A stretch of 64,000 bases of DNA from Pseudomonadota bacterium (lineage in GTDB: Bacteria > Pseudomonadota > Gammaproteobacteria > Burkholderiales > Burkholderiaceae_C). The position numbers and the translations under genes are program-made. Numbering within the stretch: position 1 is the first letter of the stretch; each line of letters opens with the position of its first letter. The stretch is taken from NCBI GenBank assembly GCA_018241225.1, contig JAFEEG010000033.1, positions 1 through 64,000 of the forward strand. Direction: 5' to 3'. Positions 1 through 64,000 of this stretch are shown here, in pieces. The notes under the pieces were generated by a model, which worked only from the letters and a program-made list of their open reading frames with translations, did not search any database and was not told the origin of the DNA.

Positions 1-281
1 TGCACCTGCATGCGTTCCCGACCGGGCGCGGCACGCCCTCCGGCCTGGCCGAGGGGCCGGTGATCAAGGTGGCCACGCGCCGCGACCTGGCGCGCCGCTG
101 GCACGACCTGATGGACAGCAACGCCGGGCGCATTGCCGACGGTCAGGCCAGCATCGAGGAGGTGGGCTGGGAGATGTTCCGCCTGATGCTCGACGTCGCC
201 AGCGGGCGCAAGAAGACCTGGGCCGAGCAATGGAAGCTTCACAACGCGCTGGTACTTTTCAATCCGGCACCCGTGACCTGA
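1..281 (+). CDS. garD: Galactarate dehydratase (UxaA family), C-terminal fragment
   Basis: This is the last ~92 codons of a gene that enters from the left edge in the frame starting at base 3. The visible part has the conserved end of the galactarate/altronate dehydratase family, including [20 protein letters not shown], the segment around RIADG, and the ending [13 protein letters not shown]. GarD removes water from galactarate (mucate) to give 5-keto-4-deoxy-glucarate in sugar-acid catabolism in the cytoplasm. A FadR-type regulator follows 8 bases after the stop, which suggests a sugar-acid regulon. The active-site region lies outside the window, so an altronate dehydratase paralogue cannot be fully excluded. 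Confidence 0.85.
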
Positions 282-289
282 GCACCGAC

Positions 290-1045
290 ATGGCCACGGA
301 TGAAAGCACCCAGTTCCTGACGCCCGCCAAGGATGCCTTGCGCGGTGGACATCCGCGTCGGCGCAATCTCGCGATCACCTTGGTCGAGGAACTCGAGCGA
401 CGCATACGCCTGGACCTGCTCAAGGCAGGAGACAAGCTTCCCACCGAGGCCACGCTCATGGAGCAGTTCGGCGTGAGTCGCACCGTCGTTCGGGATGCGT
501 TGTCCAGAATGAAGGCCGGCGGTCTGGTTCTTTCCCACCAAGGCGTTGGGACGTTCGTGGCGGGAAGCCTGCGGGCCAAGCCCTTTTGCGTGGACAACCC
601 CAACGCGCAAGACCTGGGTCAGGCACTGGCAGTGCTTGAGCTTCGCCTTGGTGTGGAATCGGAGGCGGCGGCGCTGGCGGCGCAACGCCGCACGCCGCAG
701 GATCTCGAGAACATTCGCCATGCCTACGAAGCGCTGCGCGTCGCGCTGGCGCAGGAGGCCGACACCGCGTTTGCAGACCTGAGCTTTCACATGGCGCTGG
801 CGCAGGCTGCGCACAGCCCGCACTTTGCATCTGTACTGGAAGCCTTGGGGCCGGCCGCCGTTTCCACGTCAATCGTCGAGCGCGCCCATGCATCGCATGT
901 GAATCGCGTCTGGGAATTGGAAGTGCTTGCGGAGCACGGCAATGTGCTGGCTGCCGTCGAACGCGAAGACGTCGAAGGCGCCCGCGCTGCCATGCGACTT
1001 CATCTGACCAAGAGCCGCGAGCGCAGGCGCGCTGCGTCGGACTAG
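290..1045 (+). CDS. FadR/GntR-family transcriptional regulator
   Basis: The protein has 251 residues from the ATG at 290. A GntR-type winged helix-turn-helix lies at about residues 27-95 (LPTEATLMEQFGVSRTVVRD, then GLVLSHQGVGTF). A C-terminal FCD-type helical ligand domain lies at about 107-240, with the usual spaced histidines (FHMALAQAAH, MRLHLTKSRE). A start at 230 in the same frame would overlap the preceding dehydratase by about 50 bases, so 290 is preferred, although no strong ribosome binding site is visible at either. FCD regulators often bind sugar acids or other carboxylates. The position right after garD suggests it controls galactarate or related uptake and breakdown; that is inference. 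Confidence 0.85.
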   Translation: MATDESTQFLTPAKDALRGGHPRRRNLAITLVEELERRIRLDLLKAGDKLPTEATLMEQFGVSRTVVRDALSRMKAGGLVLSHQGVGTFVAGSLRAKPFCVDNPNAQDLGQALAVLELRLGVESEAAALAAQRRTPQDLENIRHAYEALRVALAQEADTAFADLSFHMALAQAAHSPHFASVLEALGPAAVSTSIVERAHASHVNRVWELEVLAEHGNVLAAVEREDVEGARAAMRLHLTKSRERRRAASD

Positions 1046-1097
1046 GCACCCCAAGTGGGTCGAGAAGCAAAAAAGCCTGCTACCCCGTACTGACGAC

Positions 1098-1127
1098 AAA
1101 AAAAACCCCGGCCGCTTCCAGTCGGGG
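1098..1127 (-). terminator. Rho-independent terminator, reading leftward
   Basis: On the minus strand a CCCCG/CGGGG stem (1123-1127 with 1106-1110) is followed by an unbroken run of eight U. A second hairpin, AAGGTC/GACCTT at 1132-1137 and 1146-1151, lies just upstream of it. The nearest minus-strand gene ends about 400 bases away at 1524, so this may end that transcript's tail or a separate small RNA. Confidence 0.6.
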
Positions 1128-1324
1128 CAAGAAGGTCTGGTGGTCGACCTTGGAGAACCATTCCCAATAGCAACTGCATGATGGGCGCGTTGGCAGCTCC
1201 ATACAATGACTACGGCCGACCAGGCCCCAGCAGCGCCATCCGAATCGGGACTATTTCACGATCAGGCAAGCAATTTTTCGAATTGCAAATCGGCCACGAC
1301 AAAGTCCGCTTCGTTTCTCCGGCC

Positions 1325-1510
1325 ATGACACCGTCTATCGCCCCCGACCCACAGCCCCAGCCTCCCCCACAGCCGGATTTCGAGGACTGCTGCGGCAACG
1401 GGTGCGAGCCCTGCATCTTCGACCTGCACGACCTCGCCATGGACCGCTACCGACAGGCGCTGCGCGCATGGCGCGAGCGCCATCCCGACGCGCCGCTGCG
1501 CAGCGAGTGA
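1325..1510 (+). CDS. Oxidoreductase-like domain small protein
   Basis: This is a 61-residue protein if the ATG at 1325 is used. It has a proline-rich start (IAPDPQPQPPPQP) and then a Cys-rich motif, DCCGNGCEPCIFDLHDLAMD, typical of the short oxidoreductase-like family (Pfam Oxidored-like), whose biochemical role is unknown. The four clustered cysteines could bind metal. An in-frame ATG at 1178 would add 49 poorly conserved-looking residues. Neither start has a clear ribosome binding site; 1325 is chosen because it gives the usual short length. It converges on the M20 peptidase gene, with 13 bases between the stops. Confidence 0.65.
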   Translation: MTPSIAPDPQPQPPPQPDFEDCCGNGCEPCIFDLHDLAMDRYRQALRAWRERHPDAPLRSE

Positions 1511-1523
1511 TCGGGGCGCCAGG

Positions 1524-3251
1524 TCACTGCATCTGCTTGAGGTTGCCGATGCGCACCAGCATCTCGGTGAACATCTGCATGTCCGCATCGAGATCCTGCA
1601 CTTCCTTGTATTCCTTGGCGTTGTGCGCGGTGTACTTCTTGCCCGGCATCGCGGGGCCGAAGTTGATCGCGTTGGGCATCAGCTTCGCGGTCGTGCTGCC
1701 TGCCGTGGCCACAGGCTTCGCCTCCAGGCCCGTGGTGTCGCCGAACACGTTGAGCAGCGTCGACAGCCACGCACCCTTCGGATCGCGCGCCATCCAGTTG
1801 CCCTGCTCGTAGCTGACCTCCAGCTTCACGTTGTTCGCCGCAGCCCAGGCGTCGATCTTGCTCTTCACGGATTCCACGAGCGCCTCAGGCGTGCGGCCGC
1901 GCGACATGCGCGCGTTGGCAGTGACCTCCAGCTTTCCGTCGCGCTCGCGGATCAGGTTGGGCGAAATCGTGAGCGGACCCATGAAGTCATCCCGATAGCC
2001 CACGCCCATCTTCTCGCCGAGGTAGCCCGTGCCGTACAGGTCGTCGAGGTAGCGCAACGCTTTAGCGTAGTGGTTGTCAGCAAGCGGGATGCCGGCATCG
2101 CGCAAGAACAAGCCCAGACGAGGAAGCGGGTTCACGCCTTCTTCCGGCCGCGACCCGTGGGCTGAAACGCCCGTCACCTTCACGGCCAGGCTGTCTGCGG
2201 CCGAAGTGATGTCGATCGCAAACTTGCCACCTTGCGATTCGTATCGTCGCAGGAAGTCCGACTTGGCCGCTTCGAGCTTGGCCGCCGCAGCGGCCAAGTC
2301 ACCGCCCCTGAGCGTGGCGGTCGCGGTTTGCGGCACGGCATTGGCCGCGGCGGCGCCGGCCATTGCCGTGATGGCCGTGGTGTTCGCGCTGGCGGGCTCG
2401 TCGGGAAAGAACACCTTCACCGCGCCAGAGCCCTTCTCGGCCACGACCGCCGGGTACTTGCTGTCGAGCACGATGTTGTAGTCGGGCAGCGGCGTCTTCT
2501 CGCGGTAGTACTTCATCGCGTCACCACCGGTCTCCTCGGTGGTCTCGATCATCAGGCGGATCGTCCGGTCGATCGGCAGGCCGCTCTCCTTGACCGTTTT
2601 CATCGCAAACAGCGTTGCCGCGATCGATCCCTTGTCGTCGATCGTGCCGCGACCGTACAGCAGGTTGCCGACACGCGTGACCTTGAACGGATCGATCTTG
2701 CGGCCGTCGTCCAGCACCCACTCGTCGGCGGTCACGGGCACCACGTCGGCGTGCGTCAGGATGCCGAACTCATCGTTGCCGCGACCTGGCAACTTCACTT
2801 CGAAAATGCGGTTGTCGACGTTGCGGTACGCGAGGCCGAAGTCTCGCGCTGCGCCTTCGAGCAGCGCGCCGAACGCAATGATGGCGGGGCTCTGGTGCGG
2901 CGGCACCTTGTCGTCGCGAACCGTGGGGAGTTCGACCATCTTCTCCAGCATGGCGAGCACGGCGCCCTGGTTGTGCGCGCGATTCCACAAGCCGAGCAGG
3001 CGGCCGATGTTGACGAGGTCGTCGCCTGCAAGTGGCGCCTTCGCGCGATAGGCGGCAACGGCAGATTGCAGTGCGGGGTTGGCCTTGAGGGCTGCGCCGA
3101 GGAAGACCTGGAAATCCGCGGACGGGTTCGCTTGTTCGATGGCGGCGAGTTTGTCGAGTTCGGGCTTCTTGAGGGTGTCGGCCTGGGCCGGCGCGGCGAA
3201 GACCAGGGCAACGGCGAGGGACAGGGCGGCGGCATGCGAATAGGGGGTCAT
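1524..3251 (-). CDS. Secreted M20-family metallopeptidase (dipeptidase, PepV-like)
   Basis: The protein has 575 residues. The first 24 form a Sec signal peptide (cleavage after APAQA), so it is probably periplasmic. M20 metal-binding motifs are visible in order: THADVVP (His ligand), GRGTIDDKG (bridging Asp) and TTEETGGD (the Glu-Glu pair), then a distal HGSRPEEGVNPLP block. The extended length and the WVLDDGRKIDPFKV segment resemble the PepV/dipeptidase branch that cleaves short peptides. A TTG at 3263 is in frame, but the ATG at 3251 is preceded by GGAG at good spacing and starts the signal peptide cleanly. Substrate specificity cannot be read from sequence. Confidence 0.85.
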   Translation of the reverse strand: MTPYSHAAALSLAVALVFAAPAQADTLKKPELDKLAAIEQANPSADFQVFLGAALKANPALQSAVAAYRAKAPLAGDDLVNIGRLLGLWNRAHNQGAVLAMLEKMVELPTVRDDKVPPHQSPAIIAFGALLEGAARDFGLAYRNVDNRIFEVKLPGRGNDEFGILTHADVVPVTADEWVLDDGRKIDPFKVTRVGNLLYGRGTIDDKGSIAATLFAMKTVKESGLPIDRTIRLMIETTEETGGDAMKYYREKTPLPDYNIVLDSKYPAVVAEKGSGAVKVFFPDEPASANTTAITAMAGAAAANAVPQTATATLRGGDLAAAAAKLEAAKSDFLRRYESQGGKFAIDITSAADSLAVKVTGVSAHGSRPEEGVNPLPRLGLFLRDAGIPLADNHYAKALRYLDDLYGTGYLGEKMGVGYRDDFMGPLTISPNLIRERDGKLEVTANARMSRGRTPEALVESVKSKIDAWAAANNVKLEVSYEQGNWMARDPKGAWLSTLLNVFGDTTGLEAKPVATAGSTTAKLMPNAINFGPAMPGKKYTAHNAKEYKEVQDLDADMQMFTEMLVRIGNLKQMQ

Positions 3252-3403
3252 CACATACTCCAATGGCGGGTGAATTGAGGGGACGGGCGTCCAGGCGAGG
3301 GGGCGAAACTATCGCACAAGAAATGAGGCAAGGACACATGCGCTTTTGCCCAAGTCAGTGCGCTCAGCCATGCCTTCAATCGCGTGATGAAGTCCTGGCA
3401 AAC

Positions 3404-3436
3404 AAAAAAGCTCGCTACCGTTCTGATAGCGAGCTT
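3404..3436 (-). terminator. Rho-independent terminator downstream of tRNA-Lys
   Basis: A 10-bp perfect stem (3427-3436 with 3408-3417, AAGCTCGCTA/TAGCGAGCTT) with a 9-base loop is followed on the minus strand by a U run. It lies 22 bases past the 3' CCA of the tRNA and is well placed to end that transcript. Confidence 0.85.
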
Positions 3437-3458
3437 TCCTTGTGCCATGCGGCGTATC

Positions 3459-3534
3459 TGGTAGGACGTACTGGATTCGAACCAGTGACCAACGGATTAA
3501 AAGTCCGCTGCTCTACCAACTGAGCTAACGTCCC
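3459..3534 (-). tRNA. tRNA-Lys (anticodon UUU)
   Basis: Reading the minus strand, the 76-base gene starts GGGACGTTAGCTCAGTTGG and ends ACGTCCTACCA, with the CCA encoded. The acceptor stem is seven pairs with a G1-U72 start. The anticodon loop is CTTTTAA, giving UUU at 34-36 and A at 37. The T arm contains the canonical GGTTCGAATCC. Lys-UUU tRNAs carry t6A or ct6A at A37, and the enzyme that makes ct6A from t6A (TcdA) is encoded directly upstream. Confidence 0.97.
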
Positions 3535-3601
3535 GTTCTTCTTGTTGTTGCTCTTCTTTTTCTTCTTGATTTGCCAAGCGTCAAACCCGGCAAAGCCAGA
3601 G

Positions 3602-3607
3602 ATTATA
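3602..3607 (-). promoter_or_regulatory. Candidate -10 element (TATAAT) for tRNA-Lys
   Basis: A perfect TATAAT on the minus strand overlaps the TAA stop codon of tcdA (3603-3605). It lies about 68 bases before the mature tRNA 5' end. The intervening leader is purine-rich (repeated AAGAAG/CAACAA). No good -35 is visible at 16-18 bases, so the call rests on the -10 and its position only. Confidence 0.45.
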
Positions 3608-4445
3608 GCGTGCTGTCTTGGGCAATTTTGTCGATCACCCAGCCTGCCGCACATTGCCCGAAGGTTGCGGTAACCGCCACCACCGATCCGTAGCCATGGC
3701 AGTTGAGCGATCCGTCCGCACCCTCGATGGCGCAGGACGCATCGGGCGGTGCCACCGCCTCGCGGCTGAAGACGCACTCCACGCCCATCTTCTTGCCTTC
3801 GCGCGGCGCCCCGTGCTGCTTGCGCAGCCGCTGGCGCAGTTGGGCCAGCAGCGGGTCGTGCGTGACCTGCGACAGATCGTCGATGTCGACCTTGTGCGCC
3901 AGGCGCTTGCCCCCTGCCGCACCCACCGTGATGAAGCGCGCCTTGGTTTCGCGCGCCCACTGGGCCATGGCCAGCTTGGCCTTGAGCTGGTCGCAGCAGT
4001 CGATGACGGCCGTGACTTCGCCCGCCTGCGCACGCGCCGCATCGAGCAATGCGAGCCAGTTGTCGGGTTCGACGAACTCGTCGACCGCGATCACCTGGCA
4101 CTGCGGGTTGATCTGGGCAATGCGCTCCTGCATGGCCAGCACCTTGGCCTGGCCCACCGTGGATTCGAGCGCGTGGACCTGCCGGTTGATGTTCGACTCG
4201 GCCACATGGTCCAGGTCGATGAGGGTCAGGCGACCCACGCCGCTTCGGGCCAGGGCCTCCGCAGTCCACGAGCCCACGCCGCCGATGCCCACCACCAGCA
4301 CATGCGCCGCGCGCACGCGAGCCGCACCGGTCACGCTGTACAGCCGCTCCAGGCCGGAGAAGCGACGAGCCAGGTCATCCGGCGCCGAAGTCGGCGCCCC
4401 GGGTTGCGGCTGCAATACGGCTTCGGCGGATGAAGTCACGACCAC
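3603..4445 (-). CDS. tcdA: tRNA threonylcarbamoyladenosine dehydratase
   Basis: This 280-residue ThiF/E1-like protein uses ATP to convert t6A37 of ANN-decoding tRNAs to its cyclic form ct6A. The nucleotide-binding glycine loop GIGGVGSWTAEALARSG is at about 53-69, followed by LIDLDHVAESNINRQVHA (E1-type binding and adenylation region) and VIDCCDQLKAK. The length is close to E. coli TcdA (268 residues) plus a short N-terminal extension. The start is GTG at 4445, with another GTG two codons later; no ATG is available. Its stop overlaps the putative tRNA-Lys promoter, so the gene and one of its substrate tRNAs are adjacent. MoeB/ThiF-type sulfur-carrier activation is excluded mainly by length and motif layout. 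Confidence 0.88.
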   Translation of the reverse strand: MVVTSSAEAVLQPQPGAPTSAPDDLARRFSGLERLYSVTGAARVRAAHVLVVGIGGVGSWTAEALARSGVGRLTLIDLDHVAESNINRQVHALESTVGQAKVLAMQERIAQINPQCQVIAVDEFVEPDNWLALLDAARAQAGEVTAVIDCCDQLKAKLAMAQWARETKARFITVGAAGGKRLAHKVDIDDLSQVTHDPLLAQLRQRLRKQHGAPREGKKMGVECVFSREAVAPPDASCAIEGADGSLNCHGYGSVVAVTATFGQCAAGWVIDKIAQDSTL

Positions 4446-4483
4446 GGCAGACTCGGCCTCGAACGGCGGGCTTGCGCGCCCTG

Positions 4484-5224
4484 CTACTTCAGCCGCGCGA
4501 GCCGTTCCTTGCCGGCTTGCGCCGCCTCGGAGCTCGGGTAGGCCTTGACCAGGTCTTCCAGGGTGCGGCGTGCGCCCTTGGTGTCCTTCAGCTCGATCTG
4601 GCAGTTGGCAATGGAGAGCACCGCCTCCGGTGCCTTCGCATGGTCGGGTGCCAGCGACAGCATGGAACGGAAATTGGCAATGGCCTCGGTGTAGTTGCGC
4701 GTGGCGTACTGCGCGTTGCCGAGCCAGAACAGCGCCGAGGGGTTGTAGCCGCTTTGCGGATTGCGCTTGACGAAGTCGGCGAAGGCGGTTTGCGCCTGCG
4801 CGAACTGGCCCGAGCGGAACACGCCCAGCGCAGCATCGAAGTCAGCCTTTTCCTTGGGGTCGGCCGTGAACTCGCGGCCATCCACGCTGACCTTGGCCGG
4901 CTCGTTCTTCTTCATGCGCTCGTCCACGTCCTTCTGCTTTTGCTGAAGGTCGTTGAGCGCCTTGGTGAGTTCCTCGTTGCGACCGGTCATGCGCTGCAGC
5001 TCGCCGCGCGTGGCTTCGAGCTGGTTCTGCAGCTCGAGCATGCTGCGGCGCAGCTGCGCGTTTTCCTCGGTCGAGCGCTCGCGCATGGTCTCCACCCGCT
5101 GGCGCAGGTCGAGAATGGCGCGGCGCGCCTCGTCGTCTTCGAACAAGGCGGCTTGCGCGCCACAGGTCGCGCCGATCAGGGCGGCCGCGATGGCGACGCG
5201 CCGCCAGGCAAAGGCGGGGCTCAT
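4484..5224 (-). CDS. cpoB: Cell division coordinator CpoB (YbgF), Tol-Pal associated
   Basis: The protein has 246 residues: a signal peptide (cleavage near CGAQA, residue 25), a coiled coil at about 30-105 rich in Glu/Arg/Leu heptads, a short linker, and three TPR-like repeats at about 125-245 (FRSGQFAQAQTAFADFVKRN and following). CpoB is periplasmic. In E. coli it links the Tol-Pal system to PBP1B during constriction. Its ATG overlaps the pal stop (ATGA), so the two are translationally coupled. Confidence 0.93.
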   Translation of the reverse strand: MSPAFAWRRVAIAAALIGATCGAQAALFEDDEARRAILDLRQRVETMRERSTEENAQLRRSMLELQNQLEATRGELQRMTGRNEELTKALNDLQQKQKDVDERMKKNEPAKVSVDGREFTADPKEKADFDAALGVFRSGQFAQAQTAFADFVKRNPQSGYNPSALFWLGNAQYATRNYTEAIANFRSMLSLAPDHAKAPEAVLSIANCQIELKDTKGARRTLEDLVKAYPSSEAAQAGKERLARLK

Positions 5225-5739
5225 CGACGGTAGACGATTTCGGCGCGGCGGTTTTGCGCCCAGACGTCCTCACCCGTGCCTTGCACCGCAGGCTTTTCCT
5301 TGCCGAAGCTCACGGCCTCGATCTGCGAGTCGTTCACGCCCAGCAGCGTGAGCGCACGGCGCACGGCTTCGGAGCGCTTCTGGCCCAGCGCCAGGTTGTA
5401 CTCGCTGCCGCCGCGCTCGTCGGTGTGGCCTTCGATGGAGATGTGGCGCTGCGCGTTGGCCTTGAGGAAACGCGCGTGGCCGTCGATCAGCGACTGGAAC
5501 TCAGGCTTGATCGTGTAGCTGTCGTAGTCGAAGTACACGATGCGAGCCACGCCCACCGGGCCGGCCGCGGTTTGCGCGTTCGGGTCGATGGTGACCGGTG
5601 CGACGCCGCTGGCCGAGCCACCAGCACCTGCACCGCCGGCGCCTGCATTGGCCGCGGAATCATCGAGCTTGGTGCTGGAGCAGCCTGCAACCAGGGCCAG
5701 CATTGCCAGCGAACAAATCGTACTTTTCAACTTCAACAT
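5221..5739 (-). CDS. pal: Peptidoglycan-associated outer-membrane lipoprotein Pal
   Basis: The protein has 172 residues. A lipoprotein signal ends at LALVAGC with the lipid-carrying Cys at 20. A Gly/Ala-rich linker follows, then an OmpA-like peptidoglycan-binding domain at about 65-172 (IEGHTDERGGSEYNLALGQ and the ending NRRAEIVYRR). The conserved Asp of GHTDERG and the Arg of the following helix, which contact diaminopimelate in OmpA-family domains, are present. A GAGGAG ribosome binding site precedes the ATG. Pal anchors the outer membrane to the wall with TolB and helps constriction. Confidence 0.96.
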   Translation of the reverse strand: MLKLKSTICSLAMLALVAGCSSTKLDDSAANAGAGGAGAGGSASGVAPVTIDPNAQTAAGPVGVARIVYFDYDSYTIKPEFQSLIDGHARFLKANAQRHISIEGHTDERGGSEYNLALGQKRSEAVRRALTLLGVNDSQIEAVSFGKEKPAVQGTGEDVWAQNRRAEIVYRR

Positions 5740-5758
5740 ATCGAACTCCTCTATCCAG

Positions 5759-7075
5759 TTATTGCTTTTGAAACGGACCCCAGTCCGGTTCGCGAATGTC
5801 TCCCGCCTGCCCCGCCAGCCTAGCTTTTATTTTTCCGTCCAGTGTGGTGGTCATCAGCGCAACGCGGCCTTGCAGTTGCGTCGAGTAGACGATCAGCTTG
5901 CTGTTGGGCGCGAAGCTGGGCTTCTCGTCCGCCGACGTGTCGGTAATGGCATTGGCCGTGCCGCTGGACAGGTCCATGACGTACAGCTTGAATGCCCCGC
6001 CCACGCGCGAAACATAGGCCAGCCAGCGCCCGTCGGGGCTGATGCTTGGGGAAATGTTGTAGCTGCCGGTGAAGGTGACGCGCGTCGGGCTGCCGCCACT
6101 GGCACTCATCTTGTAGATCTGCGGCGAGCCGCCCCGGTCGCTGGTGAAGAAGATGGTGCGACCGTCGGCCGAGTAGGTAGGCTCGGTGTCGATGCTGGCG
6201 CTTTGCGTGAGGCGCTTGGGCTCGCCTCCGCCGGCAGGAATGGTGTAGATCTGCGAGCCGCCGTCGCGGCTGAGGGTCACGGCCAGCGTGCCACCGTCGG
6301 GCGACCAGGCCGGGGCGCTGTTGTTGCCCTTGAAGTTGGCCACCAGCCGGCGCTGCCCGCTGGAGACGCTGTGCACGTACACCACTGGCTTGCGCGACTC
6401 GAAGGACACGTAGGCCAGCTGCGTGCCGTTGGCCGACCAGGTGGGCGAAATGATGGGCTCGGGGCTGTTGAGCGCCGCTTGCGCATTCTCGCCGTCGGCA
6501 TCGGCAACCCAGAGGCTGTAGCGCGAGCCCGCCTTGGTCACATAGCAGATGCGGGTGGAGAAGACGCCGCGCTCGCCGGTGAGCTTCTCGTACACGTAGT
6601 CGGCGATGCGGTGCGAGGCCAGCCGCAGGTCGGCCTGGGGAACGGTGTAGCTCTGGCCGCCCAGGTCCTGGCCCTTGACCACGTCCCACAGGCGAAATTG
6701 CACCAGGAAGCGGCCGTCGCCCTGACGGGTGACGCTGCCGGCCACCAGCGAGTCGGCCGTGCGCTGGCGCCACAGGTTCAGGTCGGGGCGCGAGTTCTCG
6801 TCGAGCTGGTCGCCCGAGGCGTCGACGCCGCGAAACTGGCCGCTGCGCTCCAGGTCGGCCTGCACGATGGCCGATATCTTTTGCGGCGACGCATCCTGGC
6901 CACGAAATGGCGCAAGGGCAATCGGCAGCTGCGTCAGGCCAACGCCCGACACCTCGACCCGGAACTGGGCCAGTGCAGGAATGGCAGAAGAGCTTGCGAG
7001 AGCCGCAACAACGGCGCGGCGAGTGAAGAACGATGAAGAAGGAGTTGCGTAAGTCGCGTTCAACGGCTTGATCAT
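5759..7075 (-). CDS. tolB: Tol-Pal system translocation protein TolB
   Basis: The protein has 438 residues from the ATG at 7075. The N-terminal signal contains a twin arginine (FFTRRAVVAALASS) and is cleaved near ALA-Q37. A TolB N-terminal domain follows, then a beta-propeller of PD40/WD40-like repeats (for example YSADGRTIFFTSDRGGSPQI). TolB is periplasmic and binds Pal. In-frame upstream codons to 7153 run into the intergenic repeats and are not needed. TolQ, TolR and TolA, usually immediately upstream, are absent here; msbA is divergent instead. Confidence 0.95.
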   Translation of the reverse strand: MIKPLNATYATPSSSFFTRRAVVAALASSSAIPALAQFRVEVSGVGLTQLPIALAPFRGQDASPQKISAIVQADLERSGQFRGVDASGDQLDENSRPDLNLWRQRTADSLVAGSVTRQGDGRFLVQFRLWDVVKGQDLGGQSYTVPQADLRLASHRIADYVYEKLTGERGVFSTRICYVTKAGSRYSLWVADADGENAQAALNSPEPIISPTWSANGTQLAYVSFESRKPVVYVHSVSSGQRRLVANFKGNNSAPAWSPDGGTLAVTLSRDGGSQIYTIPAGGGEPKRLTQSASIDTEPTYSADGRTIFFTSDRGGSPQIYKMSASGGSPTRVTFTGSYNISPSISPDGRWLAYVSRVGGAFKLYVMDLSSGTANAITDTSADEKPSFAPNSKLIVYSTQLQGRVALMTTTLDGKIKARLAGQAGDIREPDWGPFQKQ

Positions 7076-7130
7076 GCAGTTCGGAGGGATTTGCGGACGG
7101 AAAGTTTCACCCCGCAGACGGGCCTCAATG

Positions 7131-7169
7131 GTACACATTGCTTCAAAGTACACGTCACAAAACGTGTAC
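7131..7169. promoter_or_regulatory. Spaced GTACAC repeats with an 8-bp inverted repeat between tolB and msbA
   Basis: GTACACGT (7148-7155) and ACGTGTAC (7162-7169) form a perfect inverted repeat with a 6-base spacer. A further half-site, GTACACA, starts at 7131, 17 bases before the first arm. The site lies in the roughly 150-base divergent region between tolB and msbA, which suggests an operator for one or both genes. The binding protein is unknown; it could also be a hairpin in either leader. Confidence 0.4.
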
Positions 7170-7226
7170 CTTGCGGCGCGGTCCTACATAAAGCGCACCC
7201 CGTGGCGCCCCGTAGAATCCGCCGCC

Positions 7227-9017
7227 ATGCAGCCTTCCCCCGCCGACGGCACCGCCGAGCGCACCCCACCCACACTCTCCCGCCGCCTTGCCCGCCTGAT
7301 CACCTGGTTCGGCAGTTCACGCCGCTGGTGGAGCGTGGGCGTTGCGGCCGCCCTGATCGCGGCGCTGACCGAGCCTCTCATGCCCGCCCTGGTCAAGCCG
7401 CTGCTGGACCACGGCTTCTCGGGCGGCCTCGAGCTGTGGATGGTGCCGGCCGCGACCATTTCGCTGTTCGCGGTGCGCGGCATGGCGCAGTTCGTTTCGC
7501 AGTACGCGCTGGCGCGCATTGCCAACGAGGGCATGCACCGGCTGCGCCGCGTGCTCTTTGCCCGGGTAATGGACGCCGAGCTGGCGATGTTCTCCAAGCA
7601 GTCGGCCAGTTCGCTGTCCAACACGGTGGTCTATGAGATCCAGACCGGCTCGATGCTCCTGGTGCAGGCCATGCTGGGCCTCTCGCGCGACGGCTTCACG
7701 CTGGTGGCGTTGCTGGGCTACCTCATCTTCCTGAACTGGAAGCTCACGCTCATCGTGGGGCTCATGGTGCCGGGCGTGACCTGGGTCATGAAGGTGTTTT
7801 CCAAGCGGCTTTACCACCTCACGCAACTGGGCCAGAAGACCACCGACGAGCTGGCCTACGTGGTGGAAGAAAACGTGCTGGCGCATCGCGTGGTGCGGCT
7901 GCACGGCGCCGATTCGGCCCAGCGCGAACGCTTCGAGAAGCTCAGCCACCTGCTCACACGCCTGGCCGTGAAGTCGACCATTGCCTCGGCCGCCATGACG
8001 CCCATCACGCAGCTGCTGGCCTCGGTGGCGCTGTCGGTGGTGGTGATGATCGCCCTGTGGCAAAGCGGCGGCCAAGGCCTGACGGTGGGCGGCTTCGTGG
8101 CCTACATCGCGGCCATGGCGATGCTCATTGCGCCGATCCGCCGGTTGTCCGACATGGCCAACCCCATCACTCGCGGCCTGGCGGCACTGGAGCGCGGGCT
8201 CGAGATGGTCGACGTGGTACCGCCCGAGAAGCAAGGCGGCTACGAAGCCTCGCATGCACAAGGCCGCATCGAGCTGCGCAACGTGCGGGTCAACTACCGC
8301 GGAGAAGACGAGGCGCGCGCGCTGGACGGCGTCAACCTGCTGATCGCGCCGGGCGAAGTGATTGCGCTGGTCGGCCCCTCGGGCTCGGGCAAGACCACCC
8401 TCATCAACCTGCTGCCGCGCTTCGTGCTGCCCAGTAGCGGCCAGGTGCTGCTCGACGGCCACGACATTGCCGACTGGAAGCTCGCCAGCCTCCGTTCACA
8501 GTTCGCCATGGTCAGCCAGGACGTGGTCATGCTCAACGACACCCTGGCCGCCAACGTGGCGCTGGGCGCCGACATCGACCGCGAACGCGTGCAGCAATGC
8601 GTGGAAGCCGCCAACCTGGCCGCGCACGTGAGGGGACTGCCCGAAGGCATCGACACCGTGCTGGGCCACAACGCCACGCAGCTGTCTGGCGGCCAGCGCC
8701 AACGCCTGGCCATTGCGCGGGCCTTGTACAAGGACGCGCCGGTCTTGCTGCTGGACGAGGCCACCTCTGCACTGGACACCGAATCGGAGCGCCTGGTGCA
8801 GGAAGCCCTGCAGCGCCTGATGCAGGGCCGCACCACGCTGATCGTGGCGCACCGCCTGTCGACCATCCAGCATGCGGACCGCATCGTGGTGATGGACCAC
8901 GGCCACATTGCCGAGCAAGGCAACCACGCGCAGTTGATGGCGCAGGACGGTCTTTATGCGCGCCTGCAGACGCTGGCGATGCGCACGGCCGAATCGGGCC
9001 GCGAAGCAGTGCTCTGA
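7227..9017 (+). CDS. msbA: Lipid A export ABC transporter MsbA
   Basis: This is a 596-residue half-transporter. An N-terminal membrane domain with six predicted helices spans about 25-330. A C-terminal ATPase domain has Walker A GPSGSGKTT (about 382-390), signature LSGGQ (about 484) and Walker B VLLLDEATSALD (about 503-514), then the H-loop IVAHRLST. MsbA flips lipid A-core from the inner to the outer leaflet of the inner membrane. The ATG at 7227 gives the usual family length; longer in-frame extensions cross the operator-like repeats. No lpxK or kdsB follows, so a multidrug half-transporter paralogue remains possible. Confidence 0.85.
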   Translation: MQPSPADGTAERTPPTLSRRLARLITWFGSSRRWWSVGVAAALIAALTEPLMPALVKPLLDHGFSGGLELWMVPAATISLFAVRGMAQFVSQYALARIANEGMHRLRRVLFARVMDAELAMFSKQSASSLSNTVVYEIQTGSMLLVQAMLGLSRDGFTLVALLGYLIFLNWKLTLIVGLMVPGVTWVMKVFSKRLYHLTQLGQKTTDELAYVVEENVLAHRVVRLHGADSAQRERFEKLSHLLTRLAVKSTIASAAMTPITQLLASVALSVVVMIALWQSGGQGLTVGGFVAYIAAMAMLIAPIRRLSDMANPITRGLAALERGLEMVDVVPPEKQGGYEASHAQGRIELRNVRVNYRGEDEARALDGVNLLIAPGEVIALVGPSGSGKTTLINLLPRFVLPSSGQVLLDGHDIADWKLASLRSQFAMVSQDVVMLNDTLAANVALGADIDRERVQQCVEAANLAAHVRGLPEGIDTVLGHNATQLSGGQRQRLAIARALYKDAPVLLLDEATSALDTESERLVQEALQRLMQGRTTLIVAHRLSTIQHADRIVVMDHGHIAEQGNHAQLMAQDGLYARLQTLAMRTAESGREAVL

Positions 9018-9043
9018 GGGCGCTGGCGCACAGTGCGCCGCGC

Positions 9044-9988
9044 CTAGCGTTCCTGCATCTCCGAGGCACGGGCCCAGCGCTCGAGCGGCCCCAGGTACAG
9101 CGGCATGAAGACCAGGAACAGCGAAGAGCTCACCAGGTTGAAGATCAGGTGCGCCAGCGCCACCGCCATCTCGGGCGTTGGCGACAAGCGCACCACCGCC
9201 TGGGCGAACAACACCAGCGTCGGCGCGAAAAGCAAGGCGCCCGCCACCTTGAAGCCGGTGTTGATCCAGGCCGTCTTGCGCGCCAGCGCACCCATCGAGG
9301 CCGATGCGATCAGGCCGGTAACGGTGGTGCCGATGTTCGCGCCCACCACCAGGTAGATGGCGGCCTCGCTGGTCAGCACCTGCTGCTGCACCAGCACCAC
9401 CGCCAGGCCGGTGGTGATCGAGGAGCTCTGGAGCACGATGGTGACCAGAATGCCCGCGGGCACGCCGATCCAGGGCGAATTGGCATGCGCCAACGCGGCC
9501 ACGACCGCCGGGCTCTGCCCCAGCGGCGCCATCTCGCTGCCGATAAGGTCCAGCGCGAACAGCACGAAGCCGAAATAGAACAGCACCTTGCCGATGGGCT
9601 TCCAGCGCGCCGGGGCCAGCGCCGAGATCAGCGCCCCCATGGACAGGCAGATCGGCCCCAATGCCGTGAGCTTGAACGACACCAGCCATGCCGTGGTGGT
9701 GGTGCCGACGTTCGCGCCCAGCAAGATGGCCAGCGCGGCTGCAAAGCGCAGCATCCCGCCGTCGACCAGCGAGATGGCCAAGGCCGTCACGGCCGTGGAC
9801 GACTGGATGAACGCCGTGAACACGGCCCCCAGCAGCGCGGCGACAAAACGGTTCGACGTGGCCTTGCCCAGCCACAGCGTCAGGCGCGCGCCGCCGGCGT
9901 CAAGCAGTTCGCGCGAGAAGCCCGAGAGCCCGTAGAGAAAGAGCGCAATGGCGCTGATGGCCGAGAAGATCCACTGCCAATCGCTCAT
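9044..9988 (-). CDS. Na/Pi-cotransporter II-family protein
   Basis: This 314-residue integral membrane protein has about eight hydrophobic segments. The duplicated family signature is present: QSSTAVTALAISLV and QSSSITTGLAVVLV, each followed by a GAN(V/I)GTT motif. These inverted repeats form the substrate site in SLC34-type sodium/phosphate carriers. Unlike YjbB-type members it has no C-terminal PhoU-like domain, so it is a short form. It converges on msbA with a 26-base gap and lies just downstream of rng. Transport of phosphate is likely but not proven by sequence. Confidence 0.8.
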   Translation of the reverse strand: MSDWQWIFSAISAIALFLYGLSGFSRELLDAGGARLTLWLGKATSNRFVAALLGAVFTAFIQSSTAVTALAISLVDGGMLRFAAALAILLGANVGTTTTAWLVSFKLTALGPICLSMGALISALAPARWKPIGKVLFYFGFVLFALDLIGSEMAPLGQSPAVVAALAHANSPWIGVPAGILVTIVLQSSSITTGLAVVLVQQQVLTSEAAIYLVVGANIGTTVTGLIASASMGALARKTAWINTGFKVAGALLFAPTLVLFAQAVVRLSPTPEMAVALAHLIFNLVSSSLFLVFMPLYLGPLERWARASEMQER

Positions 9989-10016
9989 GAGGGCGTGCGG
10001 CTGGCCAGTGCGCCTG

Positions 10017-11558
10017 CTACAGCAGCACGATGTCGTACTGCCCCTGCCCCATGGCCGGTTCGGCCTGCAGGGAAATGGGCTTGCCGATGAAGTCCGACAG
10101 GCCCGCCAGGTGCTGGCTCTCCTCGTCGAGGAACAGTTCGATCACCTGCGGCGAGGACACGATGCGGAACTCGCGCGGCGTGAACTGGCGTGCCTCGCGC
10201 AAAATCTCGCGCAGAACGTCGTAGGCCACGGTGCGCGCCGTCTTGACGATGCCCTGCCCGCTGCAGGCCACGCACGGCTCGCACAGCATGTGGGCCAGCG
10301 ATTCGCGGGTGCGCTTGCGCGTCATCTCCACCAGGCCCAGTTGGGAGAACCCACCGGCGGTGGTCTTCACCCGGTCGCGCCCCAGCTGCTTGCGAAACTC
10401 CGCCAGCACCTGCTCGCGATGGTCGTCACGCGACATGTCGATGAAGTCGACGATGACGATGCCGCCCAGGTTGCGCAGGCGCAGTTGCCGCGCAATGGCC
10501 TGGGTGGCCTCCAGGTTGGTCTTGAACACCGTGTCGTCGAAATTGCGCGCGCCCACGTAGCCACCGGTGTTCACGTCGATGGTGGTGAGCGCCTCGGTCT
10601 GGTCCACCACCAGATAGCCGCCGGACTTCAGGTCCACCCGCCGGCCGAGCGCACGCGCGATTTCCTCGTCCACGTTGAACAGGTCGAAGATGGGCCGCTC
10701 GCCCTTGTACAGCTGCAGCTTGCCCACCGCCTTGGGCATGAACTCGCGGCCGAACTTCTGCAGCGCCTCGAACTGCTCGCGCGAGTCGATGCGGATGGAT
10801 TGCGTGTCTTCGCCGGCCAGGTCGCGCAACACGCGCTGCAGCAGGCTCAGGTCCTGGTGCAGCAGCGACATGGGCGGCAGGCGGGTAGACAGATCGCGAA
10901 TGCGCGACCAGGTCTTGCGCAGGTAGGCGATGTCTTCGGCCAGCTCGGCGTCGCTGGCGTCTTCGCCATTGGTGCGCAGGATGAAGCCGCCGGTGCTCTC
11001 GGGAACCACGCCGTTGTTCTCGGCCGCGGCCGCGGCATCGCTGAGGGCCTGCATGCGCGAGCGCAAGGCATCGCGCATGTCCGAGGGAATCTTCTGCGAA
11101 ACGCCGATGTGGTTGTCCTGCGGCAGGAACACCAGCAGGCGCCCCGCAATGCTGATCTGCGTCGACAGGCGCGCACCCTTGGTGCCGATGGGGTCCTTGA
11201 TCACCTGCACCAGCAGCGACTGGCCTTCGAACACCAGCCGCTCGATGGGCACCGCGCCGCCGGCCGCGCGGTGGTCTGGCGCGCTGCCGGCCGAGACGGC
11301 ACGCGAGCCGGGCGCAAAGGGCGCGATGATGTCCGCCACGTGCAGGAAGGCGGTGCGCTCCAGCCCGATGTCGATGAAGGCCGACTGCATGCCCGGCAGC
11401 ACGCGCGAGACCTTGCCCAGGTACACATTGCCCACCAGGCCGCGCTCGAGCGTGCGCTCCACGTGCAGCTCCTGCACCGCGCCGTACTCGATGAGGGCCA
11501 CCCGCGTCTCCTGCGGCGACCAGTTCACGAGGATCTCTTGCATGATGGGAGTCTTCAT
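10017..11558 (-). CDS. rng: Ribonuclease G (Rne/Rng family)
   Basis: The protein has 513 residues from the ATG at 11558, which overlaps the maf stop (ATGA). It begins with the RNase G N-terminus ([17 protein letters not shown]), has an S1 RNA-binding domain at about 40-130, the catalytic DNase I-like centre with acidic residues in [12 protein letters not shown] and [11 protein letters not shown], and the zinc-link [11 protein letters not shown]. The long C-terminal scaffold of RNase E is absent, which fits RNase G. It matures 16S rRNA 5' ends and decays some mRNAs. It is the last gene of the yebC-to-rng operon. Confidence 0.93.
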
Positions 11559-12160
11559 AGGCGCAGCCCAGCCAGGCGCAGCAATTGCGCGGTTTCGAAC
11601 ATGGGCAGACCCATGATGCCCGAATAGCTGCCGCCGATGTGCTCGATCATGGCCGCCGCCCTGCCCTGCACCGCGTATGCACCCGCCTTGCCCAGCGGCT
11701 CGCCGCTGTCCACATAGGCGTCGATCTGGCGCGGCGTGAGCGCGGCAAAGCGCACCCGCGACACGCTCAGCGCCACGTGCCGGTGCTTGCCGCCTTGCAG
11801 CGCCACGGCCGTGAGCACGCGGTGCGTAGCGCCCGAGAGCAGGCGCAGCATGCGGCGCGCGTCCTTGCCATCCTCCGGCTTGCCCAGGATCTGCGGGCCC
11901 AGCGCCACGGTGGTGTCGGCGCACAGGATGGGCGCCGGCGCCAGGCCCTGGCGCGCGTGGCGAGCCACCGCGGCGTCGAGCTTGAGGCCGGTCACGCGCT
12001 GCACGTAGGTGGCCGGCGCCTCGCGGCCATGCATGGCTTCGAGCGCTTCGGCATCTTCGTCAGGACTGGCCAGCAGCAGCGTGTGGGCCACGCCCAGTTG
12101 CTCAAGCAGCTGCGCGCGGCGCGGGCTTTGCGACGCGAGATAGATGAATTGCTTGCTCAT
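11555..12160 (-). CDS. maf: Maf-family nucleoside triphosphate pyrophosphatase
   Basis: The protein has 201 residues. The N-terminal motif [16 protein letters not shown] is the Maf nucleotide-binding signature, followed by CADTTVAL and the late [13 protein letters not shown] motif. Maf proteins hydrolyse dTTP/UTP or modified nucleotides and have been linked to septum formation. The ATG overlaps the rlmH stop (ATGA), and the gene's own stop overlaps the rng start. Maf-rng adjacency is common in proteobacteria. Which Maf subtype (YhdE- or YceF-like) it is cannot be settled by eye. Confidence 0.92.
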
Positions 12161-12624
12161 TCGCGGTGATAGGGATGCCCGGCGTTGACCGACCAGGCGC
12201 GGTAGAGCTGCTCGACCAGCAGCACCCGCACCATGGCGTGAGGCAGTGTGAGATCGGAAAGGCGGATGCGCTCGTGCGCGGCGGCTCGCAGGGCCGGGTC
12301 GAGCCCGTCGGGCCCGCCGATGACCAGCGCCACGTCGTCGCCCTCGAGCTGCCAGTTGGCCAGCCTGGCGGCCAGTGCCTTGGTGGTGAGCGCGGTGCCG
12401 CGCTCGTCCAGCACGACCACGCGCATGCCCTTGGCAATGGCGGCCTCGATGCGCTCGCGCTCGGCCGCGTAGATGGTCTCTACCGTCTTGGAGCCGCGCG
12501 GCTCGGTCTTGACCGCGCGCAGCTCGAGCTTGAGTTCAGGTGGAAAGCGCTTGGCGTAGTCGTCCCAGGCAGTCTGGGCCCAGTCGGGCACACGCTGCCC
12601 AACCGCGACCACCAGCAGCTTCAT
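12157..12624 (-). CDS. rlmH: 23S rRNA (pseudouridine1915-N3)-methyltransferase RlmH
   Basis: The 155-residue protein matches the family length. It is a SPOUT methyltransferase. The knotted SAM-binding region is seen as [30 protein letters not shown] and the C-terminal [18 protein letters not shown] then NAGHPYHRE. RlmH methylates pseudouridine 1915 in helix 69 of 23S rRNA on assembled 70S ribosomes. Its start overlaps the stop of rsfS, the usual neighbour of rlmH across bacteria. Confidence 0.97.
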
Positions 12625-13286
12625 GCGCGGCGGGCAGGAGCCTTGCGCGCCACGGTCTTCTTGGCCGGTGCCTTCTTGGCGACGGGCTTGCCCACCACCA
12701 GCTTGACTGGACCGGCGGCGACCTTCTTGGCCGGGGCCTTCTTGGCGACAACCTTCTTGGCGCCGGTCTTGGCCGCAGCCTTCTTGGCGGCCGGCTTCTT
12801 GGCGGCCTGCTCGGCCTCGCGCTGGGCGGTCTTGGCGGCGCTGGAGCGACGCAGCGACCCGGCCTTGCCGGCGGAAGGCGCAGCCTTATCGGCCGACGCG
12901 GCGGTGGCGGGCTTGGGCGCACCCAGCTTCAGGCGCACCGGCTTTTCGCCCCAGATCTCTTCCAGGTGGTAGTACTGGCGGATGGCCGGCTGCATGATGT
13001 GCGCCACCGCGGCGCCGCAGTCGACGATGATCCATTCGCCGTTTTCCTCGCCCTCGGTGCGCGGCTTGGCAAAGCCCGCCTCGCGCACAGCGTCTCGCAC
13101 GCTGGCGGCCAGCGCCTTGGTCTGGCGGTTGGACGTACCCGAGGCCACGATCACCCGCTCGAACAACGGAGAGAGGCTCTCCGTGTCGAATACCTGGATG
13201 TCCTGCGCCTTGACGTCTTCGAGGCCATCGACGATGGCTCTCTGCAGTTTCTGGGTGTCTTTCTTGGCGGCGGATTCAGAGGTCAT
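12621..13286 (-). CDS. rsfS: Ribosomal silencing factor RsfS with Lys/Ala-rich histone-like tail
   Basis: The protein has 221 residues, about twice the usual 105-130. The N-terminal ~115 residues are a standard RsfS domain ([37 protein letters not shown], ending [13 protein letters not shown]). RsfS binds uL14 on the 50S subunit and blocks subunit joining during starvation. The remaining ~100 residues are low-complexity and strongly basic, with repeats of the type AAKK and KKAPAKK, resembling histone H1-like tails. No frameshift is needed: the tail is in frame up to the ATGA overlap with rlmH. The tail may bind rRNA or DNA, or simply be disordered. Confidence 0.92.
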
Positions 13287-13924
13287 CAGGCGGATCGGTA
13301 GAGATGATGTAGGTCAATATAGCGCGCAACCGCGGGCGGAACCAGAAGGGAAACGTCCTTTCCGCGGCTCGCCTGCGAGCGTATCTCGGTCGCGCTCAAG
13401 GCCATGGCGGGCAGCTCGATGCGCGCAAAGCGTGCACCGGGCGGCAGGTCTGGCAGTGTGGCGGGATCGAACGAGGCCTTGGATGGGTCGGGACCGGGCC
13501 GTTGCGCCAGCGAAACAGTGGCAAGGCCCAGGATCTCCCGCCAGCCATGCCAGCTCGGCAGCGCGGCGCCCTGGTCGGCACCCAGGATGAGCTGCAACTG
13601 GGCACCGGGGTGCTCTTGCTGCAGCTCGCGCAGGGTGTCAAGTGTATAGCTTGGGCCGGCCCGCCTGATTTCGCTCGGGTCGACCACCACGCGCGGCAAC
13701 TCGCCAAAGGCCAGTTGGGCCATGGCCAGGCGGTCTTCGGCCGGGCTGAGCACCCTCGCCTTGTGCCAGGCCTGCCCCGTGGGAATGACCCGCAATTCAT
13801 CGAGCGCCAATTGCTCCAGTGCAGAGCGGGCCAGTGCCAGGTGCGCGTTGTGGGGCGGATCGAAGGCGCCACCAAAAACGCCGATACGCCTTGGCGCCTC
13901 CGACCCGGTGGCGGTCAGAGCCAT
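13286..13924 (-). CDS. nadD: Nicotinate-nucleotide adenylyltransferase
   Basis: The protein has 212 residues from the ATG at 13924. The nucleotidyltransferase signature [15 protein letters not shown] is near the N-terminus, and the second motif, [13 protein letters not shown], is near the C-terminus. NadD joins nicotinate mononucleotide and ATP to give deamido-NAD, the substrate for NadE, whose gene is at 50.6-52.3 kb. The start lies 10 bases inside the end of hemF, and the stop shares one base with the rsfS start (TGATG). Confidence 0.96.
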
Positions 13925-14835
13925 TCGCGGCGCACGAGGAAGTCGCTGTACAGGCGCGCTTCGGGCGTGCCTGGCTGCGGCTCGTTGCGATACGACCAGC
14001 TCGCCAGCGGCGGCATGGACAGCAGGATGGATTCGGTGCGCCCGCCCGACTGCAGGCCGAAGTGCGTGCCGCGGTCCCACACCAGGTTGAACTCCACATA
14101 GCGGCCCCGCCGGTAGAGCTGGAATTCGCGCTCCTGCTCGCCATGGGGTGTGCCGCGCCGCTTGTCGACGATGGCGAAATACGCCGGCACGAAGGCATCG
14201 CCCACCGAGCGAAGCATGGCAAAGCTCTGCTCGAAGCCCAGCTCGGAGAAGTCATCGAAGAAGATGCCGCCCACGCCGCGTTGCTCACCCCGATGCTTGA
14301 GGAAGAAGTACTCGTCGCACCATTTCTTGAAGCGCGGGTACTTGTCCTGGCCGAAGGGCGCCAGCGCGCCGCGGCAGTGCTGGTGGAAATGCACTGCGTC
14401 TTCCTCGAAGCCGTAGTAAGGCGTGAGGTCCATGCCGCCACCGAACCAGCACACGGACTCCTTGCCCTCGGGCAAGGCGGCCAGCATGCGCACGTTCATG
14501 TGGACCGTGGGCACATAGGGGTTGCGCGGATGGAAGACCAGCGACACGCCCATGGCCTCGAACGGGGCGCCTGCCAGTTCTGGCCGGTGCTGCGTGGCCG
14601 AAGGCGGCAGCTTGGGGCCGCGCACCTGCGAGAAGCCGCAGCCGGCGCGCTCGAACAGCGCTCCGCCTTCCAGGATGCAGGTCAGGCCGCTGCCTTGCAG
14701 GGGTTCGTGCGGCGCCTTGGTCCAGGCGTCGCGCACGCAGGCCGTGCCGTCCGCCGCCTCCACCGCAGACATGATGTTCTGCTGCAGGCCACGCAAATAG
14801 CCCGCGACGGTGGCGGTGCGGTCAGGCTCGTTCAT
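13915..14835 (-). CDS. hemF: Oxygen-dependent coproporphyrinogen III oxidase
   Basis: This 306-residue protein decarboxylates coproporphyrinogen III to protoporphyrinogen IX using O2 in haem synthesis. Family blocks are present throughout: [33 protein letters not shown], the [20 protein letters not shown] region, and [20 protein letters not shown] near the C-terminus. The ATG at 14835 overlaps the purD stop by one base (TGATG). An upstream in-frame extension runs antiparallel through purD and is not used. The presence of HemF indicates an aerobic or facultative organism. Confidence 0.97.
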
Positions 14836-16124
14836 CAGCTGCCGCGGACGTGCACGGCGCGGTGCCCGATGTCCTTGCGGTATTGCGCGCCGTCGAAGTG
14901 GACCTTGGAAGCCACCTCGTAGGCCCGCTGCTGCGCCAGCTTCACGCTGTCGGCCAGCACGGTGACGCACAGCACGCGCCCGCCGCTGGTGCGCAGTTCG
15001 CCACCCTCGAGCGAGGTGCCCGCATGAAACACCACCGCGTCGGGCGCCTCGGCCGGAATGCCGGTGATGCGGTCACCCTTGCGCGGCGACAGCGGGTAGC
15101 CGTGCGCAGCCATCACCACGCCCAGCGCGGTATGGCGGTCCCATTGCAGCTCGATCTGGTCGAGCGTGCCATCGGTGGCGTGCCACATCACCTCGAACAG
15201 GTCGGTCTTGAGCCGCATCATGATCGGCTGCGTCTCGGGGTCGCCCATGCGGCAGTTGAACTCGAGCGTCTTGGGGTGACCCTGCGCATCGATCATCAGG
15301 CCCGCATACAGAAAGCCCGTGTACGGAATGCCGTCCTTTTCCATGCCCTTGATGGTGGGCAGGATGATCTCTCGCATGGCCCGCGCGTGCACTTCGGCCG
15401 TGACCACCGGTGCCGGCGAGTACGCGCCCATGCCACCGGTGTTGGGGCCCTGGTCGCCGTCGAGCAGGCGCTTGTGGTCCTGGCTGGTGGCCAGTGCCGT
15501 CACGTTCTTGCCATCGCACATGACGATGAAGCTGGCTTCCTCGCCTTGCAGGAATTCCTCGATGACCACGCGCGCGCCGCCGTCGTTGTGGGTCACGCCC
15601 AGCTTGTTGTCCAGCAGCATGAAGTCGATCGCCTCGTGCGCCTCGGCCACGGTGGCAGCCACCACCACGCCCTTGCCCGCAGCCAGGCCGTCGGCCTTGA
15701 CCACGATGGGCGCGCCCTTGGCGTCCACGTAGGCATGGGCCGCCGCCGCGTCGGAGAAGGTCTCGTACTCCGCCGTGGGGATCTTGTGGCGCTTCATGAA
15801 GTCCTTGGAGAAGGCCTTCGAGCTTTCCAGTTGTGCCGCGGCCTTGGTGGGGCCGAAGATGCGCATGCCGTGCGATCGGAATTCATCCACCACGCCGGCG
15901 GCCAGCGGGCCTTCGGGGCCCACCACGGTCAGCGCGATCTTTTCCTTCTGCGCCCACTCGCGCAGCGCCGCGGGTTCGGTGATGTCGATGCAGGTGTAGC
16001 GTGAATCGCTGGCCGTGCCGCCGTTGCCCGGCGCCACGTACACGCGGCTGACGCGGGTGCCCTGGGCCAGGCGCCACGCCAGGGCGTGCTCGCGACCACC
16101 GGAGCCAATGACGAGTACCTTCAT
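14835..16124 (-). CDS. purD: Phosphoribosylamine-glycine ligase
   Basis: The 429-residue protein has full family length. It begins [20 protein letters not shown], contains the ATP-grasp region ([31 protein letters not shown]) and the late signature [17 protein letters not shown]. PurD performs the second step of purine synthesis, forming GAR from phosphoribosylamine and glycine. It sits 8 bases after yebC and overlaps hemF by one base, so it is an internal member of the operon. No separate promoter is evident in front of it. Confidence 0.97.
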
Positions 16125-16132
16125 GGCTGGCC

Positions 16133-16858
16133 TTATTCGTCCAGGGACGCGTTGTGATAGACGTCCTGGACGTCGTCCAGGTCTTCCAGCGCGTCGAGCA
16201 GCTTCTGCATCCTGGCGGCGTCTTCGCCGGCGATGTCGATCATGTTCTCGGCACGCATGGTCACTTCGGCTGCGTCCGGCTTCAGGCCGGCCGCTTCCAG
16301 CGCGTTCTTCACGGCCTCGAAATCGGCCGCGGCGGTGAGCACTTCGATGGCGCCGTCGTCATCGGTGATGACGTCTTCGGCGCCGGCTTCGAGCGCGACT
16401 TCCATCACCTTGTCCTCGCTGGTGCCGGGCGCGAAGATGAGCTGGCCGCAATGCTTGAACTGGAAGGCCACCGAGCCTTCGGTGCCCATGTTGCCGCCGT
16501 ACTTGGAGAACGCGTGGCGCACCTCGGCCACGGTGCGCACGCGGTTGTCGGTCATGGTGTCGACGATGATCGCGGCGCCGCCGATGCCGTAGCCCTCGTA
16601 GCGGATTTCCTCGTAGGTCACGCCTTCGAGGTTGCCGGTGGCCTTGTCGATGTTGCGCTTGATGGTGTCGGCCGGCAGGTTGACCGCCTTGGCCTTGTCG
16701 ACCGCCAGGCGCAGCCGGGGGTTGGCGCTGAGGTCGCCGCCACCAGCCTTTGCCGCCACCATGATTTCACGGATGGCACGGGTCCAGAGCTTGCCGCGCT
16801 TTTCGTCCTGACGGCCTTTTCTGTGCTGGATATTCGCCCATTTGCTGTGTCCGGCCAT
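16133..16858 (-). CDS. yebC: YebC/PmpR family DNA-binding translation/transcription factor
   Basis: The protein has 241 residues. It starts with the family hallmark [18 protein letters not shown] and retains [39 protein letters not shown] and the acidic C-terminus [15 protein letters not shown]. YebC-type proteins are reported as transcription regulators and as factors that help ribosomes through proline runs. It is the first gene of the eight-gene minus-strand operon that runs to rng, and its promoter must lie in the 120-base divergent gap to the methyltransferase at 16979. Confidence 0.95.
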
Positions 16859-16978
16859 AGGTCTTTCTCTCGATCTCTCTCAATAGTCAAAGCAGACCGC
16901 CATCTTACTGTCCGCAGCCCCTGGCGACGGCGGGGGCGAGCGCGTTTTTCACCATGTGCTTTTGAGCATAATCGGCCG

Positions 16979-17749
16979 ATGACGTCATCGCCCACCGACG
17001 CAGGTCGAAGCCCCCAGGCCCTTGCCCCCCACACGCCCCTGGCCGGCTACTACAAGGATGAAGTCGAGCATCGCGCCTTCCTGCAGAAGATCTTCGACGA
17101 CACCGCCCCCGACTACGAGCGCATCGAGAACGTGCTGGCCTTCGGCTCCGGCCGCTGGTACAGGCGCCAGGCGCTGCTGCGCGCGGGCCTGAAACCGGGC
17201 GCCGAGGTGCTCGACGTGGGCATCGGCACCGGCATGGTGGCCACCGAGGCGCTGGGCATCATCGGCTCGGCCGGTCGCCTGGTGGGCGTGGACCCCAGCC
17301 CCGGCATGATGGGCCAGGTGCACCTGCCCGGCGTGGAACTGGTCCAGGGCATGGCCGAGTCCCTGCCCCGGCCCGACGCCAGCTGCGACTTCCTGAGCAT
17401 GGGCTATGCCCTGCGCCACATCGGCGACGTGACGGCCGCCTTTTCGGAGTTCCACCGCGTGCTTCGTCCAGGCGGGCGCCTGGTAGTGCTCGAAATCACC
17501 AAGCCCCGCGGTGCCATGGGCACGGCCGCGCTCAAGGCCTACATGCGCAGCGTGGTGCCGGTCATTGCCCGCTTCACCGCCCGCAAGCATGCATCGCCCG
17601 AACTCTGGCGCTACTACTGGGACACCATCGAGGCATGTATCGCGCCCGAGACAGTCGTGCAGGCCTTGCGCGACGCAGGCTTCGTCGACGTGCGCCAGCG
17701 CCTGGAACTGGGCATCTTCTCCGAATACACGGCGAGCAAGGCACAGTGA
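16979..17749 (+). CDS. UbiE-like SAM-dependent methyltransferase
   Basis: This 256-residue class I methyltransferase has motif I VLDVGIGTGMVATEAL at about 72-87 and a UbiE-type post-motif region (YALRHIGDVTAAFSEFHRVL, then GGRLVVLEITKP). UbiE C-methylates ubiquinone or menaquinone rings. Here the gene is not next to ubiJ/ubiB but starts an arm that continues directly into a chorismatase (GTGA overlap). An aromatic-ring methyltransferase acting on the hydroxybenzoate-derived head group is therefore plausible, as C-methylated heads occur in aryl polyenes. That role is inference; it could also be the cell's UbiE. Confidence 0.75.
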   Translation: MTSSPTDAGRSPQALAPHTPLAGYYKDEVEHRAFLQKIFDDTAPDYERIENVLAFGSGRWYRRQALLRAGLKPGAEVLDVGIGTGMVATEALGIIGSAGRLVGVDPSPGMMGQVHLPGVELVQGMAESLPRPDASCDFLSMGYALRHIGDVTAAFSEFHRVLRPGGRLVVLEITKPRGAMGTAALKAYMRSVVPVIARFTARKHASPELWRYYWDTIEACIAPETVVQALRDAGFVDVRQRLELGIFSEYTASKAQ

Positions 17750-18771
17750 GGATCGGCACGCCCGTGACTGCATCGGCGCTGAGTGTCGGGCGCGCCCCCC
17801 TGGAAAGCACGCTGCACACCGGTGCACAAGCCCAGCCGCCGCTGGGCGCACTGGCCTACGGCCAGGCAGCCAACGTGCCCTGGATGAGCAGCGTCAACGC
17901 CCCCGTTCTGTTTGCACACGCGCCACAGGCCGACCTGTGGCGAGCCGGTGCGCGCGTCGATGCCGGCCGCAGCGGCGCGGTGCGCTGGCGCACCGATGGT
18001 CACTGGGCCTTCGGCATCATCGACCTGCCCGAAGATGGCGAGGGCCTTGAATCGCTGGCCGAAACAGGCTATCGCGACCTGTTCCAGGCCCTGCAGGACA
18101 CGGGTTGCCCGCACCTGCTGCGCATCTGGAACTACCTGCCGCGCATCAATGAAGACGGCGGCGGGCTGGAGCGCTATCGCCAGTTCAACGTGGGCCGCCA
18201 GCGGGCCTTCATCGACGCCGGACACGCGGTGTACGAAGGCTCGCCTGCGGCCTGCGCGCTCGGCGCACAAGAAGGCGGCCTGTCGATCCGATTCCTGGCG
18301 GGCCAGTTGGCGCCGCTAGCCATCGAGAACCCGCGCCAGGTCTCGGCCTACCGCTACCCCAGCAGCTACGGCCCGCGCCCGCCCACCTTCTCGCGAGCGG
18401 CGCTGGCCGACATGGGCGACGGGCAGCTGGCCCTGCTCATCTCCGGCACGGCCAGCATCGTCGGCCATGCGACCGTGCACCCGGGCGACGCTGCCGAACA
18501 GACGCGCGAGACCCTGCGCAACCTGGCGGCTGTGGTGGAAGCGGCCAACCAGCGCTGCACCGCCGGCTTCGACATGGCCGAGTTGCACCCGGTGGTCTAT
18601 GTGCGCCACCCCGGCGATGCGCCACGCGTGCGAGACGTATTGACAAGCGCCCTGGGTGCCGACGCCACCTTCCTCCAGCACGCCGTTTTCCTGCAGGCAG
18701 ACATCTGCCGCCAGGACCTGCTGGTCGAGATCGAGGCACACGCCGTGGCCCGCGGCGCGGTGAAGGCATGA
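17746..18771 (+). CDS. Chorismatase, XanB2-like (hydroxybenzoate-forming)
   Basis: The protein has 341 residues from a GTG at 17746 that overlaps the previous stop (GTGA). It resembles the XanB2/Hyg5/FkbO chorismatase family: HLLRIWNYLPRINEDGGGLE, then RYRQFNVGRQRAF, LLISGTASIVGHATVHPG, and a C-terminal DLLVEIEA block containing a conserved Glu. Family members cleave chorismate to 3- and/or 4-hydroxybenzoate or to dihydroxycyclohexadiene acids. XanB2 of Xanthomonas supplies hydroxybenzoates for the aryl-polyene pigment xanthomonadin and for ubiquinone. The neighbouring AMP ligase/ACP genes fit a hydroxybenzoate starter supply. The exact product (3-HBA against 4-HBA) cannot be assigned from sequence alone. 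Confidence 0.82.
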   Translation: MRIGTPVTASALSVGRAPLESTLHTGAQAQPPLGALAYGQAANVPWMSSVNAPVLFAHAPQADLWRAGARVDAGRSGAVRWRTDGHWAFGIIDLPEDGEGLESLAETGYRDLFQALQDTGCPHLLRIWNYLPRINEDGGGLERYRQFNVGRQRAFIDAGHAVYEGSPAACALGAQEGGLSIRFLAGQLAPLAIENPRQVSAYRYPSSYGPRPPTFSRAALADMGDGQLALLISGTASIVGHATVHPGDAAEQTRETLRNLAAVVEAANQRCTAGFDMAELHPVVYVRHPGDAPRVRDVLTSALGADATFLQHAVFLQADICRQDLLVEIEAHAVARGAVKA

Positions 18772-18790
18772 AGAAGGCACTGCCTCGCGC

Positions 18791-19591
18791 ATGAAGCGTC
18801 TTCTTCAAAAGGCAAGGCCCTTTCTCCTCGCGCCGCCGCTGTACGGGCTGCTGATTGCACTTGGCCTGGTCTCGCTGCTGTGGAACCTGCTGTCCCTGCC
18901 CCTGCTCTGGCTGCTGCCCGAGGCGCAGGGCCTGGCCCTGGGGCGCGCCGTCATCGCGCATTCCTACCGGCTGTTCTGGGCCGCGGCCTCGGTCACCGGG
19001 ATGATGCGGGTGGACGCATCGTGCCTGGACGCGCTCAAGGACGAGCAGGGCCTGATCATCGTGGCCAACCATCCCACCATGCTCGACGCCTTGCTGCTGG
19101 TGGCGCGCCTGCCGCGCAGCGCCTGCATCATGAAGGCCGAGCTGATGCGCAATGTGTTCCTCGGTGCGGGCGCAAGGCTGGCGCGCTACATCCGCAACGA
19201 TTCCGCCCGCACCATGATTCGCCTGGCGGTGCAAGACCTGCGGCGGGGCGGGCAACTGGTGATCTTTCCAGAGGGCACGCGCACGGTCACGCCGCCGCTG
19301 GACCCTTTCCGCCCCGGCGTGACGCTGATCGCCAAGCTGGCCAAGGCGCCCATCCAGACGGTCTACATCGACACCGACACTCCCTACCTGAGAAAGGGCT
19401 GGCCGATCTGGCGCGTGCCGCCGCTGCCCATCCGGGTCAAGCTGCACCTGGGCAAGCGTTTTGCGCCGCGGGCCGACAGCGATGCACTGCTGCAGGAGCT
19501 GGAACAGTACTATCGGGGCCCCTTGAAAGAAGAGCGCGCCACCGACGCGACAGCTGCATGCACGAGCCATCGCGCACCCACCTTGTCCTGA
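18791..19591 (+). CDS. PlsC-type acyltransferase (1-acylglycerol-3-phosphate acyltransferase-like)
   Basis: The protein has 266 residues. Two hydrophobic segments at about 12-45 anchor it. The acyltransferase motif NHPTMLD (NHX4D type) lies at about 93-99 and FPEGTR at about 158-163. Such LPLAT proteins occur in aryl-polyene clusters and probably attach the polyene acyl chain to a glycerol or sugar lipid. The gene starts 19 bases after the chorismatase and overlaps the next gene by 34 bases, so the plus arm is one transcript. A housekeeping role in phospholipid synthesis is the alternative. Confidence 0.82.
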   Translation: MKRLLQKARPFLLAPPLYGLLIALGLVSLLWNLLSLPLLWLLPEAQGLALGRAVIAHSYRLFWAAASVTGMMRVDASCLDALKDEQGLIIVANHPTMLDALLLVARLPRSACIMKAELMRNVFLGAGARLARYIRNDSARTMIRLAVQDLRRGGQLVIFPEGTRTVTPPLDPFRPGVTLIAKLAKAPIQTVYIDTDTPYLRKGWPIWRVPPLPIRVKLHLGKRFAPRADSDALLQELEQYYRGPLKEERATDATAACTSHRAPTLS

Positions 19592-20334
19592 TTCCCAGCT
19601 ACAACACAGGCGAGCGCCTGTTCTCCACCGTGGCCGCAGCGCGCGCCCAGTGGAGCCCCGTGTGGGTGGTGGTCGACGGCAGCACGGACGGCACCGGCGA
19701 GCGCCTGCAGGCCCTGGCCGCCACCGACCCCGGCCTGCGCGTGTTCGTGCTGCCCAGCAACCAGGGCAAGGGCGCTGCCGTGCTGCATGGCCTGCGGCAG
19801 GCCCGCGCGGCAGGCTTCACGCACGCGCTCACCATGGACTCGGACGGGCAGCATCCGGCCGACCTCATCGCCCCCTTCATGGCGCGCTCGCAGGCACGGC
19901 CCGAGGCCATGGTGCTGGGCAAGCCGGTGTTCGACGCCAGCGCCCCGCTGCTGCGCGTGCGTGGACGGCGCATCTCCAACGGCTGGACCGAGCTCGAAAC
20001 CCTGTTCGCGGGCATCGGCGATTCGCTCTACGGATTTCGCGTGTACCCCATTGCGCCGCTGATCGCAGTCATGCAGCGCCAGCCCTGGATGCGCCGCTTC
20101 GACTTCGACACCGAAGCCGTGGTCCGCCTGGCCTGGCAAGGCGTCAAGCCCATCAACATCGACGCGCCGGTGAAATACCTCAGTGCCGAGGAAGGAGGCG
20201 TGTCGCACTTCAACTACGTGCGCGACAACGCCCTGCTGACCTGGATGCACACGCGCCTGATGCTCGAGTTCGGGCTGCGCCTGCCGCTGCTGGTGGCGCG
20301 TCGCCTGCGCCGGGCACCACCCTTCCAGCCCTGA
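19558..20334 (+). CDS. Family 2 glycosyltransferase
   Basis: This 258-residue GT-A fold protein has LIPSYNTGERLFSTV at the N-terminus, VVVDGSTDGTGE, a donor-site TMDSDGQHP (DxD-like) and a later YGFRVYPIAPL. It resembles dolichol-phosphate mannosyltransferase-like GT2 enzymes found in aryl-polyene clusters, where a glycosyltransferase and an acyltransferase can be fused; here they are separate genes. No membrane helices are obvious. The start ATG at 19558 lies inside the end of the preceding acyltransferase gene. The sugar and acceptor are unknown. Confidence 0.82.
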   Translation: MHEPSRTHLVLIPSYNTGERLFSTVAAARAQWSPVWVVVDGSTDGTGERLQALAATDPGLRVFVLPSNQGKGAAVLHGLRQARAAGFTHALTMDSDGQHPADLIAPFMARSQARPEAMVLGKPVFDASAPLLRVRGRRISNGWTELETLFAGIGDSLYGFRVYPIAPLIAVMQRQPWMRRFDFDTEAVVRLAWQGVKPINIDAPVKYLSAEEGGVSHFNYVRDNALLTWMHTRLMLEFGLRLPLLVARRLRRAPPFQP

Positions 20335-20341
20335 GCTGACT

Positions 20342-21370
20342 TCATCCGGCTGGCTGCGCAGCAGGTGCCAGGCCGACCCCGGCGCGCCGCCCGGCCTCCT
20401 GGCGCAGGTACGCCGAAGGCGACAGGCCCGACCAGCGTCGAAACGCCCTGGAAAACTCCTTGCCCGATTCGTAGCCTGCGTCTTCGGCAATGCGCACCAG
20501 CGCCACGGTACCCGCCTCCATCGTTTGCGCCGCCATCGCCATGCGATGCGCGGTGAGATAGCTGATGGGCGTCACGCCCACCAGGTCCTTGAAGCGCTCG
20601 GCAAAACGAGTGCGTGACAAGCCCGCCTCGCTGGCCAGCGTGGCAACGCTCCAGGCCTGCCCCGGCGTGCGGTGCATGGCCAGGAGCGCGCGCGCGATGT
20701 TCGGGTCGCCCAGCCCGCGCAACCAGCCAGTGCCGTGGCTGTTGTCGGCCAACAGATGCGCACGCAGCAGGTTCACCAGCAGCAGCTCGCCCATGCGCGC
20801 CGCAGAAAGCCGCCAGCCGGCGCGGCGCCCCAGCGTTTCCTCCACCAGCCCTTGCATCGTCTGGCCGAGCACGCCCGTCATGGGCAGGTCGGCTTCGCGC
20901 AAGCGAATGAACGGCGGCAGCACGCTCAGCACGACATGGCGGCAATAGGCCGAGAACCAGATCTGCGCGGAGAACATCTCGGTCATCTCGCCGCCCCCGC
21001 CATGCTCGAAGACCAGCGGGTTCTCGTCGCGGGCGCCGCGTGCATGGCGCGCGATCATCTCGGAGAACGCGGTGGTGCCGGCACCCGGTGCACTGACCAT
21101 GCGATGCGCCACGCCGGGGCGCATCATGACGAGGTCGCCCGGCTCGATGTGCATCGGCGCCATGCCATCGATCTCCAGCCAGTAAGGCGCGCGCCGCGCC
21201 AGCCGGATCATCGCGCCCGGCACACCTGCGGAGGTCAGGCCCCAGGGCGCGCTGAGCGCGAATCGCGCCGTCACCGCATGCTCCGAGCGGCAGATGGCCA
21301 GCACTTCGCTGAGGACATCCATGGCGTCGGATGCGCACTCCGTTGGAGGGGCTGGACGAATAGCGGTCAT
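20342..21370 (-). CDS. AraC-family transcriptional regulator (cupin-type)
   Basis: The protein has 342 residues from the ATG at 21370. An N-terminal cupin-like sensor domain (APYWLEIDGMAPMHIEPGD, PGVAHRMVS) is followed by a C-terminal double helix-turn-helix at about 225-325 (WSVATLASEAGLSRTRFAER; VRIAEDAGYESGKEFSRAF). An in-frame ATG at 21430 would leave only 20 bases to the divergent monooxygenase gene, so the shorter start is preferred. It probably controls that divergent monooxygenase gene. It is convergent with the glycosyltransferase, 7 bases apart, and seems to be part of a two-gene module inserted between the arms of the polyene-like locus. Confidence 0.85.
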   Translation of the reverse strand: MTAIRPAPPTECASDAMDVLSEVLAICRSEHAVTARFALSAPWGLTSAGVPGAMIRLARRAPYWLEIDGMAPMHIEPGDLVMMRPGVAHRMVSAPGAGTTAFSEMIARHARGARDENPLVFEHGGGGEMTEMFSAQIWFSAYCRHVVLSVLPPFIRLREADLPMTGVLGQTMQGLVEETLGRRAGWRLSAARMGELLLVNLLRAHLLADNSHGTGWLRGLGDPNIARALLAMHRTPGQAWSVATLASEAGLSRTRFAERFKDLVGVTPISYLTAHRMAMAAQTMEAGTVALVRIAEDAGYESGKEFSRAFRRWSGLSPSAYLRQEAGRRAGVGLAPAAQPAG

Positions 21371-21450
21371 AACGGGGGCCTCGGCGGTTGAGGGCGACAG
21401 CGCCTGCCTGAAGAATCCAGGCTCATTCAAAGGTAGCTCGAGGTTTTCCC

Positions 21451-22620
21451 ATGATATCCACCACCGGCCGGCCGACTGATCGGCCCCATCGTTTGACTAT
21501 CGGCATTGCCGGCGCCGGCATCGGCGGCCTGGCGGCAGCCATTGCCCTGCGCCGCGCCGGCCACGACGTGATCGTGTTCGAGCAGGCCAGCCAGTTCGCC
21601 CGCGTGGGCGCGGACATCAACCTCACGCCCAATGCAGTGCGCGCACTCGACGGCCTGGGCGTGGGCGAAGCGGCCCGGGTGACGGCCGCCCGCCCCTCGC
21701 ACCGCATCAGCCGCAGCTTCGACAGCGGCGAAGAGACCTCGCGCCTGGAAATGGCCGACACCGCCGAGCAGAAGTACGGTGCGCCGCAGCTGACCATTCA
21801 TCGCGCCGACCTGCTGGCCGCGTTCACCGAGGCCGTGCCCGCCGAGTGCATCCAGCTGGGCCGGCGCGTGCAAGCCATTGCGCAGGACGAACAAGGCGCA
21901 ACAGTGCGCTTCGAGAACGGCGACGAGGTGCGCATGGACGCACTCATCGGCGCCGACGGCATTCACTCAGCCGTGCGCACCGCCATGTTCGGCGCCGAAA
22001 GCCCGCGCTTTACCGGCATCGTGGCCTACCGCGCCGTGGCACCGGCCACGAGCGTGGCGGGCGTGCCCAACCTGGGCGCCTTCACCAAGTGGTGGGGGCC
22101 CAATCCGCAGAGCCAGATCGTCACCTTCCCGCTCAACCGCGGCAAGGACGTCTTCATCTTCGCCACCACCGCGCAGGACAGCTGGCACCTGGAATCGTGG
22201 ACCGCACCTGGCAGCGTGCAAGAGCTGCGCGCCCACTACGCCGACTACCACCCCGAAGCCCGCGCGCTGCTCGACGCCTGCGACACGGTGCTCAAGACCG
22301 CGCTCTACGAACGCGATCCGATGCCGGCGTGGACCCAGGGACGCCTGGCCCTGCTGGGAGATGCCGCCCATCCCATGCTTCCCTTCATGGCCCAGGGTGC
22401 GGGCATGGCCATCGAAGACGCGGTGGTGCTGGCACGGCACCTGGAAGGCGTGAACGCGCAAGGCGTAGGCGCCGCGCTGGCGCGCTACGCCACGGCGCGC
22501 ATGGAGCGCGCTGCCCGGGTGCAGTTGGGTTCGCGCGGCAACAACTGGCTGCGCGAAGGCGGCAATGCGGATTGGGTCTACGGCTACGACGCCTGGACCG
22601 CGCCGCTGGCGGCGCAGTGA
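21451..22620 (+). CDS. FAD-dependent aromatic monooxygenase (salicylate/3-hydroxybenzoate hydroxylase-like)
   Basis: The protein has 389 residues. The FAD-binding motif GIAGAGIGGLAAAIALRRAG is at about 18-37, the DG motif region is LIGADGIHSAVRTAMFG, and the GD motif is LLGDAAHPMLPFMAQGAGMA. This is the group A flavoprotein hydroxylase fold that uses NAD(P)H and O2 to hydroxylate phenolic acids such as salicylate or 3-hydroxybenzoate. It is divergent from an AraC regulator. A chorismatase that may produce hydroxybenzoates lies 3 kb away, so a product of that pathway is one candidate substrate; unrelated aromatic catabolism is the other. Confidence 0.83.
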   Translation: MISTTGRPTDRPHRLTIGIAGAGIGGLAAAIALRRAGHDVIVFEQASQFARVGADINLTPNAVRALDGLGVGEAARVTAARPSHRISRSFDSGEETSRLEMADTAEQKYGAPQLTIHRADLLAAFTEAVPAECIQLGRRVQAIAQDEQGATVRFENGDEVRMDALIGADGIHSAVRTAMFGAESPRFTGIVAYRAVAPATSVAGVPNLGAFTKWWGPNPQSQIVTFPLNRGKDVFIFATTAQDSWHLESWTAPGSVQELRAHYADYHPEARALLDACDTVLKTALYERDPMPAWTQGRLALLGDAAHPMLPFMAQGAGMAIEDAVVLARHLEGVNAQGVGAALARYATARMERAARVQLGSRGNNWLREGGNADWVYGYDAWTAPLAAQ

Positions 22621-22639
22621 ACGCCCGATCCGGCAGGCC

Positions 22640-23371
22640 TCAGATCATTCCGCCATTGATCGAGATCACCTGGCCGGTGACATAGGCCGCTTCGTCGCTG
22701 GCCAGGAACGCCGCCAGGGCCGCCACTTCATCGGGCGTGCCGGCGCGCTTGGCAGGCACCATCTGGTCGATCAGCGCCTTGTCGAACACCGCGTCGGCCA
22801 TGGGCGAGGCAATGATGCCCGGTGCAATGGCGTTCACGGTAACGCCGCGCGCCGCGACTTCCAGCGACAGCGACTTGGTGGCACTGTTGATCGCGCCCTT
22901 GGCCGCCGAATAGTTCACCTGCCCGCGGTTGCCGGTGAGCGACGCCACCGACGACACGTTGATGATGCGCCCCCATCGCGTGCGCAGCATGGGCAGCAGC
23001 AAGGGCTGCGTCACGCGGAAGAAGCCGTTGAGCGACACGTCGATCACCTTGTGCCACTGCTCGGCACGCATGCCGGGCAGCACAGCGTCGTCATGCACGC
23101 CGGCGTTGTTGACCAGGATCTGCACGGGGCCGTCTTCCAGGATCTTCTGGCAGGCCTGCGCGCAGGCTTCGTCGCTGCGCAGGTCGAACACATGGCATTG
23201 GGCGTGGCCGCCAGCCTTGGCAATGTCGTCTGCCAGCGCCTGCACCGACTCGGGCCGCGAATTGGCATGCAGCAGCACGGTGGCGCCGCCGGCCGCCAAC
23301 CGGCGTGCAATGGCCTGGCCCAGGGCGCCGCTGGCGCCGGTGATGAGTGCGCGTTTTCCGTTCCAGCTCAT
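22640..23371 (-). CDS. 3-ketoacyl-ACP reductase (FabG-like, ApeQ-like)
   Basis: This 243-residue short-chain dehydrogenase has the NAD(P)-binding motif ALITGASGALGQAIARRLA near the N-terminus, the NNAG motif (LVNNAGVHDD), the catalytic Ser in NVSSVAS and YSAAK (Tyr and Lys), ending with the FabG-like YVTGQVISINGGMI. It would reduce beta-ketoacyl-ACP intermediates during polyene chain extension. Its start overlaps the dehydratase stop (ATGA). It is the last gene of the ten-gene minus arm. In known aryl-polyene clusters ketosynthase genes lie beside this gene; here the next gene is the convergent monooxygenase. Confidence 0.88.
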   Translation of the reverse strand: MSWNGKRALITGASGALGQAIARRLAAGGATVLLHANSRPESVQALADDIAKAGGHAQCHVFDLRSDEACAQACQKILEDGPVQILVNNAGVHDDAVLPGMRAEQWHKVIDVSLNGFFRVTQPLLLPMLRTRWGRIINVSSVASLTGNRGQVNYSAAKGAINSATKSLSLEVAARGVTVNAIAPGIIASPMADAVFDKALIDQMVPAKRAGTPDEVAALAAFLASDEAAYVTGQVISINGGMI

Positions 23372-23832
23372 GCGTTGTTGCTTTCCATGGATGCGAGAGG
23401 CGTGTTCAGCACCACCACCGCCCGCCCCTGCGCGAGCGAGCGGCCAGTGGCATCGAGCACGCTGAATTCGTAGAGAACCTGGCGTTCGTCGCCCGACAGC
23501 CGGTTGGCATGCACCTGCATCGCGCCATCGACCCGGTCGAGCCGCTCCACGCCGAAGCGCACCGAGCGAACGCTGGCCAGGTAGCCAGCCGATGGCGCCT
23601 GCCCGGCGCTGGCCGTGAGGCCGCCATGCAATGCCATGGCCTGGGCGGCGTATTCGATGGCATTGGGTGCCATCAGGCCACTTGCGGTGCGCAAGGGATT
23701 GCCGGCGTCGAGATGGGTGCTGGTGCTGCAGTGGATGCGCTGCGCGTCCCAGCTTTCGAGTTTTTCCAGCAGGCACATGCTGCCGCGGTGCGGAATGCGC
23801 TGCTCGATGCCAGCGCGGTCGAGGTGATTCAT
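23368..23832 (-). CDS. ApeP-like 3-hydroxyacyl-ACP dehydratase (hotdog fold)
   Basis: This 154-residue hotdog-fold protein of the COG4706 type begins RIPHRGSMCLLEKLESWDAQ, the typical start of ApeP-type dehydratases, and has LMAPNAIEYAAQAMALHGG in the central helix. With the FabG-like reductase it would generate the conjugated double bonds of an aryl polyene. It overlaps both neighbours by four bases (ATGA), which strongly suggests one transcript and coupled translation. The classical FabA/FabZ catalytic residues cannot be aligned by eye with certainty. Confidence 0.82.
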   Translation of the reverse strand: MNHLDRAGIEQRIPHRGSMCLLEKLESWDAQRIHCSTSTHLDAGNPLRTASGLMAPNAIEYAAQAMALHGGLTASAGQAPSAGYLASVRSVRFGVERLDRVDGAMQVHANRLSGDERQVLYEFSVLDATGRSLAQGRAVVVLNTPLASMESNNA

Positions 23833-24593
23833 TTCAGGTCGGCCACCAGCAGGACGTTGGCAAAGGGCGTGCCGCGGCTCATCGGAAGGCTGCGCACCGC
23901 GAAGCCCATGCGCTGCAGCAATGCGGTCCACTCGGTCAGCGGACGGCCCCAGGTGGGCGCGACGGTGTGGCCGCGCGCACGTGTGACGGTGCGGTCCACC
24001 CACTGGCTGACGCGGTAGCCGCGACGGCTGGCGGCGTCGCCCACGCGCAGGAGCAAGCGCGCCGGAGTGCCGGGCTCGCGCTCGCCAGCGCCCAGCTCCA
24101 GGGCCTGGCGCACGTTGGAAAGAACGCGCTCCTGCGCTGGCAGGTCCACGTAGTGAAGCACGTCGAGAATGACCACCAGGTCGCTGGGCGGCATGGCCGC
24201 CTGGCACATGTCGCCGCACACGAAGGCCGGCGCCGGCTGCAAGTGGCCCACGGCACGGGTGGCACGGGCAATGTCGCGCGGCATCAGCTCGATGCCGGTG
24301 TAGTTCACGCTCGCGGGCGTGGCGGACCAGTCGAGCGGCCAGTGCAGCCGGGCCTGCATGTCGCTCATGGAAGACAGCAGGCTGGCAAACAGGCCTTGCC
24401 CGCAGCCGATGTCGAGCACGCGGCGCTGACCCGGGGCAATCAACCCTTCTTCGATCAGGCCCCGGAACACCGGATCGCGGCCGAGCTTGCCGCGTGCGAA
24501 GTGCCAGGCAAACCGGCCGGCCTGTCGATAAGGCTGCGTGGCCGCATCGTGCAGGTGGTGCCAGGCTATGTCGGGGTGGTGGTGCGTCTTCAT
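23829..24593 (-). CDS. Class I SAM-dependent methyltransferase in polyene-like locus
   Basis: The protein has 254 residues. Motif I is VLDIGCGQGLFASLL at about 59-73, with acidic motif II in YTGIELMPRD and motif IV-like VVILDVLHYVDLP. A His-rich N-terminus (MKTHHHPDIAWHHLHDA) precedes it. The C-terminal half has a partly basic region (RRGYRVSQWVDRTVTRARG). It is the second methyltransferase of the locus after the UbiE-like one on the plus arm. Aryl-polyene clusters carry a methyltransferase thought to act on the aromatic head; which of the two does so here is unknown. Confidence 0.8.
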   Translation of the reverse strand: MKTHHHPDIAWHHLHDAATQPYRQAGRFAWHFARGKLGRDPVFRGLIEEGLIAPGQRRVLDIGCGQGLFASLLSSMSDMQARLHWPLDWSATPASVNYTGIELMPRDIARATRAVGHLQPAPAFVCGDMCQAAMPPSDLVVILDVLHYVDLPAQERVLSNVRQALELGAGEREPGTPARLLLRVGDAASRRGYRVSQWVDRTVTRARGHTVAPTWGRPLTEWTALLQRMGFAVRSLPMSRGTPFANVLLVADLK

Positions 24594-25414
24594 CACGATG
24601 CAAGTCCTTGTGGCAAGGTGACCGAATGCAGGCCCTGGGCCTGCAGGCGCGACAGAAGTTGCGGCAGCACCTCCAGCAGCACGGGGCGCCCTTGCGGCGA
24701 GCGCGCTGCATTGCCGTCGTGCAGCAGGAGGATGTCGCCCGCGGCCAGGCCGCGCGTCAGGCGGCCGAGCACGCGCTGCGCATCGCCCTCGCGCGTATCG
24801 AAGCCGCGTCGCGTCCAGCTCACCAGCGTAAGGTCCATGCGCTGCAGCACCGGCGCCAGGAACATGTTGCGAAAGCCCGCGGGCGCGCGAAAGCAGGTGG
24901 GCGCCTGCCCCAGCACCTGCGCCAGCATGCGCTGCGCGCGCTCGAGCTCGTTCGCATAACCCTTGGGCCCGAGGAAGGAGAAATCGTGGCGGTGCCGCGC
25001 CGTGTGGTTCTGGATGCTGTGGCCGCGCCGCACGATCTCGCGCGCCAGCGCAGGGTGCGCGGCCACGCGATCGGCAATGCAGAAGAAGGTGGCCTTCTGC
25101 CCGGCGGCGTCCAGCAGGTCGAGCACGGCCGGCGTCACCTCGGGATCGGGGCCGTCGTCGATGGTGATGGCCACTTCTGCGCGCGCCACGGCGGCGGCGG
25201 GAAGGCGCGAGACGTTGCGGCCCAGCAGCGTGCTGCGCGGCAAGAGCCCGGCGACCGTGATGACCACGTGGTTGAACACCACGGCCGCCAGCGCCCAAGG
25301 TGCCGCACCGCGCACCAGCACCGCCGCTGCCAGGGCCAGCAGGTGCCACGCAATGCTGGCGCTCACGAAGGGCGTCAGCATTCGGACGGTGGGAACGGAG
25401 GCGGAATCGGACAT
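24593..25414 (-). CDS. Polysaccharide deacetylase (NodB-type) family protein
   Basis: The protein has 273 residues. Two hydrophobic stretches at about 10-55 suggest membrane anchoring, followed by a NodB homology domain: VAITIDDGPDPEVTPAVLD (catalytic/metal Asp pair), SIQNHTARHRHDF (metal histidines), CFRAPAGFRN, and a late DILLLHDGNAA. These metal-dependent enzymes remove N-acetyl or similar groups from sugars, with extracytoplasmic or lipid-linked substrates. The gene overlaps the methyltransferase by one base. It is not part of the core E. coli-type aryl-polyene gene set and may tailor a sugar added by the glycosyltransferase. An earlier in-frame start at 25513 would overlap the exporter gene. 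Confidence 0.82.
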   Translation of the reverse strand: MSDSASVPTVRMLTPFVSASIAWHLLALAAAVLVRGAAPWALAAVVFNHVVITVAGLLPRSTLLGRNVSRLPAAAVARAEVAITIDDGPDPEVTPAVLDLLDAAGQKATFFCIADRVAAHPALAREIVRRGHSIQNHTARHRHDFSFLGPKGYANELERAQRMLAQVLGQAPTCFRAPAGFRNMFLAPVLQRMDLTLVSWTRRGFDTREGDAQRVLGRLTRGLAAGDILLLHDGNAARSPQGRPVLLEVLPQLLSRLQAQGLHSVTLPQGLAS

Positions 25415-25472
25415 GCCAGGGATCGGATGTGGGGTGTTCGCGGTCGCGCAAAACGCAGTCAGCAATTTTCCC

Positions 25473-27869
25473 TCAACCCGGCCTCGTTCCGGATGGCGTC
25501 GTGGCGCGGGCAAAGGCGGCCGACAGCAGCAAGCACAGCAGCGCCCCGGGCGCGACCACGCGGCCGATGGCTGCCAGCGACGGAATCTGCGAGATGGCGA
25601 TGAGCCCGAAGGACACCACCGTGGTCAGATTGGCCAGCAGCAGCGAGGCCAGCGTGTCTTCGTCGGCGCGGCCGGTGACGCGCAACTGGTCGAAGAACAG
25701 CGCGTAGTTCGAGCCCACCGCCACCACCAGCAACAAGCCCACCAGGTGCAGGATGCCCAGCGGCACCCCCAGCGCCGCCAGGGCGCCCAACGTGAGCAGC
25801 ACGGCCAGCACCAGGGGCTGGCACACCGCCAGCAGCCGCGGGCCCGAACGCAGGTAGAGGCCCAGCAGCACCACCACCGACAAGGCACCGGCCAGCACCT
25901 GCACAAAGGCTTCGTTCAGGTAGCGGGCGTAAAGGCTGTCGAGCTCCACCTTGACATCGATCACCTGCGCCGACGGCAGGCCGGCCAACTCCTGGCGCAG
26001 CCGTTGCGGATCGAAGCTCGGCGCCGTGTGCAAGGAAATCACCGAACTCCAGCCACCGCCCGGGCGCTGCAGGAGCATGGCGTTGACGATGGGTGCCAGC
26101 GGCCCGTCCTTGAGGTCGGCATGGCGAATGAGCGGCATCGAGCGCGCCTGGGTGCTTTCCTGTACGAAAGGCTCCAGCCGCGACGCTGCCAGCGGCAAGC
26201 CGCGAAGGGCCTCGTCCAGCCGCTGGCGCAGGGTCTGGGCATCGGGCAGGCTGTGCTGGCGCGCACGCTGCGCCTGCAGGCTGGGCAGCACGCGGGTGAC
26301 GGCGTCGAAGCCGGCCAGTTGGCCCTCGTCCACCAGCACCTGCAGGCGCTGGCTGGCCGCCTCGACGGCCTGCAGCGTTGCCTCTTCGTCGGCCGCCTGC
26401 ACGATGACCAGCGTGCGTGCGTCGCTCGCGCCCAGATCGGCGCGCAGTTGCGCATCGGTTTCCTGCGCACTCGCCGGCACCGGGCTCATGGCCCCCAGCC
26501 CCGCGCTCCACAGGTCATCACGCTTCCAGAACAGCAAGGCGGCCGATGCAATGCACAGCGCCAGCAAGGGCCAGCGCAGGCGCGGCAACGCACGCAGGAC
26601 CCATGCGGCAAGTTGCGCCATGTGGCGGCGCAGGCCCTTGCCGGAAGCGCCGTCGGGCGCGAACACCGGCAGCACATAGCGCGTGGCCAGGGCCGCAGCG
26701 ATCAGGCCGGCCAGGGAGAACACGCCCAGTTGCGCCAGGCCGGGAAAGCCCGAAAACACGAGGGCCGCAAAGCCGCAGACCGACGTCAACAAGCCCAGGC
26801 GCACCGTGGGCCAGTGCACGTCGCGCCAGTGGCGCCAGCCGCTGCCGCGCGGTGCGCCTTCCACGCCCTGGCGAGCCTGGATGAGGTAGTAGATGGCGTA
26901 GTCGATGGTCTCGCCGATCAGCGTGCTGCCAAAGGCAATCGTCAGCCCATGCACATGTCCGAACCCGAGCGCCACCGACGCGGTGCCCACCACCACGCCC
27001 GTTGCCACCGGCAGCATGGCGATGACCAGCGCGCGTGGCGACGCGAAGGCCAGCAGCAGCAGGCAGCCCACCACGATGCCGCCCACCACCGCAAGATGAA
27101 AGGCCTCGCCCTTGATCTGCGCGCGGCTTTGCACCGAGAACACCGGCGCGCCGCTGACCAGCAGGCGCGGCGCCACGCCCTGCCCTGCCTGCCCGGCGCG
27201 GTCGAAGGCGGCCTGCACCTCGTTCAAGGCGTGCTCCTGCGCATCGAGGTCGCTGCCATCGGCCTTGGTGGTGGCCAGCAGGATGGCGCGGGGGGCGGTG
27301 CGCGATACCCACACGCCATGCTCGCTGCGCGGTGCGCTGGCCGGGATGAGGCCCTCGGCAATGTGCGCCATCTCGCCCGTCGGGTCGCGTTCGAGCAGCG
27401 GCTTGAAGGCATTGCCCGCGGGCGTGCCCAGCAGCGACAGCGTGTCGAGGATGGCGTCGCGCAGGCCCTGCGCCATGAAGCGATCGTCGTTCATGTCGGG
27501 TGCCAGCAGGTAGCGGTGGGCCAGCAGCCAGCCACCGGCTTGTGTCCAGTCGGCGGTCTCGCCGTTCTGCACCTGCTCGAACAGGCCGCTGGCACGCAGC
27601 GACTTGGCCATGGCGCTGGACAGCTGCGCGCGCTGCTGCGCATCGGCGCCGCCCTCGATGCCGATCAGCAGGCTGCGCGAGGCCACGCCGCTTTGCAGCT
27701 GCTCGATGAGCATCTGCTGGCGGGCGTCGGGCTTGGCCGGCAGGAAGGCCGACAGGTCTGCGCTGAAGCGCGCGTTCTTGATGATCAGCGCGCCGGCCGC
27801 GAGCACGACGAGCCACACGAGCAACGCCATCCAGCGATGCGGCGGGCGGTCGAGGGCCTGGGTGCTCAT
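25473..27869 (-). CDS. MMPL-family (RND-like) exporter, ApeM-like
   Basis: This 798-residue membrane protein has a first helix at about 14-34 (ALLVWLVVLAAGALIIKNA), a large periplasmic loop, then a block of about five helices beginning near residue 245. A second repeat follows (helix near 430-450, loop, final helices at about 640-790). The GETIDYAIYYLI segment is typical of the RND/MMPL proton relay region. Such exporters are found in aryl-polyene and xanthomonadin clusters together with a LolA-like protein. It probably extracts the lipid-like product from the inner membrane. It lies 20 bases after the LolA-like gene. Confidence 0.88.
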   Translation of the reverse strand: MSTQALDRPPHRWMALLVWLVVLAAGALIIKNARFSADLSAFLPAKPDARQQMLIEQLQSGVASRSLLIGIEGGADAQQRAQLSSAMAKSLRASGLFEQVQNGETADWTQAGGWLLAHRYLLAPDMNDDRFMAQGLRDAILDTLSLLGTPAGNAFKPLLERDPTGEMAHIAEGLIPASAPRSEHGVWVSRTAPRAILLATTKADGSDLDAQEHALNEVQAAFDRAGQAGQGVAPRLLVSGAPVFSVQSRAQIKGEAFHLAVVGGIVVGCLLLLAFASPRALVIAMLPVATGVVVGTASVALGFGHVHGLTIAFGSTLIGETIDYAIYYLIQARQGVEGAPRGSGWRHWRDVHWPTVRLGLLTSVCGFAALVFSGFPGLAQLGVFSLAGLIAAALATRYVLPVFAPDGASGKGLRRHMAQLAAWVLRALPRLRWPLLALCIASAALLFWKRDDLWSAGLGAMSPVPASAQETDAQLRADLGASDARTLVIVQAADEEATLQAVEAASQRLQVLVDEGQLAGFDAVTRVLPSLQAQRARQHSLPDAQTLRQRLDEALRGLPLAASRLEPFVQESTQARSMPLIRHADLKDGPLAPIVNAMLLQRPGGGWSSVISLHTAPSFDPQRLRQELAGLPSAQVIDVKVELDSLYARYLNEAFVQVLAGALSVVVLLGLYLRSGPRLLAVCQPLVLAVLLTLGALAALGVPLGILHLVGLLLVVAVGSNYALFFDQLRVTGRADEDTLASLLLANLTTVVSFGLIAISQIPSLAAIGRVVAPGALLCLLLSAAFARATTPSGTRPG

Positions 27870-27889
27870 GCGCGGCGGGGCGTGCCGGA

Positions 27890-28480
27890 TCAGGAAGGCG
27901 CCTTGGGCGAGATGGTCATCACCGAGCGGTCGCCGCCGATGAACTCCATCTCCACGCCCAGCACCTGGCCCTGGCGGCCGTTCAGGCGCACGCTGCGCAC
28001 CTGCGAGGCCAGGCGCTCGTCGATGGGCTGCAAGTCCAGCGTCCAATTGGCCTGGCTGCCCGCCACCTGCGTGCGAAAGTGCTGCTGCAGCAGTTTGGCG
28101 TCGCCCGTCAGGGTGCCGCGCAGCGCGTCCACCATGCCCTGCAGCTCTGGCATGCTGTCCAGCGTCAGGGTGCGGGTGCGGCCCGCGCGCGACAGCGTCA
28201 GGGTGTTGCCCTCCACCACCATCGATTCAGGCCGGGGCGAAACGGTGCTGCGCGCGAGCTTGTCGGGCGCGCTGAAGCTCAGCGTGCCGGCCGAGTTGAG
28301 CGGGCCGTCCACGCCGCGCACGAAGCGCTGCTCGACAAAGCCTGCCTCGCCGCCTTTTTGCCGCGCCAGCTGCGACATCAGCTCGGACAGGTCGAAGGCC
28401 CAGGCCGGGGATGCCGCCCCCAGCAGCAGCGCCAGGGCCAGCACCAGCGAATCAAGGCGCGTCTTCAAGCCAGAAATCAT
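27890..28480 (-). CDS. LolA-like outer-membrane lipoprotein carrier family protein (ApeL-like)
   Basis: The protein has 196 residues. A signal peptide (LVLALALLLGAASPAWA, cleavage near 28) is followed by a LolA-fold domain: FDLSELMSQLARQKGGEAGF, the conserved FVEQRF start of the first strands, and the late VNL-like SVRLNGRQGQVLGVEMEF. LolA-like proteins with MMPL partners are thought to carry a hydrophobic product across the periplasm. It overlaps the acyltransferase gene by 29 bases. It is not the housekeeping LolA, judging by its divergence and its context. Confidence 0.82.
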   Translation of the reverse strand: MISGLKTRLDSLVLALALLLGAASPAWAFDLSELMSQLARQKGGEAGFVEQRFVRGVDGPLNSAGTLSFSAPDKLARSTVSPRPESMVVEGNTLTLSRAGRTRTLTLDSMPELQGMVDALRGTLTGDAKLLQQHFRTQVAGSQANWTLDLQPIDERLASQVRSVRLNGRQGQVLGVEMEFIGGDRSVMTISPKAPS

Positions 28481-29441
28481 GGAAGTTGAACCAGTTGTGC
28501 GGATGTTCGCGGCAAAGCGCCTCCAGGCGCGCGACATAGGCTTCGAGGGCGGCGCGGATCTGCGCTTCGCGGTCGGCCCCCGCAACCCGCTCGCTGAAGT
28601 CGGCCAGCGGCTCGAAGCGCACCTCGTAGTGCGCCCCGCCAAGATACAGGCCCGCCATGAAGAAGACCTTGCGTTGCAGCAGTGCGGCCAGGCGAAAGGG
28701 GCCGTCGCTGAAGCTGGCAGCCTTGCCCAGGAACGGCAGCTCGACGCTGTCGCAGCGCTGTCCTGCTGCTTCTTCGCCTTTGGTGAGCGTGCGGTCGGCC
28801 AAGAGGCCGGCCATGCCACCGGCGTCGAGCCAGTCGCGCAGGCGCAGCATGGCTTCGGGGCGGCCCAGCGCAATCACCTCGGGCCGGAAGCGCGGCTCGC
28901 TGATGGCTTCGAGCACCGAGTTGATCTGCTGCGCGTTGTCCGGATACATGAGCATCGCCAGGCGCAACTGGTCCGGCGAATCGGCGGTGTAGCGGCTCGC
29001 GCCCACCGCCTCGAAGCTGCCCACGTGCGCGCCGATCAGGAAGGCGCCGCGCCCGGCGGCCACTTCGGCGTCCAGCGCCGAGGCCCCCTTCACGTCGAAG
29101 GTGAACAGGTCGTGCCGCCCGCGCAGGAAGAACACGCGGTCGAGCACCACCGAGGCGAAGGCATGGATCAGCCGGTAGCCGTCGTGCCAGTTCATGCGCT
29201 CCTCGCCCACCGTGCGGCGCAGGTAGCGCTTGATGTGGCGCCGCTGGCTGGGCGAGAACAGCAGGAAATAGAAGCTGACGGCCGGCAAGATCAGCCGCAC
29301 CACGCGTCGTCCGCAGGTCAGCGCCAGCCAGCAGAAGAAGCGCAGCACCAGCATGTTGCTGCGCTCGGGCGTGTGCGCCCAATCGCCCGCCGCCGGCGTT
29401 GCCTCGGCGCCAGCATTTGCTTGCAGCGGTGGGCGGCTCAT
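28452..29441 (-). CDS. LpxL/HtrB-like acyltransferase
   Basis: The protein has 329 residues. One hydrophobic segment at about 45-70 (LILPAVSFYFLLFSP) precedes a lauroyl-acyltransferase-like domain with the HX4E motif in FLIGAHVGSFEAVGASRY and a later LLADRTLTKGEE. The C-terminus ends HPHNWFNFHDFW, as in the COG4261 acyltransferases of aryl-polyene clusters. In E. coli-type clusters this domain is, to my recollection, fused to a GT2; here the GT2 is a separate plus-strand gene. It starts 2 bases after the ligase stop. Confidence 0.85.
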   Translation of the reverse strand: MSRPPLQANAGAEATPAAGDWAHTPERSNMLVLRFFCWLALTCGRRVVRLILPAVSFYFLLFSPSQRRHIKRYLRRTVGEERMNWHDGYRLIHAFASVVLDRVFFLRGRHDLFTFDVKGASALDAEVAAGRGAFLIGAHVGSFEAVGASRYTADSPDQLRLAMLMYPDNAQQINSVLEAISEPRFRPEVIALGRPEAMLRLRDWLDAGGMAGLLADRTLTKGEEAAGQRCDSVELPFLGKAASFSDGPFRLAALLQRKVFFMAGLYLGGAHYEVRFEPLADFSERVAGADREAQIRAALEAYVARLEALCREHPHNWFNFHDFWLEDAP

Positions 29442-29443
29442 GT

Positions 29444-31162
29444 TCACTCCGCGCTTCGCACCCAGCGCCCGCTGGCGGCAAGCACGTCCGCGCTTCGCAC
29501 TTCGAAGCGCACGCCGCCGGTGGCACCAGCCTCGGGCTGCAGCTCGATGGTCAGCGTGCAATCGGGGCCCACTGGCGTCAGGAACTTGGCGGCGGCCAGG
29601 GTCGGATTGGCGCCCAGGCGCGCCACCAGCGCCGGGACACCCGCCATGGCCTCGCGTACCTCGGACAGGATCAGGGCGCCGGGCAACAACGGCTGGCCGG
29701 GAAAATGGCCCGGGAAAGCGGGGTGGTCCGCGGGCACCTCGCGGGTCAGGCGCACCGTGTCGCCATCTGCCGCAAGCTGCGCCTGCGCAAATTCGTGCAG
29801 GGTGCGCACCACCAGCTTGCCCGTGGCCTCGCGGGGCAGCGCCTTCACGTGCACCACGCGTCGCGGAACGAACACGGCTTCAAGGCGCTGGCGAAGCTGC
29901 GCAATGATGGCCTCGCCGGACAGCTCGGGCGCCACCACGAATGCCACAGGACGCACCACGCCATCGGCCACTTCGTCAGGCAGCCAAAAGGCGCCGTCCT
30001 GCACGCCGGCAATGCTGTTGAGGTGGTAATTGAGGTAGCCCAGCGAGCTGCGCCGTCCCGCCACATGAATCAGGTCGTTGGCGCGCCCCAGCAACCGGAA
30101 CTGGCGCTCGTCGATGAGCTCCAGGATGTCGGCCATGGGGGTGGGTTCCGGCACGAAGTCGCCCGCGAAGATGAAACGTTCGCCAGCATCGCCATGCTCG
30201 ACATGGACACGGATATCGCCGAGCGTTTCCCACACATCGGACTGGGTGGTGCGGCGGGTGGCCGCCTGGCCGGTTTCGGTGCTGCCGTAGATCTCGATCA
30301 TCGGGCCGCCCAGGGCCTCTTCGGCTTGCGCCGCCAGTTGGGGCGACAGCGGTGCGGTGGCCGACAGGATGAAATCGACCGGCGGCAGCTCGACGCCGGA
30401 CAGCAGCAATGTCTTCAGATGAAACGGCGTGGTGACCAGCGCACGCGGCCGGGGCACGGCCGCCAGGGCCCGCGCAATGTCGGCCGGGAAGAACGGCCGC
30501 CCGCTGTCGAAGGCCGCGCCGCCCAGCAATGCCAGCAGCACCGAGGACTCCAGGCCGTAGCTGTGCTGCACGGGCACGGTGGCCACCAGCGTGAGGCCCT
30601 CCAGCGAAGACCTGCCCAGCAGCGACGCGAGCCGCGGAACCGCCGCCGCCACGTCGCCCACCAGGGTGCCCCAGCGCTTGGCATGGGCCTGCGGCACGCC
30701 GGTGGAGCCCGAGGTGAGCAGGCTTACGGCGTGGCAATCCGCATCGAACGACGGGACGGCGACCGCGGCGCCTTCGCTCGCTTCGCCAGGCGGCGGCAGC
30801 TGGTACAGCACGCGCTGCAATCCGGGTGTTGCCAGGCTCTTGTCGTCAGTCAGCGCGTAGCAGTCATCGCCCGATTCGTGCAGGCGCGCCAGCGTGTCGG
30901 GCCGCGCGTCGGGTGGCAGCAGGCTGGCGTGGCCGCGCAGCAAGGCGGCCGCCAGGCCAACGGCAAAGGCGTAGCGATCGACACACAGGTTGATGGCTGG
31001 GCCGACACCGTCCGGCAGGGTGGACGCGAGCTGCTGCGCGTCGGCAAGGAAGCGGCGTCCGCTGACAGGCGTGCCGGCATGCCAGGCAACGGGCGCATCC
31101 AGGTCCCGGTTCACAAGGAGTGGCAGGGCCGACTGGCCCGCCACGGACGTCAAGGCGTTCAT
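29444..31162 (-). CDS. AMP-dependent acyl/aryl ligase fused to ApeI-like dehydratase
   Basis: The protein has 572 residues in two domains. Residues ~1-455 are an adenylate-forming ligase (P-loop-like A3 motif SLLTSGSTGVPQAHAKRWG; IYGSTETGQAATRR; GRANDLIHVAGRR; C-terminal region KALPREATGKLVV). Residues ~465-572 form a FabZ/ApeI-like hotdog with HPAFPGHFPGQPLLPGALIL. The ligase would load an aromatic acid such as hydroxybenzoate onto the acyl carrier protein, and the hotdog would dehydrate chain intermediates. In E. coli the two activities (ApeH, ApeI) are separate. Its start overlaps the COG4648 gene stop (ATGA). Confidence 0.88.
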   Translation of the reverse strand: MNALTSVAGQSALPLLVNRDLDAPVAWHAGTPVSGRRFLADAQQLASTLPDGVGPAINLCVDRYAFAVGLAAALLRGHASLLPPDARPDTLARLHESGDDCYALTDDKSLATPGLQRVLYQLPPPGEASEGAAVAVPSFDADCHAVSLLTSGSTGVPQAHAKRWGTLVGDVAAAVPRLASLLGRSSLEGLTLVATVPVQHSYGLESSVLLALLGGAAFDSGRPFFPADIARALAAVPRPRALVTTPFHLKTLLLSGVELPPVDFILSATAPLSPQLAAQAEEALGGPMIEIYGSTETGQAATRRTTQSDVWETLGDIRVHVEHGDAGERFIFAGDFVPEPTPMADILELIDERQFRLLGRANDLIHVAGRRSSLGYLNYHLNSIAGVQDGAFWLPDEVADGVVRPVAFVVAPELSGEAIIAQLRQRLEAVFVPRRVVHVKALPREATGKLVVRTLHEFAQAQLAADGDTVRLTREVPADHPAFPGHFPGQPLLPGALILSEVREAMAGVPALVARLGANPTLAAAKFLTPVGPDCTLTIELQPEAGATGGVRFEVRSADVLAASGRWVRSAE

Positions 31163-31800
31163 CGGCGAAATGCTTCGTCAGAGCGGCCGCCACCCATGGC
31201 CACGCGCAGCACGTCGACCAGGCGGTAGCGCTCGAATTCCGGGTGCAGGCGATAGCGCATGAAGTGCTCGCCCACGAAAAGCGTCACCACGCAAAGCGGC
31301 GTCAGTACGTTGGCGAGCAGCGACCAGGCACTGAAGGACATGGTGAGATAGACCGCGACGGACAGCAGCGCCATCAAGGCGAAATAGCCGACCCACACCG
31401 CCGTGACCTTGCCAGAATAGACGCGCATGTCCGCGGACAGCGGATGCACGCGCTGCGCAAACTCACCAATGAGGGAAAGGCGCCCTGGCCGCAAGGTGCT
31501 GGCAAACCAGGCGCACAGCACGGCGTTGATGCCCACGTGCTGCAGCACGTACAGGCGATTGGGGCTGCCGGCGTCGCCGCGAGAAATTGCCCAGACCAGC
31601 ACACCGCCCAGCACCACGGCCATCAGTGCGCCCAGCCACCCGAAGCGGCTGGCACCCAGCCCAAGCACGGCCAGCCACAGCGGCGCGAACAAGGCGGCAA
31701 GCGCCCATGGCGCCGTTGCGTGGTAGAGCATCATCCAGTGCGACAGGCCGGCATACGCCAGCCCGGCCACCAGAATCAGTGCCAGGCGCCATTGCGACAT
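31159..31800 (-). CDS. COG4648 membrane protein (ApeG-like)
   Basis: This 213-residue protein has about six hydrophobic segments (ALILVAGLAYAGLSHWMML, LAVLGLGASRFGWLGALMAV and others) and a soluble C-terminal tail (EHFMRYRLHPEFERYRLVDV). It matches the predicted membrane protein family COG4648, which is characteristic of aryl-polyene clusters, sits between the carrier protein and ligase genes, and has no established biochemical function. It starts 17 bases after the acyl carrier protein gene and overlaps the ligase by four bases. Confidence 0.8.
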   Translation of the reverse strand: MSQWRLALILVAGLAYAGLSHWMMLYHATAPWALAALFAPLWLAVLGLGASRFGWLGALMAVVLGGVLVWAISRGDAGSPNRLYVLQHVGINAVLCAWFASTLRPGRLSLIGEFAQRVHPLSADMRVYSGKVTAVWVGYFALMALLSVAVYLTMSFSAWSLLANVLTPLCVVTLFVGEHFMRYRLHPEFERYRLVDVLRVAMGGGRSDEAFRR

Positions 31801-31817
31801 GGCGGGTTGCAGCGCGC

Positions 31818-32129
31818 TCAGGGCGCGGTGCGGTTCTGTGCGACGTGCGCCGCGAGGCTGCGCAACGACGAGAAGATCTGCTGGTTGCGCTCGTCGTCGG
31901 ACCGCAACTGGAAGCCGTAGCGGCGCGACACTTCGAGCGCCACTTCCAGGATGTCGATCGAGTCCAGGCCCAGGCCTTCGCCGTACAGGGGCGCTTCGGG
32001 TGCGATGTCTGCGGCGGCCACCTCGAGGTTCAGCGCCTCCACCAGCAACACGGCCAGTTCGTTCTCGAGCGGCGATTGCTGGTCGGCGCCGCCAGCGGAA
32101 GGCTTAGAGGACTCTGCGGTCAATGACAA
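31818..32129 (-). CDS. Acyl carrier protein of polyene-like locus
   Basis: The protein has 103 residues from a TTG at 32129, placed 7 bases after a GGAG ribosome binding site; no ATG exists in frame nearby. After a short Ser/Gly-rich leader, the carrier domain runs from [18 protein letters not shown] to the C-terminus, with the phosphopantetheine Ser in [16 protein letters not shown]. It is the first gene of the ten-gene minus arm; the promoter would lie in the 115-base divergent gap to the HerA-like gene. Only one carrier protein gene is visible, while E. coli-type clusters have two. Confidence 0.85.
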
Positions 32130-32244
32130 AGGAAAACTCCAACAGGTTGTGCGCCGCTCAGATACGGCAAGATTGCAAATTATAGGGAGGGGCCATTGGA
32201 TAGACTGGGGCCCCAACAAAGCTACCATTTCCTCGGAGTCTCGA

Positions 32245-33765
32245 ATGGCTGACCCACTATTGATTGCCCGGCACGGCGACATCGAATGCGCCCTGCTGCC
32301 CGGGCTGGCCAACCGGCACGGACTGATCACCGGCGCCACCGGCACCGGCAAGACGGTTACGCTCCAAACGCTGGCCGAGCGGCTGTCGGGCATCGGGGTT
32401 CCGGTGTTCATGGCGGACGTCAAGGGCGACCTGACCGGCATCAGCCAGGCCGGCAGCATCGGCGAGAAGCTGGCCGCCACCCTGAAGGAGCGCGGCATCG
32501 AGGCGCCCGCCCCGCTGGCCTGCCCCGTCACGCTGTGGGACGTGTTTGGCGAGCAGGGCCACCCGGTGCGCGCCACGATTTCGGACATGGGCCCGCTGCT
32601 GCTGGGCCGCATGCTCGACCTGAACGAAACCCAGGCCGGCGTTCTGAACCTGGTGTTCAAGATTGCCGACGACAACGGCCTGCTGCTGCTGGACCTGAAA
32701 GACCTTCGGGCCATGCTCCAGCACGTGGGTGAAAACGCCAAGGACTTCACCACCCAGTACGGAAACATCAGCGCCGCCAGCGTCGGCGCCATCCAGCGCG
32801 GCCTGCTGGCCATCGAGACGCAAGGCGGCGACAAGTTCTTCGGCGAGCCGATGCTCAACATCAACGACTTCATGCAGACGGAGTCGGGCAAGGGGGTGGT
32901 CAACATCCTGGCGGCCGACAAGCTCATGAATTCGCCCCGGCTGTACGCCACCTTCCTCTTGTGGATGCTGTCGGAGCTGTTCGAGCAGTTGCCTGAAATC
33001 GGCGATCCGGACAAGCCCAAGCTGGTGTTCTTCTTCGACGAGGCGCATCTCTTGTTCAACGAGGCGCCCAAGGCCTTGGTCGAGCGCATCGAGCTGGTGG
33101 TGCGGCTGGTGCGCTCCAAGGGCGTGGGTGTGTTCTTCGTCACCCAGAATCCGCTGGACATTCCCGACTCCGTGCTGGCCCAGTTGGGCAACCGGGTGCA
33201 GCACGCGCTGCGCGCCTTCACCCCGCGCGACCAGAAGGCGGTGAAGGCCACGGCCACCACCATGCGGCAAAAGCCTGGGCTGGACATCGAGGCCGCCATC
33301 ACCGAGCTGGCCGTCGGCGAAGCGCTGGTGAGCTTCCTGGACCCCAAGGGCCGCCCCAGCGTGACCGAGCGGGTCTTCGTGCTGCCGCCGGGCAGCCAGA
33401 TCGGCCCGATCACGCCGCAGCAGCGCCAGCAGCTCATGGCCGGCTCGCTGGTGGCCGGCGTGTACGAGAAGGCGGTGGACCGCGAGTCCGCCTACGAAAA
33501 GCTCAAGGGCCGCGCCGAAAGCGCGCCCGATGCTCCGGCAGGCGCCGCGCCCGGCAAGCCTGGCGCCGCCGGCGCGCAGGAAGGCGGGCTGATGGACGGC
33601 CTGAACGATCTTCTTTTCGGCTCAACCGGCCCGCGTGGCGGCAAGCACGACGGCCTGGTGCAGACCATGGCCAAGTCGGCCGTGCGCACCATGGGCACCA
33701 CCGCAGGCCGCGAAATCCTGCGCGGCGTGCTGGGCGGCATCTTCGGCGGCAAGAAGGGGCGCTAG
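32245..33765 (+). CDS. HerA-like ATPase (DUF853 family)
   Basis: This 506-residue P-loop ATPase has Walker [21 protein letters not shown] at about 29-48, Walker [20 protein letters not shown] at about 262-280, and [20 protein letters not shown] (sensor-like). The family is related to HerA/FtsK hexameric translocases, but its bacterial role is not established. The C-terminal tail (about 415-506) is Ala/Gly/Pro-rich with a final basic [10 protein letters not shown]. The ATG at 32245 has GGAG eight bases upstream. It stands alone before aat and is divergent from the polyene-like minus arm. Confidence 0.88.
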
Positions 33766-33776
33766 CAGCCCCTGCG

Positions 33777-34547
33777 ATGGCGGTGACCCGGCAGCCACGT
33801 CCCAGACAACTGCCTTGGCTGGCTCCTGGCGAGGCCCTGCCCGCCGCAGCGCAAGCCTGGGGTGCGCAAGACCCTGTACCCGGCCTGCTGGCGGCCGGCG
33901 GCGCGCTGGACGTGGACAGCCTGCTCAATGCCTATCGGGGCGGCATCTTTCCGTGGTTCAGCGAAGGCCAGCCCATCCTGTGGTGGAGCCCCGACCCGCG
34001 CATGGTGCTGCAGGTCGATCGCTTCCGGCTGCACCGCTCGCTGGCCAAGACGCTGCGGCGCTTTGCCGCCAACCCCAATTGCGAACTGCGCTTCGACAGC
34101 AGCTTCGATGCGGTCATCGACGCCTGCTCGCGCGTGCCGCGCGCAGGCCAGTCGGGCACCTGGATCCTGCCCAAGATGATCGAGGCCTATGGCCGCCTGC
34201 ACCGCGCCGGCCACGCCCACAGCGTCGAGACCTGGATCGACGGGCGCCTGGCCGGCGGCCTGTACTGCGTAGGCGTCGGGCGTGCGGTCTTCGGCGAATC
34301 GATGTTCGCGCTGCAGCCCGACGCATCCAAGATCGCGCTGGCAGGCCTGGTGGCCTTCTGCCGCCACCACGGCATCGAGCAGATCGACTGCCAGCAGAAC
34401 ACGGCGCATCTGGCCAGCATGGGCGCGGCGGAAATGCCGCGCAGCACATTTATTTCCAAGGTCGAGCGGGCCGCACAACTGCCACAACCCAAGTGGGAAT
34501 TCGAGCCCGTATACTGGAACTCACTCCTTCTCACGCGACCCACGTGA
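33777..34547 (+). CDS. aat: Leucyl/phenylalanyl-tRNA-protein transferase
   Basis: The protein has 256 residues. Family blocks: [20 protein letters not shown], then [40 protein letters not shown] and [17 protein letters not shown]. It adds Leu or Phe from aminoacyl-tRNA to proteins with N-terminal Lys or Arg, marking them for ClpS/ClpAP degradation; the end of clpA lies at the right edge of the window. It overlaps the following bpt gene (GTGA). Confidence 0.96.
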
Positions 34548-35293
34548 CGCATCTCAAGGATCTCCCGCTCCAGACCTTGCAGTTCTATGCAACGGCGCCC
34601 TATCCGTGCAGCTACCTGCCGGATCGCCTGGCCCGGTCGCAAGTGGCAACGCCCAGCCACCTGATCCACAGCGACGCCTATTCCGATCTGGTGCTCGGTG
34701 GCTTTCGTCGCAGCGGCATGTTCACCTACCGCCCCTACTGCGACGGCTGCCAGGCCTGCGTGCCGCTGCGCGTGAAGGTGGCACAGTTCAAGCCCACCCG
34801 CAGCCAGCGCCGTGCGCACGCCAAGCATGCCAATCTGCAAGCCCGGGTGCTCAAGCTGTGCTTCGTGCCCGAACACTACCAGTTGTACCTGCGCTACCAG
34901 AACGGCCGCCATGCCGGCGGCGGCATGGACCACGACAGCATCGACCAGTACACCCAGTTCCTTTTGCAAAGCCGCGTCAATTCGCGGCTGGTGGAGTTTC
35001 GCGAGTCGCTGCCCGACGGCAGTGCCGGGGCGCTGAAGATGGTGTCCATCCTGGACGTGCTCAACGACGGGCTTTCGGCTGTCTACACCTTCTACGAGCC
35101 CGACCCCGGCGCAGGCTACGGCAACTACAGCGTGCTGTGGCAGATCGACCAGGCGCACCAGCTGGGCCTGCCGCACGTCTACCTGGGCTACTGGATCGCC
35201 GGCAGCGCCAAGATGAGCTACAAGGCACGCTATTCCCCTAATGAAGTGCTGATTGACGGACGCTGGCAAGCGCGATCCGATTTCACCAAGTAA
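34544..35293 (+). CDS. bpt: Aspartate/glutamate leucyltransferase (Bpt/ATE family)
   Basis: The protein has 249 residues from the GTG at 34544 that overlaps the aat stop. The N-terminal Cys motif [13 protein letters not shown], the [12 protein letters not shown] block and the C-terminal [20 protein letters not shown] are typical of the bacterial ATE/Bpt group. Bpt attaches Leu to proteins with N-terminal Asp or Glu for the N-degron pathway. aat-bpt pairing is common in betaproteobacteria and the overlap implies co-translation. Confidence 0.94.
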
Positions 35294-35323
35294 AATGGCC
35301 AGCAGATTCCCAGCTGCTGAGCC

Positions 35324-36154
35324 ATGAGAAAAACACAATCAGATATCCCTGCCGCGCCGGTCATCCAAGTGATCGAGCGCATGTTTGCGCTGATCGATGT
35401 CCTGGCTTCCCGCGAAGAAGCCATTTCGCTGAAGGAAATCAGCGAAAAGACCGGGCTGCACCCCTCCACCGCCCACCGAATCCTCAATGACCTGGCGGTC
35501 GGGCGCTTCGTCGACCGGCCCGAAGCCGGCAGCTATCGGCTGGGCATGCGCCTGCTGGAGCTGGGCAACCTGGTCAAGGGGCGCCTGAACGTGCGCGATG
35601 CCGCCCTCGCCCCCATGCGCGAGCTGCACAAGCTGACGCAGCAGCCGGTCAATCTCAGCATGCGCCAGGGCGACGAGATCGTCTACATCGAGCGCGCCTA
35701 CAGCGAGCGCTCCGGCATGCAGGTGGTGCGTGCCATCGGTGGCCGGGCGCCGCTGCACCTGACCTCCACCGGCAAGCTGTTCCTGGCGCTGGACGACCCG
35801 CAACGGGTGCGCAGCTACGCCACCCGCACCGGCCTGGCCGGCCACACTCGCAACAGCATCACGCAGCTGCCGGTGCTCGAGCGCGAACTCGCCAAGGCAC
35901 GCCAGTACGGCATTGCCCGCGACAACGAGGAGCTGGAGCTGGGCGTGCGCTGCATGGCCGCAGGCATCTACGACGACCAGGGCAAGCTGGTGGCCGGCCT
36001 GTCGGTGTCGGCGCCGGCCGACCGCCTGGACGACGGCTGGCTGCCCAAGCTGCAGGCCACGGCCAACGAAATCTCCGGTGCGCTGGGCTACAAGTCGCCG
36101 CAAGCTGCCGGCCAGCAGGCCACGCCGCCTGCTGCGGAATCCCAGGCGGCCTGA
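35324..36154 (+). CDS. IclR-family transcriptional regulator
   Basis: The protein has 276 residues. A winged helix-turn-helix at about 14-75 (SLKEISEKTGLHPSTAHRIL) is followed by the IclR effector domain to about 255 (VVRAIGGRAPLHLTSTGKLF; ELELGVRCMAAGIYDD). The Ala/Gln-rich C-terminal tail (about 260-276) is probably disordered. It follows bpt by 30 bases and is closed by a strong terminator, so it may be cotranscribed with aat-bpt. No adjacent catabolic genes identify its effector or targets. Confidence 0.92.
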   Translation: MRKTQSDIPAAPVIQVIERMFALIDVLASREEAISLKEISEKTGLHPSTAHRILNDLAVGRFVDRPEAGSYRLGMRLLELGNLVKGRLNVRDAALAPMRELHKLTQQPVNLSMRQGDEIVYIERAYSERSGMQVVRAIGGRAPLHLTSTGKLFLALDDPQRVRSYATRTGLAGHTRNSITQLPVLERELAKARQYGIARDNEELELGVRCMAAGIYDDQGKLVAGLSVSAPADRLDDGWLPKLQATANEISGALGYKSPQAAGQQATPPAAESQAA

Positions 36155-36172
36155 ACCAGCCGACGCAAGACG

Positions 36173-36203
36173 AAAAAAAAGCCCGCCGATGGCGGGCCTT
36201 TTT
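36173..36203. terminator. Bidirectional Rho-independent terminator between convergent genes
   Basis: A perfect 7-bp stem GCCCGCC/GGCGGGC (36181-36187 with 36191-36197) is flanked by eight A before and five T shortly after. It can therefore stop both the IclR transcript (plus) and the pbpG transcript (minus). Confidence 0.9.
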
Positions 36204-36221
36204 ATTGGTGTGCCAAGCGCT

Positions 36222-37391
36222 TCAGCTGGCCGTCTGGGCACTCGCCACCGGCGAGTGGATGGCAGCCGGCGACATCACCTGGGTGGCCTCCACCCAGCGG
36301 CGAACGCGCTCGGCGTCACCAATGCGGCTGAGCTTGCCTGCCGAATCCAGGAACACCATGATCAGCTTGCGACCGGCAATGCGGGCCTGCATGACCAGGC
36401 ACTGGCCGGCCTCGGAGATGTAGCCGGTCTTTTGCAGGCCGATGTCCCAGTCGGGGTTCTTCACCAGGCGGTTGGTGGTGTTGAACTGCAGCGTGCGGCT
36501 GCCCACTTCGACCACGTGCTCGGGCGACGTGGTGAGCTGACGCAGGGTCTGGTCGTTGTAGGCATAGCTGACCAGCAGGGCCAGGTCGCGGGCGCTGGAC
36601 TGGTTGCCGCTGGACAGGCCGGTGGGCTCGACGTAGCGCGTGTCGCGCATGCCCAGCGAGCGGGCCTTGGCGTTCATCATGGCCACGAAGGTGTCGATGC
36701 CGCCCGGGTAGGTGCGGCCCAGGGCGTGGGCGGCGCGGTTTTCGCTGGACATCAGGGCCAGATGAAGCAGTTCGCCGCGCGGCAGCGAAACACCCACGCG
36801 CAGACGCGAGCTGCTGTGCTTCTCGGTGTCCACGTCGTCCTGGGTGATGGTGATCATTTCTTCGGAGGGCAGGTGCGCCTCGCTGATCAGCACGCCGGTC
36901 ATCAGCTTGGTGATCGAAGCGATCGGCAGCACGGCCTGGTCGTTCTTGCTGAACAGCACCTCACGCGTGTCCTGGTCGACCACCAGCGCCACGCTGGACT
37001 TCAGGTCGAGCACGTCGTCCGTGCTGTGAAGGCCGGCCAGCTGGCCGAAGGACTGGCGGGCCGGCTCTGCCACCCGCACCACCGAGCGGCGCTGCACGGT
37101 GACGACCGACTTGCCGCCGCGCTTGCTGAGGGTGGCGGTGACGTTGCGGCCGCCGCGCACGGTTTTCTCGACGTCAGGCGTCTTGGCAGTGCGCGTAGCT
37201 TTCGCTTCGGATTTGGACGCCGACTTGGTGGCGGTGGTTTTGGCGGAAGCCGTCTGCTTCTTGGCAGCTACTTCCTTCTTCGACGACGCTGCGTGGGCGC
37301 CGGACATTAAAAAAGCCGTCGCGAAAAACGCGGCGGCGAGTGTGCGCAGGATCCGCTGGCTTGGAACTCGGCCGGGATGGGCTTCGGGCAT
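36222..37391 (-). CDS. pbpG: D-alanyl-D-alanine endopeptidase, PBP7-type (S11 family)
   Basis: The protein has 389 residues. A signal peptide (cleavage near GAHA, residue 34) is followed by a ~75-residue Lys/Ala/Ser/Thr-rich segment (about 37-110), then an S11 peptidase domain: S159-I-T-K162 (SxxK), SSEN (SxN) and LQKTGYI (KTG). PbpG-type enzymes cut D-Ala-mDAP cross-links of peptidoglycan in the periplasm. The absence of a long C-terminal amphipathic anchor fits PBP7 rather than DacA/DacC. A GGAGAG ribosome binding site lies 7 bases before the ATG. Confidence 0.9.
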   Translation of the reverse strand: MPEAHPGRVPSQRILRTLAAAFFATAFLMSGAHAASSKKEVAAKKQTASAKTTATKSASKSEAKATRTAKTPDVEKTVRGGRNVTATLSKRGGKSVVTVQRRSVVRVAEPARQSFGQLAGLHSTDDVLDLKSSVALVVDQDTREVLFSKNDQAVLPIASITKLMTGVLISEAHLPSEEMITITQDDVDTEKHSSSRLRVGVSLPRGELLHLALMSSENRAAHALGRTYPGGIDTFVAMMNAKARSLGMRDTRYVEPTGLSSGNQSSARDLALLVSYAYNDQTLRQLTTSPEHVVEVGSRTLQFNTTNRLVKNPDWDIGLQKTGYISEAGQCLVMQARIAGRKLIMVFLDSAGKLSRIGDAERVRRWVEATQVMSPAAIHSPVASAQTAS

Positions 37392-37426
37392 TGAAAACTC
37401 TCCAGCGGGGGTGGAAATGGGACCGC

Positions 37427-37455
37427 AGTTTAACTATTAACAAAATAACGCGCAA
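37427..37455 (-). promoter_or_regulatory. Candidate sigma-70 promoter of pbpG
   Basis: On the minus strand TTGCGC (37450-37455) and TAAACT (37427-37432) are separated by exactly 17 bases, inside an unusually AT-rich stretch of the leuA-pbpG gap. The predicted start would leave a leader of about 30 bases including the GGAGAG site. Confidence 0.45.
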
Positions 37456-37510
37456 TATCAGTTACTTGCGATCCCTTCTTCCAGCGAATACCAAGGACTA
37501 CATTTGGTAA

Positions 37511-39049
37511 CTAACCCTGCGCGGCAACTCTCTCAGCTTGGCTCTGCAACTTGTTGAGGGCACTCAAATAAGCCTTGGCCGAGGCCACCACGATGTCGGG
37601 ATCGGCCCCGACGCCGTTGACCACGCGGCCCGCGTTTTGCAGGCGGACGGTGACTTCTCCCTGGCTTTCGGTCGAGCCGCTGATGGCGTTGACCGAATAG
37701 AGCACCATTTCCGCGCCGCTCTTCACGTGCGACTCGATTGCCTTCAAGGAGGCGTCGACCGGACCGTTTCCGTCCGACTCACCCGTCACCTCCTTGCCCT
37801 CCACCGTGAACACGATGCGCGCCTGCGGGCGCTCGCCGGTTTCGCTGTGTTGAGACAAAGAAACAAAGCTAAACCGCTCACCAACGTGCGAGCCTTCCTC
37901 GTCGCTGACAAGCGCGAGGATGTCTTCGTCAAAAATTTCGCTCTTGCGGTCCGCCAGTTCCTTGAAGCGGGAAAACGCCGTATTGATGTCGGCCTCGCTC
38001 TCCATGACCACGCCCAGCTCCTGCAGGCGCTGCTTGAAGGCATTGCGGCCGCTGAGCTTGCCAAGAACGATCTTGTTGTTGGTCCAGCCCACGTCCTCGG
38101 CCCGCATGATCTCGTAGGTGTCGCGCGCCTTGAGCACGCCGTCCTGGTGGATGCCCGAGGCGTGGGCAAAGGCATTGGCGCCCACCACTGCCTTGTTGGG
38201 CTGTACCACGAAGCCGGTGGTCTGGCTGACCATGCGGCTGGCCGCCAGGATGTGGGGCGTGTCGATGTTCAGCTCCAGCCCGAAGTAGTCCTTGCGGGTC
38301 TTCACGGCCATCACGATTTCTTCCAGCGAGCAATTGCCTGCGCGCTCGCCCAGGCCGTTGATGGTGCACTCCACCTGGCGGGCACCGCCAATCTTCACGC
38401 CGGCCAGCGAGTTGGCCACCGCCATGCCCAGGTCGTTGTGGCAATGCACCGACCACACCGCCTTGTCACTGTTGGGAACGCGCTCGCGCAGGCTCTTGAT
38501 GAAGTTGCCGTACAGCTCGGGAATGGCGTAGCCCACGGTGTCGGGCACGTTGATGGTGGTGGCACCTTCCTGGATCACGGCTTCCAGCACGCGGCACAGG
38601 AAGTCCATGTCGCTGCGATAGCCGTCCTCGGGGCTGAACTCGATGTCGCCCATCAGGTTGCGAGCAAAGCGAACCGAAAGCTTCGCCTGCTCCAGCACTT
38701 CGTCGGGCGTCATGCGCAACTTCTTCTCCATGTGCAGCGGAGAAGTGGCGATGAAGGTATGAATGCGCCCGCGCGCCGCGCCCTTGAGGGCCTCGGCGGC
38801 GCGTGCGATGTCGCGGTCGTTGGCCCGCGAGAGGCCGCACACCGTGGATTCCTTGATGACGTTGGCAATGGCCTGCACGGCCTCGAAATCGCCGTTGGAG
38901 CTGGCGGGAAAGCCCGCCTCGATCACGTCGACCCGCAGGCGCTCGAGCTGGCGCGCAATGCGCAGCTTCTCGTCGCGCGTCATGGAAGCGCCTGGCGACT
39001 GTTCGCCGTCGCGCAGGGTGGTGTCGAAAATGATCAGCTTGTCGGTCAT
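37511..39049 (-). CDS. leuA: 2-isopropylmalate synthase, bacterial (LeuA1) type
   Basis: The protein has 512 residues, the length of the E. coli-like TIGR00973 form. The HMGL-like catalytic domain starts [19 protein letters not shown] and has [18 protein letters not shown] (metal His residues). The C-terminal leucine-sensing regulatory domain ends near [14 protein letters not shown]. It condenses acetyl-CoA with 2-oxoisovalerate in the first leucine-specific step. AGGAG precedes the ATG. It follows a second, unlike leuA gene by 76 bases in the same direction, so the two are likely cotranscribed. Confidence 0.95.
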
Positions 39050-39125
39050 CGTGTTCTCCTGGTGTGTGCGCCCCTGTCCGGGCTGCGGCGCGCCGCCCCG
39101 TTCGCAGGGGCGGCCATGCCTGAGC

Positions 39126-40829
39126 TCAAGCGGCTTCGAGGGCGGATTGTGCGCTCTTTGAGCCCTTGCCCCGGCCGCGCGTCACGCCCGAAACGATGGC
39201 TTTGAGCGAGGCCGAAATGATGTCCGCGTCGATGCCCACGCCAAACAGCGTGCGCGACTCGTCCACCCGAACCTCCATGTAGGCCACGGCGCGGGCGTCG
39301 GCACCGGTGCCGATCGCGTGCTGGTGGTAGTCGATCACCCGGATGGCGTGTCCGGTGGATTCGGACAGAGCCCGGATGAACGCGTCGACCGGCCCGTTGC
39401 CACGGCCCTCGATGGCCCGGATTTCACCGTCCCATTTCAGGTCGCCGCGCAGAACCACCTGGGCGCTGTCGCCCTCGCCCTGCTCCTCCAGCACGCGATG
39501 CGTCAACGCATGGGCCGCACTCACGCCGTATTCGCGCTGGAAAATGTCCCACAGGTCGGCCGCGGACATTTCCTTGCCGGCCACGTCCATCTCGCGCTGC
39601 ACCACCTGGCTGAATTCGATCTGCAGGCGACGCGGCATCTCGAGCCCGTATTCGGCTTCGAGCAGGTACGAAATGCCACCCTTGCCCGACTGGCTGTTGA
39701 CGCGGATCACCGCCTCGTAGCTGCGGCCCACGTCCTTCGGGTCGATGGGCAGGTAGGGCATGTCCCAGATGTCGTCCTCTTTTCGGGCAGCAAAGGCCTT
39801 CCTGATCGCGTCCTGGTGCGAACCGGAGAACGAGGTGTAGACCAGGTCGCCCGCGTACGGATGGCGCGGATGAACGGGCAACTGGTTGCAGTGCTCGACC
39901 GTGGCGCGGATCTCGTCGATGTTCGAGAAATCGAGCTCGGGCGAAACGCCCTGGGTGTAGAGATTGAGCGCGACATTGACCAGGTCGAGGTTGCCGGTGC
40001 GCTCGCCGTTGCCGAAGAGGCAGCCTTCGATGCGGTCGGCACCTGCCATCAAGGCGAACTCGCCGGCTGCCGTGCCGGTGCCGCGGTCATTGTGCGGGTG
40101 CACCGACAGCACGATGCAATCGCGTCGCGCCAGGTTGCGGTGCATCCACTCGATCATGTCGGCAAAGATGTTCGGCGTGGAATGCTCCACCGTCGAAGGC
40201 AGGTTGATGATGCACTTGCGCGCTTGCGTCGGGGCCCAGGCCTCGGTCACCGCGTCGACCACGCGCTTGGAAAATGCCAGGTCGGTGCCGGAGAACATCT
40301 CGGGCGAATACTGGAACGTCCACTCGGTATCGGGCTGCTTGGCGGCCTCTTCCATGAACATGCGCGCGTGACTGGTGGCCAACTCGACAATGCCGTCCTC
40401 GTCCATCCCCAGCACCACCTTGCGCATCACCGGCGCCACGGCGTTGTACAGGTGCACGATGGCGCGCGGCGCGCCCTGCAGCGACTCGAAGGTGCGCTCG
40501 ATGAGGTGGTCGCGCGCCTGGGTAAGCACCTGGATCGTCACGTCATCGGGAATGCGGTCTTCCTCGATGAGCTTGCGAACGAAATCGAACTCGACCTGCG
40601 AGGCCGAGGGAAATCCCACCTCGATCTCCTTGAAGCCGATCTTCACCAGTGTCTCGAACATGCGCATCTTGCGCTCGAGATCCATGGGCTCCACCAGCGC
40701 CTGGTTGCCATCGCGCAGGTCGGTCGACAGCCAGATCGGCGCACGGGTCAGGACGGCGTCGGGCCAGGTGCGGTCTTTGAGGCCTACGGGTGCGAAGGCG
40801 CGGTACTTGCGGCTGGGTTGCTTCAACAT
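39126..40829 (-). CDS. leuA: 2-isopropylmalate synthase, long (yeast-like, LeuA2) type
   Basis: The protein has 567 residues. The distinctive N-terminus ([17 protein letters not shown]) and [18 protein letters not shown] mark the long TIGR00970-type IPMS found in actinobacteria and fungi. The metal site lies in [17 protein letters not shown]. The C-terminal LeuA dimer/regulatory domain spans about 430-560. It has the same reaction as the downstream leuA but belongs to a different subfamily. A leader peptide with Leu and Ile codons and a terminator hairpin lie directly upstream, pointing to leucine-dependent attenuation. Confidence 0.94.
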
Positions 40830-40873
40830 GGCTTCTCTCTTGCTGGTGATTGGTTGTCGAGCCCAGCAACCCC

Positions 40874-40911
40874 AAAAACAAACGGCCCGTTGCTGGTGCT
40901 AACGGGCCGTT
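40874..40911 (-). terminator. Attenuator-type terminator in the leuA leader
   Basis: An 11-bp perfect stem, AACGGCCCGTT/AACGGGCCGTT (40901-40911 and 40881-40891 on the minus strand), with a 9-base loop is followed by a U-rich tract (TGTTTTT). It lies between the leader peptide stop (40934) and the long leuA start (40829), exactly where a transcription attenuator is expected. Confidence 0.85.
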
Positions 40912-40933
40912 GGTCGAAAAAATTGCGCGTGCG

Positions 40934-40987
40934 CTACCGACTCCGCCCGAAGGGGATGATTAGTAGGGCCAGCGAGATCTTTTGCAT
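40934..40987 (-). CDS. Putative leu operon leader peptide
   Basis: A 17-codon reading frame on the minus strand encodes MQKISLALLIIPFGRSR. It contains Leu codons CTG, CTA, CTA and Ile codons ATC (three in total, two adjacent) in the middle, then stops 23 bases before a strong terminator stem. Consecutive rare CTA Leu codons are typical control codons in attenuation. No strong ribosome binding site is visible before the ATG, and the upstream gene pssA ends only 30 bases away, so transcription may start inside pssA. Ribosome stalling at CTA under leucine shortage would favour read-through into the two leuA genes. This is inferred from layout; no antiterminator pairing was computed. Confidence 0.7.
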   Translation of the reverse strand: MQKISLALLIIPFGRSR

Positions 40988-41017
40988 GGTGGCGCAACTC
41001 TAGCACAAGTTTTGCGG

Positions 41018-41842
41018 CTAGTGATGCAAGCCCCGCTCGTCCGGCTCGTCGGTCGAGACGCTGATGACACTGGCCTGCTGCCCCTTGGCCTTGCGCCAGC
41101 CGTACACCACGTAGCCGCTCAAGCCGTAAGCCACAAAAAGACCGAACAGCACCGTCGGCGGATGGATGTTGATGACGGCAATGCCCAGCGCAATCAGCAC
41201 GATGGCTGCGAAGGGCACGCTGCGTTTCATCTGCACGTCCTTGAAGCTGTAGAACGGCGCATTGGTCACCATGCTCAGGCCCGCGTACAGGGTGAAGCCG
41301 AAGGTGATCCAGGTGATCTGCTGCCAGCTCAGGTAGAACACGTCGCTTCCGCGCCGGCCCCACTCCGTCATCAACCAGATGAAGCCGGCCACCAACGCCG
41401 CGGCCGCCGGCGACGGCAGGCCCTGAAACCAGCGTTTGTCGATGACTCCGGTATTGACGTTGAAACGCGCCAGGCGCAGTGCGGCGCAGGCGCAATAGAC
41501 AAAGGCGGCGATCCAGCCCCAGCGGCCCAGGCCCTTGAGCGACCATTCGTAGGCGATGAGCGCCGGTGCCGCACCGAAGGACACCATGTCCGACAGCGAA
41601 TCCATCTGCTCGCCAAAGGCGCTTTGCGTGTTCGTCATGCGCGCCACGCGGCCATCGAGGCTGTCGAGGATCATGGCGGCGAACACGCCCAGCGCGGCCT
41701 GGTCGAAGCGCGCGTTCATCGCCATCACGATGGCATAGAAGCCGCCGAAAAGCGCTCCCAAGGTAAAGAGATTGGGCAGGATGTAGATGCCCTTGCGCCG
41801 CTTCTTGGGCTCCAGGGGCATCAACGGGGTGTCGTCATGCAT
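41018..41842 (-). CDS. pssA: CDP-diacylglycerol-serine O-phosphatidyltransferase
   Basis: This 274-residue membrane enzyme makes phosphatidylserine, the precursor of phosphatidylethanolamine. The CDP-alcohol phosphotransferase motif is complete: DSLDGRVAR followed by GEQMDSLSD at about residues 64-89. About seven hydrophobic segments follow (NLFTLGALFGGFYAIVMAM first). The ATG at 41842 gives a basic cytosolic N-terminus (PLEPKKRRKG). pssA between ilvC and leuA is a familiar betaproteobacterial order, but here a plus-strand lipoprotein gene separates it from ilvC. Confidence 0.95.
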   Translation of the reverse strand: MHDDTPLMPLEPKKRRKGIYILPNLFTLGALFGGFYAIVMAMNARFDQAALGVFAAMILDSLDGRVARMTNTQSAFGEQMDSLSDMVSFGAAPALIAYEWSLKGLGRWGWIAAFVYCACAALRLARFNVNTGVIDKRWFQGLPSPAAAALVAGFIWLMTEWGRRGSDVFYLSWQQITWITFGFTLYAGLSMVTNAPFYSFKDVQMKRSVPFAAIVLIALGIAVINIHPPTVLFGLFVAYGLSGYVVYGWRKAKGQQASVISVSTDEPDERGLHH

Positions 41843-41979
41843 GGGGGCGAAGTGTAGTTCAGTGCCATCCCTGTGATTTTTGAGAGTGTGCGCTGCAGGC
41901 AAGGCCACCTAGCATCGAAATGCCGTTGATTGCGCCTTCGCATTCACGTGCAACGAACAGAAACAACAGGGAGGTGTTC

Positions 41980-42807
41980 GTGACTCAAGGAATTTCTTCG
42001 CGCGCTCGCATAGCGCTCTCCGTGGCGTTGACCACTTGCATGGCCGCTTGTGGCGGTGGCGGTGACAACTCCACGTCAATCGCAGACGCGCCGTCACCCG
42101 CAGCCACACCAGTGATCGACCTCAGCTCGGCCACATGCCACAACGCTGCGGATCTGATCGAGGGCACGGAGCTGACCGTGGAGACCGTTGCCACCGACAA
42201 TGGCGTTACGCGTCCCCCAACCTCGTCCGCATTCACCACCGGCCCGCGTGTCGCCTCCGGCGGTGCCTATCCCGTAAGCATCAAGCAGACCTTTGTGGAC
42301 CGCCCCACGTCGAGTCTTACCACGTACAAAGACGCCATCGATGGGAACGTCTTGACCTACGGCCTTGCGTCTTCTGACAGCGCCACAGGCTTCACGTTCG
42401 TCTCCACGTTGCAGCCGCCATCGGCCGCACCAATCGTCCTGCAGCCGGGACAGGTCTACAGTTCGACCTACGAGCAAAAGAGCACCAATACCCTTGGCAC
42501 CGGCTCCACCGAGCAGACGGCCACGATCCAGTACGAAGTAACCTACGTGGGCCGCGAGGCGTACGCCGGACCGTTGGGCAGCTTCGACACCTGCAAATTC
42601 AGCAGCAAGACGACCACCACGACGGCCGCCGCACCCTTGGCCCCCAGCGTGACTTTCACCGCCGCGATCGAGATCTGGGTAGCTGCGGAGGGGCCATACC
42701 GCGGCCAACTCCTCAAGAGCCGCACCCCGCCGCAGAACGACTCTCTTTCCGAGTCCACGACGGTCGCCACCAAGATGACCTACTCGCCCGCTGCGGGACC
42801 TCGGTAG
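41980..42807 (+). CDS. Hypothetical lipoprotein
   Basis: The protein has 275 residues from a GTG at 41980 with GGGAGG upstream. A lipoprotein signal (ARIALSVALTTCMAAC) is followed by a Gly run and a Thr/Ser-rich sequence with no domain I recognise. Predicted mature chain is probably beta-rich (many TT and VT pairs: STEQTATIQYEVTYVG; KFSSKTTTTTAAAP) with three Cys residues in all. The gene lies alone on the plus strand between the minus-strand ilvC and pssA genes, so it looks like an insertion into the ilv-pssA-leu gene order. No function is proposed. Confidence 0.7.
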   Translation: MTQGISSRARIALSVALTTCMAACGGGGDNSTSIADAPSPAATPVIDLSSATCHNAADLIEGTELTVETVATDNGVTRPPTSSAFTTGPRVASGGAYPVSIKQTFVDRPTSSLTTYKDAIDGNVLTYGLASSDSATGFTFVSTLQPPSAAPIVLQPGQVYSSTYEQKSTNTLGTGSTEQTATIQYEVTYVGREAYAGPLGSFDTCKFSSKTTTTTAAAPLAPSVTFTAAIEIWVAAEGPYRGQLLKSRTPPQNDSLSESTTVATKMTYSPAAGPR

Positions 42808-42844
42808 GCCACTGGCGCTCGCCAGTCCTACTGGCGTTGGCCAC

Positions 42845-42884
42845 AAAAAAAGCGCCGCCCCGACTCCACGTCGGCGCGGCGCTT
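42845..42884 (-). terminator. Rho-independent terminator of ilvC
   Basis: On the minus strand AAGCGCCGC pairs with GCGGCGCTT (42876-42884 with 42850-42858) and a run of U follows (42845-42851). It lies 41 bases after the ilvC stop. It would separate ilvBHC transcription from pssA. Confidence 0.85.
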
Positions 42885-42925
42885 AACGAGATACCGGCCG
42901 CCGACAGCAGCCAGCCGACACGTGC

Positions 42926-44477
<1,552 letters not shown>

Positions 44478-44616
44478 GTTTGCGTGACTCCTCTTTTCGC
44501 CGCCCTCCCCCGTGCACGGTAATGCGCGGGCTCGGCGGGCAATAGATTCGTCAGGAAGATTTGGGAGAAAACCAGCCCGGCACCTGCCTGGCTGGCGCTT
44601 GTGCCTTGTCGGTTCC

Positions 44617-46401
44617 TCAGAGGTCTTCCGACCCCATCAGCATTTCGGTGATGCCCTTTCCAGCCTGCACCATCGGGAACACGTTCTCGGTGGGGTCGGT
44701 GCGGAAGTCCATGAACACCGTGCGGTCCTTGAGCTTGCGCGCCTCGCGCAGCGCCGGCTCCACGTCCTGCGGCCGCTCGATGAGCATGCCAACGTGGCCA
44801 TAGGCCTCGGCCAGCTTCACGAAGTTGGGCAGCGCGTCCATGTAGCTGTGGCTGTAGCGGCCGGAGTATTCGATCTCCTGCCACTGGCGCACCATGCCCA
44901 GGTAGCGGTTGTTGAGCGAGCAGATCTTGATCGGCGTGTTGTATTGCAGACAGGTCGACAGTTCCTGGATGTTCATCTGCACCGAACCTTCGCCGGTAAT
45001 GCAGAACACTTCCGAATCAGGCTTGGCCAGCTTGATGCCCATGGCGTAGGGAATGCCCACGCCCATGGTGCCCAGCCCGCCGGAATTGATCCAGCGGCGC
45101 GGCTCCTCGAAGCGGTAGTACTGCGCCGCCCACATCTGGTGCTGACCCACGTCCGACGTGATGTAGGTGTCGGCATCCTTGGTCATGTTCCACAGCGTCT
45201 CGACCACGTACTGCGGCTTGATGACCTCGGTGTTGCCACGGTCGTACTTCAGGCAGTCGCGGCCGCGCCAGCCTTCGATGGCCTTCCACCAGCCGGCCAG
45301 TGCCTGCTCGTCGGGACGGGTGTCGCTCTCGCGGATCATCGCGATGAGCTCGGTCAGCACGTCCTTGACGTCGCCCACGATCGGAATGTCGACCTTCACG
45401 CGCTTGGAGATGCTGGAAGGGTCGATATCGACGTGGATGATCTTGCGTTCGTTCTGCGCGAAGTGCTTGGGGTTGCCGATCACGCGGTCGTCGAAGCGCG
45501 CGCCCACGGCCAGCAGCACGTCGCAGTTCTGCATGGCCTGGTTGGCCTCCAGCGTGCCGTGCATGCCCAGCATGCCCAGGAACTTGCGGTCGGACGCAGG
45601 GTAGGCGCCCAAGCCCATCAGCGTGTTGGTCACCGGGTAGCCGAGCATGTCGACCAGGGTGCGAAGCTCCTCGGTGGCATTGCCCAGCAGCACGCCGCCG
45701 CCGCTGTAGATGTAGGGGCGCTTGGCCGTCAACAGCAGTTGCAGCGCCTTGCGGATCTGCCCGCCGTGGCCCTTGCGCACCGGGTTGTACGAGCGCATTT
45801 CCACCTTCTCAGGATAGCCGTTGTAGGCCACCTTCTTGAAGGAGACGTCCTTGGGCACGTCCACCACCACCGGGCCGGGACGGCCGCTGCGGGCGATGTG
45901 GAAGGCCTTCTTCATGGTCTCGGCCAGGTCCTTGACGTCCTTGACCAGGAAGTTGTGCTTGACGATTGGCCGGGTGATGCCGACGGTGTCGCACTCCTGG
46001 AAGGCATCCAGGCCGATGGCGGGCGTCGGGACCTGGCCCGAGATGATCACCATCGGAATCGAATCCATGTAGGCCGTGGCGATGCCGGTCACCGCATTGG
46101 TGAGGCCGGGGCCGGAGGTGACCAGGGCCACGCCGACGTCGCCGGTGGCGCGTGCGTAACCGTCCGCAGCGTGCACCGCGGCCTGCTCGTGGCGCACCAG
46201 CACGTGCTGAATGGTGTCCTGCTTATAGAAGGCGTCGTAGATGTAGAGGACGGCGCCGCCGGGATAGCCCCAGACGAACTTGACGTCTTCTGCCTGAAGT
46301 GCCTTGACCAGCACCTCGGCGCCCATGAGTTCTTCGGCTTGATGGCCCATCCCGGAGGATGCGGCAGCTGCGGAGGAGAGTTCCGCCTTGGAGATTTCCA
46401 T
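44617..46401 (-). CDS. ilvB: Acetolactate synthase large (catalytic) subunit
   Basis: The protein has 594 residues. ThDP-enzyme motifs: YPGGAVLYIYDAF and the catalytic Glu in VRHEQAAVHAADGYARATG, then the FAD domain, and the C-terminal ThDP/Mg site GEGSVQMNIQELSTCLQYN with NNRYLGMVRQWQE. It makes acetolactate or acetohydroxybutyrate. The ATG at 46401 is used; a TTG three codons earlier is also possible. The first ~28 residues are an Ala/Ser-rich extension. The 297-base divergent gap upstream holds no clear gene; a TTGACA with a CATAAT only five bases later is seen on the minus strand, too close for a standard promoter. Confidence 0.95.
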   Translation of the reverse strand: MEISKAELSSAAAASSGMGHQAEELMGAEVLVKALQAEDVKFVWGYPGGAVLYIYDAFYKQDTIQHVLVRHEQAAVHAADGYARATGDVGVALVTSGPGLTNAVTGIATAYMDSIPMVIISGQVPTPAIGLDAFQECDTVGITRPIVKHNFLVKDVKDLAETMKKAFHIARSGRPGPVVVDVPKDVSFKKVAYNGYPEKVEMRSYNPVRKGHGGQIRKALQLLLTAKRPYIYSGGGVLLGNATEELRTLVDMLGYPVTNTLMGLGAYPASDRKFLGMLGMHGTLEANQAMQNCDVLLAVGARFDDRVIGNPKHFAQNERKIIHVDIDPSSISKRVKVDIPIVGDVKDVLTELIAMIRESDTRPDEQALAGWWKAIEGWRGRDCLKYDRGNTEVIKPQYVVETLWNMTKDADTYITSDVGQHQMWAAQYYRFEEPRRWINSGGLGTMGVGIPYAMGIKLAKPDSEVFCITGEGSVQMNIQELSTCLQYNTPIKICSLNNRYLGMVRQWQEIEYSGRYSHSYMDALPNFVKLAEAYGHVGMLIERPQDVEPALREARKLKDRTVFMDFRTDPTENVFPMVQAGKGITEMLMGSEDL

Positions 46402-46698
46402 GTTGACCAACCTTTGCGATTTTCGGGAACGAAAAACCTTGGGTGCCTCTTTGCCAGCCCTTGTGGGGCCGCAGCGAGACTTAAGACCATAGCCATGAGC
46501 GAACCAGATTTTCGCCGGGCTATGACCCGTTTGCCTTTTGACTTGCAGCCGCGATTATGACACTGTCAAGAGCAGTATTTCCCCGCCATGCCTGCGAAAG
46601 CCGGCCCGGGCATAATCCGCCGCTGCATCAGAGCCAGCCGCAGAGCAGGCCCCGACAAGGCAAGACACCTCACGAAGCGCGCCGCGCTCACCTCTCGC

Positions 46699-47265
46699 TT
46701 GGCTACCGACAAAGAACTTTCCGACTTCCTCAAGAGTGTCGAGCGACGCGCCTTCAAGCGCTCGGTATATCACGTACGAGACGAGGAAGCCGCGCTCGAC
46801 ATCGTGCAGGACAGCATGATGAAGCTCGCCGAGCACTACGGCGACAAGCCGGCCGACGAGCTTCCAATGCTCTTTCAGCGCATCCTGTCCAACTGCACGC
46901 TCGACTGGTTCCGGCGCCAGAAGACCCGTCGCGCACTCTTTACCAATCTCAGTGATTTCGAGTCCGTGGACGAGGACGGCGAATTCGACCTGCTGGAGAA
47001 TCTGTCTCCTATTGCCGACACCCGGGAAGCCGAAAGTGCCGAAGACACCACCCGCCGGGCCCAGATCCTGCGAGAGATCGAGGGTGAAATCGCCGCGCTG
47101 CCGGGCCGTCAACGCGAAGCCTTCCTGCTACGTTACTGGGAAGAACTTGACGTCGCCGAAACGGCGGCGGCCATGGGCTGTTCAGAGGGCAGCGTCAAGA
47201 CGCATTGTTCGCGCGCCGTTCACGCACTGAGCCGCGCGCTCAAGGCCAAGGGAATCCAACTGTGA
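46699..47265 (+). CDS. RNA polymerase sigma factor, ECF type
   Basis: The protein has 188 residues. Region 2 lies at about 25-75 (DEEAALDIVQDSMMKLAEHY; LFQRILSNCTLDWFRRQ) and region 4 at about 130-183 (ALPGRQREAFLLRYWEEL; AAAMGCSEGSVKTHCSRAV). The preferred start is TTG 46699, because homologues as I recall them begin with an (M)A-DKELSDFLK-like sequence; an ATG at 46588 would add a basic segment that looks non-coding. It overlaps a DUF3619 gene (GTGA), a short single-helix protein that could act as its anti-sigma factor. Its promoter targets are unknown. Confidence 0.85.
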   Translation: MATDKELSDFLKSVERRAFKRSVYHVRDEEAALDIVQDSMMKLAEHYGDKPADELPMLFQRILSNCTLDWFRRQKTRRALFTNLSDFESVDEDGEFDLLENLSPIADTREAESAEDTTRRAQILREIEGEIAALPGRQREAFLLRYWEELDVAETAAAMGCSEGSVKTHCSRAVHALSRALKAKGIQL

Positions 47266-47702
47266 GCACGATTCGTACAACCATCTCCGCGGCCGGGTCC
47301 GATGGCCTGGAAGCGCGCTTTGGCGCGCGCATTGCTGGGCGCCTCTCGGCCGGCACCCAGGACCTGCCCCACGACATCGCCGAGCGCCTGCGCGCAGGGC
47401 GCGAGCAGGCCATGGCGCGCCGCAAGCTGGTTCAGCCGCGCACCGCGCCGGTGGTTGCCTCCGTCGGCCGCGATGGCGCCATGGCGCTGGGCAGCGGATG
47501 GTGGACCCGCATTGCTTCTGCCCTGCCCGTGGTGGCTCTGGCTGCCGGACTGGTCGCCATCAGCGTGCTCCAGGACGACAACCGCGCCACCGAAGTGGCC
47601 GAAGTCGACGCCGCCATTCTTACTGGCGACCTCCCCCCCGCCGCCTACACCGACCCCGGTTTTGCACAGTTCCTCAGGAGTGACGACGGCCTTGCGCACT
47701 GA
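47262..47702 (+). CDS. DUF3619 protein, candidate anti-sigma factor
   Basis: The protein has 146 residues from a GTG overlapping the sigma factor stop. Residues ~1-60 are a soluble, charged segment (LEARFGARIAGRLSAGTQDL; RAGREQAMARRKL). One transmembrane helix lies at about 84-103 (ASALPVVALAAGLVAISVL), and a short acidic segment follows outside (EVAEVDAAILTGDLPP). This layout of cytosolic helical segment, one helix and short outer tail is common for anti-sigma factors, and the gene is co-translated with the sigma factor. The function is inferred from topology and position; DUF3619 itself is uncharacterised. Confidence 0.75.
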   Translation: MSTIRTTISAAGSDGLEARFGARIAGRLSAGTQDLPHDIAERLRAGREQAMARRKLVQPRTAPVVASVGRDGAMALGSGWWTRIASALPVVALAAGLVAISVLQDDNRATEVAEVDAAILTGDLPPAAYTDPGFAQFLRSDDGLAH

Positions 47703-48537
47703 CCGCCCTTGCATCCAACTCCAGCCACGCAATGCCACAGGGTCAAACCTCGGCAAGGTGATGTTGGCCAGCCTGCTGGCACTCGGCCTGGGCGCGCTCG
47801 CCCCCGCCCAGGCACAGCAGCCTGCGGCCAAGCCGGCAAATGGGGCTGCGACCGTGGCGCCAGCGGCGACGGCACCCAAGGCACCGACCAGCACGCGTCC
47901 CCTGTGGACCGAACTCACGCCTGCCCAGCAGCAGTCGCTGGCTCCGCTGGCCGCCCACTGGAACGGTCTTCATCCGGCTCAAAAACGCAAATGGATCGCC
48001 TTGTCACGCAATTTCGACAAGATGACCCCGGATGACCAGGAAGTGCTGCACAGCCGCATGACCGAGTGGGCGGGCTTGAGCGCACAGGAGCGCACGTCGG
48101 CACGCCTGAATTTCGCCGAAGTGAAGCGACTGGCGCCGGAGGACGAGCGTAAGGCCAAGTGGGAGGCCTACCAGGCCCTGAGCGAAGAAGACAAGCGCAA
48201 GCTGGCCGAGCAGGCCAGTCGCAGGCCACCCAGCGCCGCCGCCCCGGTGCGACCCGTGCCGGCGCAAAAGTTCGCGCCAGTGCCCAGTGCGGCCATCAAC
48301 AACCAATATCCGCCGCGCATCCAGCTCGGCCCACCGGCAGCACCCGCTACGCCCGCGACACCGGCGCCCGCGGCACCTGTTCCCGCGGCGGCCGCCCTGG
48401 TGCCTGCCGCCCCTGCCGTTTCTGCCGCCGCAGCACCTTCGGGCGCCGCGCCGGCTCCTGCCGCATCGGTGGCCCCAGTTGTGCCAGCGACGCCAGCACC
48501 CGCGCCAACGATGATCAGGCAACAAGAGGCGCCATGA
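47692..48537 (+). CDS. DUF3106 protein with Ala/Pro-rich tail, exported
   Basis: The protein has 281 residues if the TTG at 47692 is used; it follows AGGAG by 11 bases, overlaps the previous stop and gives a basic N-region before the signal-like KVMLASLLALGLGALAPAQA. ATG 47761 is the shorter choice, but its only nearby AAGG is too close. The DUF3106 core (about 70-175) has repeated W/L helices: LTPAQQQSLAPLAAHWNGLH and QKRKWIALSRNFDKMTPDDQ. The last ~85 residues are almost only Ala/Pro/Val. It is probably periplasmic. DUF3106 helices resemble the Spy/CpxP style of small stress-related helical proteins, but no relation is proven. Confidence 0.75.
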   Translation: MRTDRPCIQLQPRNATGSNLGKVMLASLLALGLGALAPAQAQQPAAKPANGAATVAPAATAPKAPTSTRPLWTELTPAQQQSLAPLAAHWNGLHPAQKRKWIALSRNFDKMTPDDQEVLHSRMTEWAGLSAQERTSARLNFAEVKRLAPEDERKAKWEAYQALSEEDKRKLAEQASRRPPSAAAPVRPVPAQKFAPVPSAAINNQYPPRIQLGPPAAPATPATPAPAAPVPAAAALVPAAPAVSAAAAPSGAAPAPAASVAPVVPATPAPAPTMIRQQEAP

Positions 48538-49133
48538 AGCGCAATGCCTTGGCGTCGATGACATCGTCAGCACTCCCCGAGTCCCCTGCCCCCACCACCC
48601 CCGCGCCTGGCCAGCCCCTGGGGTCGGCGCCCGATCGATTGACAGCCCCCGGCCTCTGGCGACGGATGGCTTGCTGGCTCTACGAGGGCATGCTGCTGTT
48701 TGCCGTGGTCTTCATTGCGGGCTGGCTGTTCAGCACGCTCACGCAAATGCGCAACGGCGTGGACAGCAGCCGGCATCCCCTGCTCCAGGGCTTTCTGTTC
48801 CTCGTGCTCGGCGTCTACTTCACCTGGTTCTGGTCCAGGGGCCAGACGCTTGCCATGAAGACCTGGGGTATCCGCGTGGTCGACCGGCAGGGCCGCCCCC
48901 TGAGCCAGTCTCGGGCGCTGCTGCGCTACCTGTTGAGCTGGCTATGGTTCCTGCCGCCGCTGGCTGGGCTCTCGCTGGTCAAGCTGGGTGCCGGGGAGAC
49001 CATCGTCATCGTCTTCGGCTGGGTGGCCGTCTGGGCCGTCCTCTCGCGCTTTCATCCCCAGGGGCAGTTCTGGCATGACGCACTGGCCGGAACCCGGCTG
49101 GTGCGGGCTGATACGACGCGGCGCCATGGCTGA
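48534..49133 (+). CDS. RDD-family membrane protein
   Basis: The protein has 199 residues. After a Pro/Ser-rich cytosolic start (about 1-40), RDD-type segments follow: LWRRMACWLYEGMLLFAVVF, LLQGFLFLVLGVYFTWFW with SRGQTLAMKTWGIRVVDRQG, and ALLRYLLSWLWFLPPLAGL. About four to five helices are expected. RDD proteins are poorly understood; some are linked to ion transport. It overlaps the DUF3106 gene (ATGA), so it belongs to the sigma factor operon, and it overlaps dgkA by 8 bases. Confidence 0.85.
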   Translation: MKRNALASMTSSALPESPAPTTPAPGQPLGSAPDRLTAPGLWRRMACWLYEGMLLFAVVFIAGWLFSTLTQMRNGVDSSRHPLLQGFLFLVLGVYFTWFWSRGQTLAMKTWGIRVVDRQGRPLSQSRALLRYLLSWLWFLPPLAGLSLVKLGAGETIVIVFGWVAVWAVLSRFHPQGQFWHDALAGTRLVRADTTRRHG

Positions 49134-49521
49134 GCAGGCGCCCGCGGCCAACACCCAGCAGGGGCGGCGCGGCCTGAGCCGTGTCTGGCATGCCGCCCTC
49201 ATTTCCCTCAACGGACTGCGCGCCGCCTGGGGCGAGGCCGCGTTCCGGCAAGAGGCCATCCTAGCCATGGTGCTCGTCCCGCTGGCGTTCTGGCTCGGCC
49301 GAAACTGGCTCGAAACGGCCGCGCTGGCAGGCAGCGTGGTTCTCGTGATGATCGTGGAACTGCTCAACACCGCTGTCGAAGCGGCCATCGATCGCATCGG
49401 CCCGGAATGGCACGACCTGTCCAAGCGGGCCAAGGACACCGGCAGTGCTGCCGTGCTGCTGGCCCTGCTGGTGGCAGGCGGCATCTGGGCCGCGGCCCTG
49501 TGGCATCGTTTCGTCGTCTGA
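49126..49521 (+). CDS. dgkA: Diacylglycerol kinase (DgkA)
   Basis: This 131-residue small integral membrane kinase has the conserved pattern GLRAAWGEAAFRQE early and ELLNTAVEAAIDRIGPEWH (catalytic Glu/Asn region) followed by KRAKDTGSAAVLL. Three transmembrane helices are expected. It phosphorylates diacylglycerol released from phospholipid turnover. It overlaps the RDD gene, so it is likely cotranscribed with the sigma factor operon. Confidence 0.94.
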   Translation: MAEQAPAANTQQGRRGLSRVWHAALISLNGLRAAWGEAAFRQEAILAMVLVPLAFWLGRNWLETAALAGSVVLVMIVELLNTAVEAAIDRIGPEWHDLSKRAKDTGSAAVLLALLVAGGIWAAALWHRFVV

Positions 49522-49528
49522 AGGCGGC

Positions 49529-50143
49529 ATGATCGGGGGGATGAATTCCCCCGTATCTCACCCTTTTTCCATCTGTGTCTATTGCGGCTCGCGTCCGGGT
49601 GCCCGCCCGGAATTTGCCGTTGCGGCTCAAGCCGTGGGTCAATGGATCGGCCAGCAGCGCGGCCAGCTCGTGTATGGCGGCGGCCGCACCGGATTGATGG
49701 GCCTGGTGGCCGAATCCACCCGCAAGGCCGGCGGCCGTGTCGTCGGCGTCATTCCCAAGGCCCTGGTCGACAAGGAGCTTGCCAACCCCTTGTGCGATGA
49801 ACTGCACGTGGTCGACACCATGCACGAGCGCAAAGCCATGATGGCGCACCGCTCCGATGCATTCCTGGCGCTGCCAGGCGGCATCGGCACCTTCGAGGAG
49901 CTGTTCGAGATCTGGACCTGGCGCCAGCTCGGCTACCACGACAAGCCCGTGGGCCTGCTCAACGCCGATGGCTACTACGACACCATGCTCGAGTTTCTCG
50001 CCCACAGCGTGCGCGACGGCTTCATGGGCGAGTGGCAGATGGACCTCATCCGCACCGGCACTGAGCCGACCGAGTTGCTCGATGCGCTGCGCGCCGACGC
50101 CCCCAAGCACCCCCAGTCCGATCGCCTGGCCGAGAACATCTGA
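49529..50143 (+). CDS. LOG-family nucleotide 5'-phosphoribohydrolase (TIGR00730)
   Basis: The protein has 204 residues. The Rossmann-like fold shows ICVYCGSRPGARPEF, the GRTGLMG loop, and the family hallmark LPGGIGTFEELFEIWTWRQL. LOG proteins release free cytokinin bases from nucleotide 5'-monophosphates in plants and bacteria; many bacterial members are AMP/N6-modified-AMP phosphoribohydrolases. The start at 49529 is preceded by AAGG; 49541 is in frame but has its G-run immediately adjacent. The gene is 8 bases from dgkA. Confidence 0.88.
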   Translation: MIGGMNSPVSHPFSICVYCGSRPGARPEFAVAAQAVGQWIGQQRGQLVYGGGRTGLMGLVAESTRKAGGRVVGVIPKALVDKELANPLCDELHVVDTMHERKAMMAHRSDAFLALPGGIGTFEELFEIWTWRQLGYHDKPVGLLNADGYYDTMLEFLAHSVRDGFMGEWQMDLIRTGTEPTELLDALRADAPKHPQSDRLAENI

Positions 50144-50194
50144 TCGGGAAGGCCCCGCCGCAGACACGCAACGCGGAAAGAGACCCCGAAGCCA

Positions 50195-50298
50195 GTCCCG
50201 CACCGAGGAACCGGCTTCGCCGGGCCTCAGGTGGGGTCTCCCCCTCGGGGGGTGGCGAATTACACGCAGCGAAGCGAAGTGAAAAGCCGGGGGGCCGA
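50195..50298. repeat. GC-rich structured intergenic element with small palindromes
   Basis: The gap between the LOG gene and glnB stops contains CCGGCTTCGCCGG (50211-50223), a C5/G6 palindrome at 50240-50252 and a GAAGCGAAGTGAAAAGCC-like tail. It has the look of a dispersed, REP-like intergenic element, but only one copy is seen in this window, so the repeat assignment is tentative. It could also act as a Rho-dependent or structured 3' end for both convergent genes. Confidence 0.3.
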
Positions 50299-52322
<2,024 letters not shown>

Positions 52323-52428
52323 AGAACGGGGAATCGAGACTGCAACGATTATGTCATTCGCCCCCGCACCAAGGCTTTGCGCGGGCTTGTCCGGCGCGAG
52401 CGGCCTCGGACTGCTACGCTTGCCGTCA

Positions 52429-53370
52429 ATGCCTACCGGTCCTTCCGCTTCACCCGACCTCGCCTACGCCAAGGCCATCCAGCCCGCCAGCAAGGCCTAC
52501 CTGCTTCTGGTCTTCACCACCCTGATCTGGGGTGCCAACGCGGTCGCGGCGCGGCTGGCCGTGGGCGAGGTGTCGCCCATGTTCCTGACCTTCATGCGCT
52601 GGGGCATCTCGTGCGTGGCACTGGCACTGTTCGCCCGCGATCCGATTCGCGCCCACTGGCCCACACTGGTGCCGCGCTGGCGCTCGATTGCGTTGATGGG
52701 CGCCCTGGGGTTTACCGGCTTCAACGCGCTGTTCTACACGGCCGCACATCACACGACGGCCATCAACATCGCGATCCTGCAAGGTGCGATTCCGGTGCTG
52801 GTGCTCGTTGGCACCGTGATTTTCTTTTCCAACCGCGTCAGCATTCTTCAATGGCTGGGCGTGCTGACCACCCTGGCCGGCATCGCGGTGGTTGCGTCGC
52901 ACGGCCACCTGGAGCAACTGGCCCGGCTGGACTTCAATATCGGCGACGTCTGGATGATCGTGGCGGGGGTGCTCTACGCAGGCTACATGCTGGGCCTGCG
53001 CCAGCGGCCCGACGTGCCTGCCATCGTGTTCTTCGCCGCCACCGCGCTGGTGGCCTGCCTGGTCTCCCTGCCCCTGGTCGCGGCCGAGGTAGCCGCCGGC
53101 AACTTCTTCTGGCCCACTGCGCGGGGCTGGGCCGTCATTGCCTTCGTGGGGCTGCTGCCCTCCTTCGTGTCGCAGGTGACCTTCATCCAGGCGGTGGGCA
53201 TCATCGGGCCGGCCAGGGCGGGCGTGTTCCTCAACCTGGTGCCCATCTTCGGGCCGCTGCTTGCCCTGGTGGTGCTGGGCGAGCCGATCTCGCTCTATCA
53301 CGGCGTGGCCCTGGCGCTGGTGCTGGGCGGCATCTACATCGCCGAGCGCCTGGGCAACCGGCGCAGCTGA
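52429..53370 (+). CDS. EamA/DMT-family transporter
   Basis: This 313-residue protein has ten predicted helices in two EamA repeats. The first repeat begins AYLLLVFTTLIWGANAVAAR and contains TAAHHTTAINIAILQGAIPV; the second begins GDVWMIVAGVLYAGYMLGLR and ends LVPIFGPLLALVVLGEPISL with a final YHGVALALVLGGIYIAERLG. Family members export amino acids, drugs or metabolites; the substrate cannot be assigned. It shares a TGATG junction with the next GNAT gene. Confidence 0.9.
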   Translation: MPTGPSASPDLAYAKAIQPASKAYLLLVFTTLIWGANAVAARLAVGEVSPMFLTFMRWGISCVALALFARDPIRAHWPTLVPRWRSIALMGALGFTGFNALFYTAAHHTTAINIAILQGAIPVLVLVGTVIFFSNRVSILQWLGVLTTLAGIAVVASHGHLEQLARLDFNIGDVWMIVAGVLYAGYMLGLRQRPDVPAIVFFAATALVACLVSLPLVAAEVAAGNFFWPTARGWAVIAFVGLLPSFVSQVTFIQAVGIIGPARAGVFLNLVPIFGPLLALVVLGEPISLYHGVALALVLGGIYIAERLGNRRS

Positions 53371-54554
53371 TGAGCATGGCCAAGGGCAAAGACGAGCTAC
53401 TGGCGCGCCTCCACGCATCGCCCGCCGAAATCGATCCGGCTGCGTGGGACTCGCTGCTGGCCATGCAGCCCGCACCTTCTCCTTTCATGCAGCACGCCTA
53501 CCTGGCGGCGCTGCACGACAGCGGCAGTGCCACCGGCGCGAGCGGTTGGACAGCGCGCTTCTTCACGCTGTGGCAAGGCAAGACGCTGATGGCGGCCTGC
53601 CCGCTCTACATCAAGGACCATTCGTACGGGGAGTACGTGTTCGACTGGGCATGGGCCAACGCCTACCACGAGCACGGCCTAGAGTACTACCCCAAGGCCC
53701 TGGTCGCGGTGCCTTTCACGCCGGTGCCGGGCTCGCGCCTGCTGGCGCGCGACGCGGCCAGCCGCGCCTTGCTGGTGCAGACCCTGGTCGCCTGGTGCGA
53801 CGAGCAGAAGCTCTCGTCCCTGCACCTGTTGTTCGGTGCCGACGAGGACGTAGCAGCCTGCACCGAGGCCGGGTTGATGCTGCGCCATACCGTGCAGTTC
53901 CACTGGCTCAACCAGGGCTGGGCGGATTTCGACTCCTTCCTGGCCAGCCTCTCGCACGACAAGCGAAAGAAGATCCGCCAGGAGCGCCGCAAGGTGAATG
54001 ACGCCGGCGTGCAGTTTCGCTGGGCGCGGGGCCACGACATCACGGCCGAGGATTGGGCGTTCTTCTATCGCTGCTACGCCCGCACCTACCGCGAACACGG
54101 CAATCCGCCCTATCTCAAGCCGGCCTTCTTCCAGCAGATGGCACAGGCCATGCCGCAGGCCTGGCTGCTGTTCATAGCCGAGCGCGACGGCCGACCGATT
54201 GCCAGCAGCCTCATCGCGCTTTCGCAGGACGGCGCCAGTCCAGGCGCGCCGGAGGTTGCGTATGGACGCTACTGGGGTGCCATGGAGCGGGTGGACTGCC
54301 TGCACTTCGAAGCCTGCTACTACCAGCCGCTGCAGTGGTGCATCGAGCACGGCGTGTCGCGCTTCGAGGGCGGCGCCCAGGGCGAGCACAAGATGGCACG
54401 CGCCCTGATGCCGGTGCGCACCACCAGCGCCCACTGGCTGGCCCACCCGGCATTTGCCGACGCGGTCGAGCACTTTCTGGAGCGCGAGGGCGCCGGCATC
54501 GAGAACTACCTCAACCACCTGGGCGAACGCAGCCCCTTCAGGCACGAAGCCTGA
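53370..54554 (+). CDS. GNAT-like protein (DUF482/COG3146 family)
   Basis: The protein has 394 residues. It matches the COG3146 family of predicted acyltransferases with a FemAB/GNAT-like fold: SPFMQHAYLAALHDSGSA, HSYGEYVFDWAWANAYHEHG, SLSHDKRKKIRQERRKVNDA and the C-terminal RFEGGAQGEHKMARALMPV. Some members are described as peptidoglycan-biosynthesis-related, but the activity is unproven. It overlaps the DMT transporter gene by one base (TGATG). Confidence 0.88.
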   Translation: MSMAKGKDELLARLHASPAEIDPAAWDSLLAMQPAPSPFMQHAYLAALHDSGSATGASGWTARFFTLWQGKTLMAACPLYIKDHSYGEYVFDWAWANAYHEHGLEYYPKALVAVPFTPVPGSRLLARDAASRALLVQTLVAWCDEQKLSSLHLLFGADEDVAACTEAGLMLRHTVQFHWLNQGWADFDSFLASLSHDKRKKIRQERRKVNDAGVQFRWARGHDITAEDWAFFYRCYARTYREHGNPPYLKPAFFQQMAQAMPQAWLLFIAERDGRPIASSLIALSQDGASPGAPEVAYGRYWGAMERVDCLHFEACYYQPLQWCIEHGVSRFEGGAQGEHKMARALMPVRTTSAHWLAHPAFADAVEHFLEREGAGIENYLNHLGERSPFRHEA

Positions 54555-54565
54555 CGCCCAATAAG

Positions 54566-54598
54566 AAACGCCTCGTGGCACAGGCCGACGAGGCGTTT
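54566..54598. terminator. Bidirectional Rho-independent-type hairpin
   Basis: The 11-bp stem AAACGCCTCGT/ACGAGGCGTTT (54566-54576 with 54588-54598) separates the convergent GNAT and ppa genes. T residues at the end of each arm give short U tracts in both directions. Confidence 0.75.
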
Positions 54599-54614
54599 CG
54601 AAGACTGCGGGAGA

Positions 54615-55142
54615 TTACTTCTTGTAATTGGCCACGCCGTCCATGATTTCCTTCTTGGCGGCCTCGATGCCTTCCCAGCCCAGCACCTTGACCCACTTGC
54701 CTGCTTCCAGGTCCTTGTAGTGCTCGAAGAAGTGGCTGATGGCCTTCAGGCGCATCTGGTTGACGTCGTCCACCGACTTCCAGTGCGTGTAGATGGGCAG
54801 GACCTTGTCGGTGGGCACGGCCAGCACCTTGCCGTCCACGCCGGCTTCGTCTTCCATCATCAGGATGCCCAGGGGGCGGCAGGGCACGACCACGCCGGGG
54901 TGCAGCGGATACGGGGTGATGACCAGCACGTCCACCGGGTCGCCGTCGCCCGACAGCGTCTGCGGCACGTAGCCGTAGTTGGCCGGGTAGTACATGGCCG
55001 TGGTCATGAAGCGGTCGACGAAGATGGCGCCGGATTCCTTGTCCACCTCGTACTTGATGGGGTCGGAATTCATCGGAATTTCGATGACGACGTTGAAGTT
55101 GTCGGGCAGCTGCTTGCCGGGGGAGACTTTGTCGAAGGCCAT
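54615..55142 (-). CDS. ppa: Soluble inorganic pyrophosphatase (family I)
   Basis: The protein has 175 residues, E. coli-like in length. Active-site motif [15 protein letters not shown] (the DxDxxD metal site) is present, with [17 protein letters not shown] before it and [15 protein letters not shown] after. It hydrolyses PPi to two Pi in the cytoplasm. The gene is divergent from hppA, whose product recovers PPi energy as a proton gradient, so both fates of PPi are encoded back to back. Confidence 0.97.
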
Positions 55143-55398
55143 TGTCTTGTCGTGAGTGAAAGGTTTTAACGGGATGCGGACAAACCCCAAGTTTACTTTC
55201 CGCGTCACGCGCCCTTCACACCAATTGTCACTTTTGCCTGTAAATTGCACCCGTTGGCCAATCGGCCCTCCCCGCAACTAGCCGGGGGCGGCATCGAGGA
55301 AGCAACGCGGCGAAGGCTCAAAACCCGACACGCGTTGCGTACCGGAACATGGGCTTTCGTCTCCACAAGTCAAAACGAACTTTCTGGAGAAGCAAGGC

Positions 55399-57939
<2,541 letters not shown>

Positions 57940-57946
57940 GCCGCAC

Positions 57947-58315
57947 ATGCCCACGCCAGAACGGCTCGAAGCCTTCATCGCCGCCGTCGAAAGCGGCGCC
58001 CATGCGCAAGCCATCGAGGACTACTACACCGCCGATGCTTCCATGCGCGAGAACCAGGCCGAGCCTCGGCGCGGACGGGATGTGCTGGTGGCGCACGAAA
58101 AGGCCGTGCTGGCGCGCACGGCCAAGGTCGAGTCGACCTGCGTGCGGCCAGTGTTCGTCAACGGTGACCACGTGGTGATCCGCTGGATCTTCGTGTTCAC
58201 TGGCAAGGACGGCCGCACGCGCCGCATGGAAGAGCTGGCCTGGCAGCGCTGGGAGGGCGATCGCATCGCCCAGGAAGAGTTCTTCTACGACCCGGCGCAG
58301 TTCCAGCCCAGCTAG
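57947..58315 (+). CDS. NTF2-like (SnoaL-type) small protein
   Basis: The protein has 122 residues with the cone-shaped NTF2-like fold signature: IEDYYTADASMRENQAEPRR, then VFVNGDHVVIRWIFVFT and EELAWQRWEGDRIAQEEFFYDP. Members are ligand-binding proteins or small isomerases/hydrolases; the substrate is unknown. It starts 7 bases after hppA and may share its transcript. Its TAG stop lies in a CTAG that also contains the stop of the convergent phospholipase-D-like gene. Confidence 0.82.
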   Translation: MPTPERLEAFIAAVESGAHAQAIEDYYTADASMRENQAEPRRGRDVLVAHEKAVLARTAKVESTCVRPVFVNGDHVVIRWIFVFTGKDGRTRRMEELAWQRWEGDRIAQEEFFYDPAQFQPS

Positions 58316-59952
58316 AGAAGGTCTTCGGGTACCAGCGGGCTGAGCAGCCGGTTGTAGAGCCGCTGCGACCAGGTCGATTCGGGCTCGTTGTGCAGCACGA
58401 CCTCGTTGTCGTCATCCATCGAGAGCCATTCGATGTCGTCGCTGCCCTGCGCCAGCCGCAGCCGGTAGGCGCTGTCGAGCTTGCTGATGTTGATGACCCG
58501 CAGCATCTCGCGCGCCAGCTGCGGGCTCTCGACCAGGATGCCCAGTTCGGTATTCGATGTGGCCGAGCGCGGGTCGAGGTTGAACGAACCCAGCAGCACC
58601 TTCGACCTGTCGAGCACCGCCGTCTTCGCATGCAAGCGCCCCAGCGAATTTCCGAAGGTGCCCAGGCGCTTGTTCTTCGTGGTGCGCGCGGGACTGAGCT
58701 CGTACAGGTCGACGCCACTCTTGAGCAGGCGCTCGCGATAGCGCATGTAGCCGCCGTGTACCAGCGGCTCGTCGTTGGCAGCCAGCGAGTTGGTGAGCAA
58801 GGTGACCTTCACCCCGCGGGAGGTGAGCTCCTCGATGGCCTCCATGCCGCGCTCGCCGGGCACCAGATAGGGCGAAGTCATGTAGACCTCGCTCTGCGTC
58901 TCCATCAAGCGGGCCCAGACGCGCGCAGTCACGCTGGTGGCAAAAGCCTCGTCCGCGTTCATCGAGCGCAGCTTGGCCGGCGGGTCGGCCACCGCGCTGG
59001 CCCTGCCCCAGATCATGCCGATGCGCCCGGCGTCGAGCTCTTCGCCGATGGGGCCGTAACCCAGGACGTCCGTGGGCGGCAGCACCACCTTGGGCGGTGG
59101 CCTGACCATGCTCACATGCTCGTCGAACTCGTCGACCATCGCATCGTGCCCGGCGTTGGGCGCCACGATGGACGCGATGGGGTAGACCTCCTCGCTGTTC
59201 CAGTAGTCGTCGAAGATGCCTTCGAGCTGCGGCACCATCTTGCCCATGATCATCGCATCCATGTCGACGAAGTTCTGCGCGGTGTTCAGCGTGAAGTACT
59301 CGTCCGCGATGTTGCGCCCACCTGCCACGCCGATCACGCCGTCGGCAATGAACAGCTTGTTGTGCATGCGGTGGTTCAGCCGGCCGATGTCGAAGGCCGA
59401 AGCGGCAAAGCGGGTGGCCAGGCCTTCGCGTGCGCAACAGAACGGGTTGAACAGGCGAACCTCCACGTTGGGCGTGGCCGACAGCGCCAGCAGGAGCTGC
59501 TGGCTGTTGACCGTGTAGAGATCGTCCACCAGCAGGCGCACGCGCACGCCGCGCATGGCGGCCTCCTTGAGCTGGCGCATCAACAGCCGCCCCGTGCCGT
59601 CGTCCTCGAAGACGTAGTACTGCACGTCGAGCGAGCGCTGGGCCCGCTTGGCCAACTCGATGCGCGCGTCCAGCGAATACACACCCAGCGGCATCAGCCG
59701 AAAGCCGGTGTGTTCTTCGGGCGGGCTGGAGGCCTTCACGATTCTCGCGAGCGCAGTGCTTTCGTCCACCGGCAAGGCCAGTGTGGGCGCCATTTCCTTT
59801 TGCATCGGCAGGCCGCCGCAACCCGCAAGGACGAGGGAGACTAGCAGCGAGCCCAATGCGGCACGCGGCCAGCGAAAGGCCAGTCGGCGTGATGTGCATG
59901 AAGCCGGGCATGGGAATAAGATTCCCCGGATCCATTGCGAGACTCTGAACAT
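58312..59952 (-). CDS. Phospholipase D-fold lipoprotein (ClsC-like cardiolipin synthase)
   Basis: The protein has 546 residues. A long, basic N-terminus precedes a lipobox LGSLLVSLVLAGC (lipid Cys near 45). Two HKD motifs are complete: HNKLFIADGVIGVAGGRN and HAKTAVLDRSKVLLGSFN with GSFNLDPRS. This arrangement fits ClsC-type enzymes and other PLD-like lipoproteins. The activity, cardiolipin synthesis or another phosphatidyl transfer, is inferred. The ATG overlaps the start codon of the divergent peroxiredoxin within CATG, which may mean one of the two starts is wrongly placed. Confidence 0.83.
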   Translation of the reverse strand: MFRVSQWIRGILFPCPASCTSRRLAFRWPRAALGSLLVSLVLAGCGGLPMQKEMAPTLALPVDESTALARIVKASSPPEEHTGFRLMPLGVYSLDARIELAKRAQRSLDVQYYVFEDDGTGRLLMRQLKEAAMRGVRVRLLVDDLYTVNSQQLLLALSATPNVEVRLFNPFCCAREGLATRFAASAFDIGRLNHRMHNKLFIADGVIGVAGGRNIADEYFTLNTAQNFVDMDAMIMGKMVPQLEGIFDDYWNSEEVYPIASIVAPNAGHDAMVDEFDEHVSMVRPPPKVVLPPTDVLGYGPIGEELDAGRIGMIWGRASAVADPPAKLRSMNADEAFATSVTARVWARLMETQSEVYMTSPYLVPGERGMEAIEELTSRGVKVTLLTNSLAANDEPLVHGGYMRYRERLLKSGVDLYELSPARTTKNKRLGTFGNSLGRLHAKTAVLDRSKVLLGSFNLDPRSATSNTELGILVESPQLAREMLRVINISKLDSAYRLRLAQGSDDIEWLSMDDDNEVVLHNEPESTWSQRLYNRLLSPLVPEDLL

Positions 59953-60514
59953 GACGCTCCCACTGAAGAAGGTTTTTTCGGCGCTGGCGATGATGCCCGT
60001 ATTTGCAGTGTGCCTGCCAGCCCATGCGGCACTCGACATCGGCGAGCCGGCACCCAAGTTCAACGCGCCGGCAGCCCTGGACGGCAAGCCCTTTAACTAC
60101 TCACTGGCTTCGGAACTGGCCAAGGGGCCGGTGGTGGTCTATTTCTTCCCGGCCGCGTTTTCCACCGGATGCTCGATCGAGGCCCATGCCTTCGCCGAGG
60201 CCATCGACCAGTTCAAGGCACTGGGCACCACCGTCATCGGCGTTTCAACTGACGACATGGAAACGCTTTCGAAGTTCTCGAGTCAGACCTGCCAGGGCAA
60301 GTTTCCGGTGGCATCGGACGCCGACAAGGACATCAGCAAGAGCTTCGACGCCCTCATGCAAACGCGCCCCGACTACGCCAATCGCATCTCCTACGTGGTG
60401 GCCCCCGACGGCAAGGTGGCGTACTTCTACCAGAGCCTGAACCCGTTCAAGCACGTCGAGAAGATGCTGGCCGCAGTCAAGGACCTGCCGCTGAATCGCG
60501 ACAAGAAGCAGTAG
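59951..60514 (+). CDS. Periplasmic peroxiredoxin (AhpC/TSA, Bcp/PrxQ-like)
   Basis: The protein has 187 residues. A signal peptide (KKVFSALAMMPVFAVCLPAHA, cleavage near residue 26) precedes a thioredoxin-fold domain. The peroxidatic Cys is C74 in FPAAFSTGCSIEAHAF, with the Thr of the active site nearby. The usual Bcp resolving Cys five residues later is absent; Cys114 (SSQTCQGKF), 40 residues on, could be the resolving Cys, as in alpha3-type PrxQ. It would reduce peroxides in the periplasm. Reductant partners are not nearby. Confidence 0.87.
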   Translation: MTLPLKKVFSALAMMPVFAVCLPAHAALDIGEPAPKFNAPAALDGKPFNYSLASELAKGPVVVYFFPAAFSTGCSIEAHAFAEAIDQFKALGTTVIGVSTDDMETLSKFSSQTCQGKFPVASDADKDISKSFDALMQTRPDYANRISYVVAPDGKVAYFYQSLNPFKHVEKMLAAVKDLPLNRDKKQ

Positions 60515-60530
60515 CGCGCGGCGGCGCGAT

Positions 60531-61988
60531 TTACTCCGACGGCGTGATCGCCTCGGCGTAGTCGTACAGCTGCGACAGCAGGTTCTCGGTGCGCTCGTCC
60601 TGGGCGTCCTGGGCCATCTGGTCGATTTGCGCAAAGTACACGTCGACGTTGCGCGCGCCGCCCTCGCCTTCCAGCAGCTTGGCCATGCGGTGCTGCAGCC
60701 AGCGCTCGCCGTCTTCCTCGGACAAGCTATCGGGAAAGTTGCGGGCGCGGTAGCGAAACAGCAGCTCTTCCAGCCTCGGGTCGTCGAAGCCGCTGCGCGA
60801 GCGTGCCAGCTCCGCCGGCGACTGGCTTCGAAGATGGTCGAGCCGGCGCCGGTCGCCGTTGCCCACGAAGCCGCCGTACAGGTCTTCATCGACGTCGAGG
60901 CTGGCTTGGTCCTTCGGGCGGGCGAACACTTCGGGCCAGATGGCGCTCATGTCGGGCAATTGCGCCGCCAGCTCAGCATTGCGCATGGCCTGCGCCATGT
61001 CGATGCCCCAGCGCTGGGCCATGGCGTCGCTCAGCGTGCGCAGGTTGCCCACGACCATGGGCGACTTGTTCAGGTGCACGCTCTTCACAGGCAGGCGCGT
61101 CACGCCCTCGGGCAGCTCGGCACTGCGGGTGAACAGGCGCTCGCGGATGGTGGCCGCATCCAGGGTGGCCAACTCGCTCGGATCCTGCGACAGGTCCCAG
61201 GCCAGCAGTTCGTTTCGATTGCTGGGATGGCTGGCCAATGGCCACATCACGCCCAGGCAGCCGCGCTCGGCCGGGAACATGCCCGAGACGTGCAGGAAAG
61301 GCTTGGCGCTGCCCTGGATGGCCGGCAGGCCCAGCTCGGCGGCCACGCGATCTTTCTTGCGCAGGGCCAGGGCAAAGTCGAACAGCTTGGGCTGGCGGGA
61401 GCGGATGAGCCGCGCCAGCGCAATGGTGGCGCGAACGTCGGACAGCGCATCGTGCGCCGCCTCGTGCGCCAGGCCGTTTGCACGGGTGAGGTCTTCCAGC
61501 TTGAAGCTGGGCGAGCCGTCGGCCTTCTTCGGCCACTCGATGCCATCGGGCCGCAGGGCATAGGTCAGGCGCACCACGTCGAGCAGGTCCCACCGGCCAC
61601 AGTCGTTCTGCCATTCGCGTGCATAGGGGTCGATGAGGTTTCGCCAGAACAGGAAGCGGGTCACCTCGTCGTCGAAGCGGATGGTGTTGTAGCCCACGCC
61701 GATCGTGCCCGGCTGGGCCAGCTCGCGTTCGATGCGTGCAGCAAACTGATGCTCGGGCACGCCCCGCTCCAGGCACAGCTGCGGCGTGATGCCGGTCAGC
61801 AGGCAGGAACCCGGGTCTGGCAGGTAGTCCGGCGCCGGCTGGCAATAGAGCATGAGCGGCTCGCCGATCTCATTGAGCTGCGCATCGGTGCGGATGCCGG
61901 CAAATTGCGCCGGCCGGTCGCGCCGTGGCTGCACGCCGAAGGTTTCGTAGTCGTGCCAGAAGAAGGTCAGATCAGGGGAAGAAGACAT
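60531..61988 (-). CDS. sbcB: Exodeoxyribonuclease I
   Basis: The protein has 485 residues, the family length. The N-terminal DEDDh nuclease begins LTFFWHDYETFGVQPRRDRP (first Asp-Glu), followed by VGYNTIRFDDEVTRFLFWRN and HEAAHDALSDVRATIALARL. The C-terminal half is the ExoI SH3/helical extension typical of SbcB (ELPEGVTRLPVKSVHLNKSP; FLRQ-type region lost in the divergence). It degrades single-stranded DNA 3' to 5'. The ATG at 61988 is used; upstream in-frame codons cross the gap to clsA. Confidence 0.95.
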   Translation of the reverse strand: MSSSPDLTFFWHDYETFGVQPRRDRPAQFAGIRTDAQLNEIGEPLMLYCQPAPDYLPDPGSCLLTGITPQLCLERGVPEHQFAARIERELAQPGTIGVGYNTIRFDDEVTRFLFWRNLIDPYAREWQNDCGRWDLLDVVRLTYALRPDGIEWPKKADGSPSFKLEDLTRANGLAHEAAHDALSDVRATIALARLIRSRQPKLFDFALALRKKDRVAAELGLPAIQGSAKPFLHVSGMFPAERGCLGVMWPLASHPSNRNELLAWDLSQDPSELATLDAATIRERLFTRSAELPEGVTRLPVKSVHLNKSPMVVGNLRTLSDAMAQRWGIDMAQAMRNAELAAQLPDMSAIWPEVFARPKDQASLDVDEDLYGGFVGNGDRRRLDHLRSQSPAELARSRSGFDDPRLEELLFRYRARNFPDSLSEEDGERWLQHRMAKLLEGEGGARNVDVYFAQIDQMAQDAQDERTENLLSQLYDYAEAITPSE

Positions 61989-62071
61989 GCGCAGCAACAG
62001 AAGGCCAGGGCTTGGCCGGTGCGCAAGAATAGCCGCAAGCGCACAGGCCCCCGAAAACTGCGATGCCAGCC

Positions 62072-63517
62072 CTACAGGAGCGGCGAGAAAAGCCGGGCGC
62101 TCGCATCGCCCAGTCGGCGCAGGAAGGGCTGCTTGCGCAGGCCGCGCACGCCAGACGAGCTGTGCAGGTCCGTCTCGAACTGCGCCGCCAGCGGCTTGGT
62201 CAACTCGGGCCCATACACCACGGCGCAGACCTCGAAGTTCAGCCGGAAGCTGCGGTTGTCGAAATTGGCCGTACCAATCATGGCGCAGTTGTCGTCCACC
62301 ACCAGCGTCTTGGAGTGCAGCATGCGCTCCTTGTATTCCCAGACCTTCACGCCCGCGGCCATCAACTCTTCGAAGTACGAACGGGCCGCCGCACTGACGA
62401 TGAGCGAGTCGCTGCGCCGCGGCACCAGCAGCCGCACGTCGACACCACGCAGGGCGGCGCTGGTCAGCGCCATCATTGCCGGCTCCCCCGGGACGAAATA
62501 GGGGGTGGTGAGCCAGGCGCGCTGCGTGGACGCGTTGATGGCCGCCACGTGCATCCGGTGGATGGCCTCCAGCTGCGAATCGGGCCCACTGGTGATGATC
62601 TGCACCGGGATATCGCCGGCTTCCACGCGCGGCAGCAATTGCGGCAGGTCGGCATCGATGTCGCGCGGCACGTCGCCGGTGGCGTAGGTCCAGTCCTCCA
62701 GGAAGGTGGTCTGCAGCCACCGCACCACGCTGCCTTCCAGGCGCACATGCACGTCGTGGTAGGCGTCGGGGCGGGTGCGCTTGTCTTCTTCGTCGGTGAT
62801 GTTCACGCCACCCGTGAAGCCCACGCGGCCGTCGCACACCACGATCTTGCGGTGGGTGCGGTAGTTGGTCACCGGCCGCAGGCGGCGCCCGATCTTCGTG
62901 TCGTGAAACAACGCTACCTCGATGCCGACCTCGCGCATGGGCGCCATGAACTGGCGCCCTATTCGCTTGGAGCCCAACGCGTCGATCAGCAGGCGCACCG
63001 CCACGCCTTCCTTGGCGCGCTCGATGAGCAGGTCGCGCAGCTGCGTTCCGATCTTGTCCGGCTCGTAGATGTAGTACTCGAGGTGAACGTGATGCCGGGC
63101 CTCGCGAATCGCCTGGAAGATGGCGTCGTAGGTGCGGGCGCCGCCAGACAGCAGCTCCACGCCTGTGGCGCTGGAAACCGGCAGGCCGCAGGTGGCGGTT
63201 CCCAGCTCCGCCAGCTGCCTCAGCGCCGGTGGCGCCCTCTCCTGCGCATCACGCAACAGGGCGAGATCGGCCTGCGCGTTGGCGCTGGCCTTGCTGCGCA
63301 GCCGCTTGAGCCGCTGCTTCACCAGGCGCTGAGGCCCGAGGAAGTAGTAGATGAAGAAGCCGAGGATGGGAAGGAGCGCCAGCGAAAGAATCCAGCTCAC
63401 GGTGGAGACTGGCGCCCGCCTTTGCATCACGATCCACACCGACAGCACCGCAATGTAGGCGCTCCATGCCAGCGACAAGCCGGTCTTCCAATGGGCGCTG
63501 ATCTCGGGCAGGTTCAA
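62072..63517 (-). CDS. clsA: Cardiolipin synthase (ClsA-type)
   Basis: The protein has 481 residues. Two N-terminal helices (about 12-32 and 40-60: SWILSLALLPILGFFIYYFL) are followed by two PLD domains with HRKIVVCDGRVGFTGGVN and HSKTLVVDDNCAMIGTANFD (FDNRS). This matches ClsA, which joins two phosphatidylglycerols into cardiolipin in the inner membrane. With the ClsC-like lipoprotein 2 kb away, the window encodes two PLD-fold cardiolipin-synthase-type proteins. The gene is followed by sbcB on the same strand, with an 83-base gap. Confidence 0.92.
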   Translation of the reverse strand: MNLPEISAHWKTGLSLAWSAYIAVLSVWIVMQRRAPVSTVSWILSLALLPILGFFIYYFLGPQRLVKQRLKRLRSKASANAQADLALLRDAQERAPPALRQLAELGTATCGLPVSSATGVELLSGGARTYDAIFQAIREARHHVHLEYYIYEPDKIGTQLRDLLIERAKEGVAVRLLIDALGSKRIGRQFMAPMREVGIEVALFHDTKIGRRLRPVTNYRTHRKIVVCDGRVGFTGGVNITDEEDKRTRPDAYHDVHVRLEGSVVRWLQTTFLEDWTYATGDVPRDIDADLPQLLPRVEAGDIPVQIITSGPDSQLEAIHRMHVAAINASTQRAWLTTPYFVPGEPAMMALTSAALRGVDVRLLVPRRSDSLIVSAAARSYFEELMAAGVKVWEYKERMLHSKTLVVDDNCAMIGTANFDNRSFRLNFEVCAVVYGPELTKPLAAQFETDLHSSSGVRGLRKQPFLRRLGDASARLFSPLL

Positions 63518-63546
63518 GGTGGCGTCGCTTCCGTGGCAGTCAAAGA

Positions 63547-63577
63547 AAAAGGCCGGAGCGAATGCTACCGGCCTTTT
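63547..63577 (-). terminator. Rho-independent terminator of clpA
   Basis: The 10-bp stem AAAAGGCCGG/CCGGCCTTTT (63547-63556 with 63568-63577) lies 33 bases after the clpA stop. The U tract is on the minus strand (GGCCTTTTT). Confidence 0.85.
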
Positions 63578-63609
63578 GAGGAGCCCGAAGATTTCGGGCT
63601 GGAGACATC

Positions 63610-64000
63610 TCAGCCTGCCGCGGCTTCTTCAGCCTCGGGCTTGTTCTTGCCTTCCTTCTTGGGCAGCGGAACGATGTCCAGCAGGACCTCGCCCTTGTCG
63701 TCCAGGTCGACCGTCAGGCGACCGCCTTCGGTCAGGCGGCCGAACAGCAGTTCGTCGGCCAGGGCACGGCGAATCGTGTCCTGGATCAGGCGCTGCATCG
63801 GGCGTGCGCCCATGAGCGGATCGAAGCCCTTCTTGGCCAGGTGCTTGCGCAGGGTGTCGGTGAAGGTGACTTCCACCTTCTTCTCGGCCAGCTGCGTTTC
63901 CAGCTGAAGCAGGAACTTGTCGACCACGCGCAGGATGATCTGCTCGTCCAGCGCCTTGAAGCTCACGATGGCATCCAGGCGGTTGCGGAACTCGGGCGTG
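63610..64000 (-). CDS. clpA: ATP-dependent Clp protease ATP-binding subunit ClpA, C-terminal fragment
   Basis: This is the last ~129 codons of a gene that enters from the right edge (reading frame ends 63610). The segment TPEFRNRLDAIVSF is the end of the second AAA+ domain, followed by the D2-small domain (KKGFDPLMGARPMQRLIQDT; LADELLFGRLTEGGRL). The C-terminal tail is Lys/Glu/Ala-rich (KKEGKNKPEAEEAAAG). ClpA unfolds substrates for ClpP, including N-degron proteins marked by Aat and Bpt. Confidence 0.93.
   Translation of the reverse strand, partial: TPEFRNRLDAIVSFKALDEQIILRVVDKFLLQLETQLAEKKVEVTFTDTLRKHLAKKGFDPLMGARPMQRLIQDTIRRALADELLFGRLTEGGRLTVDLDDKGEVLLDIVPLPKKEGKNKPEAEEAAAG

What the first reader, a model, noticed from the sequence alone, without database searches (positions are those of the whole stretch)
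16979..32129. Aryl-polyene/xanthomonadin-like locus without any ketosynthase
Seen: ACP, COG4648 membrane protein, AMP-ligase fused to an ApeI-like dehydratase, acyltransferases, LolA-like carrier, MMPL exporter, methyltransferases, ApeP-like dehydratase, FabG-like reductase and a XanB2-like chorismatase lie in two converging arms. Established knowledge: aryl-polyene clusters carry two or more ketosynthase/chain-length genes beside the reductase and dehydratase. Reading both strands through 16979-32129 shows no ketosynthase; the minus arm is gapless from ACP to FabG. Inference: chain extension is supplied from elsewhere, the locus makes a short hydroxybenzoate lipid instead of a polyene, or the genes were lost.
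Basis: partly seen in the sequence, partly recalled or inferred. Interest (0 to 1): 0.85.

Follow-up and report, generated by a model that had tools for sequence, protein, structure and literature searches.

The report
Yellow-pigment genes split across the genome
The gene cluster really lacks the enzymes that lengthen the pigment chain, but matching enzymes sit elsewhere in the same genome, a scattered layout also seen in the sampled relatives and broadly known, so it is ordinary rather than new chemistry.

Summary
In detail: 16979-32123 is an intact aryl-polyene (xanthomonadin/arcuflavin-like) core without a ketosynthase, and Pfam searches of the whole genome find none on this contig. The genes need not be lost nor the product short. 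This Variovorax (near V. soli) carries an ApeO-type ketosynthase and ApeC-type chain-length factor (CLF) on contig 46, with an intact Cys-His-His triad and dN/dS like the core. A FabF-like ketosynthase/ACP/PAP2 unit lies on contig 20 and a dialkylresorcinol-like locus on contig 13. In the genus sample 36 of 37 genomes match both ligase and CLF, never close together; in the 10 with both on one contig they are 2.1-3.4 Mb apart. In 200 family genomes all 44 ligase carriers match the CLF (46 carriers); in 33 the two lie within 12 kb, with the pair just before ApeP in the stretches read. Unlinked arcuflavin loci in Azoarcus (PMC3949708) and a KS/CLF-like pair in V. paradoxus (PMC3691225) are in print. 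Added here: the genus-wide map, and a CLF clade distinct from the in-core one.

The parts
16979..17749 (+). UbiE-like methyltransferase, plus arm
   Evidence: PF01209 1e-32
17746..18771 (+). FkbO/Hyg5/XanB2-family chorismatase (makes the hydroxybenzoate starter, inferred)
   Evidence: PF21168 5.5e-42; TIGR04444 218 bits, below cut-off 325; PDB 5ag3/5a3k/4bps
18791..19591 (+). PlsC-type acyltransferase (ApeD-like)
   Evidence: PF01553; 34% to E. coli ApeD
19558..20334 (+). GT2 glycosyltransferase (like the GT2 part of ApeJ)
   Evidence: PF00535; 40% to E. coli ApeJ
20342..21322 (-). AraC-family regulator, in the slot between FabG and GT2
   Evidence: PF12833, PF12852; 88% in V. soli L102
21493..22620 (+). 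flavin monooxygenase resembling 3-hydroxybenzoate 6-monooxygenase, below that model's cut-off
   Evidence: PF01494; NF006021 274 bits, cut-off 459; 92% in L102
22640..23371 (-). FabG-like ketoreductase (ApeQ)
   Evidence: NF004200 over cut-off; 43% to E. coli ApeQ
23368..23832 (-). ApeP-like dehydratase; in relatives a clade-B KS-CLF pair lies just before this gene
   Evidence: PF22817 16.8 bits, cut-off 27; order in relatives
23829..24593 (-). methyltransferase MT2 (start at 24593 overlaps the deacetylase stop)
   Evidence: PF13649 (with a shorter start)
24593..25414 (-). polysaccharide deacetylase-like protein
   Evidence: PF01522
25473..27869 (-). MMPL/HpnN-like exporter (ApeM)
   Evidence: PF03176, TIGR03480 below cut-off; 25% to E. 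coli ApeM
27890..28480 (-). LolA-like carrier (ApeL)
   Evidence: PF19574; NF053544 flexirubin LolA2, below cut-off
28452..29447 (-). lipid A-type (HtrB/LpxL-like) acyltransferase
   Evidence: PF03279
29444..31162 (-). AMP-ligase fused to ApeI-like dehydratase (ApeH-ApeI)
   Evidence: PF00501, PF07977; matches E. coli ApeH and ApeI
31159..31800 (-). ApeG-like membrane protein
   Evidence: no Pfam or NCBIfam hit; 24% to E. coli ApeG, E 4e-4
31818..32123 (-). acyl carrier protein (ApeE-like)
   Evidence: NF006617 134 bits over cut-off; 44% to E. coli ApeE

Best explanation
The locus is the starter, reduction, dehydration and export half of an aryl-polyene pathway whose condensing half is encoded elsewhere. 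Steps, all inferred from families: the chorismatase makes 3-/4-hydroxybenzoate; the ligase half of ApeHI loads it on the ACP; the ApeO:ApeC-type KS-CLF encoded on contig 46 adds malonyl units, with FabG and the ApeI/ApeP dehydratases leaving conjugated double bonds; the FabF-like KS with its own ACP and a PAP2 protein (contig 20) helps elongation or lipid attachment; the acyltransferases, LolA and MMPL proteins carry the product to the outer membrane. A dar-like locus on contig 13 suggests an ester with a dialkylresorcinol, as in arcuflavin. Shown here: the genes, their places, their conservation and co-occurrence. Not shown: expression, interaction, product.
For: The contig-46 KS is over the NF006618 cut-off, 43% identical to E. 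coli ApeO, and closest in the PDB to 7f28_B and 6qsp_A; its neighbour CLF matches only 6qsp_B and 7f28_A at E 0.001. Triad intact; dN/dS 0.13 (KS) and 0.11 (CLF) against 0.09-0.19 for seven core genes. Genus sample: CLF matched in 37 of 37, full ligase in 36 of 37, on different contigs or megabases apart. Family sample of 200: ligase 44, CLF 46, both 44; PAP2 34, all among the 44 (hypergeometric p, relatedness ignored). CLF and ligase lie within 12 kb in 33 of the 44. In G120, G134, G160 and others the KS-CLF pair lies in the core just before ApeP. In 4 named Variovorax loci the contig-20-type unit lies between FabG and GT2. Literature: ApeO-ApeC alone gave fully elongated polyene in vitro (PMC8358021, abstract); insertion in either of two unlinked arc loci made Azoarcus colourless (PMC3949708).
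Against: No expression or chemistry. Co-occurrence is between related genomes. Different contigs do not prove distance in fragmented assemblies, this genome's included; only 10 of the 36 genus genomes have both on one contig. The contig-20 KS is FabF-like, not shown to be ApeR; its PAP2 neighbour is not matched in 10 of 44 ligase carriers, and in four cluster stretches (L184, L185, L188, L192) PAP2 is near the core with no such KS called. A passage in PMC8253772 says ApeR is required for initiation in the Xenorhabdus in vitro work, though its own E. coli apeR deletion still made the lipid. Two genomes (G090, G215) have a weak CLF match and no ligase match. DarA is in only 6 of 200, one of them without the ligase.
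Confidence: 0.9

Rival explanations
1. The KS-free locus makes a short, unextended hydroxybenzoate lipid; the remote KS-CLF pair serves another pathway.
For: The core itself has no KS, and in this genome the KS-CLF pair lies between AmpG-like and OmpR/EnvZ genes, not beside other pathway genes.
Against: Two dehydratases and a ketoreductase are kept in the core; in the 200-genome family sample the CLF is matched in every ligase genome and in only 2 others; clade-A pairs lie in the core region of G254 and beside an MMPL/LolA/ACP group in G113.
Confidence: 0.05
2. The locus is a decaying remnant after loss of the ketosynthases.
For: The in-core clade-B KS-CLF pair of relatives is absent.
Against: The core genes are open frames; dN/dS 0.09-0.19 for seven of them against G028; the same KS-free core is found in loci named Variovorax, Xenophilus and Pseudacidovorax.
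Confidence: 0.02
3. House-keeping FabF (contig 31) does the elongation and the KS-CLF pair is dispensable.
For: FabF is present, and the type II enzymes are FAS-like.
Against: Retention of the KS-CLF pair with the ligase; in Lysobacter deletion of the KS or of the CLF-like partner abolishes pigment (PMC3691225, abstract and passages).
Confidence: 0.03

Closest known systems
Arcuflavin pathway of Azoarcus sp. BH72 (arc and dar loci; PMC3949708)
   Same: Same kinds of gene: chorismatase, GT2, acyltransferases, reductase, dehydratases, ligase, ACP, LolA, exporter, deacetylase, methyltransferase; unlinked loci; a dar locus elsewhere. The paper also lists clusters in V. paradoxus S110 (its Table S2, not readable here).
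   Different: In Azoarcus KS and CLF (arcK, arcJ) lie with reductase, dehydratase and chorismatase; here those genes are with the ligase/exporter half and only KS-CLF are apart.
APE cluster of E. coli CFT073 / Xenorhabdus / Acinetobacter
   Same: Significant matches to E. coli ApeC, D, E, G, H, I, J, L, M, O and Q across the genome pieces tested; ape letters assigned to the E. coli genes by order and recall.
   Different: There one contiguous cluster with ApeR, ApeK, ApeN and two ACPs; no window protein matched ApeA, B, F, K, N, P or R significantly. ApeH-ApeI are fused here and KS-CLF are remote.
Xanthomonadin-like cluster of Lysobacter/Xanthomonas (PMC3691225)
   Same: KS with an adjacent short CLF-like protein; the legend of its Figure 5 includes V. 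paradoxus and implies a halogenase there.
   Different: Contiguous cluster in Lysobacter; this genome lacks the halogenase-like gene.

Membership tests
Aryl polyene (APE) pathway | ApeO:ApeC-type KS-CLF pair in the genome | tested here: met
   Contig 46 pair
Aryl polyene (APE) pathway | KS-CLF in the same cluster as ligase, reductase and dehydratase | tested here: not met
   apart in the genus sample too
Aryl polyene (APE) pathway | Hydroxybenzoate-ACP ligase, ACP, ketoreductase, dehydratases, LolA and MMPL exporter | tested here: met
   the ApeP assignment is weak
Aryl polyene (APE) pathway | Second KS (ApeR) | tested here: inconclusive
   No ApeR orthologue recognised; the FabF-like KS of contig 20 may stand in
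Arcuflavin-type polyene-dialkylresorcinol | XanB2-type chorismatase | tested here: inconclusive
   Family FkbO/Hyg5; which of the three product types cannot be told from sequence
Arcuflavin-type polyene-dialkylresorcinol | dar locus in the genome | tested here: inconclusive
   Contig 13 gene order resembles darA-K; BtrH/DUF4872 by Pfam, a KS by Pfam; DarA, DarB, ACP and ABC names there rest on recall and order, and the DarA-like protein had no Pfam or NCBIfam hit
Arcuflavin-type polyene-dialkylresorcinol | Pigment structure | not testable with these tools
   No metabolite data

The most novel reading that the evidence does not exclude
The chain-elongation unit of this pathway is an exchangeable cassette. 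A clade-A KS-CLF pair, usually with a halogenase-like gene, entered or duplicated beside the original clade-B pair (CLFs of both kinds are present in G254, G113, G160 and G065), then displaced it in Variovorax, Xenophilus and Pseudacidovorax while living far away. Its CLF carries a conserved Cys where KS enzymes have their nucleophile and E. coli ApeC has Gln, so chain-length control may differ.
Probability: 0.4. Interest if true: 0.45.

Novelty: new member of a known kind. Interest (0 to 1): 0.28.

Why it matters
Cluster-finding tools look for neighbours. In this genus the ketosynthase pair and the rest of the pathway lie apart, so a tool that keys on the ketosynthase could miss the core and one that looks at the core would call it KS-free. 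The set of relatives with contiguous, doubled and split arrangements makes it testable how a type II polyketide pathway keeps working after its elongation enzymes move.

Tried and rejected
The remnant and short-lipid readings were weighed and rejected (see rivals). ApeR identity for the contig-20 KS was not supported: the best NCBIfam model is FabF, below its cut-off, the best PDB chain is a FabF (309 bits) while 4ewg, which PMC8358021 calls an ApeR homologue, scores 196; yet among the E. coli ape proteins its best match is ApeR. In the KS tree C13_KS, Ec_ApeR and Ec_ApeO are long branches and deep joins are not used; the second-pair KSs of G254 and G113 are not placed with the 15 other clade-A KSs there, so the A/B division rests on the CLF tree. 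My gene caller was trained on this GC-rich window and fails on AT-rich stretches (L189 gave three genes). A paper search for split aryl-polyene clusters listed nothing relevant; other searches are. Schoner 2016 is not held and was seen only as cited; supplements of PMC3949708 could not be read. The promoter/terminator scan gave no more than shuffles.
Full report
What is there. The locus is bounded by a YebC-like gene on the left (16133-16858; name recalled from its sequence, not scanned) and a HerA-like helicase gene on the right. The minus arm is tightly packed; the deacetylase stop overlaps the start of methyltransferase MT2 at 24593, and MT2 overlaps ApeP at 23829-23832.

No ketosynthase. 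PF00109 gives 12 matches and PF02801 five in the 6.4 Mb, 55-contig genome; none is on the window's contig C26. The five places with both halves are a large PKS frame (C20:11675), FabF (C31), a FabF-like KS (C20:108916), a KS on C46 and one on C13.

Where the ketosynthases are. On C46 (L014) a 384-aa KS and a 268-aa PF13723 protein (the CLF) lie between an MFS gene (called AmpG-like from recall) and a response-regulator gene. The KS is over the cut-off of NF006618, and the window ACP over that of NF006617. Best PDB chains are 7f28_B and 6qsp_A for the KS and 6qsp_B and 7f28_A for the CLF. PMC8358021 (abstract and passages) describes crystal structures of A. baumannii ApeO-ApeC and says that of X. 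doucetiae is known; that these entries are those structures is my inference. The KS is 43% identical to E. coli ApeO and 30% to ApeR; the CLF matches ApeC (36% over 88 residues). The KS has Cys, His and His in the places of FabF's triad. Between this genome and G028 dN/dS is 0.13 for KS and 0.11 for CLF (221 codons), against 0.09-0.19 for seven core genes, FabG over 126 codons only. G028's core contig has the length (151,394) of the named V. soli NBRC 106424 contig, so I take it as that strain.

Genus. Of 61 genomes drawn as relatives, 37 (this one included) are of the same genus. The CLF is matched in 37 of 37 (G012 only by a 45-residue piece; G007 and G028 in two pieces) and a full or nearly full ligase in 36 of 37 (G010, 89% complete, lacks it). 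In the 36 with both they are on different contigs or far apart; in the 10 with both on one contig the distance along it is 2.1 to 3.4 Mb. Named loci identify the genus: the best hits are a MAG, V. soli and Variovorax sp. OV329. Of the 80 named loci kept (312 candidates were confirmed, the best 80 returned), 72 hold all ten core genes and 8 are partial; 78 of 80 lack the ApeO-type KS and the CLF in the DNA held. The two with both are L179 (Rubrivivax rivuli) and L180 (a Burkholderiales MAG). Four Variovorax loci (L152, L157, L159, L161) give a 35-36% KS hit, which is the FabF-like KS.

Family. In 200 genomes of the family the ligase is matched in 44 and the CLF in 46, 44 in common; the two extra are G090 and G215, with weak matches. 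In 33 of the 44, CLF and ligase lie within 12 kb; in 11 they are on different contigs or, in G139, 0.9 Mb apart, some of these in fragmented assemblies. In contiguous relatives the KS-CLF pair sits just before ApeP, after the deacetylase (G120), the exporter (G134) or MT2 (G254, G129, one cluster of G160); in those with MT2 this is exactly the seamless MT2-ApeP join of the window.

Two clades of CLF. In a tree of 41 CLFs (of the 28 genus loci L021-L048, 10 were sampled), 19 form one clade (100/100, stem 1.3 changes per site) that holds this genome, the other genus rows, G131, G236, G251, remote copies of G160 and G065, and second copies of G254 and G113; the in-core CLFs of relatives fall outside it. 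The KS tree agrees in part only: 15 clade-A KSs group at 85/56, and those of G254 and G113 stand apart. G131's and G236's core contigs have the lengths of contigs named Xenophilus aerolatus E41 and Pseudacidovorax intermedius DSM 21352, so I take them for those. So the split genomes lack the in-core pair (B) and keep another (A). Clade A usually carries a halogenase-like gene (PF04820): a full-length match is in 30 of 37 genus genomes and not in this one or six others; related genes lie inside or beside clusters of G129, G134 and G124. Of the 19 clade-A CLFs, 18 have a Cys at the column of the KS nucleophile; of the 22 others 3 do, and E. coli ApeC, one of the 22, has Gln.

A third piece. The FabF-like KS, an ACP and a PAP2-family membrane protein are neighbours on C20. 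The PAP2 protein is matched in 34 of 200 family genomes, all 34 among the 44 with the ligase; in 20 of 34 it lies within 30 kb of ligase or CLF. All three genes lie in or beside the core in G129, G237, G217, G204, G124, G086, G212, G158, G065, G113 and G254, and in four named Variovorax loci between FabG and GT2, where the window has the AraC and monooxygenase genes; in L184, L185, L188 and L192 PAP2 is near the core with no such KS called. The KSs of six more distant genomes (43-47% identical) form a group of their own. I infer that the unit belongs to the pathway; its role is open.

Dialkylresorcinol. C13 carries a row of genes resembling the order of the Azoarcus dar locus (Table 1 of PMC3949708), several named here from recall, and in G065 the DarA-like and DarB-like genes follow the exporter gene of the core. 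DarA is in 6 of 200 family genomes, 5 of them with the ligase. This makes an arcuflavin-like product plausible, not shown.

Print. PMC3949708 (abstract, passages and one section) reports two physically unlinked arc loci, both needed for pigment, and clusters in V. paradoxus S110. PMC3691225 (abstract, passages, legends) shows the KS/CLF-like pair in V. paradoxus and its need in Lysobacter. PMC8253772 (passages) cites Schoner 2016 for antioxidant aryl polyenes in Variovorax, and PMC9964075 (passages) cites it for a polyene/dialkylresorcinol pigment of V. paradoxus B4. PMC10946135 (passages) reports predicted arylpolyene and resorcinol clusters in Variovorax sp. S12S4. Hence the finding is a real but largely known kind of layout. 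I did not see the genus-wide split, the CLF clade exchange or the third unit in the listings or in the passages read, but I read no paper whole, and the supplementary tables for V. paradoxus could not be read.

Verdict. Observation confirmed; 'supplied from elsewhere' supported; ordinary pathway in scattered form. Interest 0.28.

Noticed in passing
window 20342-22620: AraC regulator and 3-hydroxybenzoate-6-monooxygenase-like gene occupy the slot where four other Variovorax loci carry the FabF-like KS/ACP/PAP2 unit; among the 80 named loci (some too short to cover the slot) only V. soli (L102) shows close copies of both.
   Followed up: partly
L014 11208-12014 and clade-A CLFs: Clade-A chain-length factors have a conserved Cys in the column of the ketosynthase nucleophile (18 of 19 rows), unlike E. 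coli ApeC (Gln).
   Followed up: partly
L014 12014-12130 compared with L020-L048: The halogenase-like gene that follows the CLF in most Variovorax is missing at that site in this genome (L019), G028 (L020) and G029 (L040).
   Followed up: yes
L081 7903-10068 (G113): A single 721-aa open frame fuses a ketosynthase and a clade-A chain-length factor.
   Followed up: no
L083-L086 (G160): One genome with four CLF genes: two in contiguous clusters and two other clade-A copies.
   Followed up: no
L015 8643-16104 (contig 13): A dar-like (dialkylresorcinol) locus with its own KS, ACP-like, transporter-like and BtrH-like genes.
   Followed up: partly
L017 8782-19999 (contig 20): Large PKS/NRPS-like frames, possibly a siderophore pathway (guess from recall).
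   Followed up: no
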